Origin: Halochromatium roseum
GTDB lineage: Bacteria > Pseudomonadota > Gammaproteobacteria > Chromatiales > Chromatiaceae
Direction: 5' to 3'
Length of the DNA stretch: 57,609 bases
NCBI RefSeq assembly: GCF_016653315.1
Contig: NZ_NHSH01000011.1
Span: 1-57,609 of the forward strand
Below are positions 1-57,609 of the stretch, piece by piece. Position 1 is the stretch's first letter; each line of letters begins with the position of its first letter. Both the position numbers and the translations under genes were made by a program. The notes below the pieces were generated by a model, which had not been told where the DNA came from, ran no database searches, and saw only the letters and a list, made by a program, of their open reading frames with translations.

Positions 1-202
1 AGCAAGTGACTGGTAAGGCCAATACACAAAAAATTGAACGCAAGCATCTTACGCTCAGAACACGTATTAAACGCCTGGCACGGAAAACCATCTGTTTTTC
101 CAAACTCGACGTCATGCACGATACTGTTATTGGGCTTTTTATCAATCGATATGAGTTCGGGCTTGCCGTGTGAGAAACACATGTAGAGCACTACCCGCCG
201 GT
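1..202 (+). mobile_element. IS1-family insertion sequence, right-end fragment
   Basis: The left edge of the window is the 3' end of an IS1-family element. It holds the transposase C-terminus, then about 30 non-coding bases after the stop. On the minus strand the terminal part starts GGCGGGTAGTGCTCTAC, which is a plausible IS1-family terminal repeat. The junction near 195-205 is inferred from where the neighbouring DUF29 reading frame stops resembling its family. The left end of the element lies outside the window, so a target-site duplication cannot be checked. Confidence 0.75.
3..173 (+). CDS. IS1-family transposase, C-terminal part (partial)
   Basis: The frame starting at base 3 reads through to a TGA at 171-173, giving 56 residues. 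It contains KIERKHLTLRTRIKRLARKT, then KLDVMHDTVIGLFINRYEFG, the conserved C-terminal end of IS1-family DDE transposases. The enzyme cuts and joins DNA to move the element. The 5' part, including any orfA/orfB frameshift site, is outside the window. The sequence is uninterrupted, so the element may be intact beyond the edge. Confidence 0.85.
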   Translation, partial: QVTGKANTQKIERKHLTLRTRIKRLARKTICFSKLDVMHDTVIGLFINRYEFGLAV

Positions 203-408
203 GAGTAGTCGAGCTTGAGCAAGTGAATGAGGATTTGCCGAAACAACGATTGCAAGGCGACCCTCTGCTCCCTTCCCATATTCTCCAGTTCCTCCAGAAT
301 ACCCTCATAATCAAGCTCGCCAAATCGTCCTGAGCGAACAAGAGCTGCCTGCTGTTCGGCCCAGAGCAACGCATCGTTCTCTTGCGCCCTCGCTGTCAAA
401 TTACCCAT
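142..408 (-). pseudogene. DUF29-family protein truncated by IS1 insertion
   Basis: The first ~68 residues (NDALLWAEQQAALVRSGRFG, then ELDYEGILEELENMGREQ and LLIHLLKLDYSP in slightly variable form) are typical of DUF29, a family of about 140-residue proteins of unknown function common in cyanobacteria and purple sulfur bacteria. After KLDYSP the frame runs into the IS1 end and adds about 18 foreign residues (AGSALHVFLTRQ...). The C-terminal half is therefore lost. A Shine-Dalgarno-like GAGGTGAT precedes the ATG at 408. The gene lies 27 bp downstream of pilE on the same strand. It is probably non-functional. Confidence 0.75.
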
Positions 409-435
409 CAGATCACCTCAGACTAGCGGAAAACA

Positions 436-933
436 CTAACGGCTCACGCAGTTCGCTGGATAGAAGGTTCCTGTCTGATCGACGCAAATCGCCGCACAGC
501 CGGTATCGTTTTGTTGGCCGTTTTGACCCGTTGCCTTGATCGCATAAGCCGTACCGCTTGGCGCATTCGTATCTAAGCCACAAGAGTCTCGAGGTGTCGT
601 TATAGTGCGCTGTACACTCATTGCGTAAAAGTCATCCGGCGAACAAACCTTTCCTGTCGGACAATCGTCATCCGATGACGCGTTCCCGTCTTTCAGATTG
701 GAAAGGCCCCTTATCTCAGCGACGGTGCCATAAGCGATGTTGTTGGCACGCCACTTTTCCTGCGCCAGCTGCGTTGACGACAGGGCTGACAACGCGTCCG
801 AACGCCGACTCTTGCGTACATAATCGAGGTACGAAGGATAAGCGATAGCAGCGAGAATCCCCACGATCGCCACAGCGATCATCAACTCGATCAGCGTAAA
901 ACCTCCGGAGCCACCTTTAATTTTTCTCATCAT
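436..933 (-). CDS. pilE: Type IV major pilin-like protein PilE
   Basis: Type IVa pilin of 165 residues, the normal length. A short positively charged leader ([11 protein letters not shown]) precedes the prepilin peptidase site [21 protein letters not shown]. Phe1 and Glu5 are canonical, and the hydrophobic helix embeds in the membrane and then in the pilus core. Six cysteines lie in the globular domain: one pair (DDCPTGKVC) and four near the C-terminus (CGLD...GCAAIC...NC), fitting a disulfide-bonded D-region. It follows a small frame whose TGA abuts this ATG. A second ATG directly follows, so the start is uncertain by one codon. A sigma-54 promoter is visible at 1107-1122. It could be a major pilin or a PilE-like minor pilin. 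Confidence 0.9.
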
Positions 934-1092
934 TCAGACCGCTTCAACACTCGGTTGATAAACAGCGGCGCTAGGGCTGCTGATCATCAAGGACTCGCAC
1001 GAAAATAGGGTACCCGCCTCGCGCCTCATCGCCTGGCACAGGGCATCCAGTACCAGGCGTGAGCGGTGAATGCGTTGTTCGAGGCTGATCAT
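934..1092 (-). CDS. Possible 52-residue leader ORF upstream of pilE
   Basis: An ATG at 1092 opens a 52-codon frame (MISLEQRIHRSRLVLDAL...) that ends in TGA exactly one base before the pilE ATG. It resembles no family I recognise. The predicted sigma-54 transcript start falls only a few bases upstream of the ATG, leaving no room for a ribosome-binding site, so translation would have to be leaderless. It may simply be the pilE 5' untranslated region that happens to be open. The exact abutment with pilE, which itself lacks a clear Shine-Dalgarno sequence, leaves translational coupling possible. Confidence 0.3.
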   Translation of the reverse strand: MISLEQRIHRSRLVLDALCQAMRREAGTLFSCESLMISSPSAAVYQPSVEAV

Positions 1093-1431
1093 GATAGGTT
1101 AACCCTGGCAAGACACAGGCCAATTTGCAAAATATCGCCTGCTGGTGGGCTGACCATCAATCCGGAACTGAGCGCATGGGTGCCAGCCTTGCCGCGTCGA
1201 GATAGTCATTGACCTCTTGCCGCGAGTGCTGCGCTAAGCCATAGAACCGTTGTGATTCAATCAAGGGACTCGGTAGACGGTGTTTAATGTTAGCGCGACC
1301 AAGCGCACGGCTTAGGCCTATTTATTAGAACACCACCTGTGCCACGCGGATTTTCCGTATGTGTAAGCGATCCGACTCAGGGGATGAACTCATCAATCGT
1401 CACGAGTCATTTTTCTGGGCCAATTACCCTG
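1093..1431. other. Intergenic region between pilV and pilE
   Basis: Apart from the promoter, no gene can be supported here. A 54-codon open stretch without a start codon exists on the minus strand at 1157-1321 (…SPLIESQRFYGLAQHSRQEV…). Its composition looks protein-like, but I cannot assign it, and it could be a gene remnant. pilY1 would be expected about here in a standard minor-pilin operon. Nothing resembling it is present. Confidence 0.4.
1107..1122 (-). promoter_or_regulatory. Sigma-54 (RpoN) promoter for pilE
   Basis: On the minus strand the sequence is TTGGCCTGTGTCTTGCC. It matches the RpoN consensus TGGCACG-N4-TTGC in the TGGC, G and TTGC positions, and the GG and GC doublets are correctly spaced. 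Pilin genes in Pseudomonas and relatives are known to be RpoN/PilR dependent. The predicted start is near 1096, about 160 bp before the pilE ATG. No PilR site was identified. Confidence 0.65.
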
Positions 1432-3603
1432 CTAATCAGGGGTTAAATTAAAGTTAATACCAGGTATGGGATTCGTATTCCCAAGAACAAATGTATCTGT
1501 AGTTGACTGAACGATCATACAGAGATCGCCAGCACTCGGACCACAGGCATCCACGGACATTACAACACCGGTATTCGGATAACTCTCGAAGCTGCAGCTA
1601 TATCCATAGCTGTCGACCTGATTACTAAGTCCAGAGATAGTGTCGCATGTTGAGGATGTTGCATCACCCTCAAGCCTAAAGTGAACGACCAAACCGGAGA
1701 CGGCCACTTTGTCGCCACCAGTACCTGCCTCCCATTTCGCATTGCCCGGCTTGTTCATGAAACCATTAACAACATACTCAACCGGCTGACAACTACTCGT
1801 CGTCCAACCGCCGATGTCGACATTCACCGTATCACCACTGTAAGTCGCTGAGCTAGAAGATATCTCAGAGCAATTTTCGGCGCTTACCACAATCTTGCCT
1901 GCTGAATTGCCGGGAATATTATCACAACGATAATTTGCATCAGGGTCGTTAACCGAGTCGCCTTCCCGGTTGCCAACCAGATCGCACACCACGCCATCAA
2001 TCACGTTATCATTCGTATCAACAAAGACTAAGACCGGATCCATAGCAAGCTCAAGATTAGCAATCATACCTTTAATCAATAACGTATCGCCAATGCAACC
2101 TGAGATCGATACATTCTCATTGACGTTAGCGGATAAGGCCGTATACTCCTTATCAATCGGTGCACCACTACAATTTTCCGCTGTGAATGTCACCGTCCCC
2201 GTCCAACCCGTCGGTACGGAACAGTGGTAGGTTCCAGTTGTCTGATCAGCGTCTTCAAACACACTACAGCCTGATGTCGCACCCGATGGAGTTACCTCTA
2301 CAACATTCATAATAATACCACGAGCACTATCGCCGCCAGTCAAGGTAATACTTCCATATATAGCTAGGTTTCCAAAGCAGGGAATATTCGAATCCTGGAT
2401 CACAAAATTCTGCCCTGTCAGTGTTCCATAGAGCATGGGCTCCCCACTCAAACTATTGATGACCACTGTTGTCACTGGAACAAAGTCGGGGTTCAATGGC
2501 GATCCACCACAATAAGTATTTTGCCCACCCGATACCATTAAAATGTATTCACCTGTTACATCACATTTGCTTCCGTAGCGATAGGTATGGGGACAAAGAC
2601 GATCAGCATTTCCAACTCCAGATCCGTAGTATTCGATATTCACCATCTTTCCATCGGCATCAATCGCCATAATTCCGATACGGCCATACCAGTTGCTACC
2701 AACGTAGCAGAGAAAATCTAGATAATTGTCTGAATCGTCATCATCTGTATTATTTTTATTCTCAACTTCTCGGCAAATACCCGCGTCAGCAGCAATCGCG
2801 CGTAAGACACCATACATCGTTTCATTGGTAAAATTATGTGGCGCGGAATCTGGAACATCATCATCGGTAGACAATTTAACGTTACCAGTGATTTCAATAA
2901 CGCCGGGGTCAGTGGTCAACCAGACCTGATCTTCGTTGGTGATCGTAGGATCATAAACAGCAACGCCGCCCTGATACTGCACGACTCTCAAGTTGAAATC
3001 CTGATTATCCTTAGCGATAGTAGGATTCTCCCCGATGACATCCAATGGGTTACTTAATTGCAGCGACCCACCACCGGTCGGATCAGGAAATCCTCCCATA
3101 TTGATAAAATCATCATCATCGACGGCCCCAGCTTGCATTAGCGGATTATCCCAGGTCACGAGACTCGAGAGGAAGACCGATTGCGGCTGATTCTCTGCAT
3201 CCGTCCATGTCACACTGACCTGTATATTCTTGGAATTAGGAATCGCCGTATGGTCACTTAATATCCATTGCCGCTGAAATCCCGCACTACCACATGGATA
3301 TGGACTAGGATTATCTGAACAACTATCAGAGCCGCTGGCAAGCGTTGAGAAATTATTGGTGGCTACCCCTCCTGAATCATTAAGCACGTTAGCCCTAAGT
3401 TCTTCGATCTTCTTCTGCGCAATCGCCACCGCCTGCGCCCGATTCTTAGCAATATTTCCGCCTGAGACTAGGCGCCCATTCAGGGTCGCCAAAGCCGTCA
3501 TCCCAAGCGCCAAAATCGCCATGGTGACTAGCGCATCCAATAGGGCAAAGCCGCGCACTCGCTCTCCGAAAAAGTTCAAGTTGATCACTGCCAATCCCTC
3601 CAA
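1432..3603 (-). CDS. pilV: Giant PilV-like minor pilin with Cys-rich modules
   Basis: The N-terminus (MEGLAVINLNFFGERVRG|FALLDALVTMAILALGM) is a class III prepilin signal of PilV type, and QAVAIAQKKIEELRANVLND after the helix is also PilV-like. PilV proteins are usually 130-200 residues. This one has 723. The rest is a predicted secreted, Asp/Asn/Gly/Thr-rich beta domain. Three related modules, at about residues 445-502, 540-605 and 652-694, each carry four cysteines in the order C...Y-x-C...C...C, two with the shared string AENCS. Mature residue 5 is Asp instead of the usual Glu. The start overlaps the end of pilX by 19 bp, indicating translational coupling. It may act as a tip adhesin or minor pilin. 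The function is inferred. Confidence 0.8.
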   Translation of the reverse strand: MEGLAVINLNFFGERVRGFALLDALVTMAILALGMTALATLNGRLVSGGNIAKNRAQAVAIAQKKIEELRANVLNDSGGVATNNFSTLASGSDSCSDNPSPYPCGSAGFQRQWILSDHTAIPNSKNIQVSVTWTDAENQPQSVFLSSLVTWDNPLMQAGAVDDDDFINMGGFPDPTGGGSLQLSNPLDVIGENPTIAKDNQDFNLRVVQYQGGVAVYDPTITNEDQVWLTTDPGVIEITGNVKLSTDDDVPDSAPHNFTNETMYGVLRAIAADAGICREVENKNNTDDDDSDNYLDFLCYVGSNWYGRIGIMAIDADGKMVNIEYYGSGVGNADRLCPHTYRYGSKCDVTGEYILMVSGGQNTYCGGSPLNPDFVPVTTVVINSLSGEPMLYGTLTGQNFVIQDSNIPCFGNLAIYGSITLTGGDSARGIIMNVVEVTPSGATSGCSVFEDADQTTGTYHCSVPTGWTGTVTFTAENCSGAPIDKEYTALSANVNENVSISGCIGDTLLIKGMIANLELAMDPVLVFVDTNDNVIDGVVCDLVGNREGDSVNDPDANYRCDNIPGNSAGKIVVSAENCSEISSSSATYSGDTVNVDIGGWTTSSCQPVEYVVNGFMNKPGNAKWEAGTGGDKVAVSGLVVHFRLEGDATSSTCDTISGLSNQVDSYGYSCSFESYPNTGVVMSVDACGPSAGDLCMIVQSTTDTFVLGNTNPIPGINFNLTPD

Positions 3604-5060
3604 GTGCCGGCTATTGGAACGGATGAAATTCGCGAGTCTCCACCGCCTGAACGACCAATAACATTCGGATCATAGATGACATCCATACCACCGGAGTTAT
3701 CGACACCGATGTCGCCTTCTACGATAGCCGAGCCGATGAGAAGCCCTCCACCTGTTCCACCGCCAACTACATCGCCGCGCACATAGAGTACGCCATACAT
3801 GCGCCAAGAACCCTGCGGATCAAAATTGCCATCGATCACCAGTATGATCGGCTCTTCCGGTGTACCGTATGTTTCATTCTTGAAGCCGAAATCACTCAAA
3901 GAGTTATCACTGTTGCGCGCATCAACCCAAATATAGCTCCCAGGTATTCCAAAATTGCCTTCAGGATCGACTAATCGATCGTCGGTCGTCACATAGTCCG
4001 CGGCTGATTTTGCAAAATCCGGTGGTCCAGCAATGAAGTTATTGAAGAAACAATCAGGATCTGCGGTCTTATCACATCTCAGCGCTTCACTATCATCAAT
4101 AATGTCAGCACCAAGCATCACCTCGTTTTCAAATACTCCAGACGATTTAGTAATATCGCTTCCCGAATATGTGCTTGAGTTCGCATTTGCTGTGTAATCA
4201 AGCAGTAGCTCATCGGACGTCGCTGTTTCGTATGTATTATTCCCATTCCTATCAAAAAACGGTACTAAATCTCCGGTCGTCGCATCAGTATAGGCTGTCG
4301 GCCCATCAGGATCAGGATGAACAAAGGTTCCGCTATTCGTGCCACCAAAGCTCGACACCTCACCTCCTGACCAAATGGTTGCGTTTGAAAAGACGTTGAT
4401 GACACTCATAGACCCAGCAACCGCAACACCCGCATAGGTAATTAAGGCATGGCTGGCGTTCAAATTACCTGGTGAGGGAGCAATACGGCGGAATTCTTGA
4501 ACAATGGTTTTTAATGCCAACCTATCATCCGAATATCCAGTTGAACTAACGACAACTCTGTAATTATCGGCCATCTGGATCAAGAGACAGTTCCGAACAT
4601 TATCACCACTGACATCTAAATCGCATGAACCCGCATTAGTTGGGAGGCTCCAACTGTAAACTTGATTATTTGAATCCCAAACAGCTTGCAGTAGATATCC
4701 ATCGCCAGTACCAGCATCATATCCGTCACAGTCGCCATCTCCATCAGTGTCACAGTCATCAAACTCACGCCCTCCATCATCGTCCATGTCGTCGTTTCCA
4801 CTAATCACCAAGCCTGTCAACATATCCACTCGATCGTCGGTGCCATTACCATTCAAATCGCGTTTATCAACATCCATAAATGCCGTTGCAAAGTTCAAGC
4901 CAGCCTCTGCTGATTCAAACGCTGCTTTTGCTCGTATAGCGTTAGCGGATATGCGCTGATCAATTATTGAACTTTTTGACACATAGAAGGTTCCTGCTGT
5001 TCCTAGGAACAACAGCATCAATCCGACCACGAGCGCTACGGCTCCGCGCTGGTCACTCAT
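3585..5060 (-). CDS. pilX: PilX-like minor pilin assembly protein with acidic loops
   Basis: The N-terminus SDQRGAVALVVGLMLLFLGT, then AGTFYVSKSSIIDQRISANA and AAFESAEAGLNFA, is the PilX_N signature: an atypical prepilin without the E5 motif. The start is placed at the ATG at 5060, which directly precedes this signature. A longer frame opens at 5132 but adds a non-family extension. At 491 residues it is longer than typical PilX (about 170-200, larger in some groups). Acidic repeats resembling calcium loops occur near residue 85-125 (DTDGDGDCDGYD) and at DRNGNNTYE. It probably acts in the periplasm and in pilus priming with PilW and PilV. It sits between pilW and pilV. Confidence 0.8.
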   Translation of the reverse strand: MSDQRGAVALVVGLMLLFLGTAGTFYVSKSSIIDQRISANAIRAKAAFESAEAGLNFATAFMDVDKRDLNGNGTDDRVDMLTGLVISGNDDMDDDGGREFDDCDTDGDGDCDGYDAGTGDGYLLQAVWDSNNQVYSWSLPTNAGSCDLDVSGDNVRNCLLIQMADNYRVVVSSTGYSDDRLALKTIVQEFRRIAPSPGNLNASHALITYAGVAVAGSMSVINVFSNATIWSGGEVSSFGGTNSGTFVHPDPDGPTAYTDATTGDLVPFFDRNGNNTYETATSDELLLDYTANANSSTYSGSDITKSSGVFENEVMLGADIIDDSEALRCDKTADPDCFFNNFIAGPPDFAKSAADYVTTDDRLVDPEGNFGIPGSYIWVDARNSDNSLSDFGFKNETYGTPEEPIILVIDGNFDPQGSWRMYGVLYVRGDVVGGGTGGGLLIGSAIVEGDIGVDNSGGMDVIYDPNVIGRSGGGDSRISSVPIAGTWRDWQ

Positions 5061-5318
5061 TGTCTGTTTGCCAAGATGTTTTTTGTCAACTGATTCACAA
5101 GCACCTCTAAATCTGAATCTATAGAGAGGCATTCAAACTCAGCAATTTATCTCTCGCTCTTTATATGTTTCTGACTAACCTCTAGAAGCCAGGTAGCCGG
5201 GCCTTATAAATGGAAATTTTTAATTCGTTGAAAACGCTACTTAGGCTGCCATCCTGGCTTGCGGTCCAGAATCCAGCGTGAGCCTTACGATTAGCCATAA
5301 CACGGGTCGTTGCGATGA

Positions 5319-6044
5319 TTAAAATACCTCATTATTACGTATTCGTACAGTTTCCTGAATCGTCGAACTCACTGAATCATCACTCGCTAAACGACCACTC
5401 AAGGATAAATCCAACTGGCGCACACGAACAACAGGGGCTGGAATAGTTGAAGCACATGAAATAGTTGCTCCATCACTATCTAAGCAATGCGAATTTTCAG
5501 ATACCGAGAAATCCGTAATGATCACTTCTTCTACATCGTTAACAGACTCCCAACGATAGCACTCATATGCTGGCCCAGCACAAGTAAATGGCCCAGCACA
5601 GGTGAATGGTAACTCTGTTGTTGGCTTTTTTCGCATTGATATCTTGTCGCCGTCGTCGTGCAACCTGAAGCCATAGTGCAGTTGCTCTGGGTCACTTTCG
5701 TCTACATCAATTATTCCATCACCATCATCATCATAACCATTACACCCACCTGTATTTACATATACATAGTGAACGCATGTGCTCGTAGTGTCTAAAGAAG
5801 CAAAGTCAACTCGATTTCCGCTACAGTTATAACGATAACCTGCTCTTCGAATTTCGTTGACCATGATTGACATTATTGCACTAAGATCCTGATTAAGACG
5901 CGACGCTTTGATCGTATCGTTGTTGCTTTTAAGAATAGAGACTACAAGAGCTACAGCCCCCGCTATTACAACGAGGCCAACGGCTGAACCCACCATCAAC
6001 TCGACTAAGCCAAAGCCTTGTTCTTTTCTTCGGAAGGCACTCAT
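5319..6044 (-). CDS. pilW: PilW-like minor pilin
   Basis: MSAFRRKEQG|FGLVELMVGSAVGLVVIAGA is a prepilin leader with Glu5. It is followed by LNQDLSAIMSIMVNEIRRAG, the signature stretch of PilW proteins (E-RRAGY). Length is 241 residues, slightly short for the family. An internal acidic loop, NGYDDDGDGIIDVDESD, looks like an EF-hand-type calcium loop. A six-residue direct repeat, FTCAGP twice in succession, comes from an 18-bp tandem duplication near 5572-5607. It is part of the minor-pilin complex that primes pilus assembly in the inner membrane. A gap of ~258 bp to pilX holds no supported gene. Confidence 0.85.
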   Translation of the reverse strand: MSAFRRKEQGFGLVELMVGSAVGLVVIAGAVALVVSILKSNNDTIKASRLNQDLSAIMSIMVNEIRRAGYRYNCSGNRVDFASLDTTSTCVHYVYVNTGGCNGYDDDGDGIIDVDESDPEQLHYGFRLHDDGDKISMRKKPTTELPFTCAGPFTCAGPAYECYRWESVNDVEEVIITDFSVSENSHCLDSDGATISCASTIPAPVVRVRQLDLSLSGRLASDDSVSSTIQETVRIRNNEVF

Positions 6045-6072
6045 AGCAATATTTTAAACCTATAAAGTACAG

Positions 6073-6657
6073 TCAGCATCCCTCATAACCAGTGATATCA
6101 TCGCCACCAGATGGAATACAGATCTTGATCCGACCAAGAACACTGACGACAATCGCCAGCTTGAGCGTAGCCGTGCTTGTACTTTGCACTTCTATTGTTG
6201 TGTTATTTGCTGTTCCGCGAATACTATCGAACTCAATCGTCTCATCGCCTGTGCCCACTATTAACGCACCAGGAAACTCAGCATTCGTGAGCGTTACCAA
6301 CCTTTCTGAACCGCCAATGATACAGTCTGGAGTATTCACATTCGTGCAGTCGCATGCATCAGTATCGCGAACCATTCCAAAGCATTGTGGATTCGCATCT
6401 TTCTTAAACGTTACCTGAACATCTCCCCCCGGACCCTGCATGCCCTTAAGCGCTTCCCCTTTCGCGAATTGTAGATGCGAATATATTGCTTCTGCTAACG
6501 ATTTGACGCGGGCACGTTCAATCATACCTTGAAAGGACGGAGCGGAAATGGCGAAAAGAATTGCCGCAATCGCAATTGTCATCATCATCTCGATCAAGGT
6601 AAAGCCAAATTGACATGAAGGCATCGGTGCCGCGGTTCCACTATGCTTGTTTTTCAT
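6073..6657 (-). CDS. fimT: FimT/GspH-type minor pilin
   Basis: The prepilin site QFG|FTLIEMMMTIAIAAILFAIS is canonical with Glu5. The following APSFQGMIERARVKSLAEAI...FAKGEALK is the GspH/FimT pattern of a pseudopilin domain. The N-terminal leader is long (about 18 residues). At 194 residues it has a normal length. A Cys cluster (CDCTNVNTPDC) lies near residue 100. It is the first gene of the cluster, 28 bp upstream of pilW, so it likely heads the operon. FimT of some gammaproteobacteria binds DNA for natural transformation. Whether this one does cannot be told from sequence. Confidence 0.85.
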   Translation of the reverse strand: MKNKHSGTAAPMPSCQFGFTLIEMMMTIAIAAILFAISAPSFQGMIERARVKSLAEAIYSHLQFAKGEALKGMQGPGGDVQVTFKKDANPQCFGMVRDTDACDCTNVNTPDCIIGGSERLVTLTNAEFPGALIVGTGDETIEFDSIRGTANNTTIEVQSTSTATLKLAIVVSVLGRIKICIPSGGDDITGYEGC

Positions 6658-7237
6658 AGATCAATATATTCGGACATATAGAAACTCGTTTTTTCGCCCC
6701 ATCACCGCTAAAGTATAGCAAAGCGGATGGTAATCTTTGAGTCGACCCAAGACCGATACAGCATAATGCTGATTACAGTTTATTCTAGAAATACAAAAGC
6801 TTAGACCATGTTTCCCGTGTTGGTCCGCAGTCAACAAAGTGATGATCGGAGCCTCGTATCGGATCTTCGATTCAAGTCACACTCAACTTGATGTTCAACG
6901 GCTGAGATACTGCATCCTCTTTTCCTAAGGACTCAACACGCTGTTTTGTTTGTTTTTCTTAGCGGAGTCTCTTTGCGATGATCTGCTTTGATTGATGCAC
7001 CCTTCAGTACCTGATGGTAGCGGACGCCGGATGTGCTAACTTTGAACTGCTTAGCAATACCGCTAGTCGACTGCTCGTGATGCGGAGAGTCTGCTACAAA
7101 CAGTCTTAACGGCATCTTGATGCGTGGTTACCGAGAGAAAATGTTCCGCGGATCTCCTGCTTAACAGCCTTCCCTGGCTCGTCGTAACTGCCTCATCTCA
7201 CAAGGGTTCCGTCATCGACCATCAGTAGGCGAGATTC
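6658..7237. other. Intergenic region with possible gene remnant
   Basis: There is no well-supported gene. A 60-codon minus-strand frame at 6933-7115 contains SGIAKQFKVSTSGVRYH, which resembles the helix-turn-helix of a transposase or small DNA-binding protein. It has no convincing family length or ribosome-binding site. The segment is AT-rich like the pilin cluster and may mark the edge of an acquired block. Confidence 0.35.
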
Positions 7238-7627
7238 ATGGCACTAGCCCAAGAAGATATCGAGTTCATCAAAGTACACATCGGCGACTGGCTGACCGAA
7301 CAGAGCCTCGGCAAGCCACCAGCGTTGTACGAGATCAAGCTGCGCGAACGCATGGTCCGCGTCGAGGAAGAGCTGAAACACTAGCGCGAGCTGATGCGCG
7401 AAGGCTTCACGCTGATGGATAAACGCTTCGAGGCCATGCAAGCCAACATGGATCAGCGCCTCGGACAAGTTGACAAGCGCTTCGAACAGGTCGATAAACG
7501 CTTCGAGAACGTCCAGCATGATATCCGCAACCTGCAACAGCGTATGGACAGCTTCATGCGTTGGTCCTTTGGCATCACGATCGGCGTCGGTGGCGCCGTC
7601 ATCGGCGTGCTCAAGCTTTGGCCTTAG
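7238..7627 (+). pseudogene. Coiled-coil membrane-anchored protein interrupted by in-frame TAG
   Basis: One frame from the ATG at 7238 encodes MALAQEDIEFIKVHIGDWLT...EELKH, then TAG at 7382-7384. It continues in the same frame as RELMREGFTLMDKRFEAM with heptad repeats (QVDKRFEQVDKRFENVQHDI) and a C-terminal membrane helix (WSFGITIGVGGAVIGVLKLW). The whole looks like a DUF1640/CCDC90-like short coiled-coil protein common in phototrophic gammaproteobacteria. A CAG-to-TAG change would explain the stop. An internal ATG at 7394 could still give a 77-residue product keeping the coil and anchor. The protein may therefore be truncated rather than dead. Confidence 0.7.
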
Positions 7628-7656
7628 CAGCACCGCAACCCGCATTGCACCCTCAC

Positions 7657-8637
7657 ATGCTTAAAATCGCTCTCGTCCAAGCGAGCGCTCGGCTCGCCGC
7701 CCCCTGCAACCCGGAGAGCTGCCAAGGACAGCTTGAGCGCGCCAAGGCAAACGGCTGCCGGCTCGTTCTGCTGCCGGAGCTGCATAACGGCTCCTACTTT
7801 TGCCAAACCGAGGATAGCGCGCAGTTCGATCGGGCCGAGCCCATCCCGGGTCCAACCACCGATTGGCTCGGCAGCCTGGCCGCTCAGCACCGCATGGTCA
7901 TCGTCGGTTCGGTGTTCGAGCGGCGCGGACCCGGCGTTTATCACAACACCGCAGTGGTCTTGGACGCGGATGGCAGCCTGGCCGGTGTCTATCGCAAGAT
8001 GCACATCCCGGATGATCCGGGTTTCTACGAGAAGTTTTACTTTACGCCCGGCGACCTCGGCTTCGAGCCAATCGAGACCGCCGCTGGCCGACTCGGTGTA
8101 CTGGTCTGCTGGGATCAGTGGTTCCCGGAGGCGGCACGGCTGATGGCGCTGGCTGGTGCTGAATTGCTGCTGTATCCAACCGCGATCGGCTGGGATCCGC
8201 AAGATGACGCGGCGGAGCAGGCGCGCCAGCTCGATGCCTGGATGACCGTTCAGCGCGGCCATGCGATCGCCAATGGTCTGCCCCTATTGGCTTGTAATCG
8301 TGTCGGCTTCGAGCCGAGTCCCGCGGCGGAGAGGGAATCAGAATCAGAACCAGAACCAGAACCAGAACCAAGACCAAAAACGACGGCGACCGGCACTAGC
8401 ACTGAAACTGGCACCGGCACGGGCACCAGGACCAGCACCGGCATCCAATTCTGGGGCAACTCCTTCATCTGTGGCCCACAAGGCGAGATCCTGGCGCAAG
8501 CTCCTACAGACGATGAACAGCTGCTGATCGCCGAGATCGATCTAGCCCGTACCGAGCAGGTGCGCCGCATCTGGCCCTTCCTGCGCGATCGACGCATCGA
8601 TGCTTACGCTGACCTGTTGAAACGCTGGCGTGATTGA
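7657..8637 (+). CDS. aguB: N-carbamoylputrescine amidase (nitrilase family)
   Basis: Hydrolyses N-carbamoylputrescine to putrescine, CO2 and ammonia in polyamine synthesis from arginine via agmatine (cytosolic). It is a carbon-nitrogen hydrolase fold with the triad Glu41 (LLPELHNGSYF), Lys114 (YRKMHIPDDPGFYEK) and Cys151 (LVCWDQWFPE), and with the AguB-specific NRVGFEPSP and GIQFWGNSFI. The start at 7657 (MLKIALVQ) matches the family N-terminus. A longer frame upstream overlaps the previous gene and is not used. At 326 residues it is about 35 too long: a low-complexity insert (EPEPEP...TGTGTGTRT) sits between GFEPSP and GIQFWG, encoded by GAATCA/GAACCA hexamers. The agmatine deiminase partner (aguA) is not in the window. 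Confidence 0.9.
   Translation: MLKIALVQASARLAAPCNPESCQGQLERAKANGCRLVLLPELHNGSYFCQTEDSAQFDRAEPIPGPTTDWLGSLAAQHRMVIVGSVFERRGPGVYHNTAVVLDADGSLAGVYRKMHIPDDPGFYEKFYFTPGDLGFEPIETAAGRLGVLVCWDQWFPEAARLMALAGAELLLYPTAIGWDPQDDAAEQARQLDAWMTVQRGHAIANGLPLLACNRVGFEPSPAAERESESEPEPEPEPRPKTTATGTSTETGTGTGTRTSTGIQFWGNSFICGPQGEILAQAPTDDEQLLIAEIDLARTEQVRRIWPFLRDRRIDAYADLLKRWRD
8335..8442 (+). repeat. Hexanucleotide repeat inside aguB
   Basis: GAATCA twice and GAACCA four times (8335-8370) encode alternating Glu-Ser and Glu-Pro. Imperfect GGCACC/GGCACG-type units then encode Thr-Gly. It stays in frame and interrupts a conserved block of the enzyme. Confidence 0.85.
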
Positions 8638-8652
8638 TGTCAGATGGCGCCG

Positions 8653-9174
8653 TCACCGATCATCCGGTTGCTTGAGCGGACCGGCATAGCGCTTTGCATC
8701 CTTAAGCAGCAGGATCAACTGCCGCTCGTTCACGCGCGTCGGCTCAAAGCCAAAGCGGCGATAGAACGCCTCTGCGTTGGCATCGATTGGATGCGTCAGT
8801 AGGGCCCGGATACCGGCCTGTTGAGCCATTGCGATGGTTCGGCGGATGGCATCCTGCAACAGGCTGATACCCAGACCTCGCCCTTGGTACGCGACATCGA
8901 CGGCTAACCTTGCCAAGATGATCAAAGGGATTGGGTATTGGCCCATGCCGCGACGAATCCGCTCTGGGGCATCCAGGGTATCGATTTGGCCAACGGTCAG
9001 GCTGTAGTACCCGGCCACGCGCTCGCCATCGCAGACAATAAAGGTTCTCGCCGAACCGCTGCCTTGAGCCTGGCGCGCGTGGCGTAGCAGCCAGTCCCTG
9101 AGTGCTGGCTGACCGCAGTCGAAAGATTCCAACTGGTCGCGTGCATCGAGTGGCCGCGGTGGCGATAGCTTCAT
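8653..9174 (-). CDS. GNAT acetyltransferase toxin of a DUF1778-GNAT pair
   Basis: A 173-residue GNAT-fold protein. FDCGQPALRDWLLRHARQAQ near the N-terminus and LARLAVDVAYQGRGLGISLL (acetyl-CoA pyrophosphate loop Q-GRG-G) are hallmarks of TacT/AtaT toxins, which acetylate the amino group of aminoacyl-tRNA and stop translation. The C-terminal FYRRFGFEP fits the family. Its ATG overlaps the stop of the upstream antitoxin gene by 4 bp (ATGA), the usual arrangement. The tRNA target cannot be inferred. Confidence 0.9.
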   Translation of the reverse strand: MKLSPPRPLDARDQLESFDCGQPALRDWLLRHARQAQGSGSARTFIVCDGERVAGYYSLTVGQIDTLDAPERIRRGMGQYPIPLIILARLAVDVAYQGRGLGISLLQDAIRRTIAMAQQAGIRALLTHPIDANAEAFYRRFGFEPTRVNERQLILLLKDAKRYAGPLKQPDDR

Positions 9175-9455
9175 CGATCAGTCCAGACCGAGGGCCGCGA
9201 GAACAGGTCGGCCAAACCGGCGTTATCGGATTCGGGTCGATCGAGCATCTCAAGGAGCGCTTGGTAATGATGGCCTGACACCATGAATAAGCGCTGATCG
9301 AGTAAGGTTTGCTCGGCGGCCTGGTAAGCGGCGTCGAGAATGAAATCCGTCAGCGACTTGTGCGCGACCTCGGCTGCGCGACGCAAGACAGTTTCCTGTT
9401 GCGGGGTCGCACGTAGCCCAAGTCGCGCGGTGCGAGTGGGTGACGCGGTGGACAT
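9171..9455 (-). CDS. DUF1778 ribbon-helix-helix antitoxin
   Basis: 94 residues starting at the ATG at 9455 (MSTASPTRTARLGLRATPQQ), preceded by an AAAGAGG-type ribosome-binding site. The N-terminal ribbon-helix-helix (ARLGLRATPQQETVLRRAAE, then KSLTDFILDAAYQAAEQTL) is typical TacA/DUF1778. The C-terminal tail (EMLDRPESDNAGLADLFSRP) is the toxin-neutralising part. It should neutralise the GNAT toxin and repress its own operon. A longer frame back to 9485 has no family match. Confidence 0.9.
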   Translation of the reverse strand: MSTASPTRTARLGLRATPQQETVLRRAAEVAHKSLTDFILDAAYQAAEQTLLDQRLFMVSGHHYQALLEMLDRPESDNAGLADLFSRPSVWTDR

Positions 9456-9484
9456 GAGACAGCCTCTTTGTGGTGCAAACGGCA

Positions 9485-9497
9485 TACTATGTTAGTA
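9485..9497. promoter_or_regulatory. Candidate operator of the toxin-antitoxin operon
   Basis: The sequence TACTATGTTAGTA is an inverted repeat (TACT/AGTA, 5-bp centre) about 30 bp upstream of the antitoxin start, where an autorepressing ribbon-helix-helix protein would bind. It is short, so chance is possible. Confidence 0.4.
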
Positions 9498-9693
9498 CAA
9501 GAGACGCAGCACCTCCAGGGAAGTCTCCGTTCGCACTGACACAGAGTCAGCGGCGGCAGACCAGGTACATTAACTTGAACCCAGCCCCACTCACCCCGAG
9601 CTTTGCGGGGTTCGCGCATGCCATCTGCTAGCGCCCATCCTTTAACCAATCCTCCGTCTAACCTTACAGCCTGCCACGAGATGCCCTGATCCC

Positions 9694-10794
9694 ATGAACG
9701 AAACCCAACGCTCGATGCGCTCCATCCTGCAACGCATTGCTACTGGCCCGGAGTTGTCGAAGGACATCTCGCTCGACGAGGCTCGCCTTGGTATGAACGC
9801 GATCCTGGACAGCGCTGTCGATCCGGTCCAGGCTGGCATCTTCCTGATTGCGCTACGGATGAAGCGCGAGACCGATGATGAGCAGCGTGGCATCCTGGAT
9901 GCCGTGCGCGATGCGACTGATCATGTGGTCGCTGAGGTCGACGAGGTAGTCGACCTCGCTGATCCTTATGACGGCTATAATCGCTGTCTGCCGTCTTCCC
10001 CCTTCCTCGCGCCACTCTTGGCCGAATGCGGCGTGGCGGCGGTCTCGCACGGCGTTGATGCGGTTGGCCCCAAGTTCGGTGTCACCCATCGCCACGTGCT
10101 CGAAGCAGCCGGCCTGCCCGTTGATCTCAGCCCGGCCGAGGCCGCTGCCCGCGTCTCGGACCCGGCGGTCGGCTGGACCTATATCGACCAACGCGCCTTT
10201 GCGCCGAAGCTGCATGACCTGGTGCCCTTGCGCAGCACCATCGTTAAGCGCCAAGCCATAACCACAGTCGAGGTGCTGGCGCGGCCGATCCATGGGCGCA
10301 GCAAGACCCACCTGGTCACCGGCTATGTGCACAAGCCCTATCCGCGCATCTACGCCCTACTCGCCCGCCACGCCGGGTTCGACTCCGCGCTCCTGGTGCG
10401 CGGCGTCGAGGGCGGTATTGTGCCCTCGCTGCGGCAGAACGGCGTCTGCTTCAACTATCAGCAGTTTGGCGAGGAGCAATCGTTCGATATCAACCCGGCC
10501 GAGATCGGCATCGAGCAAAATGTGCGTGCGGTGCCGCTGCCCGATGATCTCCCCACGGCAAGCCGCCCGAATGACGATATCGCGGTGGCTGTCGATGTCC
10601 CTGCCACCGCGAAGGCGGCCGCGCAAGCCGGCATGGCGGCGCTGGAGGGCCAGCGCGGCCCGACCTACGACAGCCTAGTGTTTTCCGGCGCCCTGGTGCT
10701 CTGGCATCTGGGACGCGAGCAGACCATCGCCGCCGGCGCCGATCGCATCCGCGCCGCGCTCGACTCAGGCGCAGCCGCTCGGCGCCTGCGTTAA
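9694..10794 (+). CDS. TrpD2/YbiB-like phosphoribosyltransferase-fold protein
   Basis: 366 residues of the glycosyltransferase family 3 / anthranilate phosphoribosyltransferase-like fold. The N-terminal helical domain reads DISLDEARLGMNAILDSAVD, then QAGIFLIALRMKRETDDE, followed by VSHGVDAVGPKFGVTHRHVL in the substrate region. The glycine-rich PRPP loop of true TrpD (GTGGD) is replaced by ADPYDGYNR near residue 89, as in the TrpD2-like group, members of which bind nucleic acids and lack normal TrpD activity. It is probably not tryptophan biosynthesis. It is followed 18 bp later by a Rieske ferredoxin, suggesting an operon. The role is unknown. Confidence 0.8.
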   Translation: MNETQRSMRSILQRIATGPELSKDISLDEARLGMNAILDSAVDPVQAGIFLIALRMKRETDDEQRGILDAVRDATDHVVAEVDEVVDLADPYDGYNRCLPSSPFLAPLLAECGVAAVSHGVDAVGPKFGVTHRHVLEAAGLPVDLSPAEAAARVSDPAVGWTYIDQRAFAPKLHDLVPLRSTIVKRQAITTVEVLARPIHGRSKTHLVTGYVHKPYPRIYALLARHAGFDSALLVRGVEGGIVPSLRQNGVCFNYQQFGEEQSFDINPAEIGIEQNVRAVPLPDDLPTASRPNDDIAVAVDVPATAKAAAQAGMAALEGQRGPTYDSLVFSGALVLWHLGREQTIAAGADRIRAALDSGAAARRLR

Positions 10795-10812
10795 CTTAGG
10801 AGATTGACACTG

Positions 10813-11142
10813 ATGGAATCACCTTTCGTCGAGGTCGCCAAGGCCGAAGAGATCCTGCCGGGCAAGTTCATCCGCGTCGAAGTGGCGCAGAAGCCATATA
10901 TCATCGCGCGGGTCGATGATCGCTTCTATGCCGTCGAAGACAACTGCAGCCACGAGGACTATCCGCTCTCCTATGGCTGCTTGGATGGCAACCGGATCAA
11001 ATGCTCGCTACACGGCAGCCGCTTCAGCCTCGAAACCGGGGCGCCCGAGGATGAGCCGGCCGATGAGCCGATCCGCACCTATCGGCTCGAACTGTGCGAA
11101 GGTCGCCTCTGGCTCGATCCCAGATCGGGCATCAGCGGCTAA
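10813..11142 (+). CDS. Rieske [2Fe-2S] ferredoxin (NirD-like small type)
   Basis: 109 residues with the Rieske cluster motifs C-x-H (NCSHEDYPLSYGCLDG) and C-x2-H (KCSLHGSRF), which bind a 2Fe-2S cluster through two Cys and two His. The start is placed at the ATG at 10813 because AGGAGA at 10798-10803 is 9 bases upstream. An in-frame TTG at 10804 is too close to it. There is no signal peptide, so it is a cytosolic electron carrier of the kind that serves ring-hydroxylating or other oxygenases or reductases. It is paired with the preceding TrpD2-like gene. No oxygenase is nearby. Confidence 0.9.
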   Translation: MESPFVEVAKAEEILPGKFIRVEVAQKPYIIARVDDRFYAVEDNCSHEDYPLSYGCLDGNRIKCSLHGSRFSLETGAPEDEPADEPIRTYRLELCEGRLWLDPRSGISG

Positions 11143-11740
11143 CGCGACCATCTGGATCACGCATGGCCGCGGCGAGATCGGATAGGAGCGCATCCTCATC
11201 ATCATCACCGCTGGTCGGCTCGGCGCGCGCGACCAGGCGTACATCCGCCATCGCGATCGCCTCCGCAACCAGCCCACGCAAGCGCTCCACGGACGGCAAA
11301 TCGCCCACCGTCAGCTCGATGACGGGCATGCCAGCGGCCGCGAAGGCCGCTCGCAAGCGCACGACAATCCGGCGCTGCGCGCGATCTGACTTGGCCGGCA
11401 GCAACCGAACCACAGCCAACGGGTAGAGGTCAGCGGCCGTGCAAAGCAGCAGATCCGCCCAGCCCTCGGCCAAGAGCCCGTGCGCTAACCGCCGCTGTCC
11501 CCGCCCGATGCGTGGCAGAGGCCGCAACAGCGCCAAGGCCGCAACCTTGGGGCAAACGCAATAGGCATCCCCAGCCGCTTCCGAGATCATCTGGTAACAG
11601 CGCAGCTCATCCACCGACAACAGCGGTCGTCGTTCGAACGGCTCTCCGCGCAGACGCATGCCGCGTAAGCGCAATGCGGAGATCAACAGCGCGACGATGA
11701 TCAGGGTCGCGGCAACCAGCAGTAAGTAGAGGGGTGTCAA
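11132..11740 (-). CDS. Membrane-anchored DUF2726-like protein
   Basis: 202 residues with an N-terminal membrane helix (PLYLLLVAATLIIVALLISA). Then LLSVDELRCYQMISEAAGD...VCPKVAALALL resembles the start of DUF2726 domains (LLSxxExxFYxxL...V..KVRLADLL). In DUF2726 a following acidic block (D-x-V-L-C... ELDD) is expected. Here the equivalent is ADLLLCTAADLYPLAVVRLL, which lacks the ELDD acids, so a nuclease-like activity is unlikely. Its end overlaps the convergent Rieske gene by 11 bp. The family call is moderate. Confidence 0.6.
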   Translation of the reverse strand: MTPLYLLLVAATLIIVALLISALRLRGMRLRGEPFERRPLLSVDELRCYQMISEAAGDAYCVCPKVAALALLRPLPRIGRGQRRLAHGLLAEGWADLLLCTAADLYPLAVVRLLPAKSDRAQRRIVVRLRAAFAAAGMPVIELTVGDLPSVERLRGLVAEAIAMADVRLVARAEPTSGDDDEDALLSDLAAAMRDPDGRVSR

Positions 11741-12082
11741 GCCAGTCTCCTCAGACGTGTAAGATCCAAACCCGGGCCGGTTCAGGCGACCAACGCATCG
11801 AACGCGCCAAGATCATCGCCCAAATTGCGACAGACCACACAGTCATGACTCATCGAAGGGAAAACCCTAGGGGAACTTCTGCCAAACCCTTATAGCCGTG
11901 CGCGTTGTAAGCTATAGTTGCCTGCGGACAAGTGTCAGTAGACGAAGCCCCAGCCAACAGGTTCCAGAAATTGGCCGGGGTGCTCCTCGCCCACCGCAAC
12001 ATCGCTCTCAAATAAACAAGTTGTCGTTGCTCTGCCTGGAACAGATCAGACGTCCCTCGACTTAAAAGACGCTAGAACGAAT
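11741..12082. other. Divergent intergenic region upstream of the chemoreceptor
   Basis: No coding sequence supported on either strand. It must hold promoters for the DUF2726-like gene (leftward) and the chemoreceptor (rightward). No clear sigma-28 or sigma-54 box was seen. Confidence 0.5.
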
Positions 12083-14428
12083 ATGTTTCAAAACCTAAAG
12101 CTTAGCAGCAAGATCATTTTGGGATTCGCGGCGCTGATCGCGATTACCGCGGTGCTTGGCGGCATCGCAACCGTCAACATGCTGAACGTCAAGAGCCAGT
12201 CGGCTATGTTGGCCGAGGAGTATGTGCCTGAAGTCGACGTCGCCACTCGGCTGCGCGGAGCCGCAAATCGGCTCATGTACGCCATGCGCGGATACAGTTT
12301 TTCCGACGGAAACGAGACCTTCTGGCGCGAATCGCAAACCGAGGCTGGACTCCTTGACGAGGCACTCAAGGATGCGCGCGAACTCAACAAGAAAGCGATG
12401 CATCTAACCGCACTCGGCGGCCAGCTCGATACCGCCCAGCAGGCGCGCAACCGCTACTTCGAGCTGATGGAGCAGACGCAAGAGATGCAGGCGGCCTTGG
12501 CGGGGAACCGGCAGCAGCTCGACACCAACGCAGCGGCCTTCATGCAAGCCGCAACCAATTTCCTCGACGCACAAAATCAACAGTTCGACCAAGCACTCGA
12601 AGAACGCACGACCAAGGTCGAGGCGATCACTCGAGTGGTCAAACTCGGCGCCAATGCCCGTGTTGCAAACTTTAGGGCACAGGCCACTGGAGAAACGGCA
12701 TCAAGGCAGGATGCGATCAAAAGCCTGCAGCAGATCCCAGCAATCATTGACACACTCAGACCGATCACGCGAGCTCAAGACAATATCGAACAACTCGATG
12801 CGATCGCCGAGAGTGCGGCCAACTACCAGGAAGGCATCGTGGCGTTCGGCCGCGAATCCGACAGGGGCTTCTCGGCGAGCGAGCAACAGCTGGCGAGACT
12901 GCGGAACGACATGGACCGGGCAGCCGAGATCTTTGCCTCAACCTCATCAGCCTTTCTCGATAGCCAGATCGAGACCCTGAAGGCGGATATGAACGGCCGC
13001 CATCGCGCGATCTCGACCGCCACTGACATCATCAATCAGGGCAATGAGACCCGGGTCAGCGCATTCAAGGGGCAGGCGCTCAACGACCTAAGCCTGATCG
13101 AACAAGCACTCAGCAACAATCTACCGAAGATCCAAGAGCTGCTGGACCAGCTGAAGGCAACGACCACGGACAGCACGCTCCTCGCCGACATTGAGAATAC
13201 CCGGGCTGCGGCAACGGGCTATGGCAAGACCTTAGAAAGCCTAGTCAGCAACACCCAGGCCGACGATCAGTTGGCGACTCAGCGCACGATCGCAGGCAAC
13301 GAATTGATCGCTGCGACCATCGCTACTGCCGATGCCGGGCTTGCCGCGACTCAGCGGATTGCCAATGAGACCATGCAGAGCCTGACCCTCAGCAGCCTGG
13401 TGGTGATCATCGGTTTGATCGTTGCCTTGATCATCGGCATCGTCCTCGCCTGGCTCATCACCCGCTCAATCGTTGGCCCGATCAACCGCGTTGTGAAGGG
13501 TCTGCAAGAGGGCAGCGATCAGGTCGCCACCGTCAGCGGTCACGTCAACATCAGCAGCCAGCAGATGGCCGAGGGCGCCGGCGAGCAGGCCAGTAGCCTC
13601 GAGGAAACCAGCTCTAGTGTTGAAGAGATGGCGGCAGGCACGCGCCAGAATGCTGAGCATGCACGCGAGGCGGATGCCCTCAGCCGCACAGCAAACGATA
13701 AGGCTGATCAAGGCGTGAAGGCGGCTCGAGCCACGGCTGATGAGGTCAGAACCCGCCTGCAGAAGCTTGACACGGCGATCAAAGCGATCGAGGAAAGCAC
13801 CAACAGCACGGCAAAGGTGGTTGGCACCATCGATGGCATCGCCTTCCAGACCAACCTGTTGGCGCTCAACGCCGCGGTCGAAGCCGCCCGCGCTGGCGAG
13901 CAAGGCAAAGGCTTCGCCGTCGTCGCCGACGAGGTTCGCAAACTGGCTCAGCGCAGTGCCGATGAGGTCAAGAACACCAATGAGCTGATGAAGTCAGCGC
14001 AAGAGAACACCGTCCGCATCAAAGAGGTGTCCGCCGAGCTAGAGAAGTACTTGGGTAAGGCCGTGGCCGAGGAGATGGTCTCGCTGTTTGAAGAGACTGT
14101 GACCGCAAGCACCCAGGTCACGAAGCTGATGAGCGAGGTAGCGACGGCCAGTGATGAACAGGCACGCGGTGTTGAGCAGATCAACCTCGCCGTCTCGCAG
14201 ATGGACAAGGTCACCCAGATCAGCGCCTCGAATGCCGAAGAATCCGCCGCCGCCAGTGAGGAATTGGCCAACCAGGCCGCACAGCTGAAGCGGATCGTCG
14301 ACGACCTGCGCTTCTTGGTCGATGGCGTACGCTCCACCAATACGACGGTCGCCTCGAGCAATGAAGGTCAGTCGTTGACCAGCCACCCACCGCTCTTGCA
14401 ATCGCATCACAAGGACGATGATTTCTAG
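12083..14428 (+). CDS. Methyl-accepting chemotaxis protein with long helical sensor
   Basis: 781 residues: membrane helix about 10-30, periplasmic helical sensor about 31-430, membrane helix 434-458 ([20 protein letters not shown]), HAMP to about 510, then a cytoplasmic signalling coil. The CheA/CheW-binding tip [19 protein letters not shown] is at about 588-606. The sensor seems to hold two related helical units, [12 protein letters not shown]...IKSLQQIP (about 190-220) and [12 protein letters not shown]...SNNLPKI (about 317-350), in the style of a helical bimodular (HBM) domain. There is no C-terminal NWETF-like CheR/CheB tether. It ends SHHKDDDF. No che genes are adjacent, so it is an orphan receptor feeding a cluster elsewhere. 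The ligand is unknown. Confidence 0.9.
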
Positions 14429-14447
14429 GCCCCTCTTCGCCTAAGGC

Positions 14448-14521
14448 TCGGCCGGCCGCCACTTCGCGGCTGGCCGGTTATTGAAAGGCCGGCAGCGCGC
14501 AGGCGCTGCCGGCCTTTTTCG
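14448..14521 (+). terminator. Double rho-independent terminator after the chemoreceptor
   Basis: A first hairpin (GGCCGGCCGC / GCGGCTGGCC, about 14449-14474) is followed by a very strong one at 14484-14520: AAAGGCCGGCAGCGC, loop GCAG, GCGCTGCCGGCCTTTTT. The second has a long GC stem and a T-run, a classic intrinsic terminator. Confidence 0.9.
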
Positions 14522-14838
14522 TGTCTGGGGCTCTTTACCTCCGAGCAGTGCTGGCGGAAACTCGGCGGTAAAGAAGCGGCAGCGCTATGACGCGGATCAA
14601 GTGGCGCGAGAACACTGGACGGGGAAATCCTGCATAATCCCGCGCTTTCCCGCCGCGACCTAGGGGAAACCAAGCCGGCGCATGGCTTCGCCACATCGCG
14701 ATGCCACGCAGCATAAAGTCCCATCCAGAGGCGCATTCCTGATCGCACTGATGGCCCAATCGAACAGGTCTCATCGGCGCCGACCACGCAGCGTTCAGCG
14801 TTCAGTGGGCCGGCATCGCCCAACCAGGGGAATCGAGC
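14522..14838. other. Intergenic region
   Basis: No supported gene. A 7-bp tandem repeat GCGTTCA GCGTTCA lies at 14791-14804. The promoter of the following gene must lie here, but no box is convincing. Confidence 0.4.
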
Positions 14839-15624
14839 ATGCAATACGACAGTCACCTCTATCAGATCCTGGCCCCAAACCCGGCTCTAGTCGCCTCCCA
14901 ACTCGACCCTGAAGCCTTCGCCAGGCATTACACCGCCGGCTCTGTGCGCTACTACGCGGGCAAGGTCGTCTTCGCCGAGATCGACATCCAGTATCGGCAT
15001 CCCTATTTCAAGATCGACGAGGGCCTCGCGGCACTCAAGCCGCATCCCGATGGCAAGCCCAAGGCGACCATCTTTCTCTCGACATATCGCGTCCTCGAGC
15101 ATATCGACTTGGACGCCATCAAACGGGTGTTTCTCAGCACGCCGGAGGGCTACACCTTAGCGCTCGACAGCGCACCCTATGACAAGACGCACGAAGAAGG
15201 CTTCCTACGCATCTACGCCGAGATCGCGCCGCTGCGCATGCTGGTGATGTCACGCCTCGACTTCCCAGCGTTCGGCAAGTACATCACCGACCCCACCTTT
15301 CCCAAGGGCGCGCCGAAACAGTTCTACACCCAGATCGAGCTCGATATCGAGCACTTCCTCGAAGAGTTCGAGGAGCGCCCGACCATGCATCCGCCAATCC
15401 CTGGCCTGCATCCATCGAACCTGCGAGCGGCGATCATGGGACTACGCTCCGACCCCGATAAGCAGAGCAAGGGCCTTCGGCTCGACAGCGCCTTCGAGAC
15501 CATCCCTTACAAGCTCATTCGCCACGGTTTCATGTTCGCCTCTCAGGAGTCGACCCGCTTCTTTCCAATGCCCTCTCGGGCGGAGATCGAGGCGACCAAC
15601 TATCGCTTCTGGCGCGCTATGTAA
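14839..15624 (+). CDS. Conserved-looking protein of unknown function
   Basis: 261 residues starting MQYDSHLYQILAPNPALVAS. I do not recognise the family. It is soluble, with no signal peptide or membrane helix, and has alternating strand and helix stretches (YYAGKVVFAEIDIQYRHPYF; ATIFLSTYRVLEHIDLDAIK; MLVMSRLDFPAFGKYIT). The C-terminal half has IPGLHPSNLRAAIMGL and ends FMFASQESTRFFPMPSR. Codon use and length look like a real gene. The AGGGGAATCGAGC upstream offers a ribosome-binding site. It stands alone between a terminator and hppA, with a 157-bp gap to hppA. Confidence 0.7.
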   Translation: MQYDSHLYQILAPNPALVASQLDPEAFARHYTAGSVRYYAGKVVFAEIDIQYRHPYFKIDEGLAALKPHPDGKPKATIFLSTYRVLEHIDLDAIKRVFLSTPEGYTLALDSAPYDKTHEEGFLRIYAEIAPLRMLVMSRLDFPAFGKYITDPTFPKGAPKQFYTQIELDIEHFLEEFEERPTMHPPIPGLHPSNLRAAIMGLRSDPDKQSKGLRLDSAFETIPYKLIRHGFMFASQESTRFFPMPSRAEIEATNYRFWRAM

Positions 15625-15714
15625 GGGGCTGTATCGCGGCGTCATTGCACATGCAAGGCGACCCGACGCATGGACTGCTCAGTGCAACAGGCTGAGCCAG
15701 CCCACGTTGCCCTA

Positions 15715-15752
15715 GAGAGCAACACTAGAGCAACACTAGATAACAACACTGA
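15715..15752. repeat. Short direct repeat upstream of hppA
   Basis: AGAGCAACACT-AGAGCAACACT-AGATAACAACACT: an 11-bp unit twice, then a degenerate third copy, in the hppA leader. Confidence 0.7.
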
Positions 15753-15781
15753 CTTCGAGCGAGAGGGAGAACCATCTAGCC

Positions 15782-17803
15782 ATGAGCCTGAATGCGCTTA
15801 TACCCATTGTTTTTGGCATCGTCGGACTCTGGACGGCGCACCTGATCTTTCGAACCGTGATGGCCTATCCGAAGGGCGAATCAAAAGTCGCCGCCATCGG
15901 CGATGCCATTCACCTCGGCGCCATGGTCTTCATGCGCCGGGAATATACCGTGCTCGGCGTCTTCGCCACCGTACTCCTGGTGGTGCTATACGTCTTCCTC
16001 GGCTGGAAGACGGCGCTGGCCTTCTTGGTTGGCGCACTGACCTCGGCGCTGGCTGGCTACATCGGCATGAACACCGCGACCAAGGCCAATGTACGCACCA
16101 CCGTCGCCGCGCACTCGAAGGGCGCCGCCGAGGCCCTCACCGTCGCCTTCTTTGGCGGATCGATCATGGGCCTTGCAGTGGCCTCGCTGGGCCTACTCGG
16201 TCTCGGTACGCTCTACCTGCTCTTTGGCGGTGACCCTGAGACCGCCCACGCCATCCATGGCTTCGGCATGGGTGCATCGAGTGTGGCGCTGTTTTCCCGC
16301 GTCGGCGGCGGCATCTTCACCAAGAGCGCTGATGTCGGCGCCGATCTGGTGGGTAAGATCGAGGCGGGGATTCCGGAAGACGACCCGCGCAACCCTGGCG
16401 TGATTGCTGACAATGTCGGCGACAACGTCGGCGACGTCGCCGGCATGGGCTCGGACATCTTCGAGTCCTATTGCGGCGCCATGATCGCCACCATCGCCAT
16501 CGCCTCGACCCTGGCGGCCGATCTCATCGATCCGATTGGGGAACGTGAGGCGCTGATGTTCCTGCCGCTGGCGCTGTCGTCGGTCGGCCTGCTCTGCTCC
16601 ATCGCCGGCATCTGGCTGGTGAAGCGTTTTTCCAGCCAGTCGCCCGAGCGCGCGCTGCGCATCGGCACCATCGGCGCGAGCCTGCTGTTCATGTTGGTCG
16701 CCTATCTCGTCATCATCGGCACCGGCGTCAATGGTGCGGTCTGGGGTGCCGTGCTCATCGGCGCGCTCGGTGGCATCGTGATTGGCTTGGTCACCGAGTA
16801 CTACACCTCGTCGAAACCCGTCGCCAGCATCGCGCTAGCCGGTGAAACGGGCGCCGCCACCGTCATCATTACCGGTTTCGCCGTCGGCATGCGCTCGGTC
16901 ATCGTGCCGTTGCTCACCATCAGCGTCATCATCTTCGTCTCGAACCAACTGGCCGGTCTCTACGGCGTCGGTATCGCCGCCGTTGGCATGCTCGCCACGG
17001 TCGGCATCACCATGGCCATCGATGCCTATGGCCCGGTCGCCGACAATGCCGGCGGCATCGCCGAGATGGCCGGACTCGGGGTCGAGACCCGGCGTATTAC
17101 CGACTCCCTCGACGAGCTTGGTAACACCACCGCAGCCATCGGCAAGGGCTTCGCCATCGGCGCTGCGGCACTGGCCGCGCTGGCCATCATCACCGCCTAT
17201 ATCGAAAGCGTATCGCTGCATGTGCCGGATTTTGAGCTCCTGCTGAGCGACCCGATGGTGATCATCGGCCTGTTCGTCGGCGGCATCCTGCCGTTCTCGA
17301 TCGCCGCCATGACCATGACCGCGGTTGGCGACGCCGCCTTCGCCATGATCAACGAGATCCGCCGCCAGTTCCGCGAGATCACCGGCCTGCTGGAAGGTAC
17401 CGCCGAGCCAGACACGGCCCGCTGTGTGGACATTGCCACCACGGCCGCGCTGAAGAAGATGGTGCTGCCCGGCGTGGTCGCCATCGCCGCACCCTGGGTG
17501 GTGGGCTTCATCCTCGGACCAGCCGCGCTCGGCGGCATGCTCGGCGGCGCCCTGCTCGGCTGCGTGCTCCTGGCGCTGACCATGGCCAACGCCGGCGGCG
17601 CCTGGGATAACGCCAAGAAGTTCGTCGAGAAGGGTAATCACGGCGGCAAGGGCTCGGATACGCACAAGGCGACCGTGGTCGGCGATACCGTCGGCGATCC
17701 GTTCAAGGACACCTCAGGCCCGTCGATGAACATCCTCATCAACGTCATGGCCATCGTCAGCCTGGTGATCGCGCCACTGCTCGGCAACAGCCTGCTGGGC
17801 TAG
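15782..17803 (+). CDS. hppA: K+-dependent membrane-bound ion-pumping pyrophosphatase
   Basis: Couples hydrolysis of pyrophosphate to pumping of H+ and/or Na+ across the inner membrane. 673 residues, about 15-16 membrane helices, normal length. The pyrophosphate/Mg site motifs are present: [36 protein letters not shown], and near the C-terminus [20 protein letters not shown]. The segment [14 protein letters not shown] has Ala where K+-independent enzymes have Lys (GNTTKAVTKG), so it should need K+. H+ versus Na+ specificity cannot be read safely. It recovers energy from biosynthetic pyrophosphate, and is common in purple bacteria. Confidence 0.95.
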
Positions 17804-17829
17804 CCCCAACGAGGGCGTCGCCACCCGTC

Positions 17830-19659
17830 ATGAACGTCCCTGGCAAGCGCCTCAGACAATCTGTCGGGCTGGCATGCGCCCGTTGGCTGATCCTGATCGG
17901 GCTGTTATCGGCAACCTCTATCGGCGCCGCCCAAAACGGCCTGCAGCAACAACTCGATAACGCGCTATCGACCGCGAAGCACGCTCCTGGCCTGCTGTTT
18001 GTCAGAGACAGCCGTAGCCCTCAGCAGTTGCTCGCGGTCTTCACGCAGCTTGCGACCGAGATCCGCGACGTCTTTGCCCATGGCAGCCGCGAAGGCGACA
18101 TCGACAGCGCGCAAGAGCAGCAACTGATCGACCTTTACACACAGATGGCGCAGCTGATCGACGGATCGATCCTGCCCGAGAGCGAGCGCTTCGCGCGCAC
18201 CAACGCCCTCCTCTCGCAGCTCTCCGAGGTCATCGCCCGAATTCCTTTACCGCCCAACGATCAGATCCCAGACCAGACCGAGGTCGCCCAGCAGAAGCTC
18301 AACTACTGGCGCGTACCAGGGTCGACCATCGCGCTACAGCGGATTCAGGACGGGCCACGAGTGGGTGATTGGATCATTTCCGATGACACGGTCAGAAACA
18401 CCGAGGCCCTGTACCAAGCCGCGCTGAGCCAGTTTCCGCCGGCCGCGGGCGAAACGCCCCTCCTCGACCACTATCTCGCCTATTCCGGACCACTGATCTC
18501 TACTCAGATCACGGACGCCATGCCAGGGTTCTTGCGCCAAGCACTCTTTGGCCAGCCACTATGGAAATACCTGGCAACCGCGGTCATCGTCCTCATCAGC
18601 CTGTTCTCGGCACTGCTGGTCTATCGTTTTAGCCGGATCTTTACGGATCGCTGGGATGACCCCAATGAGATCACCTTCAGCCTGGTCCGGCTCATCCTGC
18701 CACTGCTGTTGCTGCTGTTTATCCCGTTATGGATTCAAGTCATCGCGATCGATGTCCGGCTGCGCCTGCTTCCATTGGACCTGATCGACGATGTGCTGTG
18801 GGTCTGGTTTTATGCCACGGCAACTTGGGCGCTGCTGGTCGGCGCCAATCTTGTCGCGGCCGTGATGATTCGCTCGCCTTCGATCAGCCCGGCCGGGCTC
18901 GATGCCAGCATGGTGCGTCTCACCTGTCGGCTAATCGCCTATGCACTGGCGATCTGGGTCTGGGTTGAGGGGCTGCAAGCCCTAGGCGTCTCGCTGATCC
19001 CATTGCTAGCCGGCTTGGGCGTGAGCGGACTCGCCTTTGCGCTTGCGGCAAAGCCGACGCTGGGGAACCTACTCGGTGGCGTCATACTGTTTGCGGACAA
19101 GCCGTTTCGTGTCGGCGATCGGGTCGTCATCGGCGATCACCAGGGCATGATCGAAGAGATCGGTCTGCGCTCGACGCGGCTGCGGACGCTCGACGGTCAC
19201 TTGGTGAGTCTGCCCAACGACGAAGTCTGCATCTCCAGTATCGAGAACGTGGCGGCGCGCCCGAATATCAAGCGTCTGCTGAACGTCACCCTGACCTACG
19301 ACACCCCGCCGGAGAAGATCGAGCGCGCCATCGAGATCATTCAGCAGTTGCTGTCGCTGGAAGAAGATGGCGATCGCAGCGAAGACGCGTTGGGGCGACC
19401 ATCGAATCAGCGCATCCACGAGGATGACGAGAACCTACCGCCAAGGGTCTATTTCAGCGACCTCAACGCCGACTCCCTCAACATCCTGGTGCTCTATTGG
19501 TTCTCGCCGCCGGATTACTGGGCCTACCTAGAGCATGCCACCTGGTTCAATCTGCAGCTCATCGAGCGCTTCAACGCAGCAGGCATCGAGTTCGCGTTCC
19601 CCACCCAGACCATCGACCTCAAGCCGCGCGACCCCGCCGCTCTAACGGCACCAACCTAA
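17830..19659 (+). CDS. MscS-family mechanosensitive channel
   Basis: 609 residues. A signal peptide (LACARWLILIGLLSATSIGAA) leads into a periplasmic helical domain of about 200 residues. Membrane helices follow (about 240-262, 285-310, 320-345, 370-390), then the pore helix PLLAGLGVSGLAFALAAKPT and the MscS beta domain (ADKPFRVGDRVVIGDHQGMI; GLRSTRLRTLDGHLVSLPND). It gates under membrane tension to release solutes after osmotic downshock. It begins 26 bp after hppA and may be co-transcribed. A second, much larger MscS paralogue is at 53082-57446. Confidence 0.9.
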   Translation: MNVPGKRLRQSVGLACARWLILIGLLSATSIGAAQNGLQQQLDNALSTAKHAPGLLFVRDSRSPQQLLAVFTQLATEIRDVFAHGSREGDIDSAQEQQLIDLYTQMAQLIDGSILPESERFARTNALLSQLSEVIARIPLPPNDQIPDQTEVAQQKLNYWRVPGSTIALQRIQDGPRVGDWIISDDTVRNTEALYQAALSQFPPAAGETPLLDHYLAYSGPLISTQITDAMPGFLRQALFGQPLWKYLATAVIVLISLFSALLVYRFSRIFTDRWDDPNEITFSLVRLILPLLLLLFIPLWIQVIAIDVRLRLLPLDLIDDVLWVWFYATATWALLVGANLVAAVMIRSPSISPAGLDASMVRLTCRLIAYALAIWVWVEGLQALGVSLIPLLAGLGVSGLAFALAAKPTLGNLLGGVILFADKPFRVGDRVVIGDHQGMIEEIGLRSTRLRTLDGHLVSLPNDEVCISSIENVAARPNIKRLLNVTLTYDTPPEKIERAIEIIQQLLSLEEDGDRSEDALGRPSNQRIHEDDENLPPRVYFSDLNADSLNILVLYWFSPPDYWAYLEHATWFNLQLIERFNAAGIEFAFPTQTIDLKPRDPAALTAPT

Positions 19660-19704
19660 AGGCCAGCAGCCACTCGGCACGGAGCGCGGGCGAGAGAGAT
19701 CCTC

Positions 19705-20490
19705 TCAACAGACTACAGATTCGCACACCGGATCAGTTCGGTTGCGCAAGCGCAGCCGAGCCCGAAGCGGCAGATGGTCCGAGGCGGCCCGGGTGGCCGA
19801 CGTACTCACCACAGATCCCTCGATCAGTTCAAGTCCGGGCCCATGCCAGAGCCGGTCCAACGCCAGTAGCGGCCAACGCGCCGGAAAGCTCGCCGGCAAC
19901 ACTGCTGGCTTCAGCATGCGGTCAATCGGCGTAAGGCGGGGGCTTTTGCGTCGCCACTCATTGAAATCCCCCATCAGCACCGTGAGATCGCGGGCTGCGG
20001 GGCACGCATCGCGCAGAGTTGCCAGGATGGCGGCGACCTGATGCCGGCGCTCGGATGCGCTCAGGCCAAGATGGGTCGCAAGACAGCGCAGGACCGGCGG
20101 AGCAGCCTCTGCGGGTCTGCCCGCGTCTGACTGCAGGCGCAGAGGCTCTAAAGCGACGCTGACCTCGATGAGACCGCGCGGCTCTCGCCCTGGCTGGCTG
20201 ATATCCAGTCGATGGTGGCTAAGTACCGGCAAGCGGCTCAGCAGTAGATTGCCGTAGTGATGAGTCCCGCGCTGCAGGGTATGGCCAAGCCGCGCCTCAT
20301 ATCCCAACGCTGCTAGGTGCTGCAAAAAGACCAGCGGCGCATCGCGAATGGGCGTCTCGACCTCCTGCAAGGCGATCAGGTCAGCATCGAGCTCGGCAAT
20401 GGTCTCAGCGATGCGCACTGGGTCCTTGCGGCGATCCGACCCAACCGCGCGATGAATATTGTAGCTAGCAACCGTTAGGCCCCTGTGCAC
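19705..20490 (-). CDS. Endonuclease/exonuclease/phosphatase-family protein
   Basis: About 261 residues from a GTG start at 20490, placed 4 bp after the stop of the PLD gene. A longer frame (to 20592) would overlap that gene deeply. Metal and catalytic motifs of the DNase I-like fold are present: VASYNIH, LIALQEVE, LMGDFNEW and a terminal SDHLPLRARL. The family includes nucleases and phospholipid/inositol phosphatases. With no signal peptide and an adjacent PLD-VTT gene, a role in phospholipid or nucleic-acid hydrolysis is possible. The close coupling with phospholipase D-like genes is seen in many proteobacteria. Confidence 0.85.
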   Translation of the reverse strand: MHRGLTVASYNIHRAVGSDRRKDPVRIAETIAELDADLIALQEVETPIRDAPLVFLQHLAALGYEARLGHTLQRGTHHYGNLLLSRLPVLSHHRLDISQPGREPRGLIEVSVALEPLRLQSDAGRPAEAAPPVLRCLATHLGLSASERRHQVAAILATLRDACPAARDLTVLMGDFNEWRRKSPRLTPIDRMLKPAVLPASFPARWPLLALDRLWHGPGLELIEGSVVSTSATRAASDHLPLRARLRLRNRTDPVCESVVC

Positions 20491-20494
20491 GCCG

Positions 20495-22975
20495 TTAGTC
20501 CGACTTGCGTAACAGATGCCGCCCGAGCCAGAACAGCGCAACGCCCATGAGGATGCCGCCGAGTAAGAGCGCCAGCGAGCGCATATCGGCACGCCCCAAG
20601 AGCTGGAGCAGGCCCTGAGAGAACAGCGCCATCGCCATCACCGCTGGCGCCATGCCGACTAGGGTACCGATCAGATAATCGCGGAACCGAACCTGAATCG
20701 CCCCAGCGATCAGATTGAGGATGGCGAAGGGCGCCACGGGCACGATTCGCAGCACCACGACCGTAAAGATGCCGCGCTTCGCCAAACGCTGGCGCAGGTC
20801 GCTAAGCCGTCCGCCGAGACGCTTCTCAGCCGTGCCAGCGCCGGTGAAATGGCCGATCTGATAGCCAGCAACAGCCGCGAGCACCGAGCCTCCAAGCGCA
20901 ATCAAGGCGCCGGGCAATGGATCGAACACCAAGGTGGTAACCAGGATCAACAGCGTCACCGGAACCGCCGCCACGCTTGCGACCACAAAGAGGCTAAGCG
21001 CGACCGGTACACCCCACAGCGAGTGAGTCAGCGCCCGAGCCGCCTCGGCCAGTTGCTGTGGCTCTAGCCAGTCGCCCACCGGCGTCCAGCGCCACAGCGC
21101 CGCGAGGACCAGAAATGCAAGCAACAGGCCAACGCCGAGCAGCGCGCGCCAGCGAGCATGCGGCTGGTGCTCCTCACCGACGACGACATCGCCAACCCAG
21201 TCTGGAGCCAGCGGGCGGTCCGGATCGATCAGTCGCTCGTCAGGGACTTGCCGATCCCATTCGGGATCGATGCTCGGTTCGAGGCGACGCAATCGCAAAT
21301 CTGGGCGGGTCTGGTTTCGAGACGAGCCCTCAGTCTCTCCATCAGCGCGATCAGCGCCGCGATCAGGCCGGCGGTCGGCGCCAATACCGCTCTGGCTGGC
21401 GAGGGCATCGCGCTGCGACCCATCAGCTTCCGCTTCCGCTTCCGCTTGCTCTTCCGCTTGCTCTTCCGCTGCCGCTGCCGCGTTGACGCCAGCCTCACCG
21501 CCGTCGACCAACTGGGCGAGCGCTCCAGCGAGGCCCATCGCCGCCGAACCCTTGCCGTTGGTGACCGAGCGCCGGCATTCGGCCTCCACAGCCGCAAGGG
21601 TCTCAGGGTCAAGCGATAGGAACATCGCGAGCAGGCGCCGACGCAGACGCTGGATCTCTGTGCGTGCGGCCTCGGTGTCGCCAATCAGGCAGAGGTCGCA
21701 CTCGCTATCGAGCCCCATTGAGCGGTTGCTGAGATTTGACGACCCAATCCGCAGCACGCGGTCGTCGATGATCATCAGCTTCGCGTGCACCATGAGGCAC
21801 TTGTCGCCAAGCCCAGGCAGGTCCGGATAGTAACAATGCAACCGGCCATGCCGATCTGCGGCGCGCAGTCTCTCGAGGATACGCGCGCGAATCAGGTCCA
21901 TCGTATGCTGCTCGAGCCAATGGCCGGTCTCGCGCGGCAGAATGATCAGGATCAGCGGACCTTCCGGCTGCGCCAAGCAGCGCTCCAGTGCCTCGGCGAC
22001 CGATCGCGAGGTGAGGTACTGATTCTCGATATAGATCAGGTCTCGAGCCGCGGCGATCATGTCCAAGTAGAGCTGCTCGGACTCGCGAACCTCGGCACGC
22101 CCGTCAAACAGCGGCAGGGTGCGTGCAATGCCAACCGCCTGCTCATGCAAGAACGGCTCAAGCTCCGCCGGCCAGGCGTCATCGGCGGCGCCATCATCAC
22201 CCGTGCCGCCATCATCACACGCACAGCCATCACCACCCGTGCCGCCATTAGAAGCCTCGACATCAGCCGCCCCAACATTGGCTGTTGCCGCCTTTGTGCC
22301 CGAATGCAGCACCTGCGGAACCTCACCCCCCGCCCGCTCCCAACGCTCAGCAAAAAGCTGCAAGAGCGCGCTTGCCGCATCGCCGTCGACCAGCAGCTGC
22401 AGATCGTGGAACGGTGGGTAAGGATCACCGCTGGGATCGCGCCGGCGCGGCTCATCGGCACGATGGGCCTCGGTATCCCAACGCCATTTGCTGATATCGA
22501 AGCCACCACACCAGGCCAAGGCGCCGTCGATCAGCACCAGCTTTTGATGTTGGCTCGCCATCAACGGATGCACGTCGTCGAGGATGAAGTGCAGACGCGG
22601 ATGGCGCTTGTCCGCATCCTTGTGCCAGGGCACCTCCCCAAAGAACAGCGGCTCACGCTCGAGCGCATAGATCGGCGCGTAGTCCCAGAGCAGGATGAAG
22701 ATTTCCAGCTCGGGGCGAACCTCGAGCAAACGCAGCAGCAGATCCCCAAACGCGGTTGGCCAGCCGTCTTGCGGATCAGGACGCACCAGCTCGAGCTGAC
22801 TGTGAAGATCCCAAGCCGTGATGGCGATGAACCGACGCGCTGCGATCAGACTCTGGCGCAGCATGCCGAAATAGCACTCGCCATCGACACAGAGACCGAC
22901 CCGCCGCGCAGTCTCTACCCGCCAGCAGTTGCGCCCAGCAACCAGCCGCAGATCAGTCGTTGTTGATGCTGTCAT
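20495..22975 (-). CDS. Phospholipase D-like protein fused to a VTT/DedA membrane domain
   Basis: 826 residues from the ATG at 22975 (MTASTTTDLRLVAGRNCWRV). An upstream ATG at 23011 is possible. Two PLD HKD motifs are present, HQKLVLIDGALAWCGG (about 155-170) and HAKLMIIDDRVLRIGSSN (about 395-412), so it should hydrolyse or transfer phosphodiesters, cardiolipin-synthase style. The C-terminal 220 residues carry several membrane helices with the VTT/SNARE-associated pattern (ILVTTLVFDPLPGALIALGG; GRLSDLRQRLAKRGIFTVVV). Two low-complexity inserts are unusual: an Asp/Gly/Ala stretch near 250-290 and an AAAAEEQAEEQAEAEAEAD stretch near 515-535. It forms a unit with the downstream endonuclease/phosphatase gene. 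Confidence 0.9.
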   Translation of the reverse strand: MTASTTTDLRLVAGRNCWRVETARRVGLCVDGECYFGMLRQSLIAARRFIAITAWDLHSQLELVRPDPQDGWPTAFGDLLLRLLEVRPELEIFILLWDYAPIYALEREPLFFGEVPWHKDADKRHPRLHFILDDVHPLMASQHQKLVLIDGALAWCGGFDISKWRWDTEAHRADEPRRRDPSGDPYPPFHDLQLLVDGDAASALLQLFAERWERAGGEVPQVLHSGTKAATANVGAADVEASNGGTGGDGCACDDGGTGDDGAADDAWPAELEPFLHEQAVGIARTLPLFDGRAEVRESEQLYLDMIAAARDLIYIENQYLTSRSVAEALERCLAQPEGPLILIILPRETGHWLEQHTMDLIRARILERLRAADRHGRLHCYYPDLPGLGDKCLMVHAKLMIIDDRVLRIGSSNLSNRSMGLDSECDLCLIGDTEAARTEIQRLRRRLLAMFLSLDPETLAAVEAECRRSVTNGKGSAAMGLAGALAQLVDGGEAGVNAAAAAEEQAEEQAEAEAEADGSQRDALASQSGIGADRRPDRGADRADGETEGSSRNQTRPDLRLRRLEPSIDPEWDRQVPDERLIDPDRPLAPDWVGDVVVGEEHQPHARWRALLGVGLLLAFLVLAALWRWTPVGDWLEPQQLAEAARALTHSLWGVPVALSLFVVASVAAVPVTLLILVTTLVFDPLPGALIALGGSVLAAVAGYQIGHFTGAGTAEKRLGGRLSDLRQRLAKRGIFTVVVLRIVPVAPFAILNLIAGAIQVRFRDYLIGTLVGMAPAVMAMALFSQGLLQLLGRADMRSLALLLGGILMGVALFWLGRHLLRKSD

Positions 22976-23062
22976 CGCTCGACGCACCTGACCCCCGGCA
23001 GCCGATACCACCTTGAGCCAGAGGCGCTGCCTCCAAGACTCTTTTACCCTGAGATCCGACTG

Positions 23063-23629
23063 CTACTTGACCTCGCCGATGATCACGTTCTGGAAATGTG
23101 CAATCACGCCATCGCCAACTGACACCTCCTCAAGCAGGCTCGGATCATCGACATCGAGCGTGCGCGTCTGATTCGGCCCCTCGATAGTGACGGTTCCCTT
23201 GGCCTTATCTATCCCTACCACCTTGCCGAAGACGGTCAGCGTATCAGTGATGCTGCCGCTCGGCTTCTTGCCGGGCTGACGATCGACATCCGTGCTCCGC
23301 TCGCTGCCGATCGTTCCGGCCTCAGCGGCAGGGACGAGTTCGATCAACGCCGTCGAGATCTCCGTGATCGTCACCTCATCACCGATCTTGATCTGATCGA
23401 TACGGGTCACCTCCGGCGGTACATGCAAGACGTGATAGGCGCCATCGGCATCCTTCAATGTCATCAGCCGCGTCTCGGGATTGACCACCATGACCTTTCC
23501 GGTCAGCTGCGCCCCCACCATGCCCGCCACCGCTGGCTCAGCGGCCTGCTGCGCTAGTAGCGTGCCAGGTAATGCAGCGCCTAAGCTCAACGCGGCGCCA
23601 AGCATCATCTCGAACAGTGTCTTCTGCAT
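23063..23629 (-). CDS. Predicted secreted protein, unknown function
   Basis: 188 residues from the ATG at 23629: a signal peptide MQKTLFEMMLGAALSLGAAL, likely cut after GTLLAQQA. The mature part is two similar beta-rich segments: GKVMVVNPETRLMTLKDADG ... PPEVTRIDQIKIGDEVTITE, and GKVVGIDKAKGTVTIEGPNQ ... PSLLEEVSVGDGVIAHFQN. This looks like a duplicated OB-like or KOW-like small barrel, each ending in a GD-V motif. It is probably periplasmic. The family is not certain. The upstream leader contains a 10-bp tandem repeat. It is not clearly co-transcribed with neighbours. Confidence 0.75.
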   Translation of the reverse strand: MQKTLFEMMLGAALSLGAALPGTLLAQQAAEPAVAGMVGAQLTGKVMVVNPETRLMTLKDADGAYHVLHVPPEVTRIDQIKIGDEVTITEISTALIELVPAAEAGTIGSERSTDVDRQPGKKPSGSITDTLTVFGKVVGIDKAKGTVTIEGPNQTRTLDVDDPSLLEEVSVGDGVIAHFQNVIIGEVK

Positions 23630-23640
23630 GGTCGATATCC

Positions 23641-23680
23641 TCTGGTGTGTTCTGGAGAGTTCTGGAGAGTTCTGGTGTCT
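23641..23680. repeat. 10-bp tandem repeat in leader
   Basis: Units of GTTCTGGAGA and close variants (TCTGGTGT, TTCTGGAGAG, TTCTGGAGAG, TTCTGGTGTC), about four copies directly upstream of the secreted-protein gene. Confidence 0.8.
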
Positions 23681-23896
23681 TCGATTGATCGCGTGCCCGC
23701 CACAAACTAACGAGGTCGGAGCTGGGGCGCAACTGACACGGCGAAAGCAACAACTCGACATCGCCAGCAGCCACCGACGCAGCGCCCTCGTCAATACAAA
23801 AAATGCGGGCAATGACCGTTTAATATCCGGGGGATCTGCTAGGCTTTGATGAGATGGCGGATCGTTCTATGTCTACCAACCCCGCAAACACAACCT

Positions 23897-24451
23897 ATGT
23901 GCATCACGTCTGTGCATCGCGTCGATGCTGGGCTGCGCATCAGCTTCGTCAGCGCAGAGTGGCTCGCGTTCGCCGCCGAGAACGGTCGTGAAACGACCGC
24001 AGCTGCAGAACTGGGCCGGCCGTTGTTCTCAGTCATCGTTGACGAGGAGACGCGCCACATCTACCGGCTCCTGATCGAACGCGCACGCGCAACAGGCGAG
24101 GTATTGCAATTTGGCTACCGCTGCGACTCGCCGGACTGCCGCCGCTGGATGCAGATGCAGATGCGCTATCTCGCCGATAGCGACGAGGTCGAATTCGCGA
24201 GCCGGTTGCTGCGCGCTGCGCCAAGGCCCTACATGCCGCTGGTGGCGGCTCACCGAAGCCGGCAGACGACACCGCAGGTATTGTCGATGTGCAGCTGGTG
24301 CAAGGCGGTTCTGGCCGAGCAGGCCTGGGTTGAGGTGGAACAGGCCGTGAAGCAACTGCATCTATTCGCCGCGGATGCCATGCCACGGATTACCCACGGC
24401 ATCTGTCCCGACTGCAGCAAACGTTTGTTATCATTGGAGTCTTCGTCATGA
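23897..24451 (+). CDS. PAS-like sensor protein with Cys4 motif
   Basis: About 184 residues from the ATG at 23897 (MCITSVHRVDAGLRISFVSA). The start is uncertain, since a TTG/ATG at 23846-23849 would add 17 residues. The first 110 residues are PAS-like (ISFVSAEWLAFAAENG..LGRPLFSVIVDEETRHIYR..GYRCDSPDCRRWMQMQMRYL). The C-terminus has MCSWCKAVL...W-VEVEQAVKQL...MPRITHGICPDCSKRLL: two CxxC pairs likely to bind a metal. This Cys-rich tail accompanies response regulators and sensors in purple sulfur bacteria and deltaproteobacteria. It overlaps the next gene by 4 bp (ATGA), so the two are translated together and probably act together. No kinase domain. Confidence 0.7.
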   Translation: MCITSVHRVDAGLRISFVSAEWLAFAAENGRETTAAAELGRPLFSVIVDEETRHIYRLLIERARATGEVLQFGYRCDSPDCRRWMQMQMRYLADSDEVEFASRLLRAAPRPYMPLVAAHRSRQTTPQVLSMCSWCKAVLAEQAWVEVEQAVKQLHLFAADAMPRITHGICPDCSKRLLSLESSS

Positions 24452-24807
24452 GAATCCTCGTTGTGGACGACAATCGGTTGCTCGCGACCATTCTCGCCGA
24501 TCATCTGATTGCGCGCGGCCATGAGGTCGTCGCTGCCTTCGATGGCCACCTCGCGGAGATCTTCTGTGACCGTGATGGCTATGATCTGCTGGTGATCGAT
24601 ATGGTATTGCCCGAGATCGACGGCGTTGATCTGCTCGAACGTCTGCGCCGAAAACATCACAATTGCCACGTCATCGTCATCACCGGCTTCGCGGAACTGC
24701 ATGAGAGAGAGACCGATCGACTCAAACTTCTTGATGTTGCGGCCGTCCTAGAAAAACCGTTTTCATTCTCCGACGTCGACGCCATTGTCGAGCGCATTGC
24801 GGCCTAG
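24448..24807 (+). CDS. Single-domain response regulator
   Basis: 119 residues, receiver domain only. The acidic pair Asp7-Asp8, the phosphoacceptor Asp51 (DLLVIDMVLPEIDG), a Thr in VIVITGF and Lys in LEKPFSF are all in place, so it should be phosphorylated by a histidine kinase. There is no output domain, so it acts by protein-protein contact (CheY/Spo0F style). The start overlaps the stop of the preceding PAS/Cys4 gene, pointing to a functional pair. The cognate kinase is not in the window. Its stop lies within an 8-bp tandem repeat. Confidence 0.93.
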   Translation: MRILVVDDNRLLATILADHLIARGHEVVAAFDGHLAEIFCDRDGYDLLVIDMVLPEIDGVDLLERLRRKHHNCHVIVITGFAELHERETDRLKLLDVAAVLEKPFSFSDVDAIVERIAA

Positions 24808-24822
24808 CGGCCTAGCGGCCAA
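24799..24822. repeat. 8-bp tandem repeat across the stop codon
   Basis: GCGGCCTA GCGGCCTA GCGGCCAA: three units, the first containing the response-regulator stop TAG. Confidence 0.85.
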
Positions 24823-24939
24823 GCGCAAACAGGGCATTCCGCAACAGAGAGGCCCAGCAAAAGCGCGAACCCGAACCGAACCTCTAACGTCCGTGGCGCG
24901 TCGCCACCCCGGACGATGGAGTCCTTGTTTACAGTAAAC

Positions 24940-25600
24940 TACGCACCGCGTCAGCGGCGACAGCGCTCCTCGGTAGAGCACTACCCCATGCTCTCGATGC
25001 CGGTCAAGACCGCCGCCGATCGGGTCGTCACCTTCGGTGATGTCGCCAGCGTGCGCCGCGGGTTCAAAGACCCGGAGGGCTTCGCGCGCGTCGGCGGACA
25101 GCCGGCCGTCACGCTTGAGATCAAGAAAGGCGTCGGCGCCAACATCATCGAGACCATCGCCGCGGTGCGCGAGATCGTCGCACAGGAGCGCGAGCACTGG
25201 CCTGCCAGCCTGCAGGTGATGATTCAGCCTCATCCTGGTGGTTGGCATGCTCGTGGACGGCGCGATCGTCGTCACCGAGCTGGCCGATCGGCGTCTCGCG
25301 GCAGGGGCCGACGGTCGCCTACGCCGTCGCCGCCGCGCTGGAGACGGCTCGCCGACGATTGCGGCCGGTCTTTCTCACGGCATTCACCACGGTGCTCGGA
25401 CTGATGCCGATGGTCATGTCGATGAACGTCGACCTGGTTGGACGCAGTATCAGTTTCGGCGCACCTTCGACACAGTGGTGGACACAGCTCGCGAGCGCCA
25501 TCGTCGGCGGACTTAGCTTCGCGACTCTGCTAACCTTAGCCCTCACCCCCTGTCTCTTAGTGCTTGGAGACAACCTCAGCAACGGCCTTCAACGCCTGCG
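24940..25600 (+). pseudogene. Decayed RND efflux transporter (three fragments)
   Basis: Fragments of one RND-type pump survive in the right order but in different frames and with large deletions. (a) About 24985-25215: VVTFGDVASVRRGFKDPEGF and VGANIIETIAAVREIVAQE, from the periplasmic porter domain. (b) About 25228-25310 in another frame: VVGMLVDGAIVVTELADRRL, from transmembrane helix 4 of the N-terminal half. (c) About 25300-25580 in a third frame: AALETARRRLRPVFLTAFTT then GLMPMV and IVGGLSFATLLTLALTPCLL, the end of the C-terminal half. An intact pump has more than 1000 residues, so over two thirds is missing. It cannot work. It separates the response regulator from the BLUF gene. Confidence 0.8.
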
Positions 25601-25707
25601 CCAAGGCTCCTCGCCTTCGAGACCACAGCTCGACAGCGGCAATCGTTTCCAGCACAGCCTTGGCAGGGCTTGAACAGCGGCCGACACAGTTTCCGGAGAG
25701 CATCGCG

Positions 25708-26133
25708 ATGCACTTGACCCGCATTACTTATTGCAGCGAAATCATCAAGAATATTGGCAGTGAGGAACTCGGCGACATCCTCGAGGTCTCGCGCCGCAAT
25801 AATGTCAAGGACTCGATCACCGGGGTCTTGCTCTTCAATTCCAACTTTTTCCTGCAATGCCTCGAAGGCTCACGCGAGGTCGTCAATAGGCTCTATAGTC
25901 GGATCTGTTGCGACAAACGTCATCACAATGTTCAGATCGTCGCTTACAGCGAGGTCAGCAAACGTCAGTTCGCGGACTGGGACATGGCCTACCTGCCCTG
26001 GACCGAAACGACACGAAAGATCATCGCCCAATATTCGATTGGGGCCGAGTTCAACCCCTACCAGATGAGCGCTCAAAGCGCGATCGAACTCCTTGACGAC
26101 CTCGGCCGAATACTGCAAAAAGGCGACAACTAA
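25708..26133 (+). CDS. BLUF-domain blue-light receptor
   Basis: 141 residues from the ATG at 25708, with CCGGAGAG upstream as ribosome-binding site. BLUF domains bind FAD and sense blue light through a Tyr-Gln network. Here Tyr8 (RITYCSE), Asn31/Asn32 (SRRNNVKDSITGV), Gln50 (FFLQCLEGS) and Trp91 (FADWDM) are all conserved, so photochemistry should be intact. About 40 residues follow the core as the usual two C-terminal helices. No output domain is fused, so it signals by protein contact. The next gene starts 10 bp later and is a candidate partner. Confidence 0.95.
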   Translation: MHLTRITYCSEIIKNIGSEELGDILEVSRRNNVKDSITGVLLFNSNFFLQCLEGSREVVNRLYSRICCDKRHHNVQIVAYSEVSKRQFADWDMAYLPWTETTRKIIAQYSIGAEFNPYQMSAQSAIELLDDLGRILQKGDN

Positions 26134-26143
26134 GGAACGCATC

Positions 26144-26842
26144 TTGGACACCATCATGACCCATCAAGAAGCAAGGGAGCATGTGCCCGGCCGGCTGCAT
26201 GAGATCTTCGCCTCGCCTTACGACGCCTTCTCTAATGAGGCTGTCGAACGCCTGCTGCATATCCACATCATGCTGCATCTGCTCGTCGTTCGACCCATGC
26301 GGCGGCGGCACCTGATCCTCCGCGTTATTCATGGCTGGGAAAACGGCAGCTTTTCGCCAGATGAGCTTCAGTACATCGATTATCCGCTGCATACCTTCGA
26401 TGACTTTCAGCAGGTCAACGAGACCTTTCAGCGAGCAAGGGCACAGCAAGAGCCGCTACCGACCAATGCCGCCTCACTATTGGCTGAGCCACTCGATCAG
26501 GCCATCGCGGCAGCTAACGCAAAAGGCCAAGTGATTGACGAAGAAACGCGTCTGATCCCAGCGCGATGGCCGAGTTTTCCGAAGGGGCTCAGCCTCTACA
26601 CCCTGTTCAAGATGTACAACCGCCTTGTCTACGGAGAGGACGACGCCTATCGCTCGAGCCATTGCATGACCGAGGAAGGACTGCGCGAGATCCATGAATT
26701 CCACCTAGAGGAAGGCGAGTTCGCGATCGTCATTCCTCCGGGTCCGCAGCACAAGACCGAGAACACCCTGATGGTCATGCACGAGAGCCAACTCGAACCG
26801 GTTGCAACCATCTTTGCGCTGAGTATCCCTCTGTTTGAGTAA
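26144..26842 (+). CDS. Unknown protein downstream of BLUF gene
   Basis: Reads from a TTG at 26144 (with AAGGA 7 bases upstream) or the ATG at 26156 (MTHQEAREHVPGRLHEIFAS). About 228-232 residues, soluble, no signal. Not recognised. Features: an Arg-rich patch (VVRPMRRRHLILRVIHGWEN), PLHTFDDFQQVNETFQRARA helix, and a C-terminal EFHLEEGEFAIVIPPGPQHK strand region. The 10-bp gap and same strand suggest an operon with the BLUF receptor, so it may carry the output. That is inference only. Confidence 0.6.
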   Translation: MDTIMTHQEAREHVPGRLHEIFASPYDAFSNEAVERLLHIHIMLHLLVVRPMRRRHLILRVIHGWENGSFSPDELQYIDYPLHTFDDFQQVNETFQRARAQQEPLPTNAASLLAEPLDQAIAAANAKGQVIDEETRLIPARWPSFPKGLSLYTLFKMYNRLVYGEDDAYRSSHCMTEEGLREIHEFHLEEGEFAIVIPPGPQHKTENTLMVMHESQLEPVATIFALSIPLFE

Positions 26843-26858
26843 TCGCTACGAGTAGTCG

Positions 26859-27380
26859 CTATGGCAGCGGTCGTGACATCTGATTGACATCGACCCCCAT
26901 GGCGCCAACGCTTCGATTCAGTCCATGAAAGCGCAGGCTGATGTCGCGCAGATTACCATCCATGATGGCGACCGAGTCACCGAGCCCTGCCGCCGCGCGG
27001 TCCATGAATGAGACCGATTGCTCCATGGCCATCACATGCGCGGACATCTCGCGCATCTGCTCGGCAACCACCGGCAGTAGCAGCACATTGCGCTCGATCG
27101 CATCGATCTCAACGCTGATCTGGTCCATGCGCACCGAAACCCGAGTGAAGAGGCTGTTCATCTCTTGCATGCGCGTGATCACCAGGCGCACCTCGTCGGT
27201 CAGATCATTGACGAAGTAGAGGTTGGAGAGCGCGAGCGCGGCGACCAAGCCAATCACGAGCCGCACCCAGAGCTCGACGCCGCGGTGCCGACGCCCGGTC
27301 AGACGATCGCTGCGGTCCAGATCCTGCTCGAGTTCAGACATCAGCTCGGTCAGGGCTTCGATACGATCACGCTCGATCAT
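26859..27380 (-). CDS. Membrane-anchored coiled-coil protein (paralogue B)
   Basis: 173 residues: a cytoplasmic acidic/basic N-terminus (MIERDRIEALTELMSELEQD), one membrane helix at about 36-58 (ELWVRLVIGLVAALALSNLY), then a long methionine-rich helix on the far side (TRMQEMNSLFTRVSVRMDQI; MREMSAHVMAMEQSVSFMDR). It ends GAMGVDVNQMSRPLP. It is a paralogue of the gene at 27434-27979: same layout, with the matching end GRMGRDVNHLSQPM. The two lie next to the receptor-like pseudo-cyclase gene and are likely in its operon. The fold resembles the periplasmic half of a chemoreceptor without signalling parts. Function unknown. Confidence 0.7.
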   Translation of the reverse strand: MIERDRIEALTELMSELEQDLDRSDRLTGRRHRGVELWVRLVIGLVAALALSNLYFVNDLTDEVRLVITRMQEMNSLFTRVSVRMDQISVEIDAIERNVLLLPVVAEQMREMSAHVMAMEQSVSFMDRAAAGLGDSVAIMDGNLRDISLRFHGLNRSVGAMGVDVNQMSRPLP

Positions 27381-27433
27381 TATGGGTCTCTCGGACCAAC
27401 TCAGCGCTTAAAGGCGAACTCATGCTGCGTCGC

Positions 27434-27979
27434 TCATCGAAACGGGTTCATCCAATTGAACATCCGCATCGGCTGCGACAGATGATTCACATCGCGTCCC
27501 ATGCGTCCCACGGTATCCTCCATCAGCTGGAATGATTGGCGCATATCGCCCAGATTCGTCGACATGGTGCCAACGCTGTCATCAATGGTTGCGATTGACT
27601 GGGCGATCTGGGTCACATCCTGAGACATGAAGGCGACGCCGCCATGCATGGTATCGACCTGAGCGATCACCGTCGGCAGGCTCTGCATGCCGGCGTCGAT
27701 GACCCGCATGGAATGCTCAATACGATCCATATTGTCCGCGACACGGGCAAAATGCTCATTCAATCCAGTCACCGCGGCGGTCGCATCCGGGATCTGGCGC
27801 GAGAGGATGATGGTCAAGAACGACAAGGACGCAACCAAGACGATCACCGCACCAAACAGCAGTTGATAGAGCAACGCCACCCGCGCCTCGATCCGGCTCT
27901 GACGCGCATCGATCCGACGCATCAGACCAGCAAAGCCATCCATCGCCTGATCAAGCGCTTGTTCGTCTCTCAATTCCAT
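27434..27979 (-). CDS. Membrane-anchored coiled-coil protein (paralogue A)
   Basis: 181 residues. N-terminal cytoplasmic helix (LRDEQALDQAMDGFAGLMRR), a membrane helix about 37-60 (LYQLLFGAVIVLVASLSFLT), then a long helical extracytoplasmic part rich in Met/Asp (VADNMDRIEHSMRVIDAGMQ; MGRDVNHLSQPMRMFNWMNP). The ATG at 27979 lies 2 bp after the stop of the cyclase-like receptor, so translation is coupled. A 53-bp gap separates it from paralogue B. Two related copies suggest a heteromeric coiled coil around the receptor. No enzymatic motif. Confidence 0.75.
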   Translation of the reverse strand: MELRDEQALDQAMDGFAGLMRRIDARQSRIEARVALLYQLLFGAVIVLVASLSFLTIILSRQIPDATAAVTGLNEHFARVADNMDRIEHSMRVIDAGMQSLPTVIAQVDTMHGGVAFMSQDVTQIAQSIATIDDSVGTMSTNLGDMRQSFQLMEDTVGRMGRDVNHLSQPMRMFNWMNPFR

Positions 27980-27981
27980 CG

Positions 27982-30240
27982 CTAACGGTCCTTGCGCAGA
28001 CCAAATCGTTGTGACTGGTCTTCGCTGTCGAGGCTCAGCCCGGGCGAGGCGACGGGTCGGGAGACGAAGGGGCCGCTCAGCATGTCATCACCCGGGCCGG
28101 CCAGCCCAGGCCAGAAGCAGGCGTCGCGTGTGCCGCAGCGCGATAGCATCAGGGCCACCGCAAAGTCGGTCGGATCGCGATCGGCGAGCGGCTGGAAGAT
28201 CGCCTCGGCGCGCTCCCAGTCGGCCTCGAGCAAGGCCTCAAGACCCGCCTCATAGCGGGCGATGGCCTCGAGCCGTTCCGGCGGCAGCATCCGATCACGC
28301 CGATCGATGAGTTCGAAGACCTCCAGTTTGCGCGCGCCACTGTTCAGCGGCAGCACGTCGAGGCGCCGTGTCCAGTAGCGCTCGGCGACATGCTCGCGCG
28401 CCTCACCGCTGATGATGATCCGTGTGCCATAGCGGCGATTGAGCTGATGCAGATCCCAGCCCAGCGCGACGTTGTCGCCAATCGCGGTCCAGCTCATGCG
28501 CTGGCGCGAGCCAATGGCACCGACGATGGCGCGGCCATGATGCACCGAGAACAGATTCAGCGGCGGTGCCGGCTCGCCCGGCGCAAGCGACTTGGCCCAG
28601 TCGGCATGCAGCGCGGTCTCGGCATCGCGGCAGGCGAGCACGGCGCGGCAGGCGCGATCGACGCTATCCTCGAGCACCACGGGAGCGCCCCAGAAAGCGA
28701 GAACGCTCTCGCCGAGAAAGTTATCGATGGTGCCCTTGTGACGTAGGATGGTGTTGGTGAAGATATCGAGTTGGCGTCCGAGCAGTTCGGTGATGCGCGC
28801 CGGTGGCAGCGCCTCGCACAGGCTCGCTAGGTCCGAGGCGCCAGTAAACAGCAACGTCAGCTCGCGCACCTCGGCCTCGGGCTCGGCACGCTTGCCGGAT
28901 TGGATCAGCCGCCGGCCGACATCGATGGGCACGAACTTCTCTAGCGAGCGCAGGCCCTGACTCATCTTCCACAACGCCTCGTCCATGGCCTTGATCTCGG
29001 CGAAGCGCGAGGGCACCCGCTTGACATCGGCGAAACGGAACTCGCGAATCAGCTCGGTGTTCAGCACCAAGCGCTTGAGTGGCTGAAACAGCCGCAGGGC
29101 GAGAAAGGAGACCGCGATCGCCGCCGCCAGGAGCAAGATCAGGGAGATGGCGGCGGCTTCGCTGAACAGACGCCGCGCGGACTCGAGCAAGGTGATCTCG
29201 GGGGCCACCAACATCAGCTCCCAGTCGTCACCTACCCCTGGCGGAAACGCCTGGCGTTGCGCCAGATAGCGCCGGCCATCGGTGCGCGACAGACTGTACT
29301 CGGCCCGATTGATGGCCGAGCGCTGTTGCGACGCTGCGTCTTGCCGATAGGCGTCGACCAGCCAGGGCACGCCGAGGTCATCGACCCGTGGCAGCCCCGC
29401 GTCAGCAGTCGGTGTAACGCCAGTCGAAGCCGTATCCACAGTAGTCGCATCGGCATTCGCACGCGCGGCAACGGCGCCCTGGCGCAGCTCGATGCTCTCT
29501 GGAAAGGCGATCAGTTGCCGATCGGCGTCAACGATCAGGGCGATGCCGCCGCGCGCGATCCGCTGTCCGCTGAGAAACTGCGACAAGCTATTTAGCGAGA
29601 TATCAACGCCAACCACGCCGATCAGCGAGCCATTGGGCTCGCGCACTGCGACCGCGGCCGTGAGGCCGCGCTCGCCGGTACCAGCAAATCGATAGACCGG
29701 CGACCATTGCAGCCGCTCGGCAGCAACGGCCTGGCGATACCAATCGCGTTGGCGCGGATCATAAGTCGCATCGCCGTTGATCCGAGCGATCGGCGCAAAC
29801 TGCGCGTCGCGATAGACGAGGCGCTCGGTCGCCTGACTTGCGTCCTCGCCCGGCGCTGCCTCGCGTCGTATCAGCCGCGTCATCCATTGTGGCGAGCTGC
29901 GCGCCTGGATGAAGTCGCCGTTCGGGCCAGCGACATAGAGGGATTCGATCTGTGGCAACAACGCCAGCTGGCGCCCGAACAGACGGAATAGCCCTTGGTC
30001 ATCCTCGAGACCGCGCTCGCCAACCAACAGCGCATTGATCTCGACCAGATCCCGCGCTGCCTCGAACCGCGCCGAGGTCTCGGCAACCACTTTGGCGGAC
30101 ATTTCGGACAAGATGTCGGCCGAGAGATCGAGTGAAACCCGGGTCGCGTGCCGATAGGTGTTCACGGAGACCGCAAACACCGTCAACGCCAACAGACCGA
30201 CGAAGAGTGCGACGAAGGCGACCTTGTAGCTACGGATCAT
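27982..30240 (-). CDS. Receptor with Cache sensor and degenerate class III cyclase domain
   Basis: 752 residues from the ATG at 30240. Membrane helix 1 (YKVAFVALFVGLLALTVFAV), a double-Cache-like periplasmic sensor to about 345 (WYRQAVAAERLQWSPVYRFA; GVVGVDISLNSLSQFL), helix 2 (AAAISLILLLAAAIAVSFLA) and a linker. Then comes an adenylate/guanylate cyclase fold (about 455-650), followed by a tetratricopeptide-like helical tail. Expected FxDIRGFT is FTGASDLAS, IDKFIGD is IDNFLGE, and GDTVNLAARLE is GDNVALGWDLH. The two metal Asp, the purine-recognising Lys and the transition-state Asn and Arg are therefore all replaced. It is probably a non-catalytic receptor. Its start overlaps the rimB-like gene by 11 bp. 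Confidence 0.85.
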   Translation of the reverse strand: MIRSYKVAFVALFVGLLALTVFAVSVNTYRHATRVSLDLSADILSEMSAKVVAETSARFEAARDLVEINALLVGERGLEDDQGLFRLFGRQLALLPQIESLYVAGPNGDFIQARSSPQWMTRLIRREAAPGEDASQATERLVYRDAQFAPIARINGDATYDPRQRDWYRQAVAAERLQWSPVYRFAGTGERGLTAAVAVREPNGSLIGVVGVDISLNSLSQFLSGQRIARGGIALIVDADRQLIAFPESIELRQGAVAARANADATTVDTASTGVTPTADAGLPRVDDLGVPWLVDAYRQDAASQQRSAINRAEYSLSRTDGRRYLAQRQAFPPGVGDDWELMLVAPEITLLESARRLFSEAAAISLILLLAAAIAVSFLALRLFQPLKRLVLNTELIREFRFADVKRVPSRFAEIKAMDEALWKMSQGLRSLEKFVPIDVGRRLIQSGKRAEPEAEVRELTLLFTGASDLASLCEALPPARITELLGRQLDIFTNTILRHKGTIDNFLGESVLAFWGAPVVLEDSVDRACRAVLACRDAETALHADWAKSLAPGEPAPPLNLFSVHHGRAIVGAIGSRQRMSWTAIGDNVALGWDLHQLNRRYGTRIIISGEAREHVAERYWTRRLDVLPLNSGARKLEVFELIDRRDRMLPPERLEAIARYEAGLEALLEADWERAEAIFQPLADRDPTDFAVALMLSRCGTRDACFWPGLAGPGDDMLSGPFVSRPVASPGLSLDSEDQSQRFGLRKDR

Positions 30241-30733
30241 CGCGCACGGCCTCAGCAGCATCGTGAGACAAACCGCCGCGGTAAACAGCGGCGGCATTGG
30301 CATGCCTTCCCGTCAGATAGGAGTGCTGCACATCGACCAGTGCCCGACCGCTGAGGGCGGTACGGCCCACCAACATGCGAAATCGCATGCTATCGCGATC
30401 GGTAAGGGTCAGTTCGACTGGCCAGCGTTGGCCACCAACCTCAAGCATCGAGGCCACCACCGCACGCTCCTCGCGATGGCCACCGGAATCAGTGACACAA
30501 CGCCGATCGAGCAGCGGCGCGGCGCAGCGGACCACGAAATCATCCCGACCCTGGAGCGGGTGCACCGAAAACCGCACCCAATCGGCACCGCCCTGGGTGA
30601 AGCGCTCGACCTGGAACGCATGCAACGCCGAGGTGCGCGCCCCGGTGTCCACCTTGGCCTTGATCAGCGGCAGCCCGAGTTCGGGCAGGCCGACCCATTC
30701 GCGCCAGCCAAGGGTCACCAGGGCATCAGCCAT
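30230..30733 (-). CDS. RimB-like retropepsin-fold protein (RimK-associated type)
   Basis: 167 residues. TLGWREWVGLPELGLPLIKA-KVDTGARTSALHA contains the aspartic-protease-like DTGA motif near residue 29, the hallmark of the family often encoded beside the ATP-grasp ligase RimK and annotated as a retropepsin-like zinc or aspartic protease. RFRMLVGRTALSGRALVDV near the end is the second conserved block. No RimK is in the window. The ATG at 30733 is 5 bp after the htpG stop, and its end overlaps the cyclase-like receptor, so the four to five genes form one transcription unit. Confidence 0.85.
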   Translation of the reverse strand: MADALVTLGWREWVGLPELGLPLIKAKVDTGARTSALHAFQVERFTQGGADWVRFSVHPLQGRDDFVVRCAAPLLDRRCVTDSGGHREERAVVASMLEVGGQRWPVELTLTDRDSMRFRMLVGRTALSGRALVDVQHSYLTGRHANAAAVYRGGLSHDAAEAVRDDP

Positions 30734-30738
30734 TAGGA

Positions 30739-32664
30739 TTAGGCACCACTCATGAACATGTTCAACATCAGCTTGTTGAGACGCCCGACGAACGCCGACG
30801 GATCATCGAGCTGCCCCCCTTCGGAGAGGATAGCCTGATCGAGTATGATCATGCCGAGATCATCGAAGCGGCCCTGATCAGATTCCGACTCTAGGCGGCG
30901 CACCATCGGATGCTCGAGGTTGATCTCCAGCGTCGGCTTCATGCTCGGCGCATCCTGGCCGACCGCCTTTAGCACGCGCGCCAGGTTCGCACTCATGTCG
31001 TGCTCGCCAACCACGATACAGGCCGGCGAATCGACCAGTCGGGTCGACACGCGCACTGCCTCGACCCGATCGCCGAGCGAGTCCTTGAGCCGCTTGAGCA
31101 GGTCTTCGTGCTCCTTCTCGGCCTTCTCCGCCTTCTCTTGCTCTTCCTTATCCGCCAGGTCGCCAAGATCGAGCTTGCCCTTGGTCACCGACTGCAGATG
31201 CTTCTCCTTGTACTCGTGCAGGTTGTTGACCAGCCACTCGTCGACCCGATCGGACAGCAGCAGCACCTCGACGCCCTTCTTGCGGAACACCTCCAAGTGC
31301 GGGCTGTGGCGCGCCGCCGCCGGGCTGTCGGCGGTGATGTAGTAGATGTCCTTCTGGCCGTCCTTCATGCGCTCGATATAGTCATCGAGCGAGACCGTCT
31401 GCTCGTCGTTATCGTTATGGGTACTGGCAAAGCGCAGCAGCCCACCGATGCGCTCGCGATTGGCGAAGTCCTCCGCTGGCCCTTCCTTGAGCACCTTGCC
31501 GAACTCCTTCCAGAACGTCTGGTACTTCTCTGGCTCATCCTTGGCCATAGTCTCGAGCAGACTGAGGATACGCTTGGTGTTGGCACCGCGGATGGTGTCG
31601 ATCTTGCGGTTGTGCTGCAGGATCTCACGCGAGACATTGAGCGGCAGATCGTCGGAATCGACGATGCCCTTGACGAAGCGCAGCCAGTGCGGCATCAGCT
31701 TGTCGGCCTCGTCCATGATGAAGACGCGGCGCACATAGAGCTTGACGCCGTGCTTCTGCTCGCGGTCCCACATATCCCATGGCGCGCGCTTGGGTAGGAA
31801 CAGCAGCGTGGTGTACTCGTTGGTGCCCTCGACCCGATTGTGCGCCCAGGCCAGCGGCTCATCGAAATCGTGCGAGATATGCTTGTAGAACTCCTTGTAA
31901 TCCTCATCCGACAGCTCGGACTTGTTGCGCATCCAGAGCGCGGTGCCGCGGTTGACCTGCTCCAGCTCCGGCTCGGTGTCCTGGTCCTTCTTCTCGTCGT
32001 CCTCACTGCCGTAGTCTTCCTTGGCCATCTCGATCGGCATCGCGATATGATCGGAAAACTTGCTGATCACGCTGCGCACACGCCAGGCGTCGAGGAACTC
32101 TTTCTCGTCCTCTTTCAGATGCAAGATCACATCGGTACCGCGGCTTGGCTTCTCGATGGTTTCGAGCGTGAAGCTACCGCGGCCGTCGGACTCCCAGCGC
32201 ACGCCATGCTCAGCCGTCAGGCCGGCGCGGCGTGAGACCAGGGTCACCTTGTCGGCAACGATATAGGCCGAGTAAAAACCAACGCCGAACTGCCCAATCA
32301 GGGCGTTGTCGGTGGTCTGGCCCTCAGACATCGCTTCAAGATAACGGCGGGTGCCGGAGCTGGCGATGCTACCAATGGTATCCACAACCTCTTGGCGACT
32401 GAGGCCGATACCGTTATCGGAGACGGTAATGGTGCCCGCCTCTTTATCGACACTGACCCGGACCCGAAGCTCGGGGTCATCTTCGAGCAGGGCCTCGTCG
32501 GTCAGCGACTCGAAACGCAGCTTCTCGGCGGCGTCGGAGGCGTTGGAGATCAGCTCGCGGAGGAAGATCTCCTTGTTCGAGTACAGCGAGCGGATCACCA
32601 GGTCGAGGACTTGGCTCACCTCGGCCTTGAACTCGAGGGTTTCCTTATGCGCATCAACGGTCAT
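30739..32664 (-). CDS. htpG: Chaperone protein HtpG (Hsp90)
   Basis: 641 residues, normal length. The N-terminal ATP-binding motifs are intact: LIRSLYSNKEIFLRELISNA, VSDNGIGLSRQEV, GQFGVGFYSAYIVADKVTLV. The middle domain carries LPLNVSREILQHNRKI, and the C-terminal dimer domain ends KLMLNMFMSGA. Cytosolic ATP-dependent chaperone under heat and other stress. No clear sigma-32 box was seen in the 170 bp shared with pgm. It heads an unusual operon with the RimB-like and receptor genes. Confidence 0.98.
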   Translation of the reverse strand: MTVDAHKETLEFKAEVSQVLDLVIRSLYSNKEIFLRELISNASDAAEKLRFESLTDEALLEDDPELRVRVSVDKEAGTITVSDNGIGLSRQEVVDTIGSIASSGTRRYLEAMSEGQTTDNALIGQFGVGFYSAYIVADKVTLVSRRAGLTAEHGVRWESDGRGSFTLETIEKPSRGTDVILHLKEDEKEFLDAWRVRSVISKFSDHIAMPIEMAKEDYGSEDDEKKDQDTEPELEQVNRGTALWMRNKSELSDEDYKEFYKHISHDFDEPLAWAHNRVEGTNEYTTLLFLPKRAPWDMWDREQKHGVKLYVRRVFIMDEADKLMPHWLRFVKGIVDSDDLPLNVSREILQHNRKIDTIRGANTKRILSLLETMAKDEPEKYQTFWKEFGKVLKEGPAEDFANRERIGGLLRFASTHNDNDEQTVSLDDYIERMKDGQKDIYYITADSPAAARHSPHLEVFRKKGVEVLLLSDRVDEWLVNNLHEYKEKHLQSVTKGKLDLGDLADKEEQEKAEKAEKEHEDLLKRLKDSLGDRVEAVRVSTRLVDSPACIVVGEHDMSANLARVLKAVGQDAPSMKPTLEINLEHPMVRRLESESDQGRFDDLGMIILDQAILSEGGQLDDPSAFVGRLNKLMLNMFMSGA

Positions 32665-32810
32665 GGGTGTCGATCACCTGTCGTCGTAGGGTTGAGAATC
32701 ATCGAAGACCGGGCTGCTAGCGCCCGACGCTTCTGTAATTTGATCAGTCGCGGACCGGCCGCACTGGTTACAATTGTGCTTGCCAAGCCTCGCCGGCGCC
32801 GCTGTGGTAG

Positions 32811-34478
<1,668 letters not shown>

Positions 34479-34658
34479 CGCAGATGGCGCGGCGTCACCC
34501 GAGAACGTCATCCTAGAACAGGCATCGCGTGAGATTCAGGTAAAACCAGGGGTTGTGGTGCGGCAGCAGCGGTCCCATACTCCGATTCGTCGGAGATGTC
34601 TTTTTTGCATCCCGCCATGATTAACATCAATCGCGCCTGTCGCGAGGAGCACATCGAC

Positions 34659-34820
34659 ATGAAGCTGCGTACTGCAACCCTGGCTACCGCTCTGGTCTTT
34701 GGCCTGACCCTGGTCCTCGGCGCCGGCACCGCTGTCGCTGGCGACGGCAAAAGCTGCGGCGGCAAGAAGAAGGATGGTGAAAGCGCTGCGGTGGTGATGC
34801 CAGCCCAGCCGCGCGCTTGA
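34659..34820 (+). CDS. Small secreted Gly/Lys/Cys peptide
   Basis: 53 residues from the ATG at 34659. A textbook signal peptide (MKLRTATLATALVFGLTLVL, GAGTAVA) is followed by only about 26 mature residues containing GDGKSCGGKKKDG. One cysteine, highly charged. It could be a small periplasmic protein, or in principle a metal-binding or modified peptide. No maturation genes are adjacent. A GAGGAG ribosome-binding site lies ~12 bases upstream. Not recognised. Length and codon use are too small to be certain. Confidence 0.55.
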   Translation: MKLRTATLATALVFGLTLVLGAGTAVAGDGKSCGGKKKDGESAAVVMPAQPRA

Positions 34821-34988
34821 GCCTGTCCCACCCCGGATGCCGCTCACGGGCGTCCAGACGCTCAACGTCAGGACTAGGGCTCATCTGACTTGGTGTGGTG
34901 CCAATTCTGGCGCCCTACTTTAACCGTTCAGCGCGCTGCAACGGCAAAGCAGGTGATAAGCTCCATAGCCCTGAGGATTCAGTCCAGC

Positions 34989-35027
34989 ATGGCCCTGCTC
35001 GGGAAACCGACAGGGCCATCTTCTTGT
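34989..35027 (+). terminator. Probable intrinsic terminator
   Basis: ATGGCCCTG (34989-34997) pairs with CAGGGCCAT (35011-35019) around a 13-base loop, followed by CTTCTTGTTTG, a T-rich tail. It lies 170 bp beyond the small secreted gene, so it may end that transcript or an unannotated RNA. Confidence 0.65.
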
Positions 35028-35152
35028 TTGATCACCCCTCAATGCATCAATTGCTCAAGATTGAGCCGATCGCCTAGGATGAGGCTGATCAATGCTCATC
35101 GAGCATAAAACACAGTCGTCATAGCCATTTCTGCCCGCGACACTTGTCAACG

Positions 35153-35167
35153 ATCGGTTAAACCGAT
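35153..35167. promoter_or_regulatory. Palindrome upstream of garB, candidate operator
   Basis: ATCGGTT-A-AACCGAT is a perfect 7+1+7 inverted repeat about 130 bp before garB. It has the form of a dimeric regulator site. The regulator is unknown, and it does not match the OxyR pattern clearly. Confidence 0.4.
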
Positions 35168-35293
35168 TGCCATGATCCAAACAATCCATTTTGATGCTCG
35201 CGGTTTTTACCCCATTCTGTGGACTGAGCGAGACGACAGCTCCGCTCGGACCCTTTTTCCTCGTTCCACTCAACCACGCACGGAGTATCCCTG

Positions 35294-36028
35294 ATGCTGC
35301 AAGACCGCACCGGCCAGAAAGTCCCAAATGTCACCTTCCGTACCCGCACCGATCACGACTGGAAGGACATCACCACCGATGATCTGTTCAAAGGCAAGAC
35401 CGTTGTCGTCTTCTCGCTGCCCGGCGCCTTCACCCCGACCTGCTCCTCGACTCATGTGCCGCGCTTCAACCAGCTGGCACCGGCGCTGAAGGCCGCGGGC
35501 GTCGACGACATCATCTGCATGTCGGTCAACGACGGCTTCGTCATGAACGCCTGGAAGGATGACGAAAACGCGGAAAACCTGACCTTCATCCCCGATGGTA
35601 ACGGTGAGTTCACCGATGGCATGGGCCTACTGGTCGACAAGGACGACCTCGGCTTCGGCAAGCGCTCTTGGCGCTACTCGATGCTGGTCAAGGACGGCAC
35701 CATCGAGAAGATGTTCATCGAGCCGGAGGAGCCGGGCGACCCCTTCCACGTCTCCGACGCCGACACCATGCTCGAGTACATCGCGCCGAACGCCGCCAAG
35801 CCGTCGGACATCACCGTCTTCACCCGTCCCGGCTGCCCATTCTGCGCCAAGGCCAAGGCTATGCTCAGCGATGCTGGCATGCAGTTTGAGGAGCTGGTAC
35901 TGAACAAGGACTACACCGAAGAAACCCTGCGTGCCGTCGCCGCCGCGACCTCAGTGCCGCAGATCTTCATCAACGGCACCAAGATCGGTGGTTCTGACGA
36001 CCTCGAGAAGTGGATGGCGAGCCGGTAA
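35294..36028 (+). CDS. garB: Peroxiredoxin-glutaredoxin fusion, glutathione(-amide) peroxidase
   Basis: 244 residues. Residues 1-165 are a Prx5-type peroxiredoxin ([19 protein letters not shown], peroxidatic Cys50). Residues about 172-244 are a glutaredoxin ([39 protein letters not shown]). The fused glutaredoxin delivers electrons from the thiol to reduce peroxides. In Chromatium this fusion (garB) lies next to a glutathione amide reductase (garA) and uses glutathione amide. Here the reductase follows 448 bp downstream. The CGGAG ribosome-binding site is 8 bases before the ATG. Whether the physiological thiol is glutathione or its amide is inferred from context. Confidence 0.93.
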
Positions 36029-36476
36029 TAGCGAGCCGATAAGGTTGCGCTCAGCGAGACTCGCTAAAGCGTAACAGGCAGCGCTCGGGACTCAAGTCAG
36101 TGCGCGCCCACGCGATCGCAAGTCATCGCCTGACCAAGGATCAATCGCTTGCAGAGGGATCTGTTCCCCACTGATCGGCCTGCCGGTTTTGCCGGCAGCC
36201 AATCAGTGGCCCCATTGCTAGCGCCGAGGGCGACGCATGGCCCTCATCGCTGCCGACCTATCTAATGGCTGCGCTCTCCGATCAACCCCCGATCCTGAGC
36301 CGCGCCTTGAGCCAGGCAGCCGGAGGATTGGCCGATCGCATGGCCGTTAGGTTCAAGATCCTCTTAGATACCAACAGACTCGGCTCGATTTGGCATGGTT
36401 TGGACTTGCTTAACGGCAGGCTAACCCGCCATCGGACTCGATCACCCTGTTTCACCTCGATCTCTAGGAGAACCCC
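36029..36476. other. garB-garA intergenic region with stable hairpin
   Basis: A nested stem-loop at 36168-36209 pairs CCACTGAT with ATCAGTGG, then CTGCCGG with CCGGCAG around TTTTG. It lacks a downstream T-run. A short frame at 36265-36633 overlaps garA out of frame and is not credible. Confidence 0.5.
36168..36209 (+). promoter_or_regulatory. Two-tier hairpin between garB and garA
   Basis: Outer stem of 8 bp and inner stem of 7 bp with a 3/3 internal loop. It could stabilise the garB message, partly terminate, or be an RNA-processing site. Confidence 0.5.
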
Positions 36477-37838
36477 ATGGACAAGCATTTCGATCTCATC
36501 GCCATCGGCGGCGGCAGCGGCGGCCTCGCGGTGGCCGAAAAGGCCGCGGCCTATGGCAAGCGCACCGCCATCGTCGAATCCAGCCAGCTCGGCGGCACCT
36601 GCGTCAACGTCGGCTGCGTGCCGAAGAAGCTGATGTGGTATGCCTCCGAGATCGCCCAAGCGGTGCGCGACGCGCCCGAGCTGGGCGTCAACGCCGAGAT
36701 CCGCTCGATCGACTGGCCGACCCTGGTCAAGGGCCGCGAGGGCATGATCGACGGCATCCGCAACTATTGGAACGGCTATGTCGACAAGCTCGGCATCACC
36801 CTGCTGCAGGGCACCGCGCGCTTCGTCGACAACAAGACCATCGAGGTCAACGGCGAGCACTACACCGCCGAACACATCGCCATCGCCACCGGCGGCCAGC
36901 CGATCGTGCCGCCGGTGCCGGGTCATGAGCTGGGCATCACCTCCGATGGCTTCTTCAAGCTCGATCAGGCGCCAAAGCGGGTCTGCGTGATCGGCGGCGG
37001 CTACATCGGCGTCGAGCTCGCCGGCATCCTCAACTCGCTCGGCTCCGAGGTCACCATCGTCGCGCTCGAGCCCAAGGTGCTCGAGACCTTCGACCCGCTG
37101 ATCAGCGAGACCGTGAAGCACAACCTCGAGCACGAGGGGATCAAGCTCAACCTACCGTTCGCGGTCGGCTCGCTCGAGCAGCGCGAGGATGGCATCGCGA
37201 TCATCGACCGCGACGGCAACGCGCTGACCGGCTTCGACACCGCGCTCTGGGCGGTGGGCCGCCGCGCCAACACCGCCGGACTCAACCTCGAGGCGACCGA
37301 GATCGAGCATCTCCCAAACGGGATCATCCCGACCGATGCCTATCAGAACACCAATGTCCCCGGCGTCTATGCGCTCGGCGACATCACCGGTCGCGCGCCG
37401 CTGACCCCAGTCGCCATCGCCGCCGGGCGTCGACTCGCTGATCGGCTGTTCAACAATCAGCCCGAGCGGCATCTGGACTACGAGAACATCCCGACCGTGG
37501 TGTTCGCGCATCCGCCGGTCGGCTCGGTCGGCATGACCGAGGCCAAGGCGCGCGAGACCGGCGAGCAAGTGACCATCTACCAGACCACCTTCACGCCGAT
37601 GAAGTACGCGCTCAACAAGCGCGAGCCACGCACCGCGATGAAGCTGGTCTGCCTCGGCGAGAAGGAGCAGGTGGTCGGCATCCACATGGTCGGCGATGGT
37701 GTCGACGAGATGCTGCAAGGCTTCGCGGTGGCGGTGAAGATGGGCGCGACCAAGGAAGACTTCGACAATACCGTCGCCATCCATCCGGTCAGCGCCGAGG
37801 AGTTGGTGACGCTGAAGGAGCCGTATACCGGCGACTAA
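36477..37838 (+). CDS. garA: Glutathione amide reductase / glutathione-disulfide reductase
   Basis: 453 residues, flavoprotein disulfide reductase. FAD-binding [17 protein letters not shown], redox-active Cys42/Cys47 ([13 protein letters not shown]), the second dinucleotide site [15 protein letters not shown], and the C-terminal [12 protein letters not shown] with the base His. In NADPH-specific reductases the loop after the second site carries Arg/Lys (E. coli VRKHAPLR). Here it is [10 protein letters not shown], acidic and without Arg, so NADH should be preferred. Near the substrate pocket the sequence has Glu21-Lys22 where E. coli has Asn-Arg. Both fit the Chromatium glutathione amide reductase. 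AGGAG precedes the ATG. It works with garB in peroxide defence. Confidence 0.9.
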
Positions 37839-38142
37839 CGAGCCTGGCGGGTCGACGCGGATCGATGCGGGTCCAAGACAAAGGCCATCCGCTGCGTCGA
37901 CCGCGCCTCGCACCGCGAGGTTGGTATTCAACGAAAGGCGGTCTGTTTCATGCGCCCCATCAGGACCAGACGCGGGTCGATATAGTGGTTCCACCTGATT
38001 AGCGGACAAAAGACGCTTAGATCATCAGGATTTACAGACTCAGCCTTTAAGAAGTCGGGGCGAATGGCGATATCATGCGGAAACCGCCCCTGACGCCGGC
38101 CTCAGCACGGCGACTGCTCATGCCACGGCTCGCAGATCGACC
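37839..38142. other. Intergenic region
   Basis: About 300 bp with no supported gene, repeat or hairpin of note. It presumably holds the promoter of the following ATPase gene. Confidence 0.4.
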
Positions 38143-39945
38143 ATGAAATTCCCCTACGGCACCGCCGATTTCCACGCCATTCGCCGCGAAGGCTACTACT
38201 ACGCCGATCGCACCGACCGTATCCGCACGCTGGAGGAAGCGGGCAAGCAGCTGCTGTTTCTGCGACCGCGCCGTTTCGGTAAGACCGCCTGGCTGACCAC
38301 GCTGGAGAACTACTACGACCTCGCCCGGGCGGCGGAATTCGACGCGCTGTTTGGGCCGCTGGCCATCGGCCAGAACCCCACCGCGCGGCGCAACCAGTAC
38401 TTCGTGCTGCGCTGGGACTTTTCCATGGTCGATGCCAGCGGCAACCTGGCCGAGATTCGCCAGGCGCTGCATGATCACCTCAATAGCCAAGCCAAAGGCT
38501 TTTTGCTGCATTACCGCACCCAGCTTGGCAGAACCGATTTCGGTTCCTCAGAGTTTGGGTTGCGTGAAGACAATGGCCTGGTCGCTCTGGCATCAGTTGT
38601 CAATGTCGCGCGTGCGAGCGGCCATGATCTCTATCTGCTGATCGACGAGTACGACAACTTCGCCAATGAGCTGATGCACGGGCGCCGAGCGGATTATGAC
38701 GCCCTGGTCTCCGGCGAAGGCCTGCTCAAAACGCTCTTCAAGGCGGTCAAATCCCTGGCGTCGGGCCAAGGTATCGATCGGGTCTTCATCACCGGGGTTT
38801 CGCCGGTGGTGCTGGCGGACATCTCCAGCGGCTACAACGTCTCAGAAAACATCAGCTTGGATGCGCGCTTCGTGGATTTATGCGGCTTCAGCGAAGCCGA
38901 GATTGCGGCCGTGCTCGGCCAGCTCGCCGCCGAGCAGCAACGCGACCGGGATTGGTCAGCGCGTATGCTCGAGACCATGCGGGTCTGGTACAACGGCTAC
39001 CGATTCGGCTACGAGCCCGGCCCGGGTCTCTATAATCCCACCCTGGCGCTGTACTTCTTCAAGGCCCTAGCCACCACCGGCGCACCGCCGCGCGAGATGC
39101 TCGATAGCAACCTGGCCATGGATCGCAACCGCATCGACTTCGTCGCCCGCCAGCCGCATGGGCAGGAACTCATCGGTGCCGCGCTTGATCCCGAGCATCC
39201 GCCGGTGATCGCCAGCCTGGCGCACCGCTTTGGGGTCGAAGACCTGCGTCGCGCGCCTCGGGATGCGCCTTATCTCGGCTCGCTACTGTATTTTCTCGGG
39301 GCGCTGACGCTCAGGGACCAGACCCCCTTCGGTGAACTGGTGCTGGGTATTCCAAACCTGGTCATCCGCAAGCTCTATGTCGAGAAATTCCGTGATCAGC
39401 TGTTTCCCAACTACCCCGAGCGCGAAAGCCTCACTCAGGCCGCCAAGGCCCTGTACGCGAAGGGCGAACTCGCCCCCTTGGTCGAGTTACTGCAAGCCAA
39501 CCACCTGCGCGTGTTCGACAACCGCGATTACCGCTGGTCCAACGAGCTGACCGTCAAGACCGTCTTTCTCATCGCCCTGTTCGCCGACATCTTCTATGTC
39601 ATGGACTCCGAGACCGCCATCGCGCGCGGCCATGCCGATCTCTCGCTGATCGTGCGCGAGGAGATGCGCCGCTTTGCGCTGCTCGATCACCTGTTCGAGT
39701 TCAAATACCTGAGCCTTCAGGAACTCGGCGAGACCGCGGAGACCCTGCGCGCGCAGTCGCGCGAGGCGCTCATGGCCCAGCCCAAGGTCGCCGCCTGCCT
39801 GGATGCGGCCGAGGCCCAGCTGGCCCGCCACCGCCAAGGTCTGGAGCAGGCCTATGGCAAGCGCCTGCGTCTGCACACCCATGCCGTGGTCGCGCTTGGG
39901 TTTGAGCGCCTGCTGTGGCGGAGCTCCCCGGCTGCGCCGGCGTGA
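38143..39945 (+). CDS. AAA-ATPase-like / PD-(D/E)XK nuclease-like protein
   Basis: 600 residues of the AAA-ATPase_like + PDDEXK_9 family, numerous in Bacteroidetes, spirochaetes and purple sulfur bacteria. The N-terminal KFPYGTADFHAIRREGYYYA and DRTDRIRTLEE, Walker A-like LFLRPRRFGKTAWLTTLENY, and Walker B-like DLYLLIDEYDNFANELM are present. FITGVSPVVLADISSGYNVS and WYNGYRFG follow. The C-terminal part has HADLSLIVREEMRRF and FEFKYL, fitting a PD-(D/E)XK core (D...E-x-K). The biological role of the family is unknown; mobile-element or defence links have been suggested. It is a solitary gene here. A long AT-poor stretch with strong codon bias supports a real gene. Confidence 0.9.
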   Translation: MKFPYGTADFHAIRREGYYYADRTDRIRTLEEAGKQLLFLRPRRFGKTAWLTTLENYYDLARAAEFDALFGPLAIGQNPTARRNQYFVLRWDFSMVDASGNLAEIRQALHDHLNSQAKGFLLHYRTQLGRTDFGSSEFGLREDNGLVALASVVNVARASGHDLYLLIDEYDNFANELMHGRRADYDALVSGEGLLKTLFKAVKSLASGQGIDRVFITGVSPVVLADISSGYNVSENISLDARFVDLCGFSEAEIAAVLGQLAAEQQRDRDWSARMLETMRVWYNGYRFGYEPGPGLYNPTLALYFFKALATTGAPPREMLDSNLAMDRNRIDFVARQPHGQELIGAALDPEHPPVIASLAHRFGVEDLRRAPRDAPYLGSLLYFLGALTLRDQTPFGELVLGIPNLVIRKLYVEKFRDQLFPNYPERESLTQAAKALYAKGELAPLVELLQANHLRVFDNRDYRWSNELTVKTVFLIALFADIFYVMDSETAIARGHADLSLIVREEMRRFALLDHLFEFKYLSLQELGETAETLRAQSREALMAQPKVAACLDAAEAQLARHRQGLEQAYGKRLRLHTHAVVALGFERLLWRSSPAAPA

Positions 39946-39984
39946 GCTGGTGAGACGCCACTACCGTTGCAGCGCTTGCGGACG

Positions 39985-40146
39985 CTACTTGACCGAGGCG
40001 TGGTCGATGGAGACGCCGAGCTGGCCATAGAGCGTCGGGCCGCTGCGATCGCTGGCGGTGCCCACAGCCTGGGGTTGGCTCGCGCAGGCGGTGAGGAGCC
40101 CGATCAACAGTGTCGAGAGGATGAAGGTCAGCGTGCGATGGATCAT
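39985..40146 (-). CDS. Small lipoprotein
   Basis: 53 residues from the ATG at 40146: MIHRTLTFILSTLLIGLLTA then CASQPQ. The lipobox LLTAC marks lipidation at Cys21. The mature 33-residue part ends PTLYGQLGVSIDHASVK, resembling small proteobacterial lipoproteins with a YGQxxVSxxH/Y end. It lies convergent to the ATPase gene, 39 bp past its stop. Probably an outer- or inner-membrane lipoprotein. Function unknown. Confidence 0.75.
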   Translation of the reverse strand: MIHRTLTFILSTLLIGLLTACASQPQAVGTASDRSGPTLYGQLGVSIDHASVK

Positions 40147-40494
40147 GCTGCGAGCCTATGGCGGTAGAGAGGTCGGTTGGGCGCGGCCTCGACATGAGGT
40201 CGCGTGATGTTGCGACGTAGCAAGAAGAGGCTCGCGCAGAGACGCAGTGGCGCAAAGGAAGAAAGCGCTTGCTCGATGTTCCCAGTGCGCCTCTCTTGCC
40301 CTTCACTTCTTCACTTCTTGACTTCTTCACTTCTTCTATGCGCCTTTGCGTCTCTGCGCGAGATGTCTTTTTCTTGTATCGTCTCCGCGATATGGCACCG
40401 TCAGATTAACATGATGCGGAGGCCGCACCCGGTCGGTTCGTCTTTAAGCTGATTGGAGGCCGATCTTCAGACTGCTCGCTAGGAACATAACCCA
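40147..40494. other. Intergenic region with long inverted repeat
   Basis: No gene supported. It contains an inverted repeat (see 40231-40363) with a CTTCTTCACTT-type tandem tract in its centre, and the nadE ribosome-binding site (AGGAA at 40481). Confidence 0.6.
40231..40363. repeat. Inverted repeat element with tandem core (MITE-like)
   Basis: Left arm CTCGCGCAGAGACGCAGTGG then CGCAAAGG, right arm (reverse complement) CTCGCGCAGAGACGCAAAGG. The arms match for 16 bp, and the left one has an extra AGTGGCGC. The ~85-bp interior carries repeats of CTTCTTCACTT/CTTCTTGACTT (about 40301-40336). The arm CGCAGAGACGCAAAGG is a string I associate with dispersed repeats in environmental proteobacteria. 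No transposase. Confidence 0.7.
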
Positions 40495-42609
40495 TTGAGC
40501 GATTTCTTCAACCTCTATCAGCAAGGCCTGGTCAGGGCCGCCGTCTGCGTCCCCGAGGTGCGGATCAGCAACCCGCCCGCCAATGCCGAGGCGACCATCG
40601 CCCTCGCCCGTCGCGCCCACGAGGCCGGCGCGCTCATCGCCCTGTTTCCGGAGCTTGGGCTCACCGCCTACAGCAACGACGACCTCTTCCATCAGCACAC
40701 CCTGCTCGATGCCGCCCTTGCGGCACTTGCTCAGGTGGTCGAGGCCAGCCGCGCGCTGCGACCGCTGATCGCGGTTGGGCTGCCGCTGCGCATCGATGGG
40801 CGCCTGTTCAATTGCGCGGTCGCCATCCATGCAGGCCGCATCCTTGGGGTGACGCCGAAGTCCTATCTACCGAGCTATCGCGAGTTCTACGAGAAGCGCC
40901 AGTTTGCCGCCGCCGATACCCTGCTCAGGCCTGAGACCGAACTGCTCGACCAACTCGTCCCAATCGGTACTGACCTGCTGTTCGAGGCCAGCACCCTGCC
41001 CGGCCTGGTTCTCCACATGGAACTCTGCGAGGACCTCTGGGCACCGATCCCGCCCAGCACCTACGCCGCCATGGCCGGCGCGACGGTCCTGCTGAATCTG
41101 TCCGCGAGCAATATCACCATCGGCAAGGCACGCTACCGCAATGACCTCTGCGCCGCGCAATCCGGCAAATGCATCGCCGCCTATCTCTACTCGGCCGCGG
41201 GTCCTGGCGAGTCGACCACCGATCTGGCCTGGGACGGCCATGCCCTGATCTTCGAGCAGGATCGGCTGCTGGCCGAGTCCGCGCGCTTCCCGCATGCCGA
41301 GCAGATGATCACGGCCGACATCGATCTGGAGCGCCTGCAACAGGAGCGCCTGCGCGCGACCAGCTTCAGCGACAGTATCCGCGCCGAGCGTGAGCGCCTG
41401 CAACCGATGCGCCGGGTGCGCTTCAGCCCCGAGTTGCCAAGCGGCGATCTCGGCTTGCAGCGGTCGATCGCGCGCTTCCCCTATGTGCCGGCCGAGAGCG
41501 CCGAGCGCGACGCGCAGTGCTACGAGGCCTACAACATCCAGGTCCATGGTCTCGCCCAGCGCCTGCGCGCCACCGGAATCCAGCGCATCGTGATCGGCAT
41601 CTCCGGCGGGCTGGATTCAACCCAAGCCCTGTTGGTCGCCGCGCGCACCATGGACCGGCTTGAACTGCCACGCGGCAATATCCTCGCCTACACCCTGCCC
41701 GGCTTCGCCACCAGTCAAGAGACCCGCGCCAACGCCCACGCGCTGATGCAGGCGCTCGGCACAACCGCCGAGGAGATCGACATCCGGCCGTCCTGTCGGC
41801 AGATGCTCGCCGATCTGCGCCATCCCTTCGCCGAGGGCGAGCCGGTCTATGACGTCACCTTCGAGAACGTGCAAGCTGGTGAGCGGACCTCGCACCTGTT
41901 TCGACTCGCCAACCACCACAACGCGCTGGTACTCGGCACCGGCGACCTCTCCGAGATCGCGCTTGGCTGGTCCACCTACGGCGTCGGCGACCAGATGTCG
42001 CATTACAACGTCAATGCGTCGGTGCCCAAGACCCTGATCCAGTACCTGATCCGCTGGGTCATCGCTAGCGACCAGTTCGACGCCCACACCAACGCCTTGC
42101 TGCAAGCGATCCTCGACACCGAGATCTCGCCCGAGCTGGTGCCGGCCGATGCCAAGATGGCAAGCGCTGATGCGCATGCGGCAACGGCCGATGCGCATGC
42201 GGCAACCGGGATATCCACAGCCAGCGGCCTACAGAGCACCGAGGCCAAGATCGGCCCCTACGAACTGCAGGATTTCAACACCTATTGGATCAGCCGCTAC
42301 GGCCTGCGCCCGAGCAAGGTCGCCTTTCTCGCCTGGCATGCCTGGCACGACAAGACCCAAGGCCAGTGGCCCGAGAACCTGCCCGAGGCAGGCCGCCACC
42401 AATACGACCTCGCCGAGATCAAGCACTGGCTTGAAGTGTTTCTGTTCCGCTTCTTCCAGACCAGTCAATTCAAGCGCAGCTGCATGCCGAACGGCCCCAA
42501 GGTCGGCTCCGGTGGTTCGCTCTCGCCGCGGGGCGACTGGCGGGCGCCTAGCGATGCCGAAGCAAGGATCTGGCTTCAGGAGCTACGCGAGAACGTACCT
42601 GATCTTTGA
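40495..42609 (+). CDS. nadE: Glutamine-dependent NAD+ synthetase
   Basis: 704 residues from a TTG start at 40495, with AGGAA 10 bases upstream. The N-terminal nitrilase-like glutaminase has Glu53 ([15 protein letters not shown]), Lys ~122 ([18 protein letters not shown]) and Cys ~177 ([14 protein letters not shown]), producing ammonia. The C-terminal synthetase has the ATP loop [13 protein letters not shown] and [20 protein letters not shown]. It makes NAD+ from deamido-NAD+. A duplicated seven-residue insert (ADAHAAT twice) plus flanking Ala/Ser residues sits between LVPADAK and IGPYELQDF, lengthening the protein by about 25 residues over the family. Confidence 0.95.
42166..42207 (+). repeat. 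21-bp tandem duplication inside nadE
   Basis: GATGCGCATGCGGCAAC occurs at 42169-42185 and again at 42190-42206, period 21, in frame, encoding ADAHAAT twice. Confidence 0.9.
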
Positions 42610-42615
42610 TCCGTA

Positions 42616-42699
42616 AGCATGGGAGGTCATCAGCATGGAAGGTCATTGGGGATCACCCCGTCTCGATGATTCGTTCTTATGCTTATGCTTATGCTTATG
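42616..42699. repeat. Two tandem repeats downstream of nadE
   Basis: A 16-bp unit AGCATGGGAGGTCATC / AGCATGGAAGGTCATT (42616-42647), then a hexamer CTTATG repeated four times (about 42676-42699). Confidence 0.85.
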
Positions 42700-42761
42700 A
42701 GTAGGCAGTCCATCCCGTGGCACCAACCCAGGCCCTAAGGATCCTGAGCTGCCCTGACGAG

Positions 42762-43361
42762 TCAGCCAGTCGCGTTCTTGAGCTTCTTCCGCCGCCGGAC
42801 CGCCCCTGACGTCTGCGCCTCCAGCGCCGGGGGTTCTTCGGCGGAGGAAGCGATCAGCCGCTCGCTGTTCAGGGTCCCATTCTGGATGCGCAGGCGCTTC
42901 TCCTGGCGAACGCGGAGGCCATAACCGGCCGCTGCGCCACCGGCGGTGGCGATCGTGAGCAGCCCAAGCGTCAGGAACTGGGCGAACATCATCGCCACGC
43001 CGACCCCGACCACGCCACCCACCGCAACCCCGGTGCGCAGCTTGGCGCCACCCGAATCCTTGCTCTTGCGCGCCACCAGCTTGGCCTTCTCGCGCTCGGC
43101 CTGCATGCGCAGCTTCTCGCGCTCGCGGGTGTGCCGCTTATGCTGCTGCGCGAGCGTCTGCTCGCGCACGCTACCAACCACGGAATCAAACCAAAGCGCA
43201 ACCAGAAAGCCAAGCAATGCCGCCAGCCCCGCAAAGAGATAGACCGTCTGCTCGAGATCAGTCATCAGTGCCGTATAGGTCAGCAATGCCGTGGCTGACT
43301 GCAGCAGCAGGATGCCGATCATGAATCGAAATAAACCGCTCAGTCGTCCGCCCAAGATCAT
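42762..43361 (-). CDS. Membrane protein of unknown function
   Basis: 199 residues with about four membrane helices: two near the N-terminus (about 10-32, 37-60), then a charged, likely helical cytoplasmic loop (QHKRHTREREKLRMQAEREK), then a glycine-rich pair (GVAVGGVVGVGVAMMFAQFL; LGLLTIATAGGAAAGYGLRV) and a basic tail. No family recognised. It starts 6 bp after the preceding lipoprotein gene's stop, so the two are an operon and may act together at the envelope. Confidence 0.7.
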   Translation of the reverse strand: MILGGRLSGLFRFMIGILLLQSATALLTYTALMTDLEQTVYLFAGLAALLGFLVALWFDSVVGSVREQTLAQQHKRHTREREKLRMQAEREKAKLVARKSKDSGGAKLRTGVAVGGVVGVGVAMMFAQFLTLGLLTIATAGGAAAGYGLRVRQEKRLRIQNGTLNSERLIASSAEEPPALEAQTSGAVRRRKKLKNATG

Positions 43362-43367
43362 ACCTCC

Positions 43368-44465
43368 TCAAAAAATCGCAGCCGCCGACGCAAGGCTCAG
43401 GCCGGGCTCACCGATCAGCCAAATCCAGGTTCCCGAAGGCGGTGGCTCAGCCCCCTTATCGAGGCGCTGATTGGGAAACATGCCCTGCACGCGGCGTCCA
43501 ATCGCCGACAGGCTCTCCGGACGACCACGCAGCTCGCCGGGGATGGGTCGATCATAAGCGTCGATTAGTGAGACCATGTACTCAGGCCCAAGCTTGTGGA
43601 GATCGACGATCAGCAACGGCACCTGCTCTGACATCGGGATCAACGCCGGTCGCAGGCTGGAGACCAGGAACGGGCCGCTCGAATACTCAAGCCTGTCCGC
43701 CAACTCGACATGACCAAACACCCGCAGTTGCCGAGCCAACGCCACCTGCATCTGCAGCGAGAGCCCAGGCCGCGCGCGCTCCGCCAGCGAGGCACCGGAT
43801 GATCCCGCGTCGGAAGCTTGTTCAGCCTCTGACCCCGCATCAGAAGACAGCCCAGCATCGAACTGACTATCGAGCAAAGGATCGACCTGGATCAAGAAGC
43901 CATGCTGCCCGCGCGCCGCGCCCGACTCAGCAGGGTTTCCAAGCACATAGGTCTCAATCACGCGCAGCAGCTCATCGTAGGCCGCTGCTTCGGCACCCGG
44001 CTGAGGCCCAACCGGACCACCGAGGACAAAGGTATAGAGATCATAGCCGGGGCGGGCATCCGCATAGAGCTGCGCCAGGCTGTTGGCGCGCTCGGTCTCG
44101 ACGCCGCTCGATGAGGGAAGATAGGCCATTGCGTAGAGCACGCCCTTATCGAATCGATCCTTATCGAGCATATCCTGATCAAATAGGTAGCCTGAGTTCG
44201 GCAAGATCGGCGGCTCGCCTGATCCTCGCTGGCCCTCAGGGGCGCCCGTCTCGAAGGTCACTGAGGCGGTCGTTCCGCCCGTCGAGCCGGCGCCCAGTCG
44301 GCCCGCAGGGACAGTCGCTCCGTTCTCCGAGACAGTCGCGCGGTCAGCGCGCATCGCGCCCGGCGCCTTGAGCGCATTGCTGCCCTCATCGCGCAAGTCA
44401 CCAGTGGCACAGGCCGCCAGCAGCGCGATGCTGATCAGCACAGGGCTCAGGAGCGTTGCACGCAT
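43368..44465 (-). CDS. Large lipoprotein of unknown function
   Basis: 365 residues. The signal MRATLLSPVLISIALLAAC ends in a lipobox LLAAC, so Cys19 is lipidated. The mature part has an Ala/Gly/Thr-rich linker (about 30-80), then a body with RFDKGVLYAMAYLPSSSGVE, a Ser/Asp/Ala stretch (SSDAGSEAEQASDAGSSGAS), and a C-terminal part (LQMQVALARQLRVFGHVELA; VPLLIVDLHKLGPEYMVSLI; WIWLIGEPGLSLASAAAIF). Not recognised. It is upstream of and tightly linked to the membrane protein at 42762. Confidence 0.75.
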   Translation of the reverse strand: MRATLLSPVLISIALLAACATGDLRDEGSNALKAPGAMRADRATVSENGATVPAGRLGAGSTGGTTASVTFETGAPEGQRGSGEPPILPNSGYLFDQDMLDKDRFDKGVLYAMAYLPSSSGVETERANSLAQLYADARPGYDLYTFVLGGPVGPQPGAEAAAYDELLRVIETYVLGNPAESGAARGQHGFLIQVDPLLDSQFDAGLSSDAGSEAEQASDAGSSGASLAERARPGLSLQMQVALARQLRVFGHVELADRLEYSSGPFLVSSLRPALIPMSEQVPLLIVDLHKLGPEYMVSLIDAYDRPIPGELRGRPESLSAIGRRVQGMFPNQRLDKGAEPPPSGTWIWLIGEPGLSLASAAAIF

Positions 44466-44477
44466 CGATGTCTCATC

Positions 44478-44717
44478 ACGGAGGTAACGGAGGTTTATCA
44501 GGACTCTAATAGAGGTGATCAGGCTGGAAGGTGATCAGGCTGGAATCAGTGAACGGCCAGCAGACGCCCATCATAGCTGATCCGCGCCACCGGGATCAGC
44601 GCCAACTCAGGATGCCCAACTCAGGATGCCCGTTGCGAAAGCAACCCTCGAGCCTTAAATCACCGACACAACGGCAGCCACGACGCTCTTGACCCATCGA
44701 CGATCTTGACCCATCGG
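44478..44717. repeat. Cluster of four short tandem duplications
   Basis: ACGGAGGT twice (44478-44495, imperfect spacing); GTGATCAGGCTGGAA(G/T), 16 bp, twice (44515-44546); CAACTCAGGATGCC, 14 bp, twice (44603-44630); CTTGACCCATCG with spacer, 17-bp period (44688-44717). All lie in the divergent intergenic region between the lipoprotein and DUF938 genes. Confidence 0.85.
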
Positions 44718-44741
44718 CAAATCGAACGAGCGACCTCAGGC

Positions 44742-45347
44742 ATGATGAACAAACCCTTCTCTCCTTCCAGCGAAGAGAACAAGCAGCCGATCCTTGAGGT
44801 CATCGCACCCAGGTTGGCATCAGCAAGCTCGGTCCTCGAGATTGGCAGCGGCACCGGTCAGCACGGCGTCCACTTCGCCACTGCCTTGCCGCAGTTGCGC
44901 TGGCAATGCACCGATGTGGCCTATCACTTGCCCGGAATCAGGCTGTGGATCGAGGAGGCAGGACTGCCAAACCTACCTACCCCGCTAGAACTCGACGTCG
45001 ATGCCGACTGGATCGACGCGTTCAGCGGCACTGACTATGACGCGATTTACAGCGCCAATACCGCGCACATCATGTCACTGGCACAGGTTGAGCGGATGTT
45101 TACCGGCGTTGGCGCACTGCTGCCGCGCCAAGGCCTATTCATACTCTACGGCCCCTTCAGCCTCGATGGCCAGCACAATAGCGAGAGCAATGCCTACTTC
45201 GACCGCTCACTGCGCCTGCGCGACCCCCTCAGCGGTGTACGCGACCGCCGCGACCTCGAGCACTTTGCCGCTGCCGCCGGTCTTTCACTGGAGGCCGATA
45301 TCGCCATGCCAGTCAACAATCGTACCTTGGTCTGGCGCCGGAGCTAG
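44742..45347 (+). CDS. DUF938-family SAM-dependent methyltransferase-like protein
   Basis: About 201 residues from the ATG at 44742 (MMNKPFSPSSEENKQPILEV). The Rossmann motif I SSVLEIGSGTGQHGVHFATA binds S-adenosylmethionine. DYDAIYSANTAHIMSLAQVE and the terminal VNNRTLVWRRS are DUF938 hallmarks. The substrate of the family is not known. A TTG at 44706 would add 12 residues within a repeat and is less likely. Confidence 0.88.
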   Translation: MMNKPFSPSSEENKQPILEVIAPRLASASSVLEIGSGTGQHGVHFATALPQLRWQCTDVAYHLPGIRLWIEEAGLPNLPTPLELDVDADWIDAFSGTDYDAIYSANTAHIMSLAQVERMFTGVGALLPRQGLFILYGPFSLDGQHNSESNAYFDRSLRLRDPLSGVRDRRDLEHFAAAAGLSLEADIAMPVNNRTLVWRRS

Positions 45348-45601
45348 AGCATCGACGGAGCTAGAGCATCGACTCTGAGCTAGACATCGACGCATCGACG
45401 ACCAAGGGGCCAAGGGGCCAAGGGGCGGGGCGGCTGAGCGACCAACCGTCAGTTGATCGAACAGGCCGCATTGGAAACGATCCGATCCCGGGACGCTCAG
45501 GTTCCGGGTCGACTGTTCGAGGTTGGTGCGTTTGAGGTCGGCTTGAGTTGAGTTCGACTCAAGTTCGACACAGGTAGATCGTCAATCCAGATCGTCAATC
45601 A
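45341..45601. repeat. Tandem repeats in the DUF938-hsp20 intergenic region
   Basis: GAGCTAGAGCATCGAC about three times (45341-45390, the first copy containing the DUF938 stop TAG), CCAAGGGG three times (45402-45425), and AGATCGTCAATCC twice (45576-45601). The whole 45348-45678 stretch has no supported gene. Confidence 0.85.
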
Positions 45602-45678
45602 AGGCTTGGCTCAAACGCTTGCCGGGCCGACTGACGATCTGACGATCGCCGTGCGGATCACTGGACCGCTCATTGAGG

Positions 45679-46185
45679 TCATTTGACCTCAATCTTCTGC
45701 CGCTTGGTCTGCTCTAACTTCGGCAGATGGACCTCAAGGATGCCGTTCTTGAAGCTGGCCTCAATGGCCTCGGTATCGAGCCCTGTCGGCAACCGCATGG
45801 TCCGACTAAAGGCCCCGTGGACGATCTCGGAGCGGTAGACATGGTCACCGTCCCGCGTCTCCTCATGGTGACGCTCACCATGGATGGTCAGTAGATCACC
45901 CGCCAGATCAAGCTGGAGCGCCTCCTTGTCGATACCCGGCACCTCCGCGCGGATGAGCAGCTCATCGTCTCGATCGATCATGTCCACACGCGGGACACGA
46001 ATATCAAGATCCGGCTGGAATGGCGCCCAATCCGGCCACAGACTCCGAAACGGCTGCAGCACACCGCGGTGCATCATGCGATCAAACAGATGATCCATCT
46101 CCTCGAACCAACGGTTCTCCCGTGCTTGCAGTGCTTGGGCCTCTTGTCGCTCTTCTCTCTTCAGTGCTTTCTCTTTCGTGTTCAT
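45679..46185 (-). CDS. Small heat shock protein (Hsp20/alpha-crystallin)
   Basis: 168 residues. The alpha-crystallin domain spans about 60-165: VPRVDMIDRDDELLIRAEVP, GIDKEALQLDLAGDLLTIHG, FSRTMRLPTGLDTEAIEASF, then KNGILEVHLPK, with the conserved GILEVHLPK and the basic end KRQKIEVK. The N-terminal arm is highly charged (KEKALKREERQEAQALQARE). ATP-independent holdase chaperone. AAGGAGG at 46192-46198 is a strong ribosome-binding site. A weak sigma-32-like pair (CTTGCGA ... TCTATGTTTA) lies upstream around 46270-46310. Confidence 0.95.
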   Translation of the reverse strand: MNTKEKALKREERQEAQALQARENRWFEEMDHLFDRMMHRGVLQPFRSLWPDWAPFQPDLDIRVPRVDMIDRDDELLIRAEVPGIDKEALQLDLAGDLLTIHGERHHEETRDGDHVYRSEIVHGAFSRTMRLPTGLDTEAIEASFKNGILEVHLPKLEQTKRQKIEVK

Positions 46186-46327
46186 GGTCAGCCTCCTTCT
46201 TTGCCGCGCCCTTGCTGCTTCCTTACCTCACTCCTACCCTTTGCGATCCCGACTCATCAGACTCCTTTTCCCCTTCCTTCATTCTAAACATAGACCAGAA
46301 AAGACCAGGTCGCAAGGTCGGAAAAGA

Positions 46328-47455
46328 TCAGGAAAACCCTGATTGCACAGTAGGATGCACAATGACGCGCTGCCTTAACGAGGGACCACGACGCCAGAAC
46401 TGACGCAGCCCGGCAAGGGACACCCGCCAGCAGCGGCCATCGCAGAGATCCAGCTCAATCGCGGCCAGCCGCCGCCCCCGCAGCGCGTTGATCGCCGCCT
46501 GTAAACGGGCCTCCAAGCGCGCCACCGCGGTCAACCAAGCGTCGACATCGGCATCCAGCAAGCCGTCCGCCATGTCATCCGCGACCAGCAAGGTGCCCGG
46601 CTGATCGGCGGGCGCCGCGGCCGGCAAGACCTCGAGCCCGGCGGCCGCCGCCAAGCCCCGCGCCAACGCCTGATCGGCACAGAGTCGCGACCAGGCTTGC
46701 GGCCCCCCAGAGTCCATCGCCAGTGGCTGCCAGCGTCCAGCGCCCGAGATCCAGAGCGCGTTCACCGCCGGTTGCCCACGCTGCTGCCGCGCCGCATTCA
46801 CCGGTGACTGAAACAGCAACATCTGCAGCTCGCTCATCAGCGCCGCCCAGCGTCGCGCATCCGGGCCAGTCGGCAAGAAGCCATCGATGTGGCGGCCGAT
46901 CACCCTCTCCAGCGGATGGGTCTCCAGCCGCGGCGGTTCAGGCAGTTGCAGATACCAACGCGAGGCCACCGGCGCCAGCAGCCGCAAGCCATCCTCGGCA
47001 AGATGCGCGTTGACCTCCGCCACCAGCGCATCGGCCTCGGCCTGGCTGATCCCCAGATGACGGGCGTCGAACAACCGCAGCTGATCGCGATCCGCGCGCA
47101 GATGCACCGGATCGGCCTGCAGCACCACACCCTGCCGATCCCAGCGCGGATCATCCACGGCACGCGCATAGGGCGCGCTCGAGGCCGCACCGAAGAGCTG
47201 CAGCAGATGCTGGGTCGGGCTGGCTGGCTCGGACTGGCTGTGGCTCTGGTTCTGGTTCTGGCTTTGGTTCCGGGCTTGGGCTGAGGCCCGTGGATCAGGA
47301 TCGGACTGAGACGTGCGCTGAAGCCGACCACGCTTGAGCACCAGATCCAACGCAGGTGTTGCCAACGCCTGCTCGGGCAATAACGGGACGGGCCCAAACA
47401 GACCTGGCGCAAGCACCCTCAACCCGGGATCAACTTGCCTCGCATGCTCGGTCAT
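46328..47455 (-). CDS. RpfE-like / cofactor-independent phosphoglycerate mutase-like regulatory protein
   Basis: 375 residues of a gammaproteobacterial family annotated as RpfE-type regulatory protein or phosphoglycerate mutase-like. Recognisable parts: VHLRADRDQLRLFDARHLGI, HLAEDGLRLLAPVASRWYLQ, and RRWAALMSELQMLLFQSPVN then ARQQRGQPAVNALWISGAGR. It lacks the metal-binding Asp/His set expected of a true mutase, so catalysis is doubtful. A Gln/Asn/Ser insert (NQSQNQNQSHSQSEP) near residue 63-78 is encoded by the same CCAGAA hexamer seen in aguB. Function unknown. Confidence 0.7.
   Translation of the reverse strand: MTEHARQVDPGLRVLAPGLFGPVPLLPEQALATPALDLVLKRGRLQRTSQSDPDPRASAQARNQSQNQNQSHSQSEPASPTQHLLQLFGAASSAPYARAVDDPRWDRQGVVLQADPVHLRADRDQLRLFDARHLGISQAEADALVAEVNAHLAEDGLRLLAPVASRWYLQLPEPPRLETHPLERVIGRHIDGFLPTGPDARRWAALMSELQMLLFQSPVNAARQQRGQPAVNALWISGAGRWQPLAMDSGGPQAWSRLCADQALARGLAAAAGLEVLPAAAPADQPGTLLVADDMADGLLDADVDAWLTAVARLEARLQAAINALRGRRLAAIELDLCDGRCWRVSLAGLRQFWRRGPSLRQRVIVHPTVQSGFS
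47246..47271 (-). repeat. Hexanucleotide repeat inside the RpfE-like gene
   Basis: CTGGTTCTGGTTCTGG on the plus strand, i.e. CCAGAA units on the coding strand, giving NQNQ in the product. Confidence 0.8.
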
Positions 47456-47522
47456 CGCTGGACCTCAGTCAGGCTGGATGGATAGCAACCGCAAGGATCT
47501 GTGTCTCTCTGTGCCGGAAAGC

Positions 47523-47576
47523 GCCTAACGCCTTGTAACGCCTTGGGCAAACCTCACACTTGGGCAAACCTCATAA
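47523..47576. repeat. Tandem repeats at the prfC 3' end
   Basis: TAACGCCTTG twice (47526-47545), then TTGGGCAAACCTCA twice (47543-47574), ending inside the prfC stop region. Confidence 0.8.
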
Positions 47577-49151
47577 CTCGCGCGTCGCCAGGAAGCGGAT
47601 CTCCGGCCAACGCTCTTGAGTCAGATCCAGATTGACCCGCGTCGGCGCCAGATACACCAGCTGATCATCGCCATCCAAGGCCAGGTTCTCGTAGGCCTTC
47701 TCTTGGAAGCGCGCCAGCATCTTCGGGTCATCGCACTCGACCCAGCGAGCGGTATTGACGCTGATCGCCTCAACCACCGCCTCGACCCCGTATTCACCCT
47801 TGAGCCGATAGGCGGCGACCTCGAACTGCAGCACACCGACGGCGCCGAGGATGATGTCGTTGTTCTTCAGCGGTCGAAAGACCTGGGTCGCACCCTCCTC
47901 GCATAGCTGCAGCACGCCCTTCTGCAGCGCCTTGGTCTTCAGTGGGTCTTTGAGCACCACGCGCCGGAACAGCTCCGGGGCAAAATAGGGCACGCCCTCG
48001 TACTTGAGATCCTCGCCCTCGCTGAAGGTATCGCCGATCTGGATGGTGCCATGGTTGTGCAGACCGATGATGTCACCCGGCCAGGCCTCCTCGACCTGCC
48101 GCCGCTCATCGGCCTGGAAGGTGATGGCATTGGCGACCTGCACCGACTTACCGATGCGCACATGGCGCATCTTCATGCCTTTCTTGTAGCTGCCCGAGCA
48201 GACGCGCAGGAAGGCGACGCGGTCGCGATGCGCCGGGTCCATGTTGGCCTGGATCTTAAAGACGAAGCCGGTAAATTTCGGCTCGCTTGGCGCAACCAGC
48301 CGCTCACGCGTTGGACGTGGCAACGGTGCTGGGGCGTACTCGACAAAGGCATCAAGCAGCTCCTTGACGCCAAAGTTGTTGATCGCCGAGCCGAAGAACA
48401 CCGGCGTCTGCTTGCCAGCCAGATAGTCATCCAGATCCAGCGGATGGCTCGCGCCTTGCACCAGCTCCAGCTCCTCGCGCAGCTCATCAGCTTGATCGCC
48501 GAGCAGATCATTCATACGCGGGTTATCGAGCCCGTCGATCACCTCGCCGGTCTGGATCTTGCCGCCATGGGTGGCACTGAACAGATGGGTGCGATCATGG
48601 CGCAGGTCGTAGACCCCCTTGAAGCGCTTGCCCATGCCGATCGGCCAGGTCACCGGCGCGCATTGGATCTGCAGCACCTGCTCGATCTCGTCCAAGACCT
48701 CGATCGCATCGCGCCCCTCGCGATCGAGCTTGTTGACGAAGGTGAGGATCGGGGTGCTGCGCAGCCGGCAGACGTCCATCAGCTTGATGGTCCGTTCCTC
48801 AACGCCCTTGGCGACATCGATCACCATCAGCGCCGAGTCGACCGCGGTCAGGGTGCGATAGGTGTCCTCGGAGAAGTCGCCATGGCCCGGGGTATCGAGC
48901 AGGTTGACGATCGACTCATGATACGGAAACTGCATCACCGAGGAGGTCACCGAGATGCCACGCTGCTTCTCGAGTTCCATCCAATCGGAGGTCGCATGGC
49001 GCGCCGCCTTGCGGCCCTTGACGGTGCCGGCGAGCTGAATGGCGCCGCCGAACAGCAGCAGTTTCTCGGTCAGGGTGGTCTTACCGGCATCGGGATGCGA
49101 GATGATCGCAAAGGTACGCCGGCGGTGGAGCTGTTCTTCCAGCTGGGACAT
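47571..49151 (-). CDS. prfC: Peptide chain release factor 3
   Basis: 526 residues, normal length. GTPase that recycles RF1/RF2 from the ribosome. G-domain motifs: G1 [14 protein letters not shown]2 region [15 protein letters not shown]3 [13 protein letters not shown]4 [13 protein letters not shown]3-specific stretches include [12 protein letters not shown] and [19 protein letters not shown] near the C-terminus. It ends [10 protein letters not shown]. It is divergent from the antiporter gene. Confidence 0.97.
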
Positions 49152-49345
49152 GATCTCTAGCTGCCTGGGTTGGCGCGTCGCAAAACCGGTTAGTGTAACC
49201 GAGGCTTGGCTCCGGCAGCATCAGAACCTGACGATTTCAAAGCCCGCCGGCTCCGCCCTGCCCCTTACTTGAACCGGTGCCCGGATCACCGCCCTCGCTG
49301 CCATCCCGATCACTGCACGTGCTAGTGTATGAATTGGCCCTCAAG

Positions 49346-51103
49346 ATGTGCGAATCCATGCCACTCAGCCTACCCATTAGCCTGCCCATTAGCCTGCCCA
49401 TTAGCCTGCCCATTAGCCTGCCGATTAGCCTGCCCATTAGCCTACCGGCCTTCGATCCGTTCACCGAGCTAGCGCTGCTACTGGTCCTCGCGGCGGCAGC
49501 CGGCGCGCTCGCGGTGCGACTGCGCCAGCCGGTCTTGATCGCCTACATCATCGTCGGTATCGCGGTTGGGCCGGCTGGGTTCGAGCTGGTGAAATCGCAC
49601 GATCAGGTCAGCGTGCTGGCACAGATCGGCGTCTCGGTGCTGCTGTTCGTCGTTGGGCTCAAGCTCGATCTGACGCGCGTGCGCGACATCGGTAAGGTGG
49701 CGCTGGCGACCGGCCTGGGCCAGCTCGCCTTCACCATCGTCTTTGGCTTCGTGCTCATCCTGGCGCTCGGTAAAGGCGTGGTCGAGGCGCTCTATATCGC
49801 CGTCGCCCTGACCTTCTCGAGCACCATCATCATCGTCAAGCTGCTCTCCGACAAGGGGGAGCTGGATGCCTTGCACGGGCGCATCGCGATCGGCTTCCTG
49901 ATCGTGCAGGACATCGCCGTGGTGGTTGCGATGATGGCGATGAGCGCGCTCGGCGCCGGTGGCGACGCACCGGTCTGGGAGATCGCCGTCTCGCTCGCCG
50001 CCCGCATCCTCGGCGCGGCGCTGCTGATGTTCCTGCTCATGCGTTATCTGATCCCGCCGCTGCTGCGCAGCATGGCGCGCTCGCAGGAGCTGCTGCTGAT
50101 CTTCGCCATCGCCTGGGGCACCGGGCTGGCGGCGCTCGGCGAATGGGTCGGCTTCTCCAAGGAGGCCGGTGCCTTCCTGGCCGGATTCTCGCTCGCCTCC
50201 ACCGTCTACCGCGAGGCGATCAGCGCACGCCTGAGCGGTATCCGTGATTTCCTCTTGCTCTTCTTCTTCGTCGACCTGGGCGCCGAGCTCGATTTCTCAA
50301 CCCTGGGTGCCGAGATCTTGCCGGCCATCCTGCTCTCGCTCTTCGTGCTCATCGGCAATCCGTTGATCGTCATGACCATCATGGGCGTGATGGGCTACCG
50401 CAAGCGCACCGGTTTCCTGGCCGGCCTGACGGTGGCGCAGATCAGCGAGTTCTCGATCGTCTTCATCGCCATGGGCATTGGACTCGGCCACATCGGCGTC
50501 CAGGCGCTTGGGGTGACCACCCTGGTCGGCATCGTCACCATCACCCTGTCGACCTATATGATCCTGTATTCGCAGCCGTTGTATCGGTTGCTGGCGCCGC
50601 TGCTCGGCGTCTTCGAGCGGCGCACGCCCTTCCGCGAGATCGCCGCCGAGGCGCAGGTTTCAGCGGATCTGCGCCCACAGGTGTTGGTCCTTGGCCTCGG
50701 CCGCTATGGGCTGCGCTTGGCGAAGCGTTTGAGCGCTGCGGACATGCGCGTGCTCGGGGTTGATTGTGACCCTGATCTGGTGCGCCATCTCACGCAAGAC
50801 GAACTCCCGGTCTGCTTTGGCGACGGCCATGACCCCGCCTTTCTCGACACCTTGCCGCTGGATGGCTTGCAATGGGTGATCAGCACCCTGCCGGATATCG
50901 ACTCGAATCGGATGCTGCTGCAGGCCTTGGCGGAGCGCCGCTTCAACGGCGAGATCGCCGTGGTCGCACGCGACGAGGCCCGCGGCGCCCAGCTCTGGCG
51001 TGCCGGTGCGCCGATCATCCTCTACCCGTTCCGCGATGCGGTGGATTTCGCCGCTGATAACATCATCGACATCCAGCGCAAACGCACCGCTGAAGGCCGC
51101 TAG
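49346..51103 (+). CDS. CPA2 cation:proton antiporter with TrkA-N domain (KefB/C-like)
   Basis: About 585 residues. Twelve or so membrane helices follow FDPFTELALLLVLAAAAGAL. LTFSSTIIIVKLLSDKGELD and GFLIVQDIAVVVAMMAM (with the transport Asp), and FSKEAGAFLAGFSLASTVYR, are CPA2 signatures. A C-terminal Rossmann TrkA-N domain starts at QVLVLGLGRYGLRLAKRLSA and binds NAD(H), as in KefB/KefC. It likely moves K+ or Na+ in exchange for H+. The start is taken at 49346 (MCESMPLS). GTG at 49277 and ATG at 49358 are alternatives. The N-terminus contains (LPIS) six times before the first helix. The end overlaps the convergent usp gene by 4 bp. Confidence 0.9.
   Translation: MCESMPLSLPISLPISLPISLPISLPISLPISLPAFDPFTELALLLVLAAAAGALAVRLRQPVLIAYIIVGIAVGPAGFELVKSHDQVSVLAQIGVSVLLFVVGLKLDLTRVRDIGKVALATGLGQLAFTIVFGFVLILALGKGVVEALYIAVALTFSSTIIIVKLLSDKGELDALHGRIAIGFLIVQDIAVVVAMMAMSALGAGGDAPVWEIAVSLAARILGAALLMFLLMRYLIPPLLRSMARSQELLLIFAIAWGTGLAALGEWVGFSKEAGAFLAGFSLASTVYREAISARLSGIRDFLLLFFFVDLGAELDFSTLGAEILPAILLSLFVLIGNPLIVMTIMGVMGYRKRTGFLAGLTVAQISEFSIVFIAMGIGLGHIGVQALGVTTLVGIVTITLSTYMILYSQPLYRLLAPLLGVFERRTPFREIAAEAQVSADLRPQVLVLGLGRYGLRLAKRLSAADMRVLGVDCDPDLVRHLTQDELPVCFGDGHDPAFLDTLPLDGLQWVISTLPDIDSNRMLLQALAERRFNGEIAVVARDEARGAQLWRAGAPIILYPFRDAVDFAADNIIDIQRKRTAEGR
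49369..49446 (+). repeat. 12-bp tandem repeat in the antiporter N-terminus
   Basis: CCTGCCCATTAG repeated six times with single-base variants, plus a partial seventh, in frame, encoding LPIS repeats. Confidence 0.95.
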
Positions 51104-52080
51104 GCGGCGACCGGGCTGACGAAACCCTCAGGCTTCACCGCCAACACCGCGCAGTCGATCCGTTGGAGCACCGCCTCCGCGGTATTGCCGATCAAGAGTC
51201 CGGAAACCCCCGTACGCCCCAGCGTCCCCAGCACCAGGATGTCGGCATCGATGCGCGTCGCCAGCGCGGGCAGCTCTTCGCGCGGAGAACCCTTAGGCAG
51301 ATGCCGCACGGGATTGAGCCACTGCATGGTCTCGGTCCCAGCTCGCACCTCCAGATCCGCGAGCGCCCGTTCCAGGGCCTGGCTATGGCGGCGACGCTCG
51401 GCCTCGATGTAGGCATCGATCTTGGTCTCGGCGGGTGTGGCGATCATGCCTCCACGCAAGATCGGCTCGCCGAGCGCGGTCCAAACGTGCGCGACGTGCA
51501 GTTCGGCAAACTCCGAGGTCGCCAGCGCGGCCGCGAAATCCAGGATGGTCGCATTCAGCGCCTGCTGCTGCGCTTGTTCCTTGTTAGGCCCAAGCGGCGC
51601 CACATCGACCGCCGCTAACACGCGGCGGTAATTCAACGCGTCCTGCGGACGTCCCAGCCAGAGCGGGCAGGGACATTTGCGCAGTAGATGCAGATCCTCA
51701 CTGCCGAACAGCGCGGCCATCGGCGGCTTGTAACCAACGCACTTCATCACCAGGTCATGGTTGTGTCGCAACACCTCCCAAATTACCTCGCGAAAGAGCT
51801 TCCCGGTCAGCACCTTGGTCTCGATCGCGACCGTTTCTCGCAGCGGCTCGACCAGCGCGTTTAGGCAACGCTCACTCTCAGCAAGGCTCGCCGCTTGCAG
51901 ATCATCGGTGGTGAGATCCAGACCCTCCAATGGTGTTCCAGCCGGCAGCGACTCGATCACTGATACCACCTTGAGCCGGGCCTGATTGCCACGCGCTAAC
52001 GCGACGGCACGCTCCAGACCGCAAGGTTGCTCGGCCTCCTGATCCAAGACATAGAGGATATTGGTAAAGTGCTTCATCAC
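51100..52080 (-). CDS. Tandem universal stress protein (UspE-like)
   Basis: 326 residues with two Usp domains. The first (FTNILYVLDQEAEQPCGLER...) lacks the ATP loop. The second ends with ADILVLGTLGRTGVSGLLIG-NTAEAVL, which fits G-2x-G-9x-G-N/S and should bind ATP. Cytosolic stress-adaptation factor. Usp proteins are regulated by growth arrest, low oxygen and osmotic stress in related bacteria. It is convergent with and overlaps the antiporter gene by 4 bp, which may be coincidence. Confidence 0.93.
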   Translation of the reverse strand: MMKHFTNILYVLDQEAEQPCGLERAVALARGNQARLKVVSVIESLPAGTPLEGLDLTTDDLQAASLAESERCLNALVEPLRETVAIETKVLTGKLFREVIWEVLRHNHDLVMKCVGYKPPMAALFGSEDLHLLRKCPCPLWLGRPQDALNYRRVLAAVDVAPLGPNKEQAQQQALNATILDFAAALATSEFAELHVAHVWTALGEPILRGGMIATPAETKIDAYIEAERRRHSQALERALADLEVRAGTETMQWLNPVRHLPKGSPREELPALATRIDADILVLGTLGRTGVSGLLIGNTAEAVLQRIDCAVLAVKPEGFVSPVAA

Positions 52081-52168
52081 TGATCCGCGCCTCGGTAAAG
52101 GATGCGTGTCTTGGCTAACAGTCGCTTCGCCAAGTCTCTCGGTCCAGCCTCAAGCAATCCAGCCCCAA

Positions 52169-52247
52169 GATAAACGATAAACGGGACTCAAGCAGGCGTG
52201 CGCCATCTGCTGTTCATCCTGTTGACAACATCTTGTTGACAACATTC
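52169..52247. repeat. Tandem repeats upstream of the Hen1-like gene
   Basis: GATAAAC twice (52169-52182) and TGTTGACAACATCT / TGTTGACAACATTC, 14 bp twice (52220-52247). The second contains two copies of TTGACA, a -35-like hexamer. Confidence 0.8.
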
Positions 52248-52297
52248 TAGCCTCGAAGGGCATAGTGAACCTTCATTGAACCCCATCGTTGACATTG

Positions 52298-52948
52298 ATG
52301 CACTGGAATCAAGAAGCCATCACAGTACTGCACGAAGAGCGCCTCGAGGCCGTCATCGACGCCGTGCGAGCAAGCGGCGCCCGTCGTCTGCTCGACCTTG
52401 GCTGTGGCGAGGGGGAACTGCTCGTGCGACTCGCGCAGGAGCCGAGACTTGAGCACATCCTAGGGCTCGACCTGGATGCCCGCTGTCTTGAGCAGGCGCG
52501 GCTGCGGCTCGATTCGATCAGCACCGAGTCACCCAGGACGCGAGGCAGCGAACGCCAAGGTCACAGGATCGAGCTGCGGCACGGCTCGCTGACCGAGCCC
52601 GACGCGGGCCTCCTCGGCTTCGACTGCGTCCTCCTGATCGAGACCATCGAGCACATCGACCCCCGGGATCTCGCCCAAGTGGAGCAAGCAATCTTTGCCC
52701 GGATGCGCCCGCAAACGGTGATCATCACCACCCCGAATGCCGAGTACAACCCACTACTTGAGGTGCCACCGAACCGCTTTCGCCATCCCGACCATCGTTT
52801 CGAATGGGACCGCCCGCGGTTCCAGCACTGGACGCGCGGTGTTGCACAACGGCATGGCTATGGGCTGCGCCACCGGGACATCGGTGGCGTGCATCCGGCT
52901 TGTGGCGGTGCTAGCCAGATGGCGCTGTTTCGGCGTCAGCCTCTCTAG
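52298..52948 (+). CDS. Stand-alone Hen1-like RNA 3'-terminal methyltransferase
   Basis: 216 residues from the ATG at 52298 (MHWNQEAITVLHEERLEAVI); a TTG at 52289 is possible. Motif I RRLLDLGCGEGELLVRLA binds SAM. The diagnostic part is FDCVLLIETIEHIDPRDL, then TVIITTPNAEYNPLLE and RHPDHRFEWDRPRFQHW, which match the metal-binding E-x-x-E-H...H core of Hen1, the enzyme that 2'-O-methylates RNA 3' ends. In the bacterial RNA-repair system Hen1 is a larger protein acting with Pnkp. Here only the methyltransferase domain exists and no Pnkp is in the window. The substrate is unknown. Confidence 0.8.
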   Translation: MHWNQEAITVLHEERLEAVIDAVRASGARRLLDLGCGEGELLVRLAQEPRLEHILGLDLDARCLEQARLRLDSISTESPRTRGSERQGHRIELRHGSLTEPDAGLLGFDCVLLIETIEHIDPRDLAQVEQAIFARMRPQTVIITTPNAEYNPLLEVPPNRFRHPDHRFEWDRPRFQHWTRGVAQRHGYGLRHRDIGGVHPACGGASQMALFRRQPL

Positions 52949-53081
52949 CATCACACCGCTGAAAGCCACCCCATCCTTGCCCTGCCATCATCACCAATCG
53001 TTTGCGTCCGCGCAGCGGATACAACAAGATCCATTGGAGAATAGCCATTAGAGCGACATACAGTCGACTTGGCTCACGATG

Positions 53082-56000
53082 TCAGCGCTCTCTCTCCAAG
53101 AGCGCATTGGGGACATCCCGATTGCTCGAGTCCGACTTCGGTTCGACCGTCGAGCGACGCGCAATATATTCCAGCGGTACACCAGATGCAGAGAACTTCT
53201 GAGAAATACGGTCCCAGAACTCGGTTAATACACGAGCACGAGCAATATAGGTCACATCCGTATACCAACGCACTTCGTATTTTGTCAACACTATCTCGCC
53301 GGCCACTTCCGTACCCACGGCCAATATCTGCTTTTGCATATCCTGCCGAATCAACTGACACTCATCCACAGCGGCAGTAATCAAGAGTAGCACCTTGCGA
53401 ACATCATAGGCTGGCGACACATAGACATGAGTAAAGTCGCGTAGTGGCATCTGATGCGTGTAATTGATGATCGCAGACTCCGCGACTCGGCTGTTGGGCA
53501 TCGTAATGTTATAGTTCATTACGTTAGCAATTCGCGTCGTTCGCCATGAGACACTCTCAACTCGACCAAACTCAGTCTCACCGAGTTTGATGTCATTACT
53601 AATCTGAATAATGTCACCAATGCGGAATGGGCGCTCAACAAACAACGTAATCCCGCCAATCAGATTAGACAAGGTCTCTTTCGCGGCAATTGCAATCGCG
53701 AATCCACCAATACCAAGACCTGCCAAAATGACGCCGATATTGAAGCCAAGACTACTCAGTACCAGCATAAAGGCAAGAACCAACACCAGAATGCGAAAGG
53801 CAGCAAAGCCAAAGGAGAGTGCAAACAACGTGTGCGTACTTTCAGGCGCACCCGACATCTCCAAATCACGAACCTTGCGGTCGACGAGACGCTTGACCCC
53901 AGCAATCAATAGCCAGGCGAACCCGATGATCACTAGGATCTCTACAACCACCTTTAACAGGGCGCGGAGCCGCGCCTGAGTGCGCTGCTCATGCTCAACC
54001 CCAAGCTCACCTTCAAGAAAATAGGCCTTTTCGAGCTGGGTACTGGGACGCTGACTCTCAGCCAGCGCAGCCAATTCCTCATCCGTATGTCCCAAGAGCC
54101 GCTTGACCTGGCGCTGTAATGCTAAATCCAACGCACTAATCTCACCTTCTCGCTCCTGATACAGCGCGATTTCGCGCACAAGCGTATCCACTTGCCTCTG
54201 CTCAAACAGTGCAATCCATTGCTGCAAGGCCAGCATTTGCGCATGATGCGATAGCAGCTGATTGCTCGCTTCTTCGACAAACTCAGCCCGATCCTGCTCC
54301 AAGATAGCGGGCGCAAGCTCTAGCTGTTGGCCGGTGCGTTCAGCATAATCAGCCAATAACTTTTCCGCCTCATCGGGCTGAAACTGCGCGCGTAACCGCA
54401 CCCAGGCACCCTCTTGCTCCCGTTCTAATGCCTTCAACTGAGCCCGTAGCATGGGCAGATAGTCGCTAACGGTTTGCTGATCATCTCGCACCAGCTGGAG
54501 TAAATAGGCCACCTTCTCTTGCTCAGTAGCCAACAAGGCTTGCTTAGATTCCACCATCACCAGCTCCTGGTAATGGCTACGCATCAGCTCTGTCAACTCT
54601 TCTGCTCGCTCCGATGGCAGAAAGCCCAGCGCTGATTCCAAGAAACCGCTCCCCGCACGCATGCGATTCTCAGCCTGCTGTTCAAGTCTTTGGCGCTCGC
54701 CCTCAGTCAACTGCTCTTGATCTGTTGTGCGCTCATCCTCAAGGCGCTGAATATCGGCCAAGAGATCAAGCCTTTGTCCAACGAGCGACTGCAGCGTCTC
54801 GGCCAGCTCATCTCGCTCGGTCTGAGCTGGGTCCTCTGCTGCCAAACGGGAAAGGCGAAGACGAACATGAGACCGACGATTGATGAGCTCCTTCAGCTCT
54901 GCCTCCAATGCCTCGATAGGCGCCTTGGCAAGCGCACCGATCAACCCCTCAGGCGCTTGCTCCGGAGCTAAATCGCCACGCCCGAGCTGTTTCTTGAGCT
55001 CAACGGCCGTGGCATATTGTTGCAGCGAAAGTCGATGAATCTCAGACAGAGCATCAATAAACTCCGCTTGTGCTTTTTCGAGTGCATTAAGCACTTCGAT
55101 GAGCTGCGTGCGGTCTTCTTGGCGCGCCTGCCCGTTCTGCTGTCGCGTGGAGAGGAGGTTTTGGAACGCCTTAAGGCCGGCAACGTCAGCCGATAACCCC
55201 CCGCTGCCAGGCTGCTGAACATCGACTACCTCTTGCTCTGTTACCTGCTTCTGTTCCGATTCCTCGGAATCCGCCTTGGTCTCATCTGCCGCTGCCGATG
55301 CTTCAGCGTTGGGCTGAACCGTCGCCAATGGTGCACCAGATGTTGCTGGCGACTCCAAGCCCGAGAGGTCGTAGAGCGTCTCTTGGATTCTCTGTTTTTC
55401 CTGCTGCACAGAGGCATCTGACATCTTGACTAAGGGGTCCGTGAACGTATCAATCGTCTTGCGCAGCGCTGCCGCTTGCTCCGACAATTCACCGATCACC
55501 TGCCGCTGCTCGTCGAGCGTTTGGCGTTGCGCCACCAAGGTTTCAGCATCACTGACAAAACGAGCGATCAAGCCTTCACCGTCGAGCTCGGTCAGCTCTT
55601 GTTGCCATTCCTGCGCCTGTCTTGCCGATGCCAATGTTTGCTCTAAATCTGCAAGACGTTGGTTTGCCTTGACATGCGCTAACCGAATCTCCTCCAACCG
55701 TGTTTCCAATGCAGCCGACTGCTCAGTAACGCCTTGGCTAATTGCATCGATCTCCTGCACACTCTCTTGTATTGATGCGTTATATTGTGCAATGCGATCT
55801 AGATCAACGTCTTTCCCAAGTGCCGCGCCTCTTGTCCCAAGCAGTTCAGCCAAGAGACGCATCTTTTTAAGATGCTCCTGCAAGATGCCTGTTTCCGCTT
55901 TGACAACCTCAGTCAGCTCGGCAATCTCGGCCAGTCTTTCTTCATAGCCGTTCAGCTCGACAAGCCGAGACTCGTAACCTGTAATCAATGCCTTCAAGGC

Positions 56001-57446
56001 ATCAATAGACTCTTGCGTCTCAGAAGCCGATAATCCGCTGTCGAGTGAGGCCATTGCATCACTGGGTAGAGGCTCAAGCGCCTCCTCAATTCCATCCAGT
56101 TGCGCGAGCCCCCTTTGCAGACCAAGCAGCGAGAGTCGCACTCCACCTTGCAAGGAGATCCGCTCGTTCTCTAGCTCGGCGAGCTCTTGGCTCACAGCCT
56201 GATCAGTCTTATCGCGATACGCTTCTTCAAAACGTTGCGCTTCACTGAGCTGTTCTTGTTGTTCGCGCATCGCTGTCAGCGCCGTTTCCGCCTCGGCAAC
56301 AGATTGCTGGATACGCTCAAGATGGGTCTGGAGGATCTGTAATTGCTCGCGATTCGCCTTCTGAGACGCAACGAGACGCTCACGCAGTGCTTCGAGTCGT
56401 TGTGACTGCTGACTGAGCAGGCTTTCTGTTAAGAATGGCGGGACTTCCTCCTTGAAGGTTCCATCCGCGACTCGTAGATCGATCTCTAGCACGATGACGT
56501 GGAGTCTTCGCAACGCAAGAGAGAACGCCTCTGCGGCTTGTTGAGTCACCTCATTTTGCGCCATGACCTGCTCAAGGATCTCGATCTGTCGACTGATATC
56601 CTTAACTTGGTTCTGATAACCCTCAAGCTGCTGCTCAGCGTCGGCGATGCTAAGCTGTTCTTGGATTTGCGGGCCTTGTACAGCCATTGCCAATCCTGTG
56701 GCTCCTGGGGCCTCCGTATCGGACGCTACCGCATCTTCCAGGATAACGACCGGTTGCTGTTCAATCGATTGCAGATAGATTTTGTTAGCTTGCTCAGCCT
56801 GTCGATATAAAGTCCTCAGCTGTTGTAATAGCCGCCGCTTGGCATTAAAGCGGTTTTCCTCTTGACGGTAGATTTCCGTAGCTTGTTTTAATAGCTCTTC
56901 ATTGCTGAGCTCATGATATCCTGACTCAAGGCTAGCAACTTGTAATGGCAAAGAGAATATTTTTTGCGTTGTTTGAGCTGATTGCGTTGTTTGAGCTGAC
57001 TCGCTTGGTTCGCTTGACTCGCCCAACTCACCTGATACACCTGATTCGTCTGATTCGTCTGATTCGTCTGATTCGTCTGATTCGCTTGGTTTGCCTGATC
57101 CGCCTGACCCGTCTGATTCGCTCGACTCGCCTGATTCGCCTGATTTACTCGTCGAATCCAACTCATCAGTCGAATTCACCTCCCCACCTGAACGCCCCTG
57201 AAAGAACCCTTTAATATCCTCAATCGCTGATACATCGATATATGGACTAACATCAAGATCATTTTCACGCTGGAACTGCCGAATTGTTCTGATGGTCTGC
57301 GCACCCAGCAGTCCATCAACTGAGTCAATAATATAGCCATCATCCAAGAGTAGTTGCTGAACGACTCGAATCTCTTCTCTGGTAGGTTCCTCCTGTGCCA
57401 TGACACTCGTCTGGATGCTAAAAAACAGAAACATCAGACAAGCCAT
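53082..57446 (-). CDS. Giant MscS-family channel with peptidoglycan-binding-like and coiled-coil domains
   Basis: 1454 residues. Signal peptide 1-17 (ends SVMA-QEEP). Then a peptidoglycan-binding_1-like module (REEIRVVQQLLLDDGYIIDS, VDGLLGAQTIRTIRQFQREN, about 23-62) and a Ser/Asp/Glu/Gly linker (about 85-160) from 9-bp repeats. A very long coiled-coil periplasmic region (about 180-1150) rich in Gln/Glu/Leu follows. Membrane helices start about 1165. The MscS pore and beta domain (ILAGLGIGGFAIAIAAKETL; VERPFRIGDIIQISND; RTTRIANVMNYNITMPNSRV) runs to about 1400. It resembles MscK/YnaI-type large channels, with a wall-binding head that could sense envelope strain. Sequence is AT-richer than the neighbours. 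Likely an osmotic safety valve. Confidence 0.9.
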   Translation of the reverse strand: MACLMFLFFSIQTSVMAQEEPTREEIRVVQQLLLDDGYIIDSVDGLLGAQTIRTIRQFQRENDLDVSPYIDVSAIEDIKGFFQGRSGGEVNSTDELDSTSKSGESGESSESDGSGGSGKPSESDESDESDESDESGVSGELGESSEPSESAQTTQSAQTTQKIFSLPLQVASLESGYHELSNEELLKQATEIYRQEENRFNAKRRLLQQLRTLYRQAEQANKIYLQSIEQQPVVILEDAVASDTEAPGATGLAMAVQGPQIQEQLSIADAEQQLEGYQNQVKDISRQIEILEQVMAQNEVTQQAAEAFSLALRRLHVIVLEIDLRVADGTFKEEVPPFLTESLLSQQSQRLEALRERLVASQKANREQLQILQTHLERIQQSVAEAETALTAMREQQEQLSEAQRFEEAYRDKTDQAVSQELAELENERISLQGGVRLSLLGLQRGLAQLDGIEEALEPLPSDAMASLDSGLSASETQESIDALKALITGYESRLVELNGYEERLAEIAELTEVVKAETGILQEHLKKMRLLAELLGTRGAALGKDVDLDRIAQYNASIQESVQEIDAISQGVTEQSAALETRLEEIRLAHVKANQRLADLEQTLASARQAQEWQQELTELDGEGLIARFVSDAETLVAQRQTLDEQRQVIGELSEQAAALRKTIDTFTDPLVKMSDASVQQEKQRIQETLYDLSGLESPATSGAPLATVQPNAEASAAADETKADSEESEQKQVTEQEVVDVQQPGSGGLSADVAGLKAFQNLLSTRQQNGQARQEDRTQLIEVLNALEKAQAEFIDALSEIHRLSLQQYATAVELKKQLGRGDLAPEQAPEGLIGALAKAPIEALEAELKELINRRSHVRLRLSRLAAEDPAQTERDELAETLQSLVGQRLDLLADIQRLEDERTTDQEQLTEGERQRLEQQAENRMRAGSGFLESALGFLPSERAEELTELMRSHYQELVMVESKQALLATEQEKVAYLLQLVRDDQQTVSDYLPMLRAQLKALEREQEGAWVRLRAQFQPDEAEKLLADYAERTGQQLELAPAILEQDRAEFVEEASNQLLSHHAQMLALQQWIALFEQRQVDTLVREIALYQEREGEISALDLALQRQVKRLLGHTDEELAALAESQRPSTQLEKAYFLEGELGVEHEQRTQARLRALLKVVVEILVIIGFAWLLIAGVKRLVDRKVRDLEMSGAPESTHTLFALSFGFAAFRILVLVLAFMLVLSSLGFNIGVILAGLGIGGFAIAIAAKETLSNLIGGITLFVERPFRIGDIIQISNDIKLGETEFGRVESVSWRTTRIANVMNYNITMPNSRVAESAIINYTHQMPLRDFTHVYVSPAYDVRKVLLLITAAVDECQLIRQDMQKQILAVGTEVAGEIVLTKYEVRWYTDVTYIARARVLTEFWDRISQKFSASGVPLEYIARRSTVEPKSDSSNRDVPNALLERER
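56960..57140 (-). repeat. 9-bp and 18-bp repeats in the MscS gene
   Basis: A 9-bp unit (plus strand GATTCGTCT and variants) repeats through 57041-57140, giving SESDESDES-type protein. An 18-bp direct repeat TTGCGTTGTTTGAGCTGA/T (about 56966-57000) gives SAQTTQ twice. Confidence 0.85.
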
Positions 57447-57516
57447 CTTGAAGGAGCGCAGACCAATACTGATGCCGCCTAATACTACTTTGTTAGATTA
57501 ATTCCGAGCCCCTAGC

Positions 57517-57609
57517 TCAACCAGTATCATTCGCGCTATCAGGATCGTTTCCTTTGTAATATCGCTCAATATCTTTACGTCGTTTTTGATGCCGGATGTC
57601 CATCTGTGC
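57517..57609 (-). CDS. C-terminus of an unidentified protein (partial)
   Basis: A frame entering from the right edge ends in TGA at 57517-57519 and reads AQMDIRHQKRRKDIERYYKG then NDPDSANDTG. Only 30 residues are visible: basic, likely helical, cytosolic. The family cannot be named. It precedes the MscS gene on the same strand by about 70 bp and may belong to its transcription unit. Confidence 0.5.
   Translation of the reverse strand, partial: AQMDIRHQKRRKDIERYYKGNDPDSANDTG

What the first reader, a model, noticed from the sequence alone, without database searches (positions are those of the whole stretch)
14791..57140. Genome region rich in short tandem duplications
More than twenty places carry direct tandem repeats of 7-21 bp, mostly two exact copies: 14791, 15715, 23641, 24799, 40301, 42166, 42616, 42676, 44515, 44603, 44688, 45341, 45402, 45576, 47526, 47543, 49369, 52169, 52220, 57041 (also 5572 and 8335). 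They are both intergenic and in frame in genes, some spanning stop codons. Short-range duplication seems unusually active or poorly repaired here.
Basis: seen in the sequence. Interest (0 to 1): 0.7.

Follow-up and report, generated by a model that had tools for sequence, protein, structure and literature searches.

The report
Genus-wide excess of ~12-bp tandem duplications
A halophilic purple sulfur bacterium and its closest relatives carry many more exact side-by-side copies of short DNA stretches (mostly about 12 letters) than the other bacteria compared, most likely because DNA copying slips backwards unusually often there; the responsible gene is not known.

Summary
The repeats are real. 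All 22 listed places carry a tandem pair of at least 80% identity, and 15 contain exact copies. The window holds 9 perfect arrays of period 10 or more, against 0 to 0.7 in Markov models.

This is not a property of the region. It is genome-wide and seen in the best-sampled members of the genus, a Halochromatium-like group of Chromatiaceae. In samples of 8 same-genus genomes, noncoding DNA holds 111 perfect arrays (period 10-25) in 254.7 kb; samples of 15 other family genomes hold 10 in 253.9 kb, about 11-fold less.

Unit lengths of perfect arrays peak at 11-13 bp. Units are nearly all unique, often flanked by a partial copy, spread evenly over intergenic DNA and not tied to hairpins. In genes, 44 of 50 are multiples of three. 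Relatives often carry fewer copies at the same place.

Best reading: a raised rate of backward slippage at short matching stretches. No culprit was found: MutS, MutL, PolA, RecJ, ExoVII and ExoI are present in this genome; Ku and PolB were not found. The closest published analogue met is the tandem repeats of archaeal Borg elements.

The parts
14789..14805 (.). 7-bp unit, 2.43 exact copies (near chance level on its own)
15716..15740 (.). 11-bp unit x2.27; about 25 bp shorter in relative G002
21439..21470 (.). 12-bp unit x2.67 inside the PLD/VTT-domain gene; shorter in G002
23649..23675 (.). 10-bp unit x2.7; G002 has 20 bp less at the same place
24799..24820 (.). 8-bp unit x2.75, spans the stop codon of ORF 24448-24807
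40301..40336 (.). 8-bp units, two adjoining arrays, inside a ~250-bp intergenic element that is dispersed in G002 and G007
42159..42208 (.). 21-bp imperfect duplication (length divisible by 3) in the NAD synthase gene
42616..42646 (.). 16-bp imperfect pair just after the NAD synthase gene
42676..42699 (.). 6-bp unit x4
44513..44545 (.). 16-bp unit x2.06; the stretch is much shorter in G007, of similar length but diverged in G002
44602..44631 (.). 14-bp unit x2.14; single copy in G002
44681..44716 (.). 17-bp pair, 94% matches, at the start of the DUF938 methyltransferase ORF
45339..45373 (.). 17-bp unit x2.06 spanning the stop codon of the DUF938 gene
45385..45426 (.). 8-bp unit x2, then another 8-bp unit x3.12
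45576..45600 (.). 13-bp unit x1.9
45631..45647 (.). 8-bp unit x2.12
47526..47545 (.). 10-bp unit x2; a single copy in G007
49373..49422 (.). 12-bp unit x4.17 near the 5' end of the Na/H exchanger ORF; fewer copies in G007, none in G002
52169..52183 (.). 7-bp unit x2.14
52215..52245 (.). 14-bp pair, 94% matches
56964..57145 (-). 18-bp and 9-bp arrays (multiples of 3) within the 1454-aa MscS-family ORF; the gene finder began this gene at 56687 and so counted them as noncoding

Best explanation
This lineage (the genus to which the tools assign the window's genome) has a raised, genome-wide rate of short tandem duplication. The most likely mechanism is slipped-strand DNA synthesis. A nascent 3' end detaches and re-anneals about 8-20 nt (typically 11-13) upstream on a short matching stretch, and the interval is copied twice. 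Further slips then raise or lower the copy number. Duplications persist where they do little harm (intergenic DNA) or keep the reading frame. Shown here: the excess, its presence in several genus members, the 11-13-bp mode among perfect arrays, the locus-unique units, the flanking partial copies, the in-frame filter, the even scatter, and copy-number differences between species. Inferred: that slippage at microhomology is the birth step, that the rate (and not retention) is what differs, and that a property of the replication or repair machinery is responsible.
For: (1) Noncoding perfect arrays of period 10-25: genus 111 in 254.7 kb (8 genomes sampled) against 10 in 253.9 kb (15 other family genomes sampled). 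The 4 of 8 genus genomes with at least 10 kb of noncoding DNA run at 19-54 per 100 kb; the 10 of 15 others with as much run at 0-20 (one-sided rank test P=0.004, relatedness ignored). E. coli K-12 has 0 of period 10 or more in 27.9 kb noncoding, and 74 gammaproteobacterial mutS neighbourhoods have 10 in 252.9 kb. (2) Pooled noncoding spectrum of four genus genomes, observed/Markov-3: 10:7/0.2, 11:19/0.1, 12:28/0, 13:17/0, 14:11/0, 15:10/0. (3) A flanking partial copy of 3 nt or more in 47 of 83 two-copy arrays; 4.2 expected if breakpoints ignored homology and bases were equally frequent. (4) 44 of 50 coding arrays are multiples of 3, against 42 of 111 noncoding (Fisher P=2e-9). (5) 157 distinct units among 161 arrays, and 0 of 71 own arrays have another similar place in the own sample, so this is not one mobile repeat. 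(6) Arrays follow intergenic length: 609/68/8/2 segments hold 0/1/2/3 arrays, against 608/69/8/1 at random. (7) Orthologous sites: e.g. L024:17678 has 2 copies here but 1 in both G002 and G007; window 44602 is single in G002; window 49373 varies in three genomes. (8) Between own and G002, 7 of 22 well-flanked noncoding indels of 6 bp or more are tandem, lengths 8, 10, 12, 13, 13, 13, 14.
Against: No gene that would explain it was found. Only 2 of 16 noncoding indels of 6 bp or more against the more distant G007 were tandem (lengths 6 and 8). The length distribution of all noncoding indels between own and G002 shows no clear second peak: it is roughly level from 4 to 13 (7, 5, 5, 5, 5, 11, 8, 2, 5, 6, then 3 at 14), and I had no control pair for it, so the 12-bp mode rests on perfect arrays alone. 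G003 and G005 showed 0 noncoding arrays, though in only 7.2 and 2.7 kb; one other genus (G040) reached 20 per 100 kb, like G007; G009, low for period 10 or more, has an excess at 7-9 (8, 2, 4 against 0.9, 0.2, 0.1). Partial flanking copies may be decayed third copies and not pre-existing microhomology; 22 of 89 two-copy arrays have none. Simple slippage does not by itself predict a mode at 12. Coding and noncoding were assigned by a home-made gene finder, which miscalled at least the arrays at 56964-57145.
Confidence: 0.55

Rival explanations
1. Staggered double-strand breaks or paired nicks 8-20 bp apart are filled in and rejoined, which duplicates the overhang (a process known from plants and animals; recalled).
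For: It would give a preferred length with a spread, and 22 of 89 two-copy arrays have no partial flanking copy.
Against: It needs end joining, but Ku was found in 0 of 8 genus genomes. Flanking homology of 3 nt or more is far too common (47 of 83). Copy numbers of 3-7 need slippage anyway.
Confidence: 0.12
2. The birth rate is ordinary, but duplications are retained longer or more often in this genus, through weaker selection on intergenic DNA, slow substitution or low deletion.
For: Noncoding DNA is plentiful (92.0 of 457.6 kb in the own sample), and arrays scatter over it at random. The overall indel-length distribution against G002 has no distinct second peak.
Against: Density per noncoding kb is still about 11-fold above the other sampled family genomes, several of which have as large a noncoding share.
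Confidence: 0.17
3. The pairs are target-site duplications left by lost insertion sequences or MITEs (IS4-type elements make 11-13-bp duplications; recalled).
For: The unit-length mode of 11-13 bp. Single copies in relatives are what an empty site would look like, so they do not speak against it.
Against: Lengths run from 8 to 25 without a fixed size, partial flanking copies are common, and arrays reach 7 copies. Relatives with more than 400 bases between the flanks were excluded (600), so large elements between copies would not have been seen.
Confidence: 0.06
4. The repeats are maintained for a function, such as phase-variable switches or regulatory spacing.
For: Copy number differs between species at the same site; some arrays lie at gene ends.
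Against: Little difference between divergent, convergent and co-directional gaps (0.52, 0.42, 0.41 per kb) and a random spread. Units are nearly all unique, and most noncoding arrays have two copies (89 of 111).
Confidence: 0.05
5. Assembly artefact or chance.
For: The own genome and most relatives are drafts.
Against: The excess is seen in four well-sampled separate assemblies of the genus but not in most drafts of other genera. Units of 25 bp or less fit inside a read. Coding arrays mostly keep frame (44 of 50), and three arrays have the same unit in own and G002. Markov models give almost none of period 10 or more.
Confidence: 0.02

Closest known systems
Tandem repeat regions of archaeal Borg elements (PMC9879509; abstract, section 7 and found passages read)
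   Same: Locus-unique units, perfect and recent copies, flanking partial repeats, both intergenic and in ORFs, frame kept in ORFs, rare in the closest comparison genomes, mechanism unknown with slippage suspected.
   Different: Here it is bacterial DNA with housekeeping genes, in several members of a genus. By the Borg criterion (perfect, >=50 nt, >=3 units) the density is 1.8 per 100 kb (9 in 497 kb), against about 5.6 per 100 kb in Borgs (mean 46 per 829 kb, their Table 1). Mostly two copies; GC of units close to background (0.576 against 0.589); no B-family polymerase found.
Bacterial minisatellites/VNTRs and satellites (PMC6749651, found passages read)
   Same: Short tandem units; copy number taken to vary by slippage.
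   Different: That survey requires at least four repeats of 10-200 nt and describes satellite families; here most arrays have two copies, nearly every unit is private, and the trait is a genome-wide density.
Short tandem duplications among small insertions in eukaryotes; slippage mutators such as polA or rad27 mutants (recalled, no paper read)
   Same: Duplications of some 5-100 bp between short direct repeats.
   Different: PolA with its 5'-exonuclease domain is present here; the trait is natural and shared by several species.

Membership tests
Borg-type tandem repeat system | Perfect locus-unique repeats, intergenic and genic | tested here: met
   157 distinct units of 161 perfect arrays; 111 noncoding and 50 coding
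Borg-type tandem repeat system | Genic units divisible by three | tested here: met
   44 of 50; in Borgs all, by the paper
Borg-type tandem repeat system | Flanking partial repeats | tested here: met
   47 of 83 two-copy arrays with 3 nt or more
Borg-type tandem repeat system | Adenine-enriched units | tested here: inconclusive
   Unit GC 0.576 against noncoding 0.589 and no A-rich word among the top both-strand k-mers; adenine on one strand was not measured
Borg-type tandem repeat system | Carried by a linear extrachromosomal element with a B-family polymerase | tested here: not met
   Window genes include Hsp90, RF3 and other housekeeping genes; PF00136 in 0 of 8 genus genomes. Topology was not tested.
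Replication-slippage minisatellite | Copy number differs between relatives at one site | tested here: met
Replication-slippage minisatellite | Copy number varies within a strain or in culture | not testable with these tools
   No reads available
Transposon target-site duplication scars | Element found between the copies in relatives | tested here: inconclusive
   No clear case among 21 of 69 own arrays with orthologous flanks, but sites with more than 400 bases between flanks were excluded
Transposon target-site duplication scars | Fixed unit length and exactly two copies | tested here: not met
   Noncoding periods 10-25 and 2 to 6 whole copies
Ku-dependent end-joining duplications | Ku present | tested here: not met
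   0 of 8 genus genomes

The most novel reading that the evidence does not exclude
The genus is a natural structural mutator. Its replisome makes backward re-priming slips of a preferred length of about 12 nt, close to the length of bacterial RNA primers (recalled). Duplication would then be tied to Okazaki-fragment maturation (a displaced primer-length flap that re-anneals and is kept) and would act as a steady source of new intergenic DNA and of low-complexity protein loops, such as the roughly 60-aa insert in its RecJ.
Probability: 0.1. Interest if true: 0.8.

Novelty: new variant of a known kind. Interest (0 to 1): 0.5.

Why it matters
Slippage is usually thought of as a process of 1-3-nt steps in simple repeats (recalled). 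A group of bacteria in which fresh duplications of about 12 bp litter the intergenic DNA would be a natural system for finding what sets the length and rate of such slips, and for watching how new spacer DNA and disordered protein loops arise. It is also a bacterial parallel to the unexplained tandem repeats of Borgs.

Tried and rejected
Region-specific hot spot: rejected, similar density elsewhere in the genome. Chance and base composition: rejected for period 8 and above. Hairpin-driven events: no support; collapsed sites are if anything slightly less structured than random intergenic windows (-0.121 against -0.132 per nt, P=0.09). Motif-driven: only a weak enrichment of GATC and GATCA (36 against 17.8; 17 against 5.3, both strands counted, so inflated for the palindrome, and many words tested); not pursued. 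Gene-orientation bias: little. Missing repair gene: MutS and MutL were looked for in the window's genome only, RecJ in it and one other genus member, G004; all present. ExoVII is found in 7 of 8 genus genomes (not in G006). ExoI is found in 7 of 8 (G007 has only a weak partial hit). PolA is found in 8 of 8. PolB is found in none of the 8 but in low-rate G010, and Y-family polymerases are patchy. None of these patterns follows the rates. RecJ 'split' match: it proved to be a low-complexity loop insert with the surrounding conserved blocks kept. Rfam scan of the window: no match. A second peak in indel lengths between own and G002: I first read one into, but per length it is roughly level, so it is withdrawn; for that, and because large elements between copies could not be seen, the odds of the best explanation were lowered from 0.60 to 0.55 and those of retention and of transposon scars raised slightly. 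Literature: searches returned no paper and search 55 two unrelated ones; searches gave context. This is absence from those eight searches of one open-access library, not proof.
Full report
OBSERVATION. All 22 carry a tandem pair with at least 80% matches; 13 contain exact copies of a unit of 7 bp or more, 2 exact copies of a 6-bp unit, and 7 are imperfect. The window holds 21 perfect arrays of period 7 or more, against 5.9-8.6 in Markov models of order 1, 2, 3 and 5. For period 10 or more it holds 9, against 0-0.7. Period-7 pairs are at chance level, so items such as 14791 and 52169 carry no weight alone.

NOT A REGION BUT A GENOME AND A GENUS. The window is contig C11 of a 5.17-Mb draft genome. 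Two 200-kb samples from other contigs have 16.5 and 12.0 perfect arrays of period 10 or more per 100 kb, against 15.6 in the window. The first-listed record in a MutS scan of named genomes is Halochromatium sp. A10 (79% identity; a Chromatiaceae MAG follows at 81%), and its contig length (479,522) equals that of contig C11 of G007, which the tool places in the same genus as the window. The organism is therefore a Halochromatium-like purple sulfur bacterium of the Chromatiaceae. Its species was not established.

COMPARISON. I sampled 8 genus genomes (254.7 kb noncoding) and 15 other genomes of the family (253.9 kb noncoding). Coding regions were assigned by a simple codon-usage gene finder written here; it miscalled at least the arrays at window 56964-57145, which lie in a long ORF. 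Noncoding perfect arrays of period 10-25 number 111 and 10. By genome: own 49 in 99.6 kb, G002 29 in 54.1, G001 16 in 33.7, G007 9 in 46.3, G004 7 in 6.8, G006 1 in 4.3, G003 0 in 7.2, G005 0 in 2.7. Others: G009 1 in 20.2, G010 0 in 22.9, G011 2 in 31.3, G021 1 in 28.0, G033 0 in 4.8, G034 0 in 3.1, G036 1 in 26.9, G040 3 in 15.0, G041 0 in 20.3, G045 1 in 26.9, G046 1 in 27.7, G049 0 in 6.2, G055 0 in 5.4, G062 0 in 2.0, G066 0 in 13.2. The rank test used only the 4 and 10 genomes with at least 10 kb of noncoding DNA and ignores relatedness (P=0.004). E. coli K-12 has 0 of period 10 or more in 27.9 kb noncoding. Seventy-four gammaproteobacterial mutS neighbourhoods have 10 in 252.9 kb, 8 of them in the middle GC bin. 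Six mutS loci of close Chromatiaceae were set aside from that control (L083-L086, L089, L094): L085 and L086 have one noncoding array each, the two Thiohalocapsa loci L089 and L094 have three in 3.9 kb noncoding, and L083 and L084 have none. The trait may thus reach beyond the genus.

ANATOMY. In noncoding DNA of the four best-sampled genus genomes (own, G001, G002, G007), observed/Markov-3 counts are 6:115/59.9, 7:38/14.8, 8:22/4.2, 9:17/1.4, 10:7/0.2, 11:19/0.1, 12:28/0, 13:17/0, 14:11/0, 15:10/0, 16:2, 17:4, 18:1, 19:3, 21:1, 25:1, 28:1. Period 6 is about twofold over the model in low-rate G010 too, so it is not part of the trait; G009 has an excess at 7-9 but only one array of 10 or more up to 19. 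Of 161 arrays in the genus sample 157 have distinct units; three pairs are orthologous between own and G002, and one pair lies within G002. None of 71 own arrays has a second similar place in the sampled own DNA. Of 111 noncoding arrays 89 have two whole copies, 17 three, 3 four and 2 six. Forty-seven of 83 two-copy arrays continue into a partial copy of 3 nt or more, against 4.2 expected without homology. Arrays are spread over intergenic segments as random placement by length predicts, show little orientation bias and are not associated with hairpins (90 arrays).

SELECTION FILTER. Inside genes 44 of 50 arrays have a period divisible by three, against 42 of 111 outside. Duplications therefore seem to arise without regard to frame and to be filtered. 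A low-complexity insert of about 60 residues in this genome's RecJ, absent from the four relatives aligned with it, looks like a product of repeated in-frame duplication; this is an inference.

RELATIVES AT THE SAME SITES. Of 102 own arrays of period 8 or more, 25 have both flanks in the G002 sample, 21 in G007 and 5 in G001. The relative is shorter by most of a unit or more in 12, 12 and 2, the same in 8, 8 and 3, and longer in 5, 1 and 0 (some of these sites align poorly between the flanks). With stricter flanks, 21 of 69 own arrays, 14 of 43 G002 arrays and 4 of 19 G007 arrays could be compared. Clear cases: L024:17678 (two copies here, one in G002 and G007), window 44602 (one in G002), window 23649 (an imperfect 10-bp pair in G002, two units longer here), L168:11715 (longer in G002, not here), window 49373 (different copy numbers in three genomes). 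Shared arrays without change also occur (for example L024:6088 and L024:17996 in G002). Over the aligned part (93.7 kb against G002), 7 of 22 well-flanked noncoding indels of 6 bp or more are tandem, against 1512 noncoding mismatches; against G007 only 2 of 16 are. All noncoding indels between own and G002, unfiltered, number 62, 25, 15, 7, 5, 5, 5, 5, 11, 8, 2, 5, 6, 3 for lengths 1 to 14: after a fall to length 4 the numbers stay roughly level, with no distinct second peak. The 12-bp mode therefore rests on the perfect arrays.

MECHANISM. Microhomology-primed backward slippage explains locus-unique units, partial flanking copies, later copy-number change and random placement. It does not by itself explain the preferred length of about 12. 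Staggered breaks with end joining would give a length window, but Ku was found in 0 of 8 genus genomes and homology at the edges is common. Target-site scars of lost transposons do not fit the range of lengths, the partial copies or the higher copy numbers, although single copies in relatives are neutral on this point and sites with large inserts were not examined. In the window's genome MutS, MutL, PolA, RecJ, ExoVII and ExoI are present; RecJ and PolA look whole by eye. A B-family polymerase was found in none of the 8 genus genomes. DnaE, DnaN, DnaG, SSB, ligase and RNase H were not examined.

KNOWN COMPARISONS. The closest published pattern I met is the tandem repeats of Borg elements (PMC9879509; abstract, section 7 and selected passages read): unique, recent, perfect, flanked by partial repeats, in frame in genes, nearly absent from host chromosomes, with mechanism open. 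Differences are the carrier, lower intensity (1.8 against about 5.6 per 100 kb under their criterion), and no B-family polymerase. A survey of prokaryote satellites (PMC6749651, passages read) uses at least four repeats and would miss most of these arrays.

VERDICT. A genus-level excess of ~12-bp tandem duplications is well supported; slippage as cause is likely; the responsible change is unknown.

Noticed in passing
window 40178-40434: Intergenic element of about 250 bp with dozens of 74-97% matches (many of them partial) across relatives G002 and G007, but no second copy in the 497 kb own sample; it holds the CTTCACTT arrays. No match among plasmids and none in the Rfam scan of the window.
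   Followed up: partly
window 57470-57609: The last 140 bases match nine places in G002 and G001 at 85-92%, so a dispersed repeat probably begins at the window's end.
   Followed up: no
L182:17156-18928 (RecJ of the window's genome): RecJ carries a low-complexity insert of about 60 aa rich in Ala, Asp, Ser and Arg that four aligned relatives lack; the conserved blocks around it are kept.
   Followed up: partly
window 38143-39945: AAA-ATPase_like/PDDEXK_9 gene with many related places in the genus (6 matching pieces in the own genome, 18 in G002, 22 in G007, fragments counted).
   Followed up: no
L089 and L094: Two Thiohalocapsa mutS neighbourhoods hold 4 perfect arrays of period 12-15 in 30.6 kb, suggesting the trait may reach beyond the genus.
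   Followed up: no
G009 sample (L077-L080): This genome of another genus has few arrays of period 10 or more but an excess of noncoding arrays of period 7-9 (8, 2 and 4 against 0.9, 0.2 and 0.1 expected).
   Followed up: no
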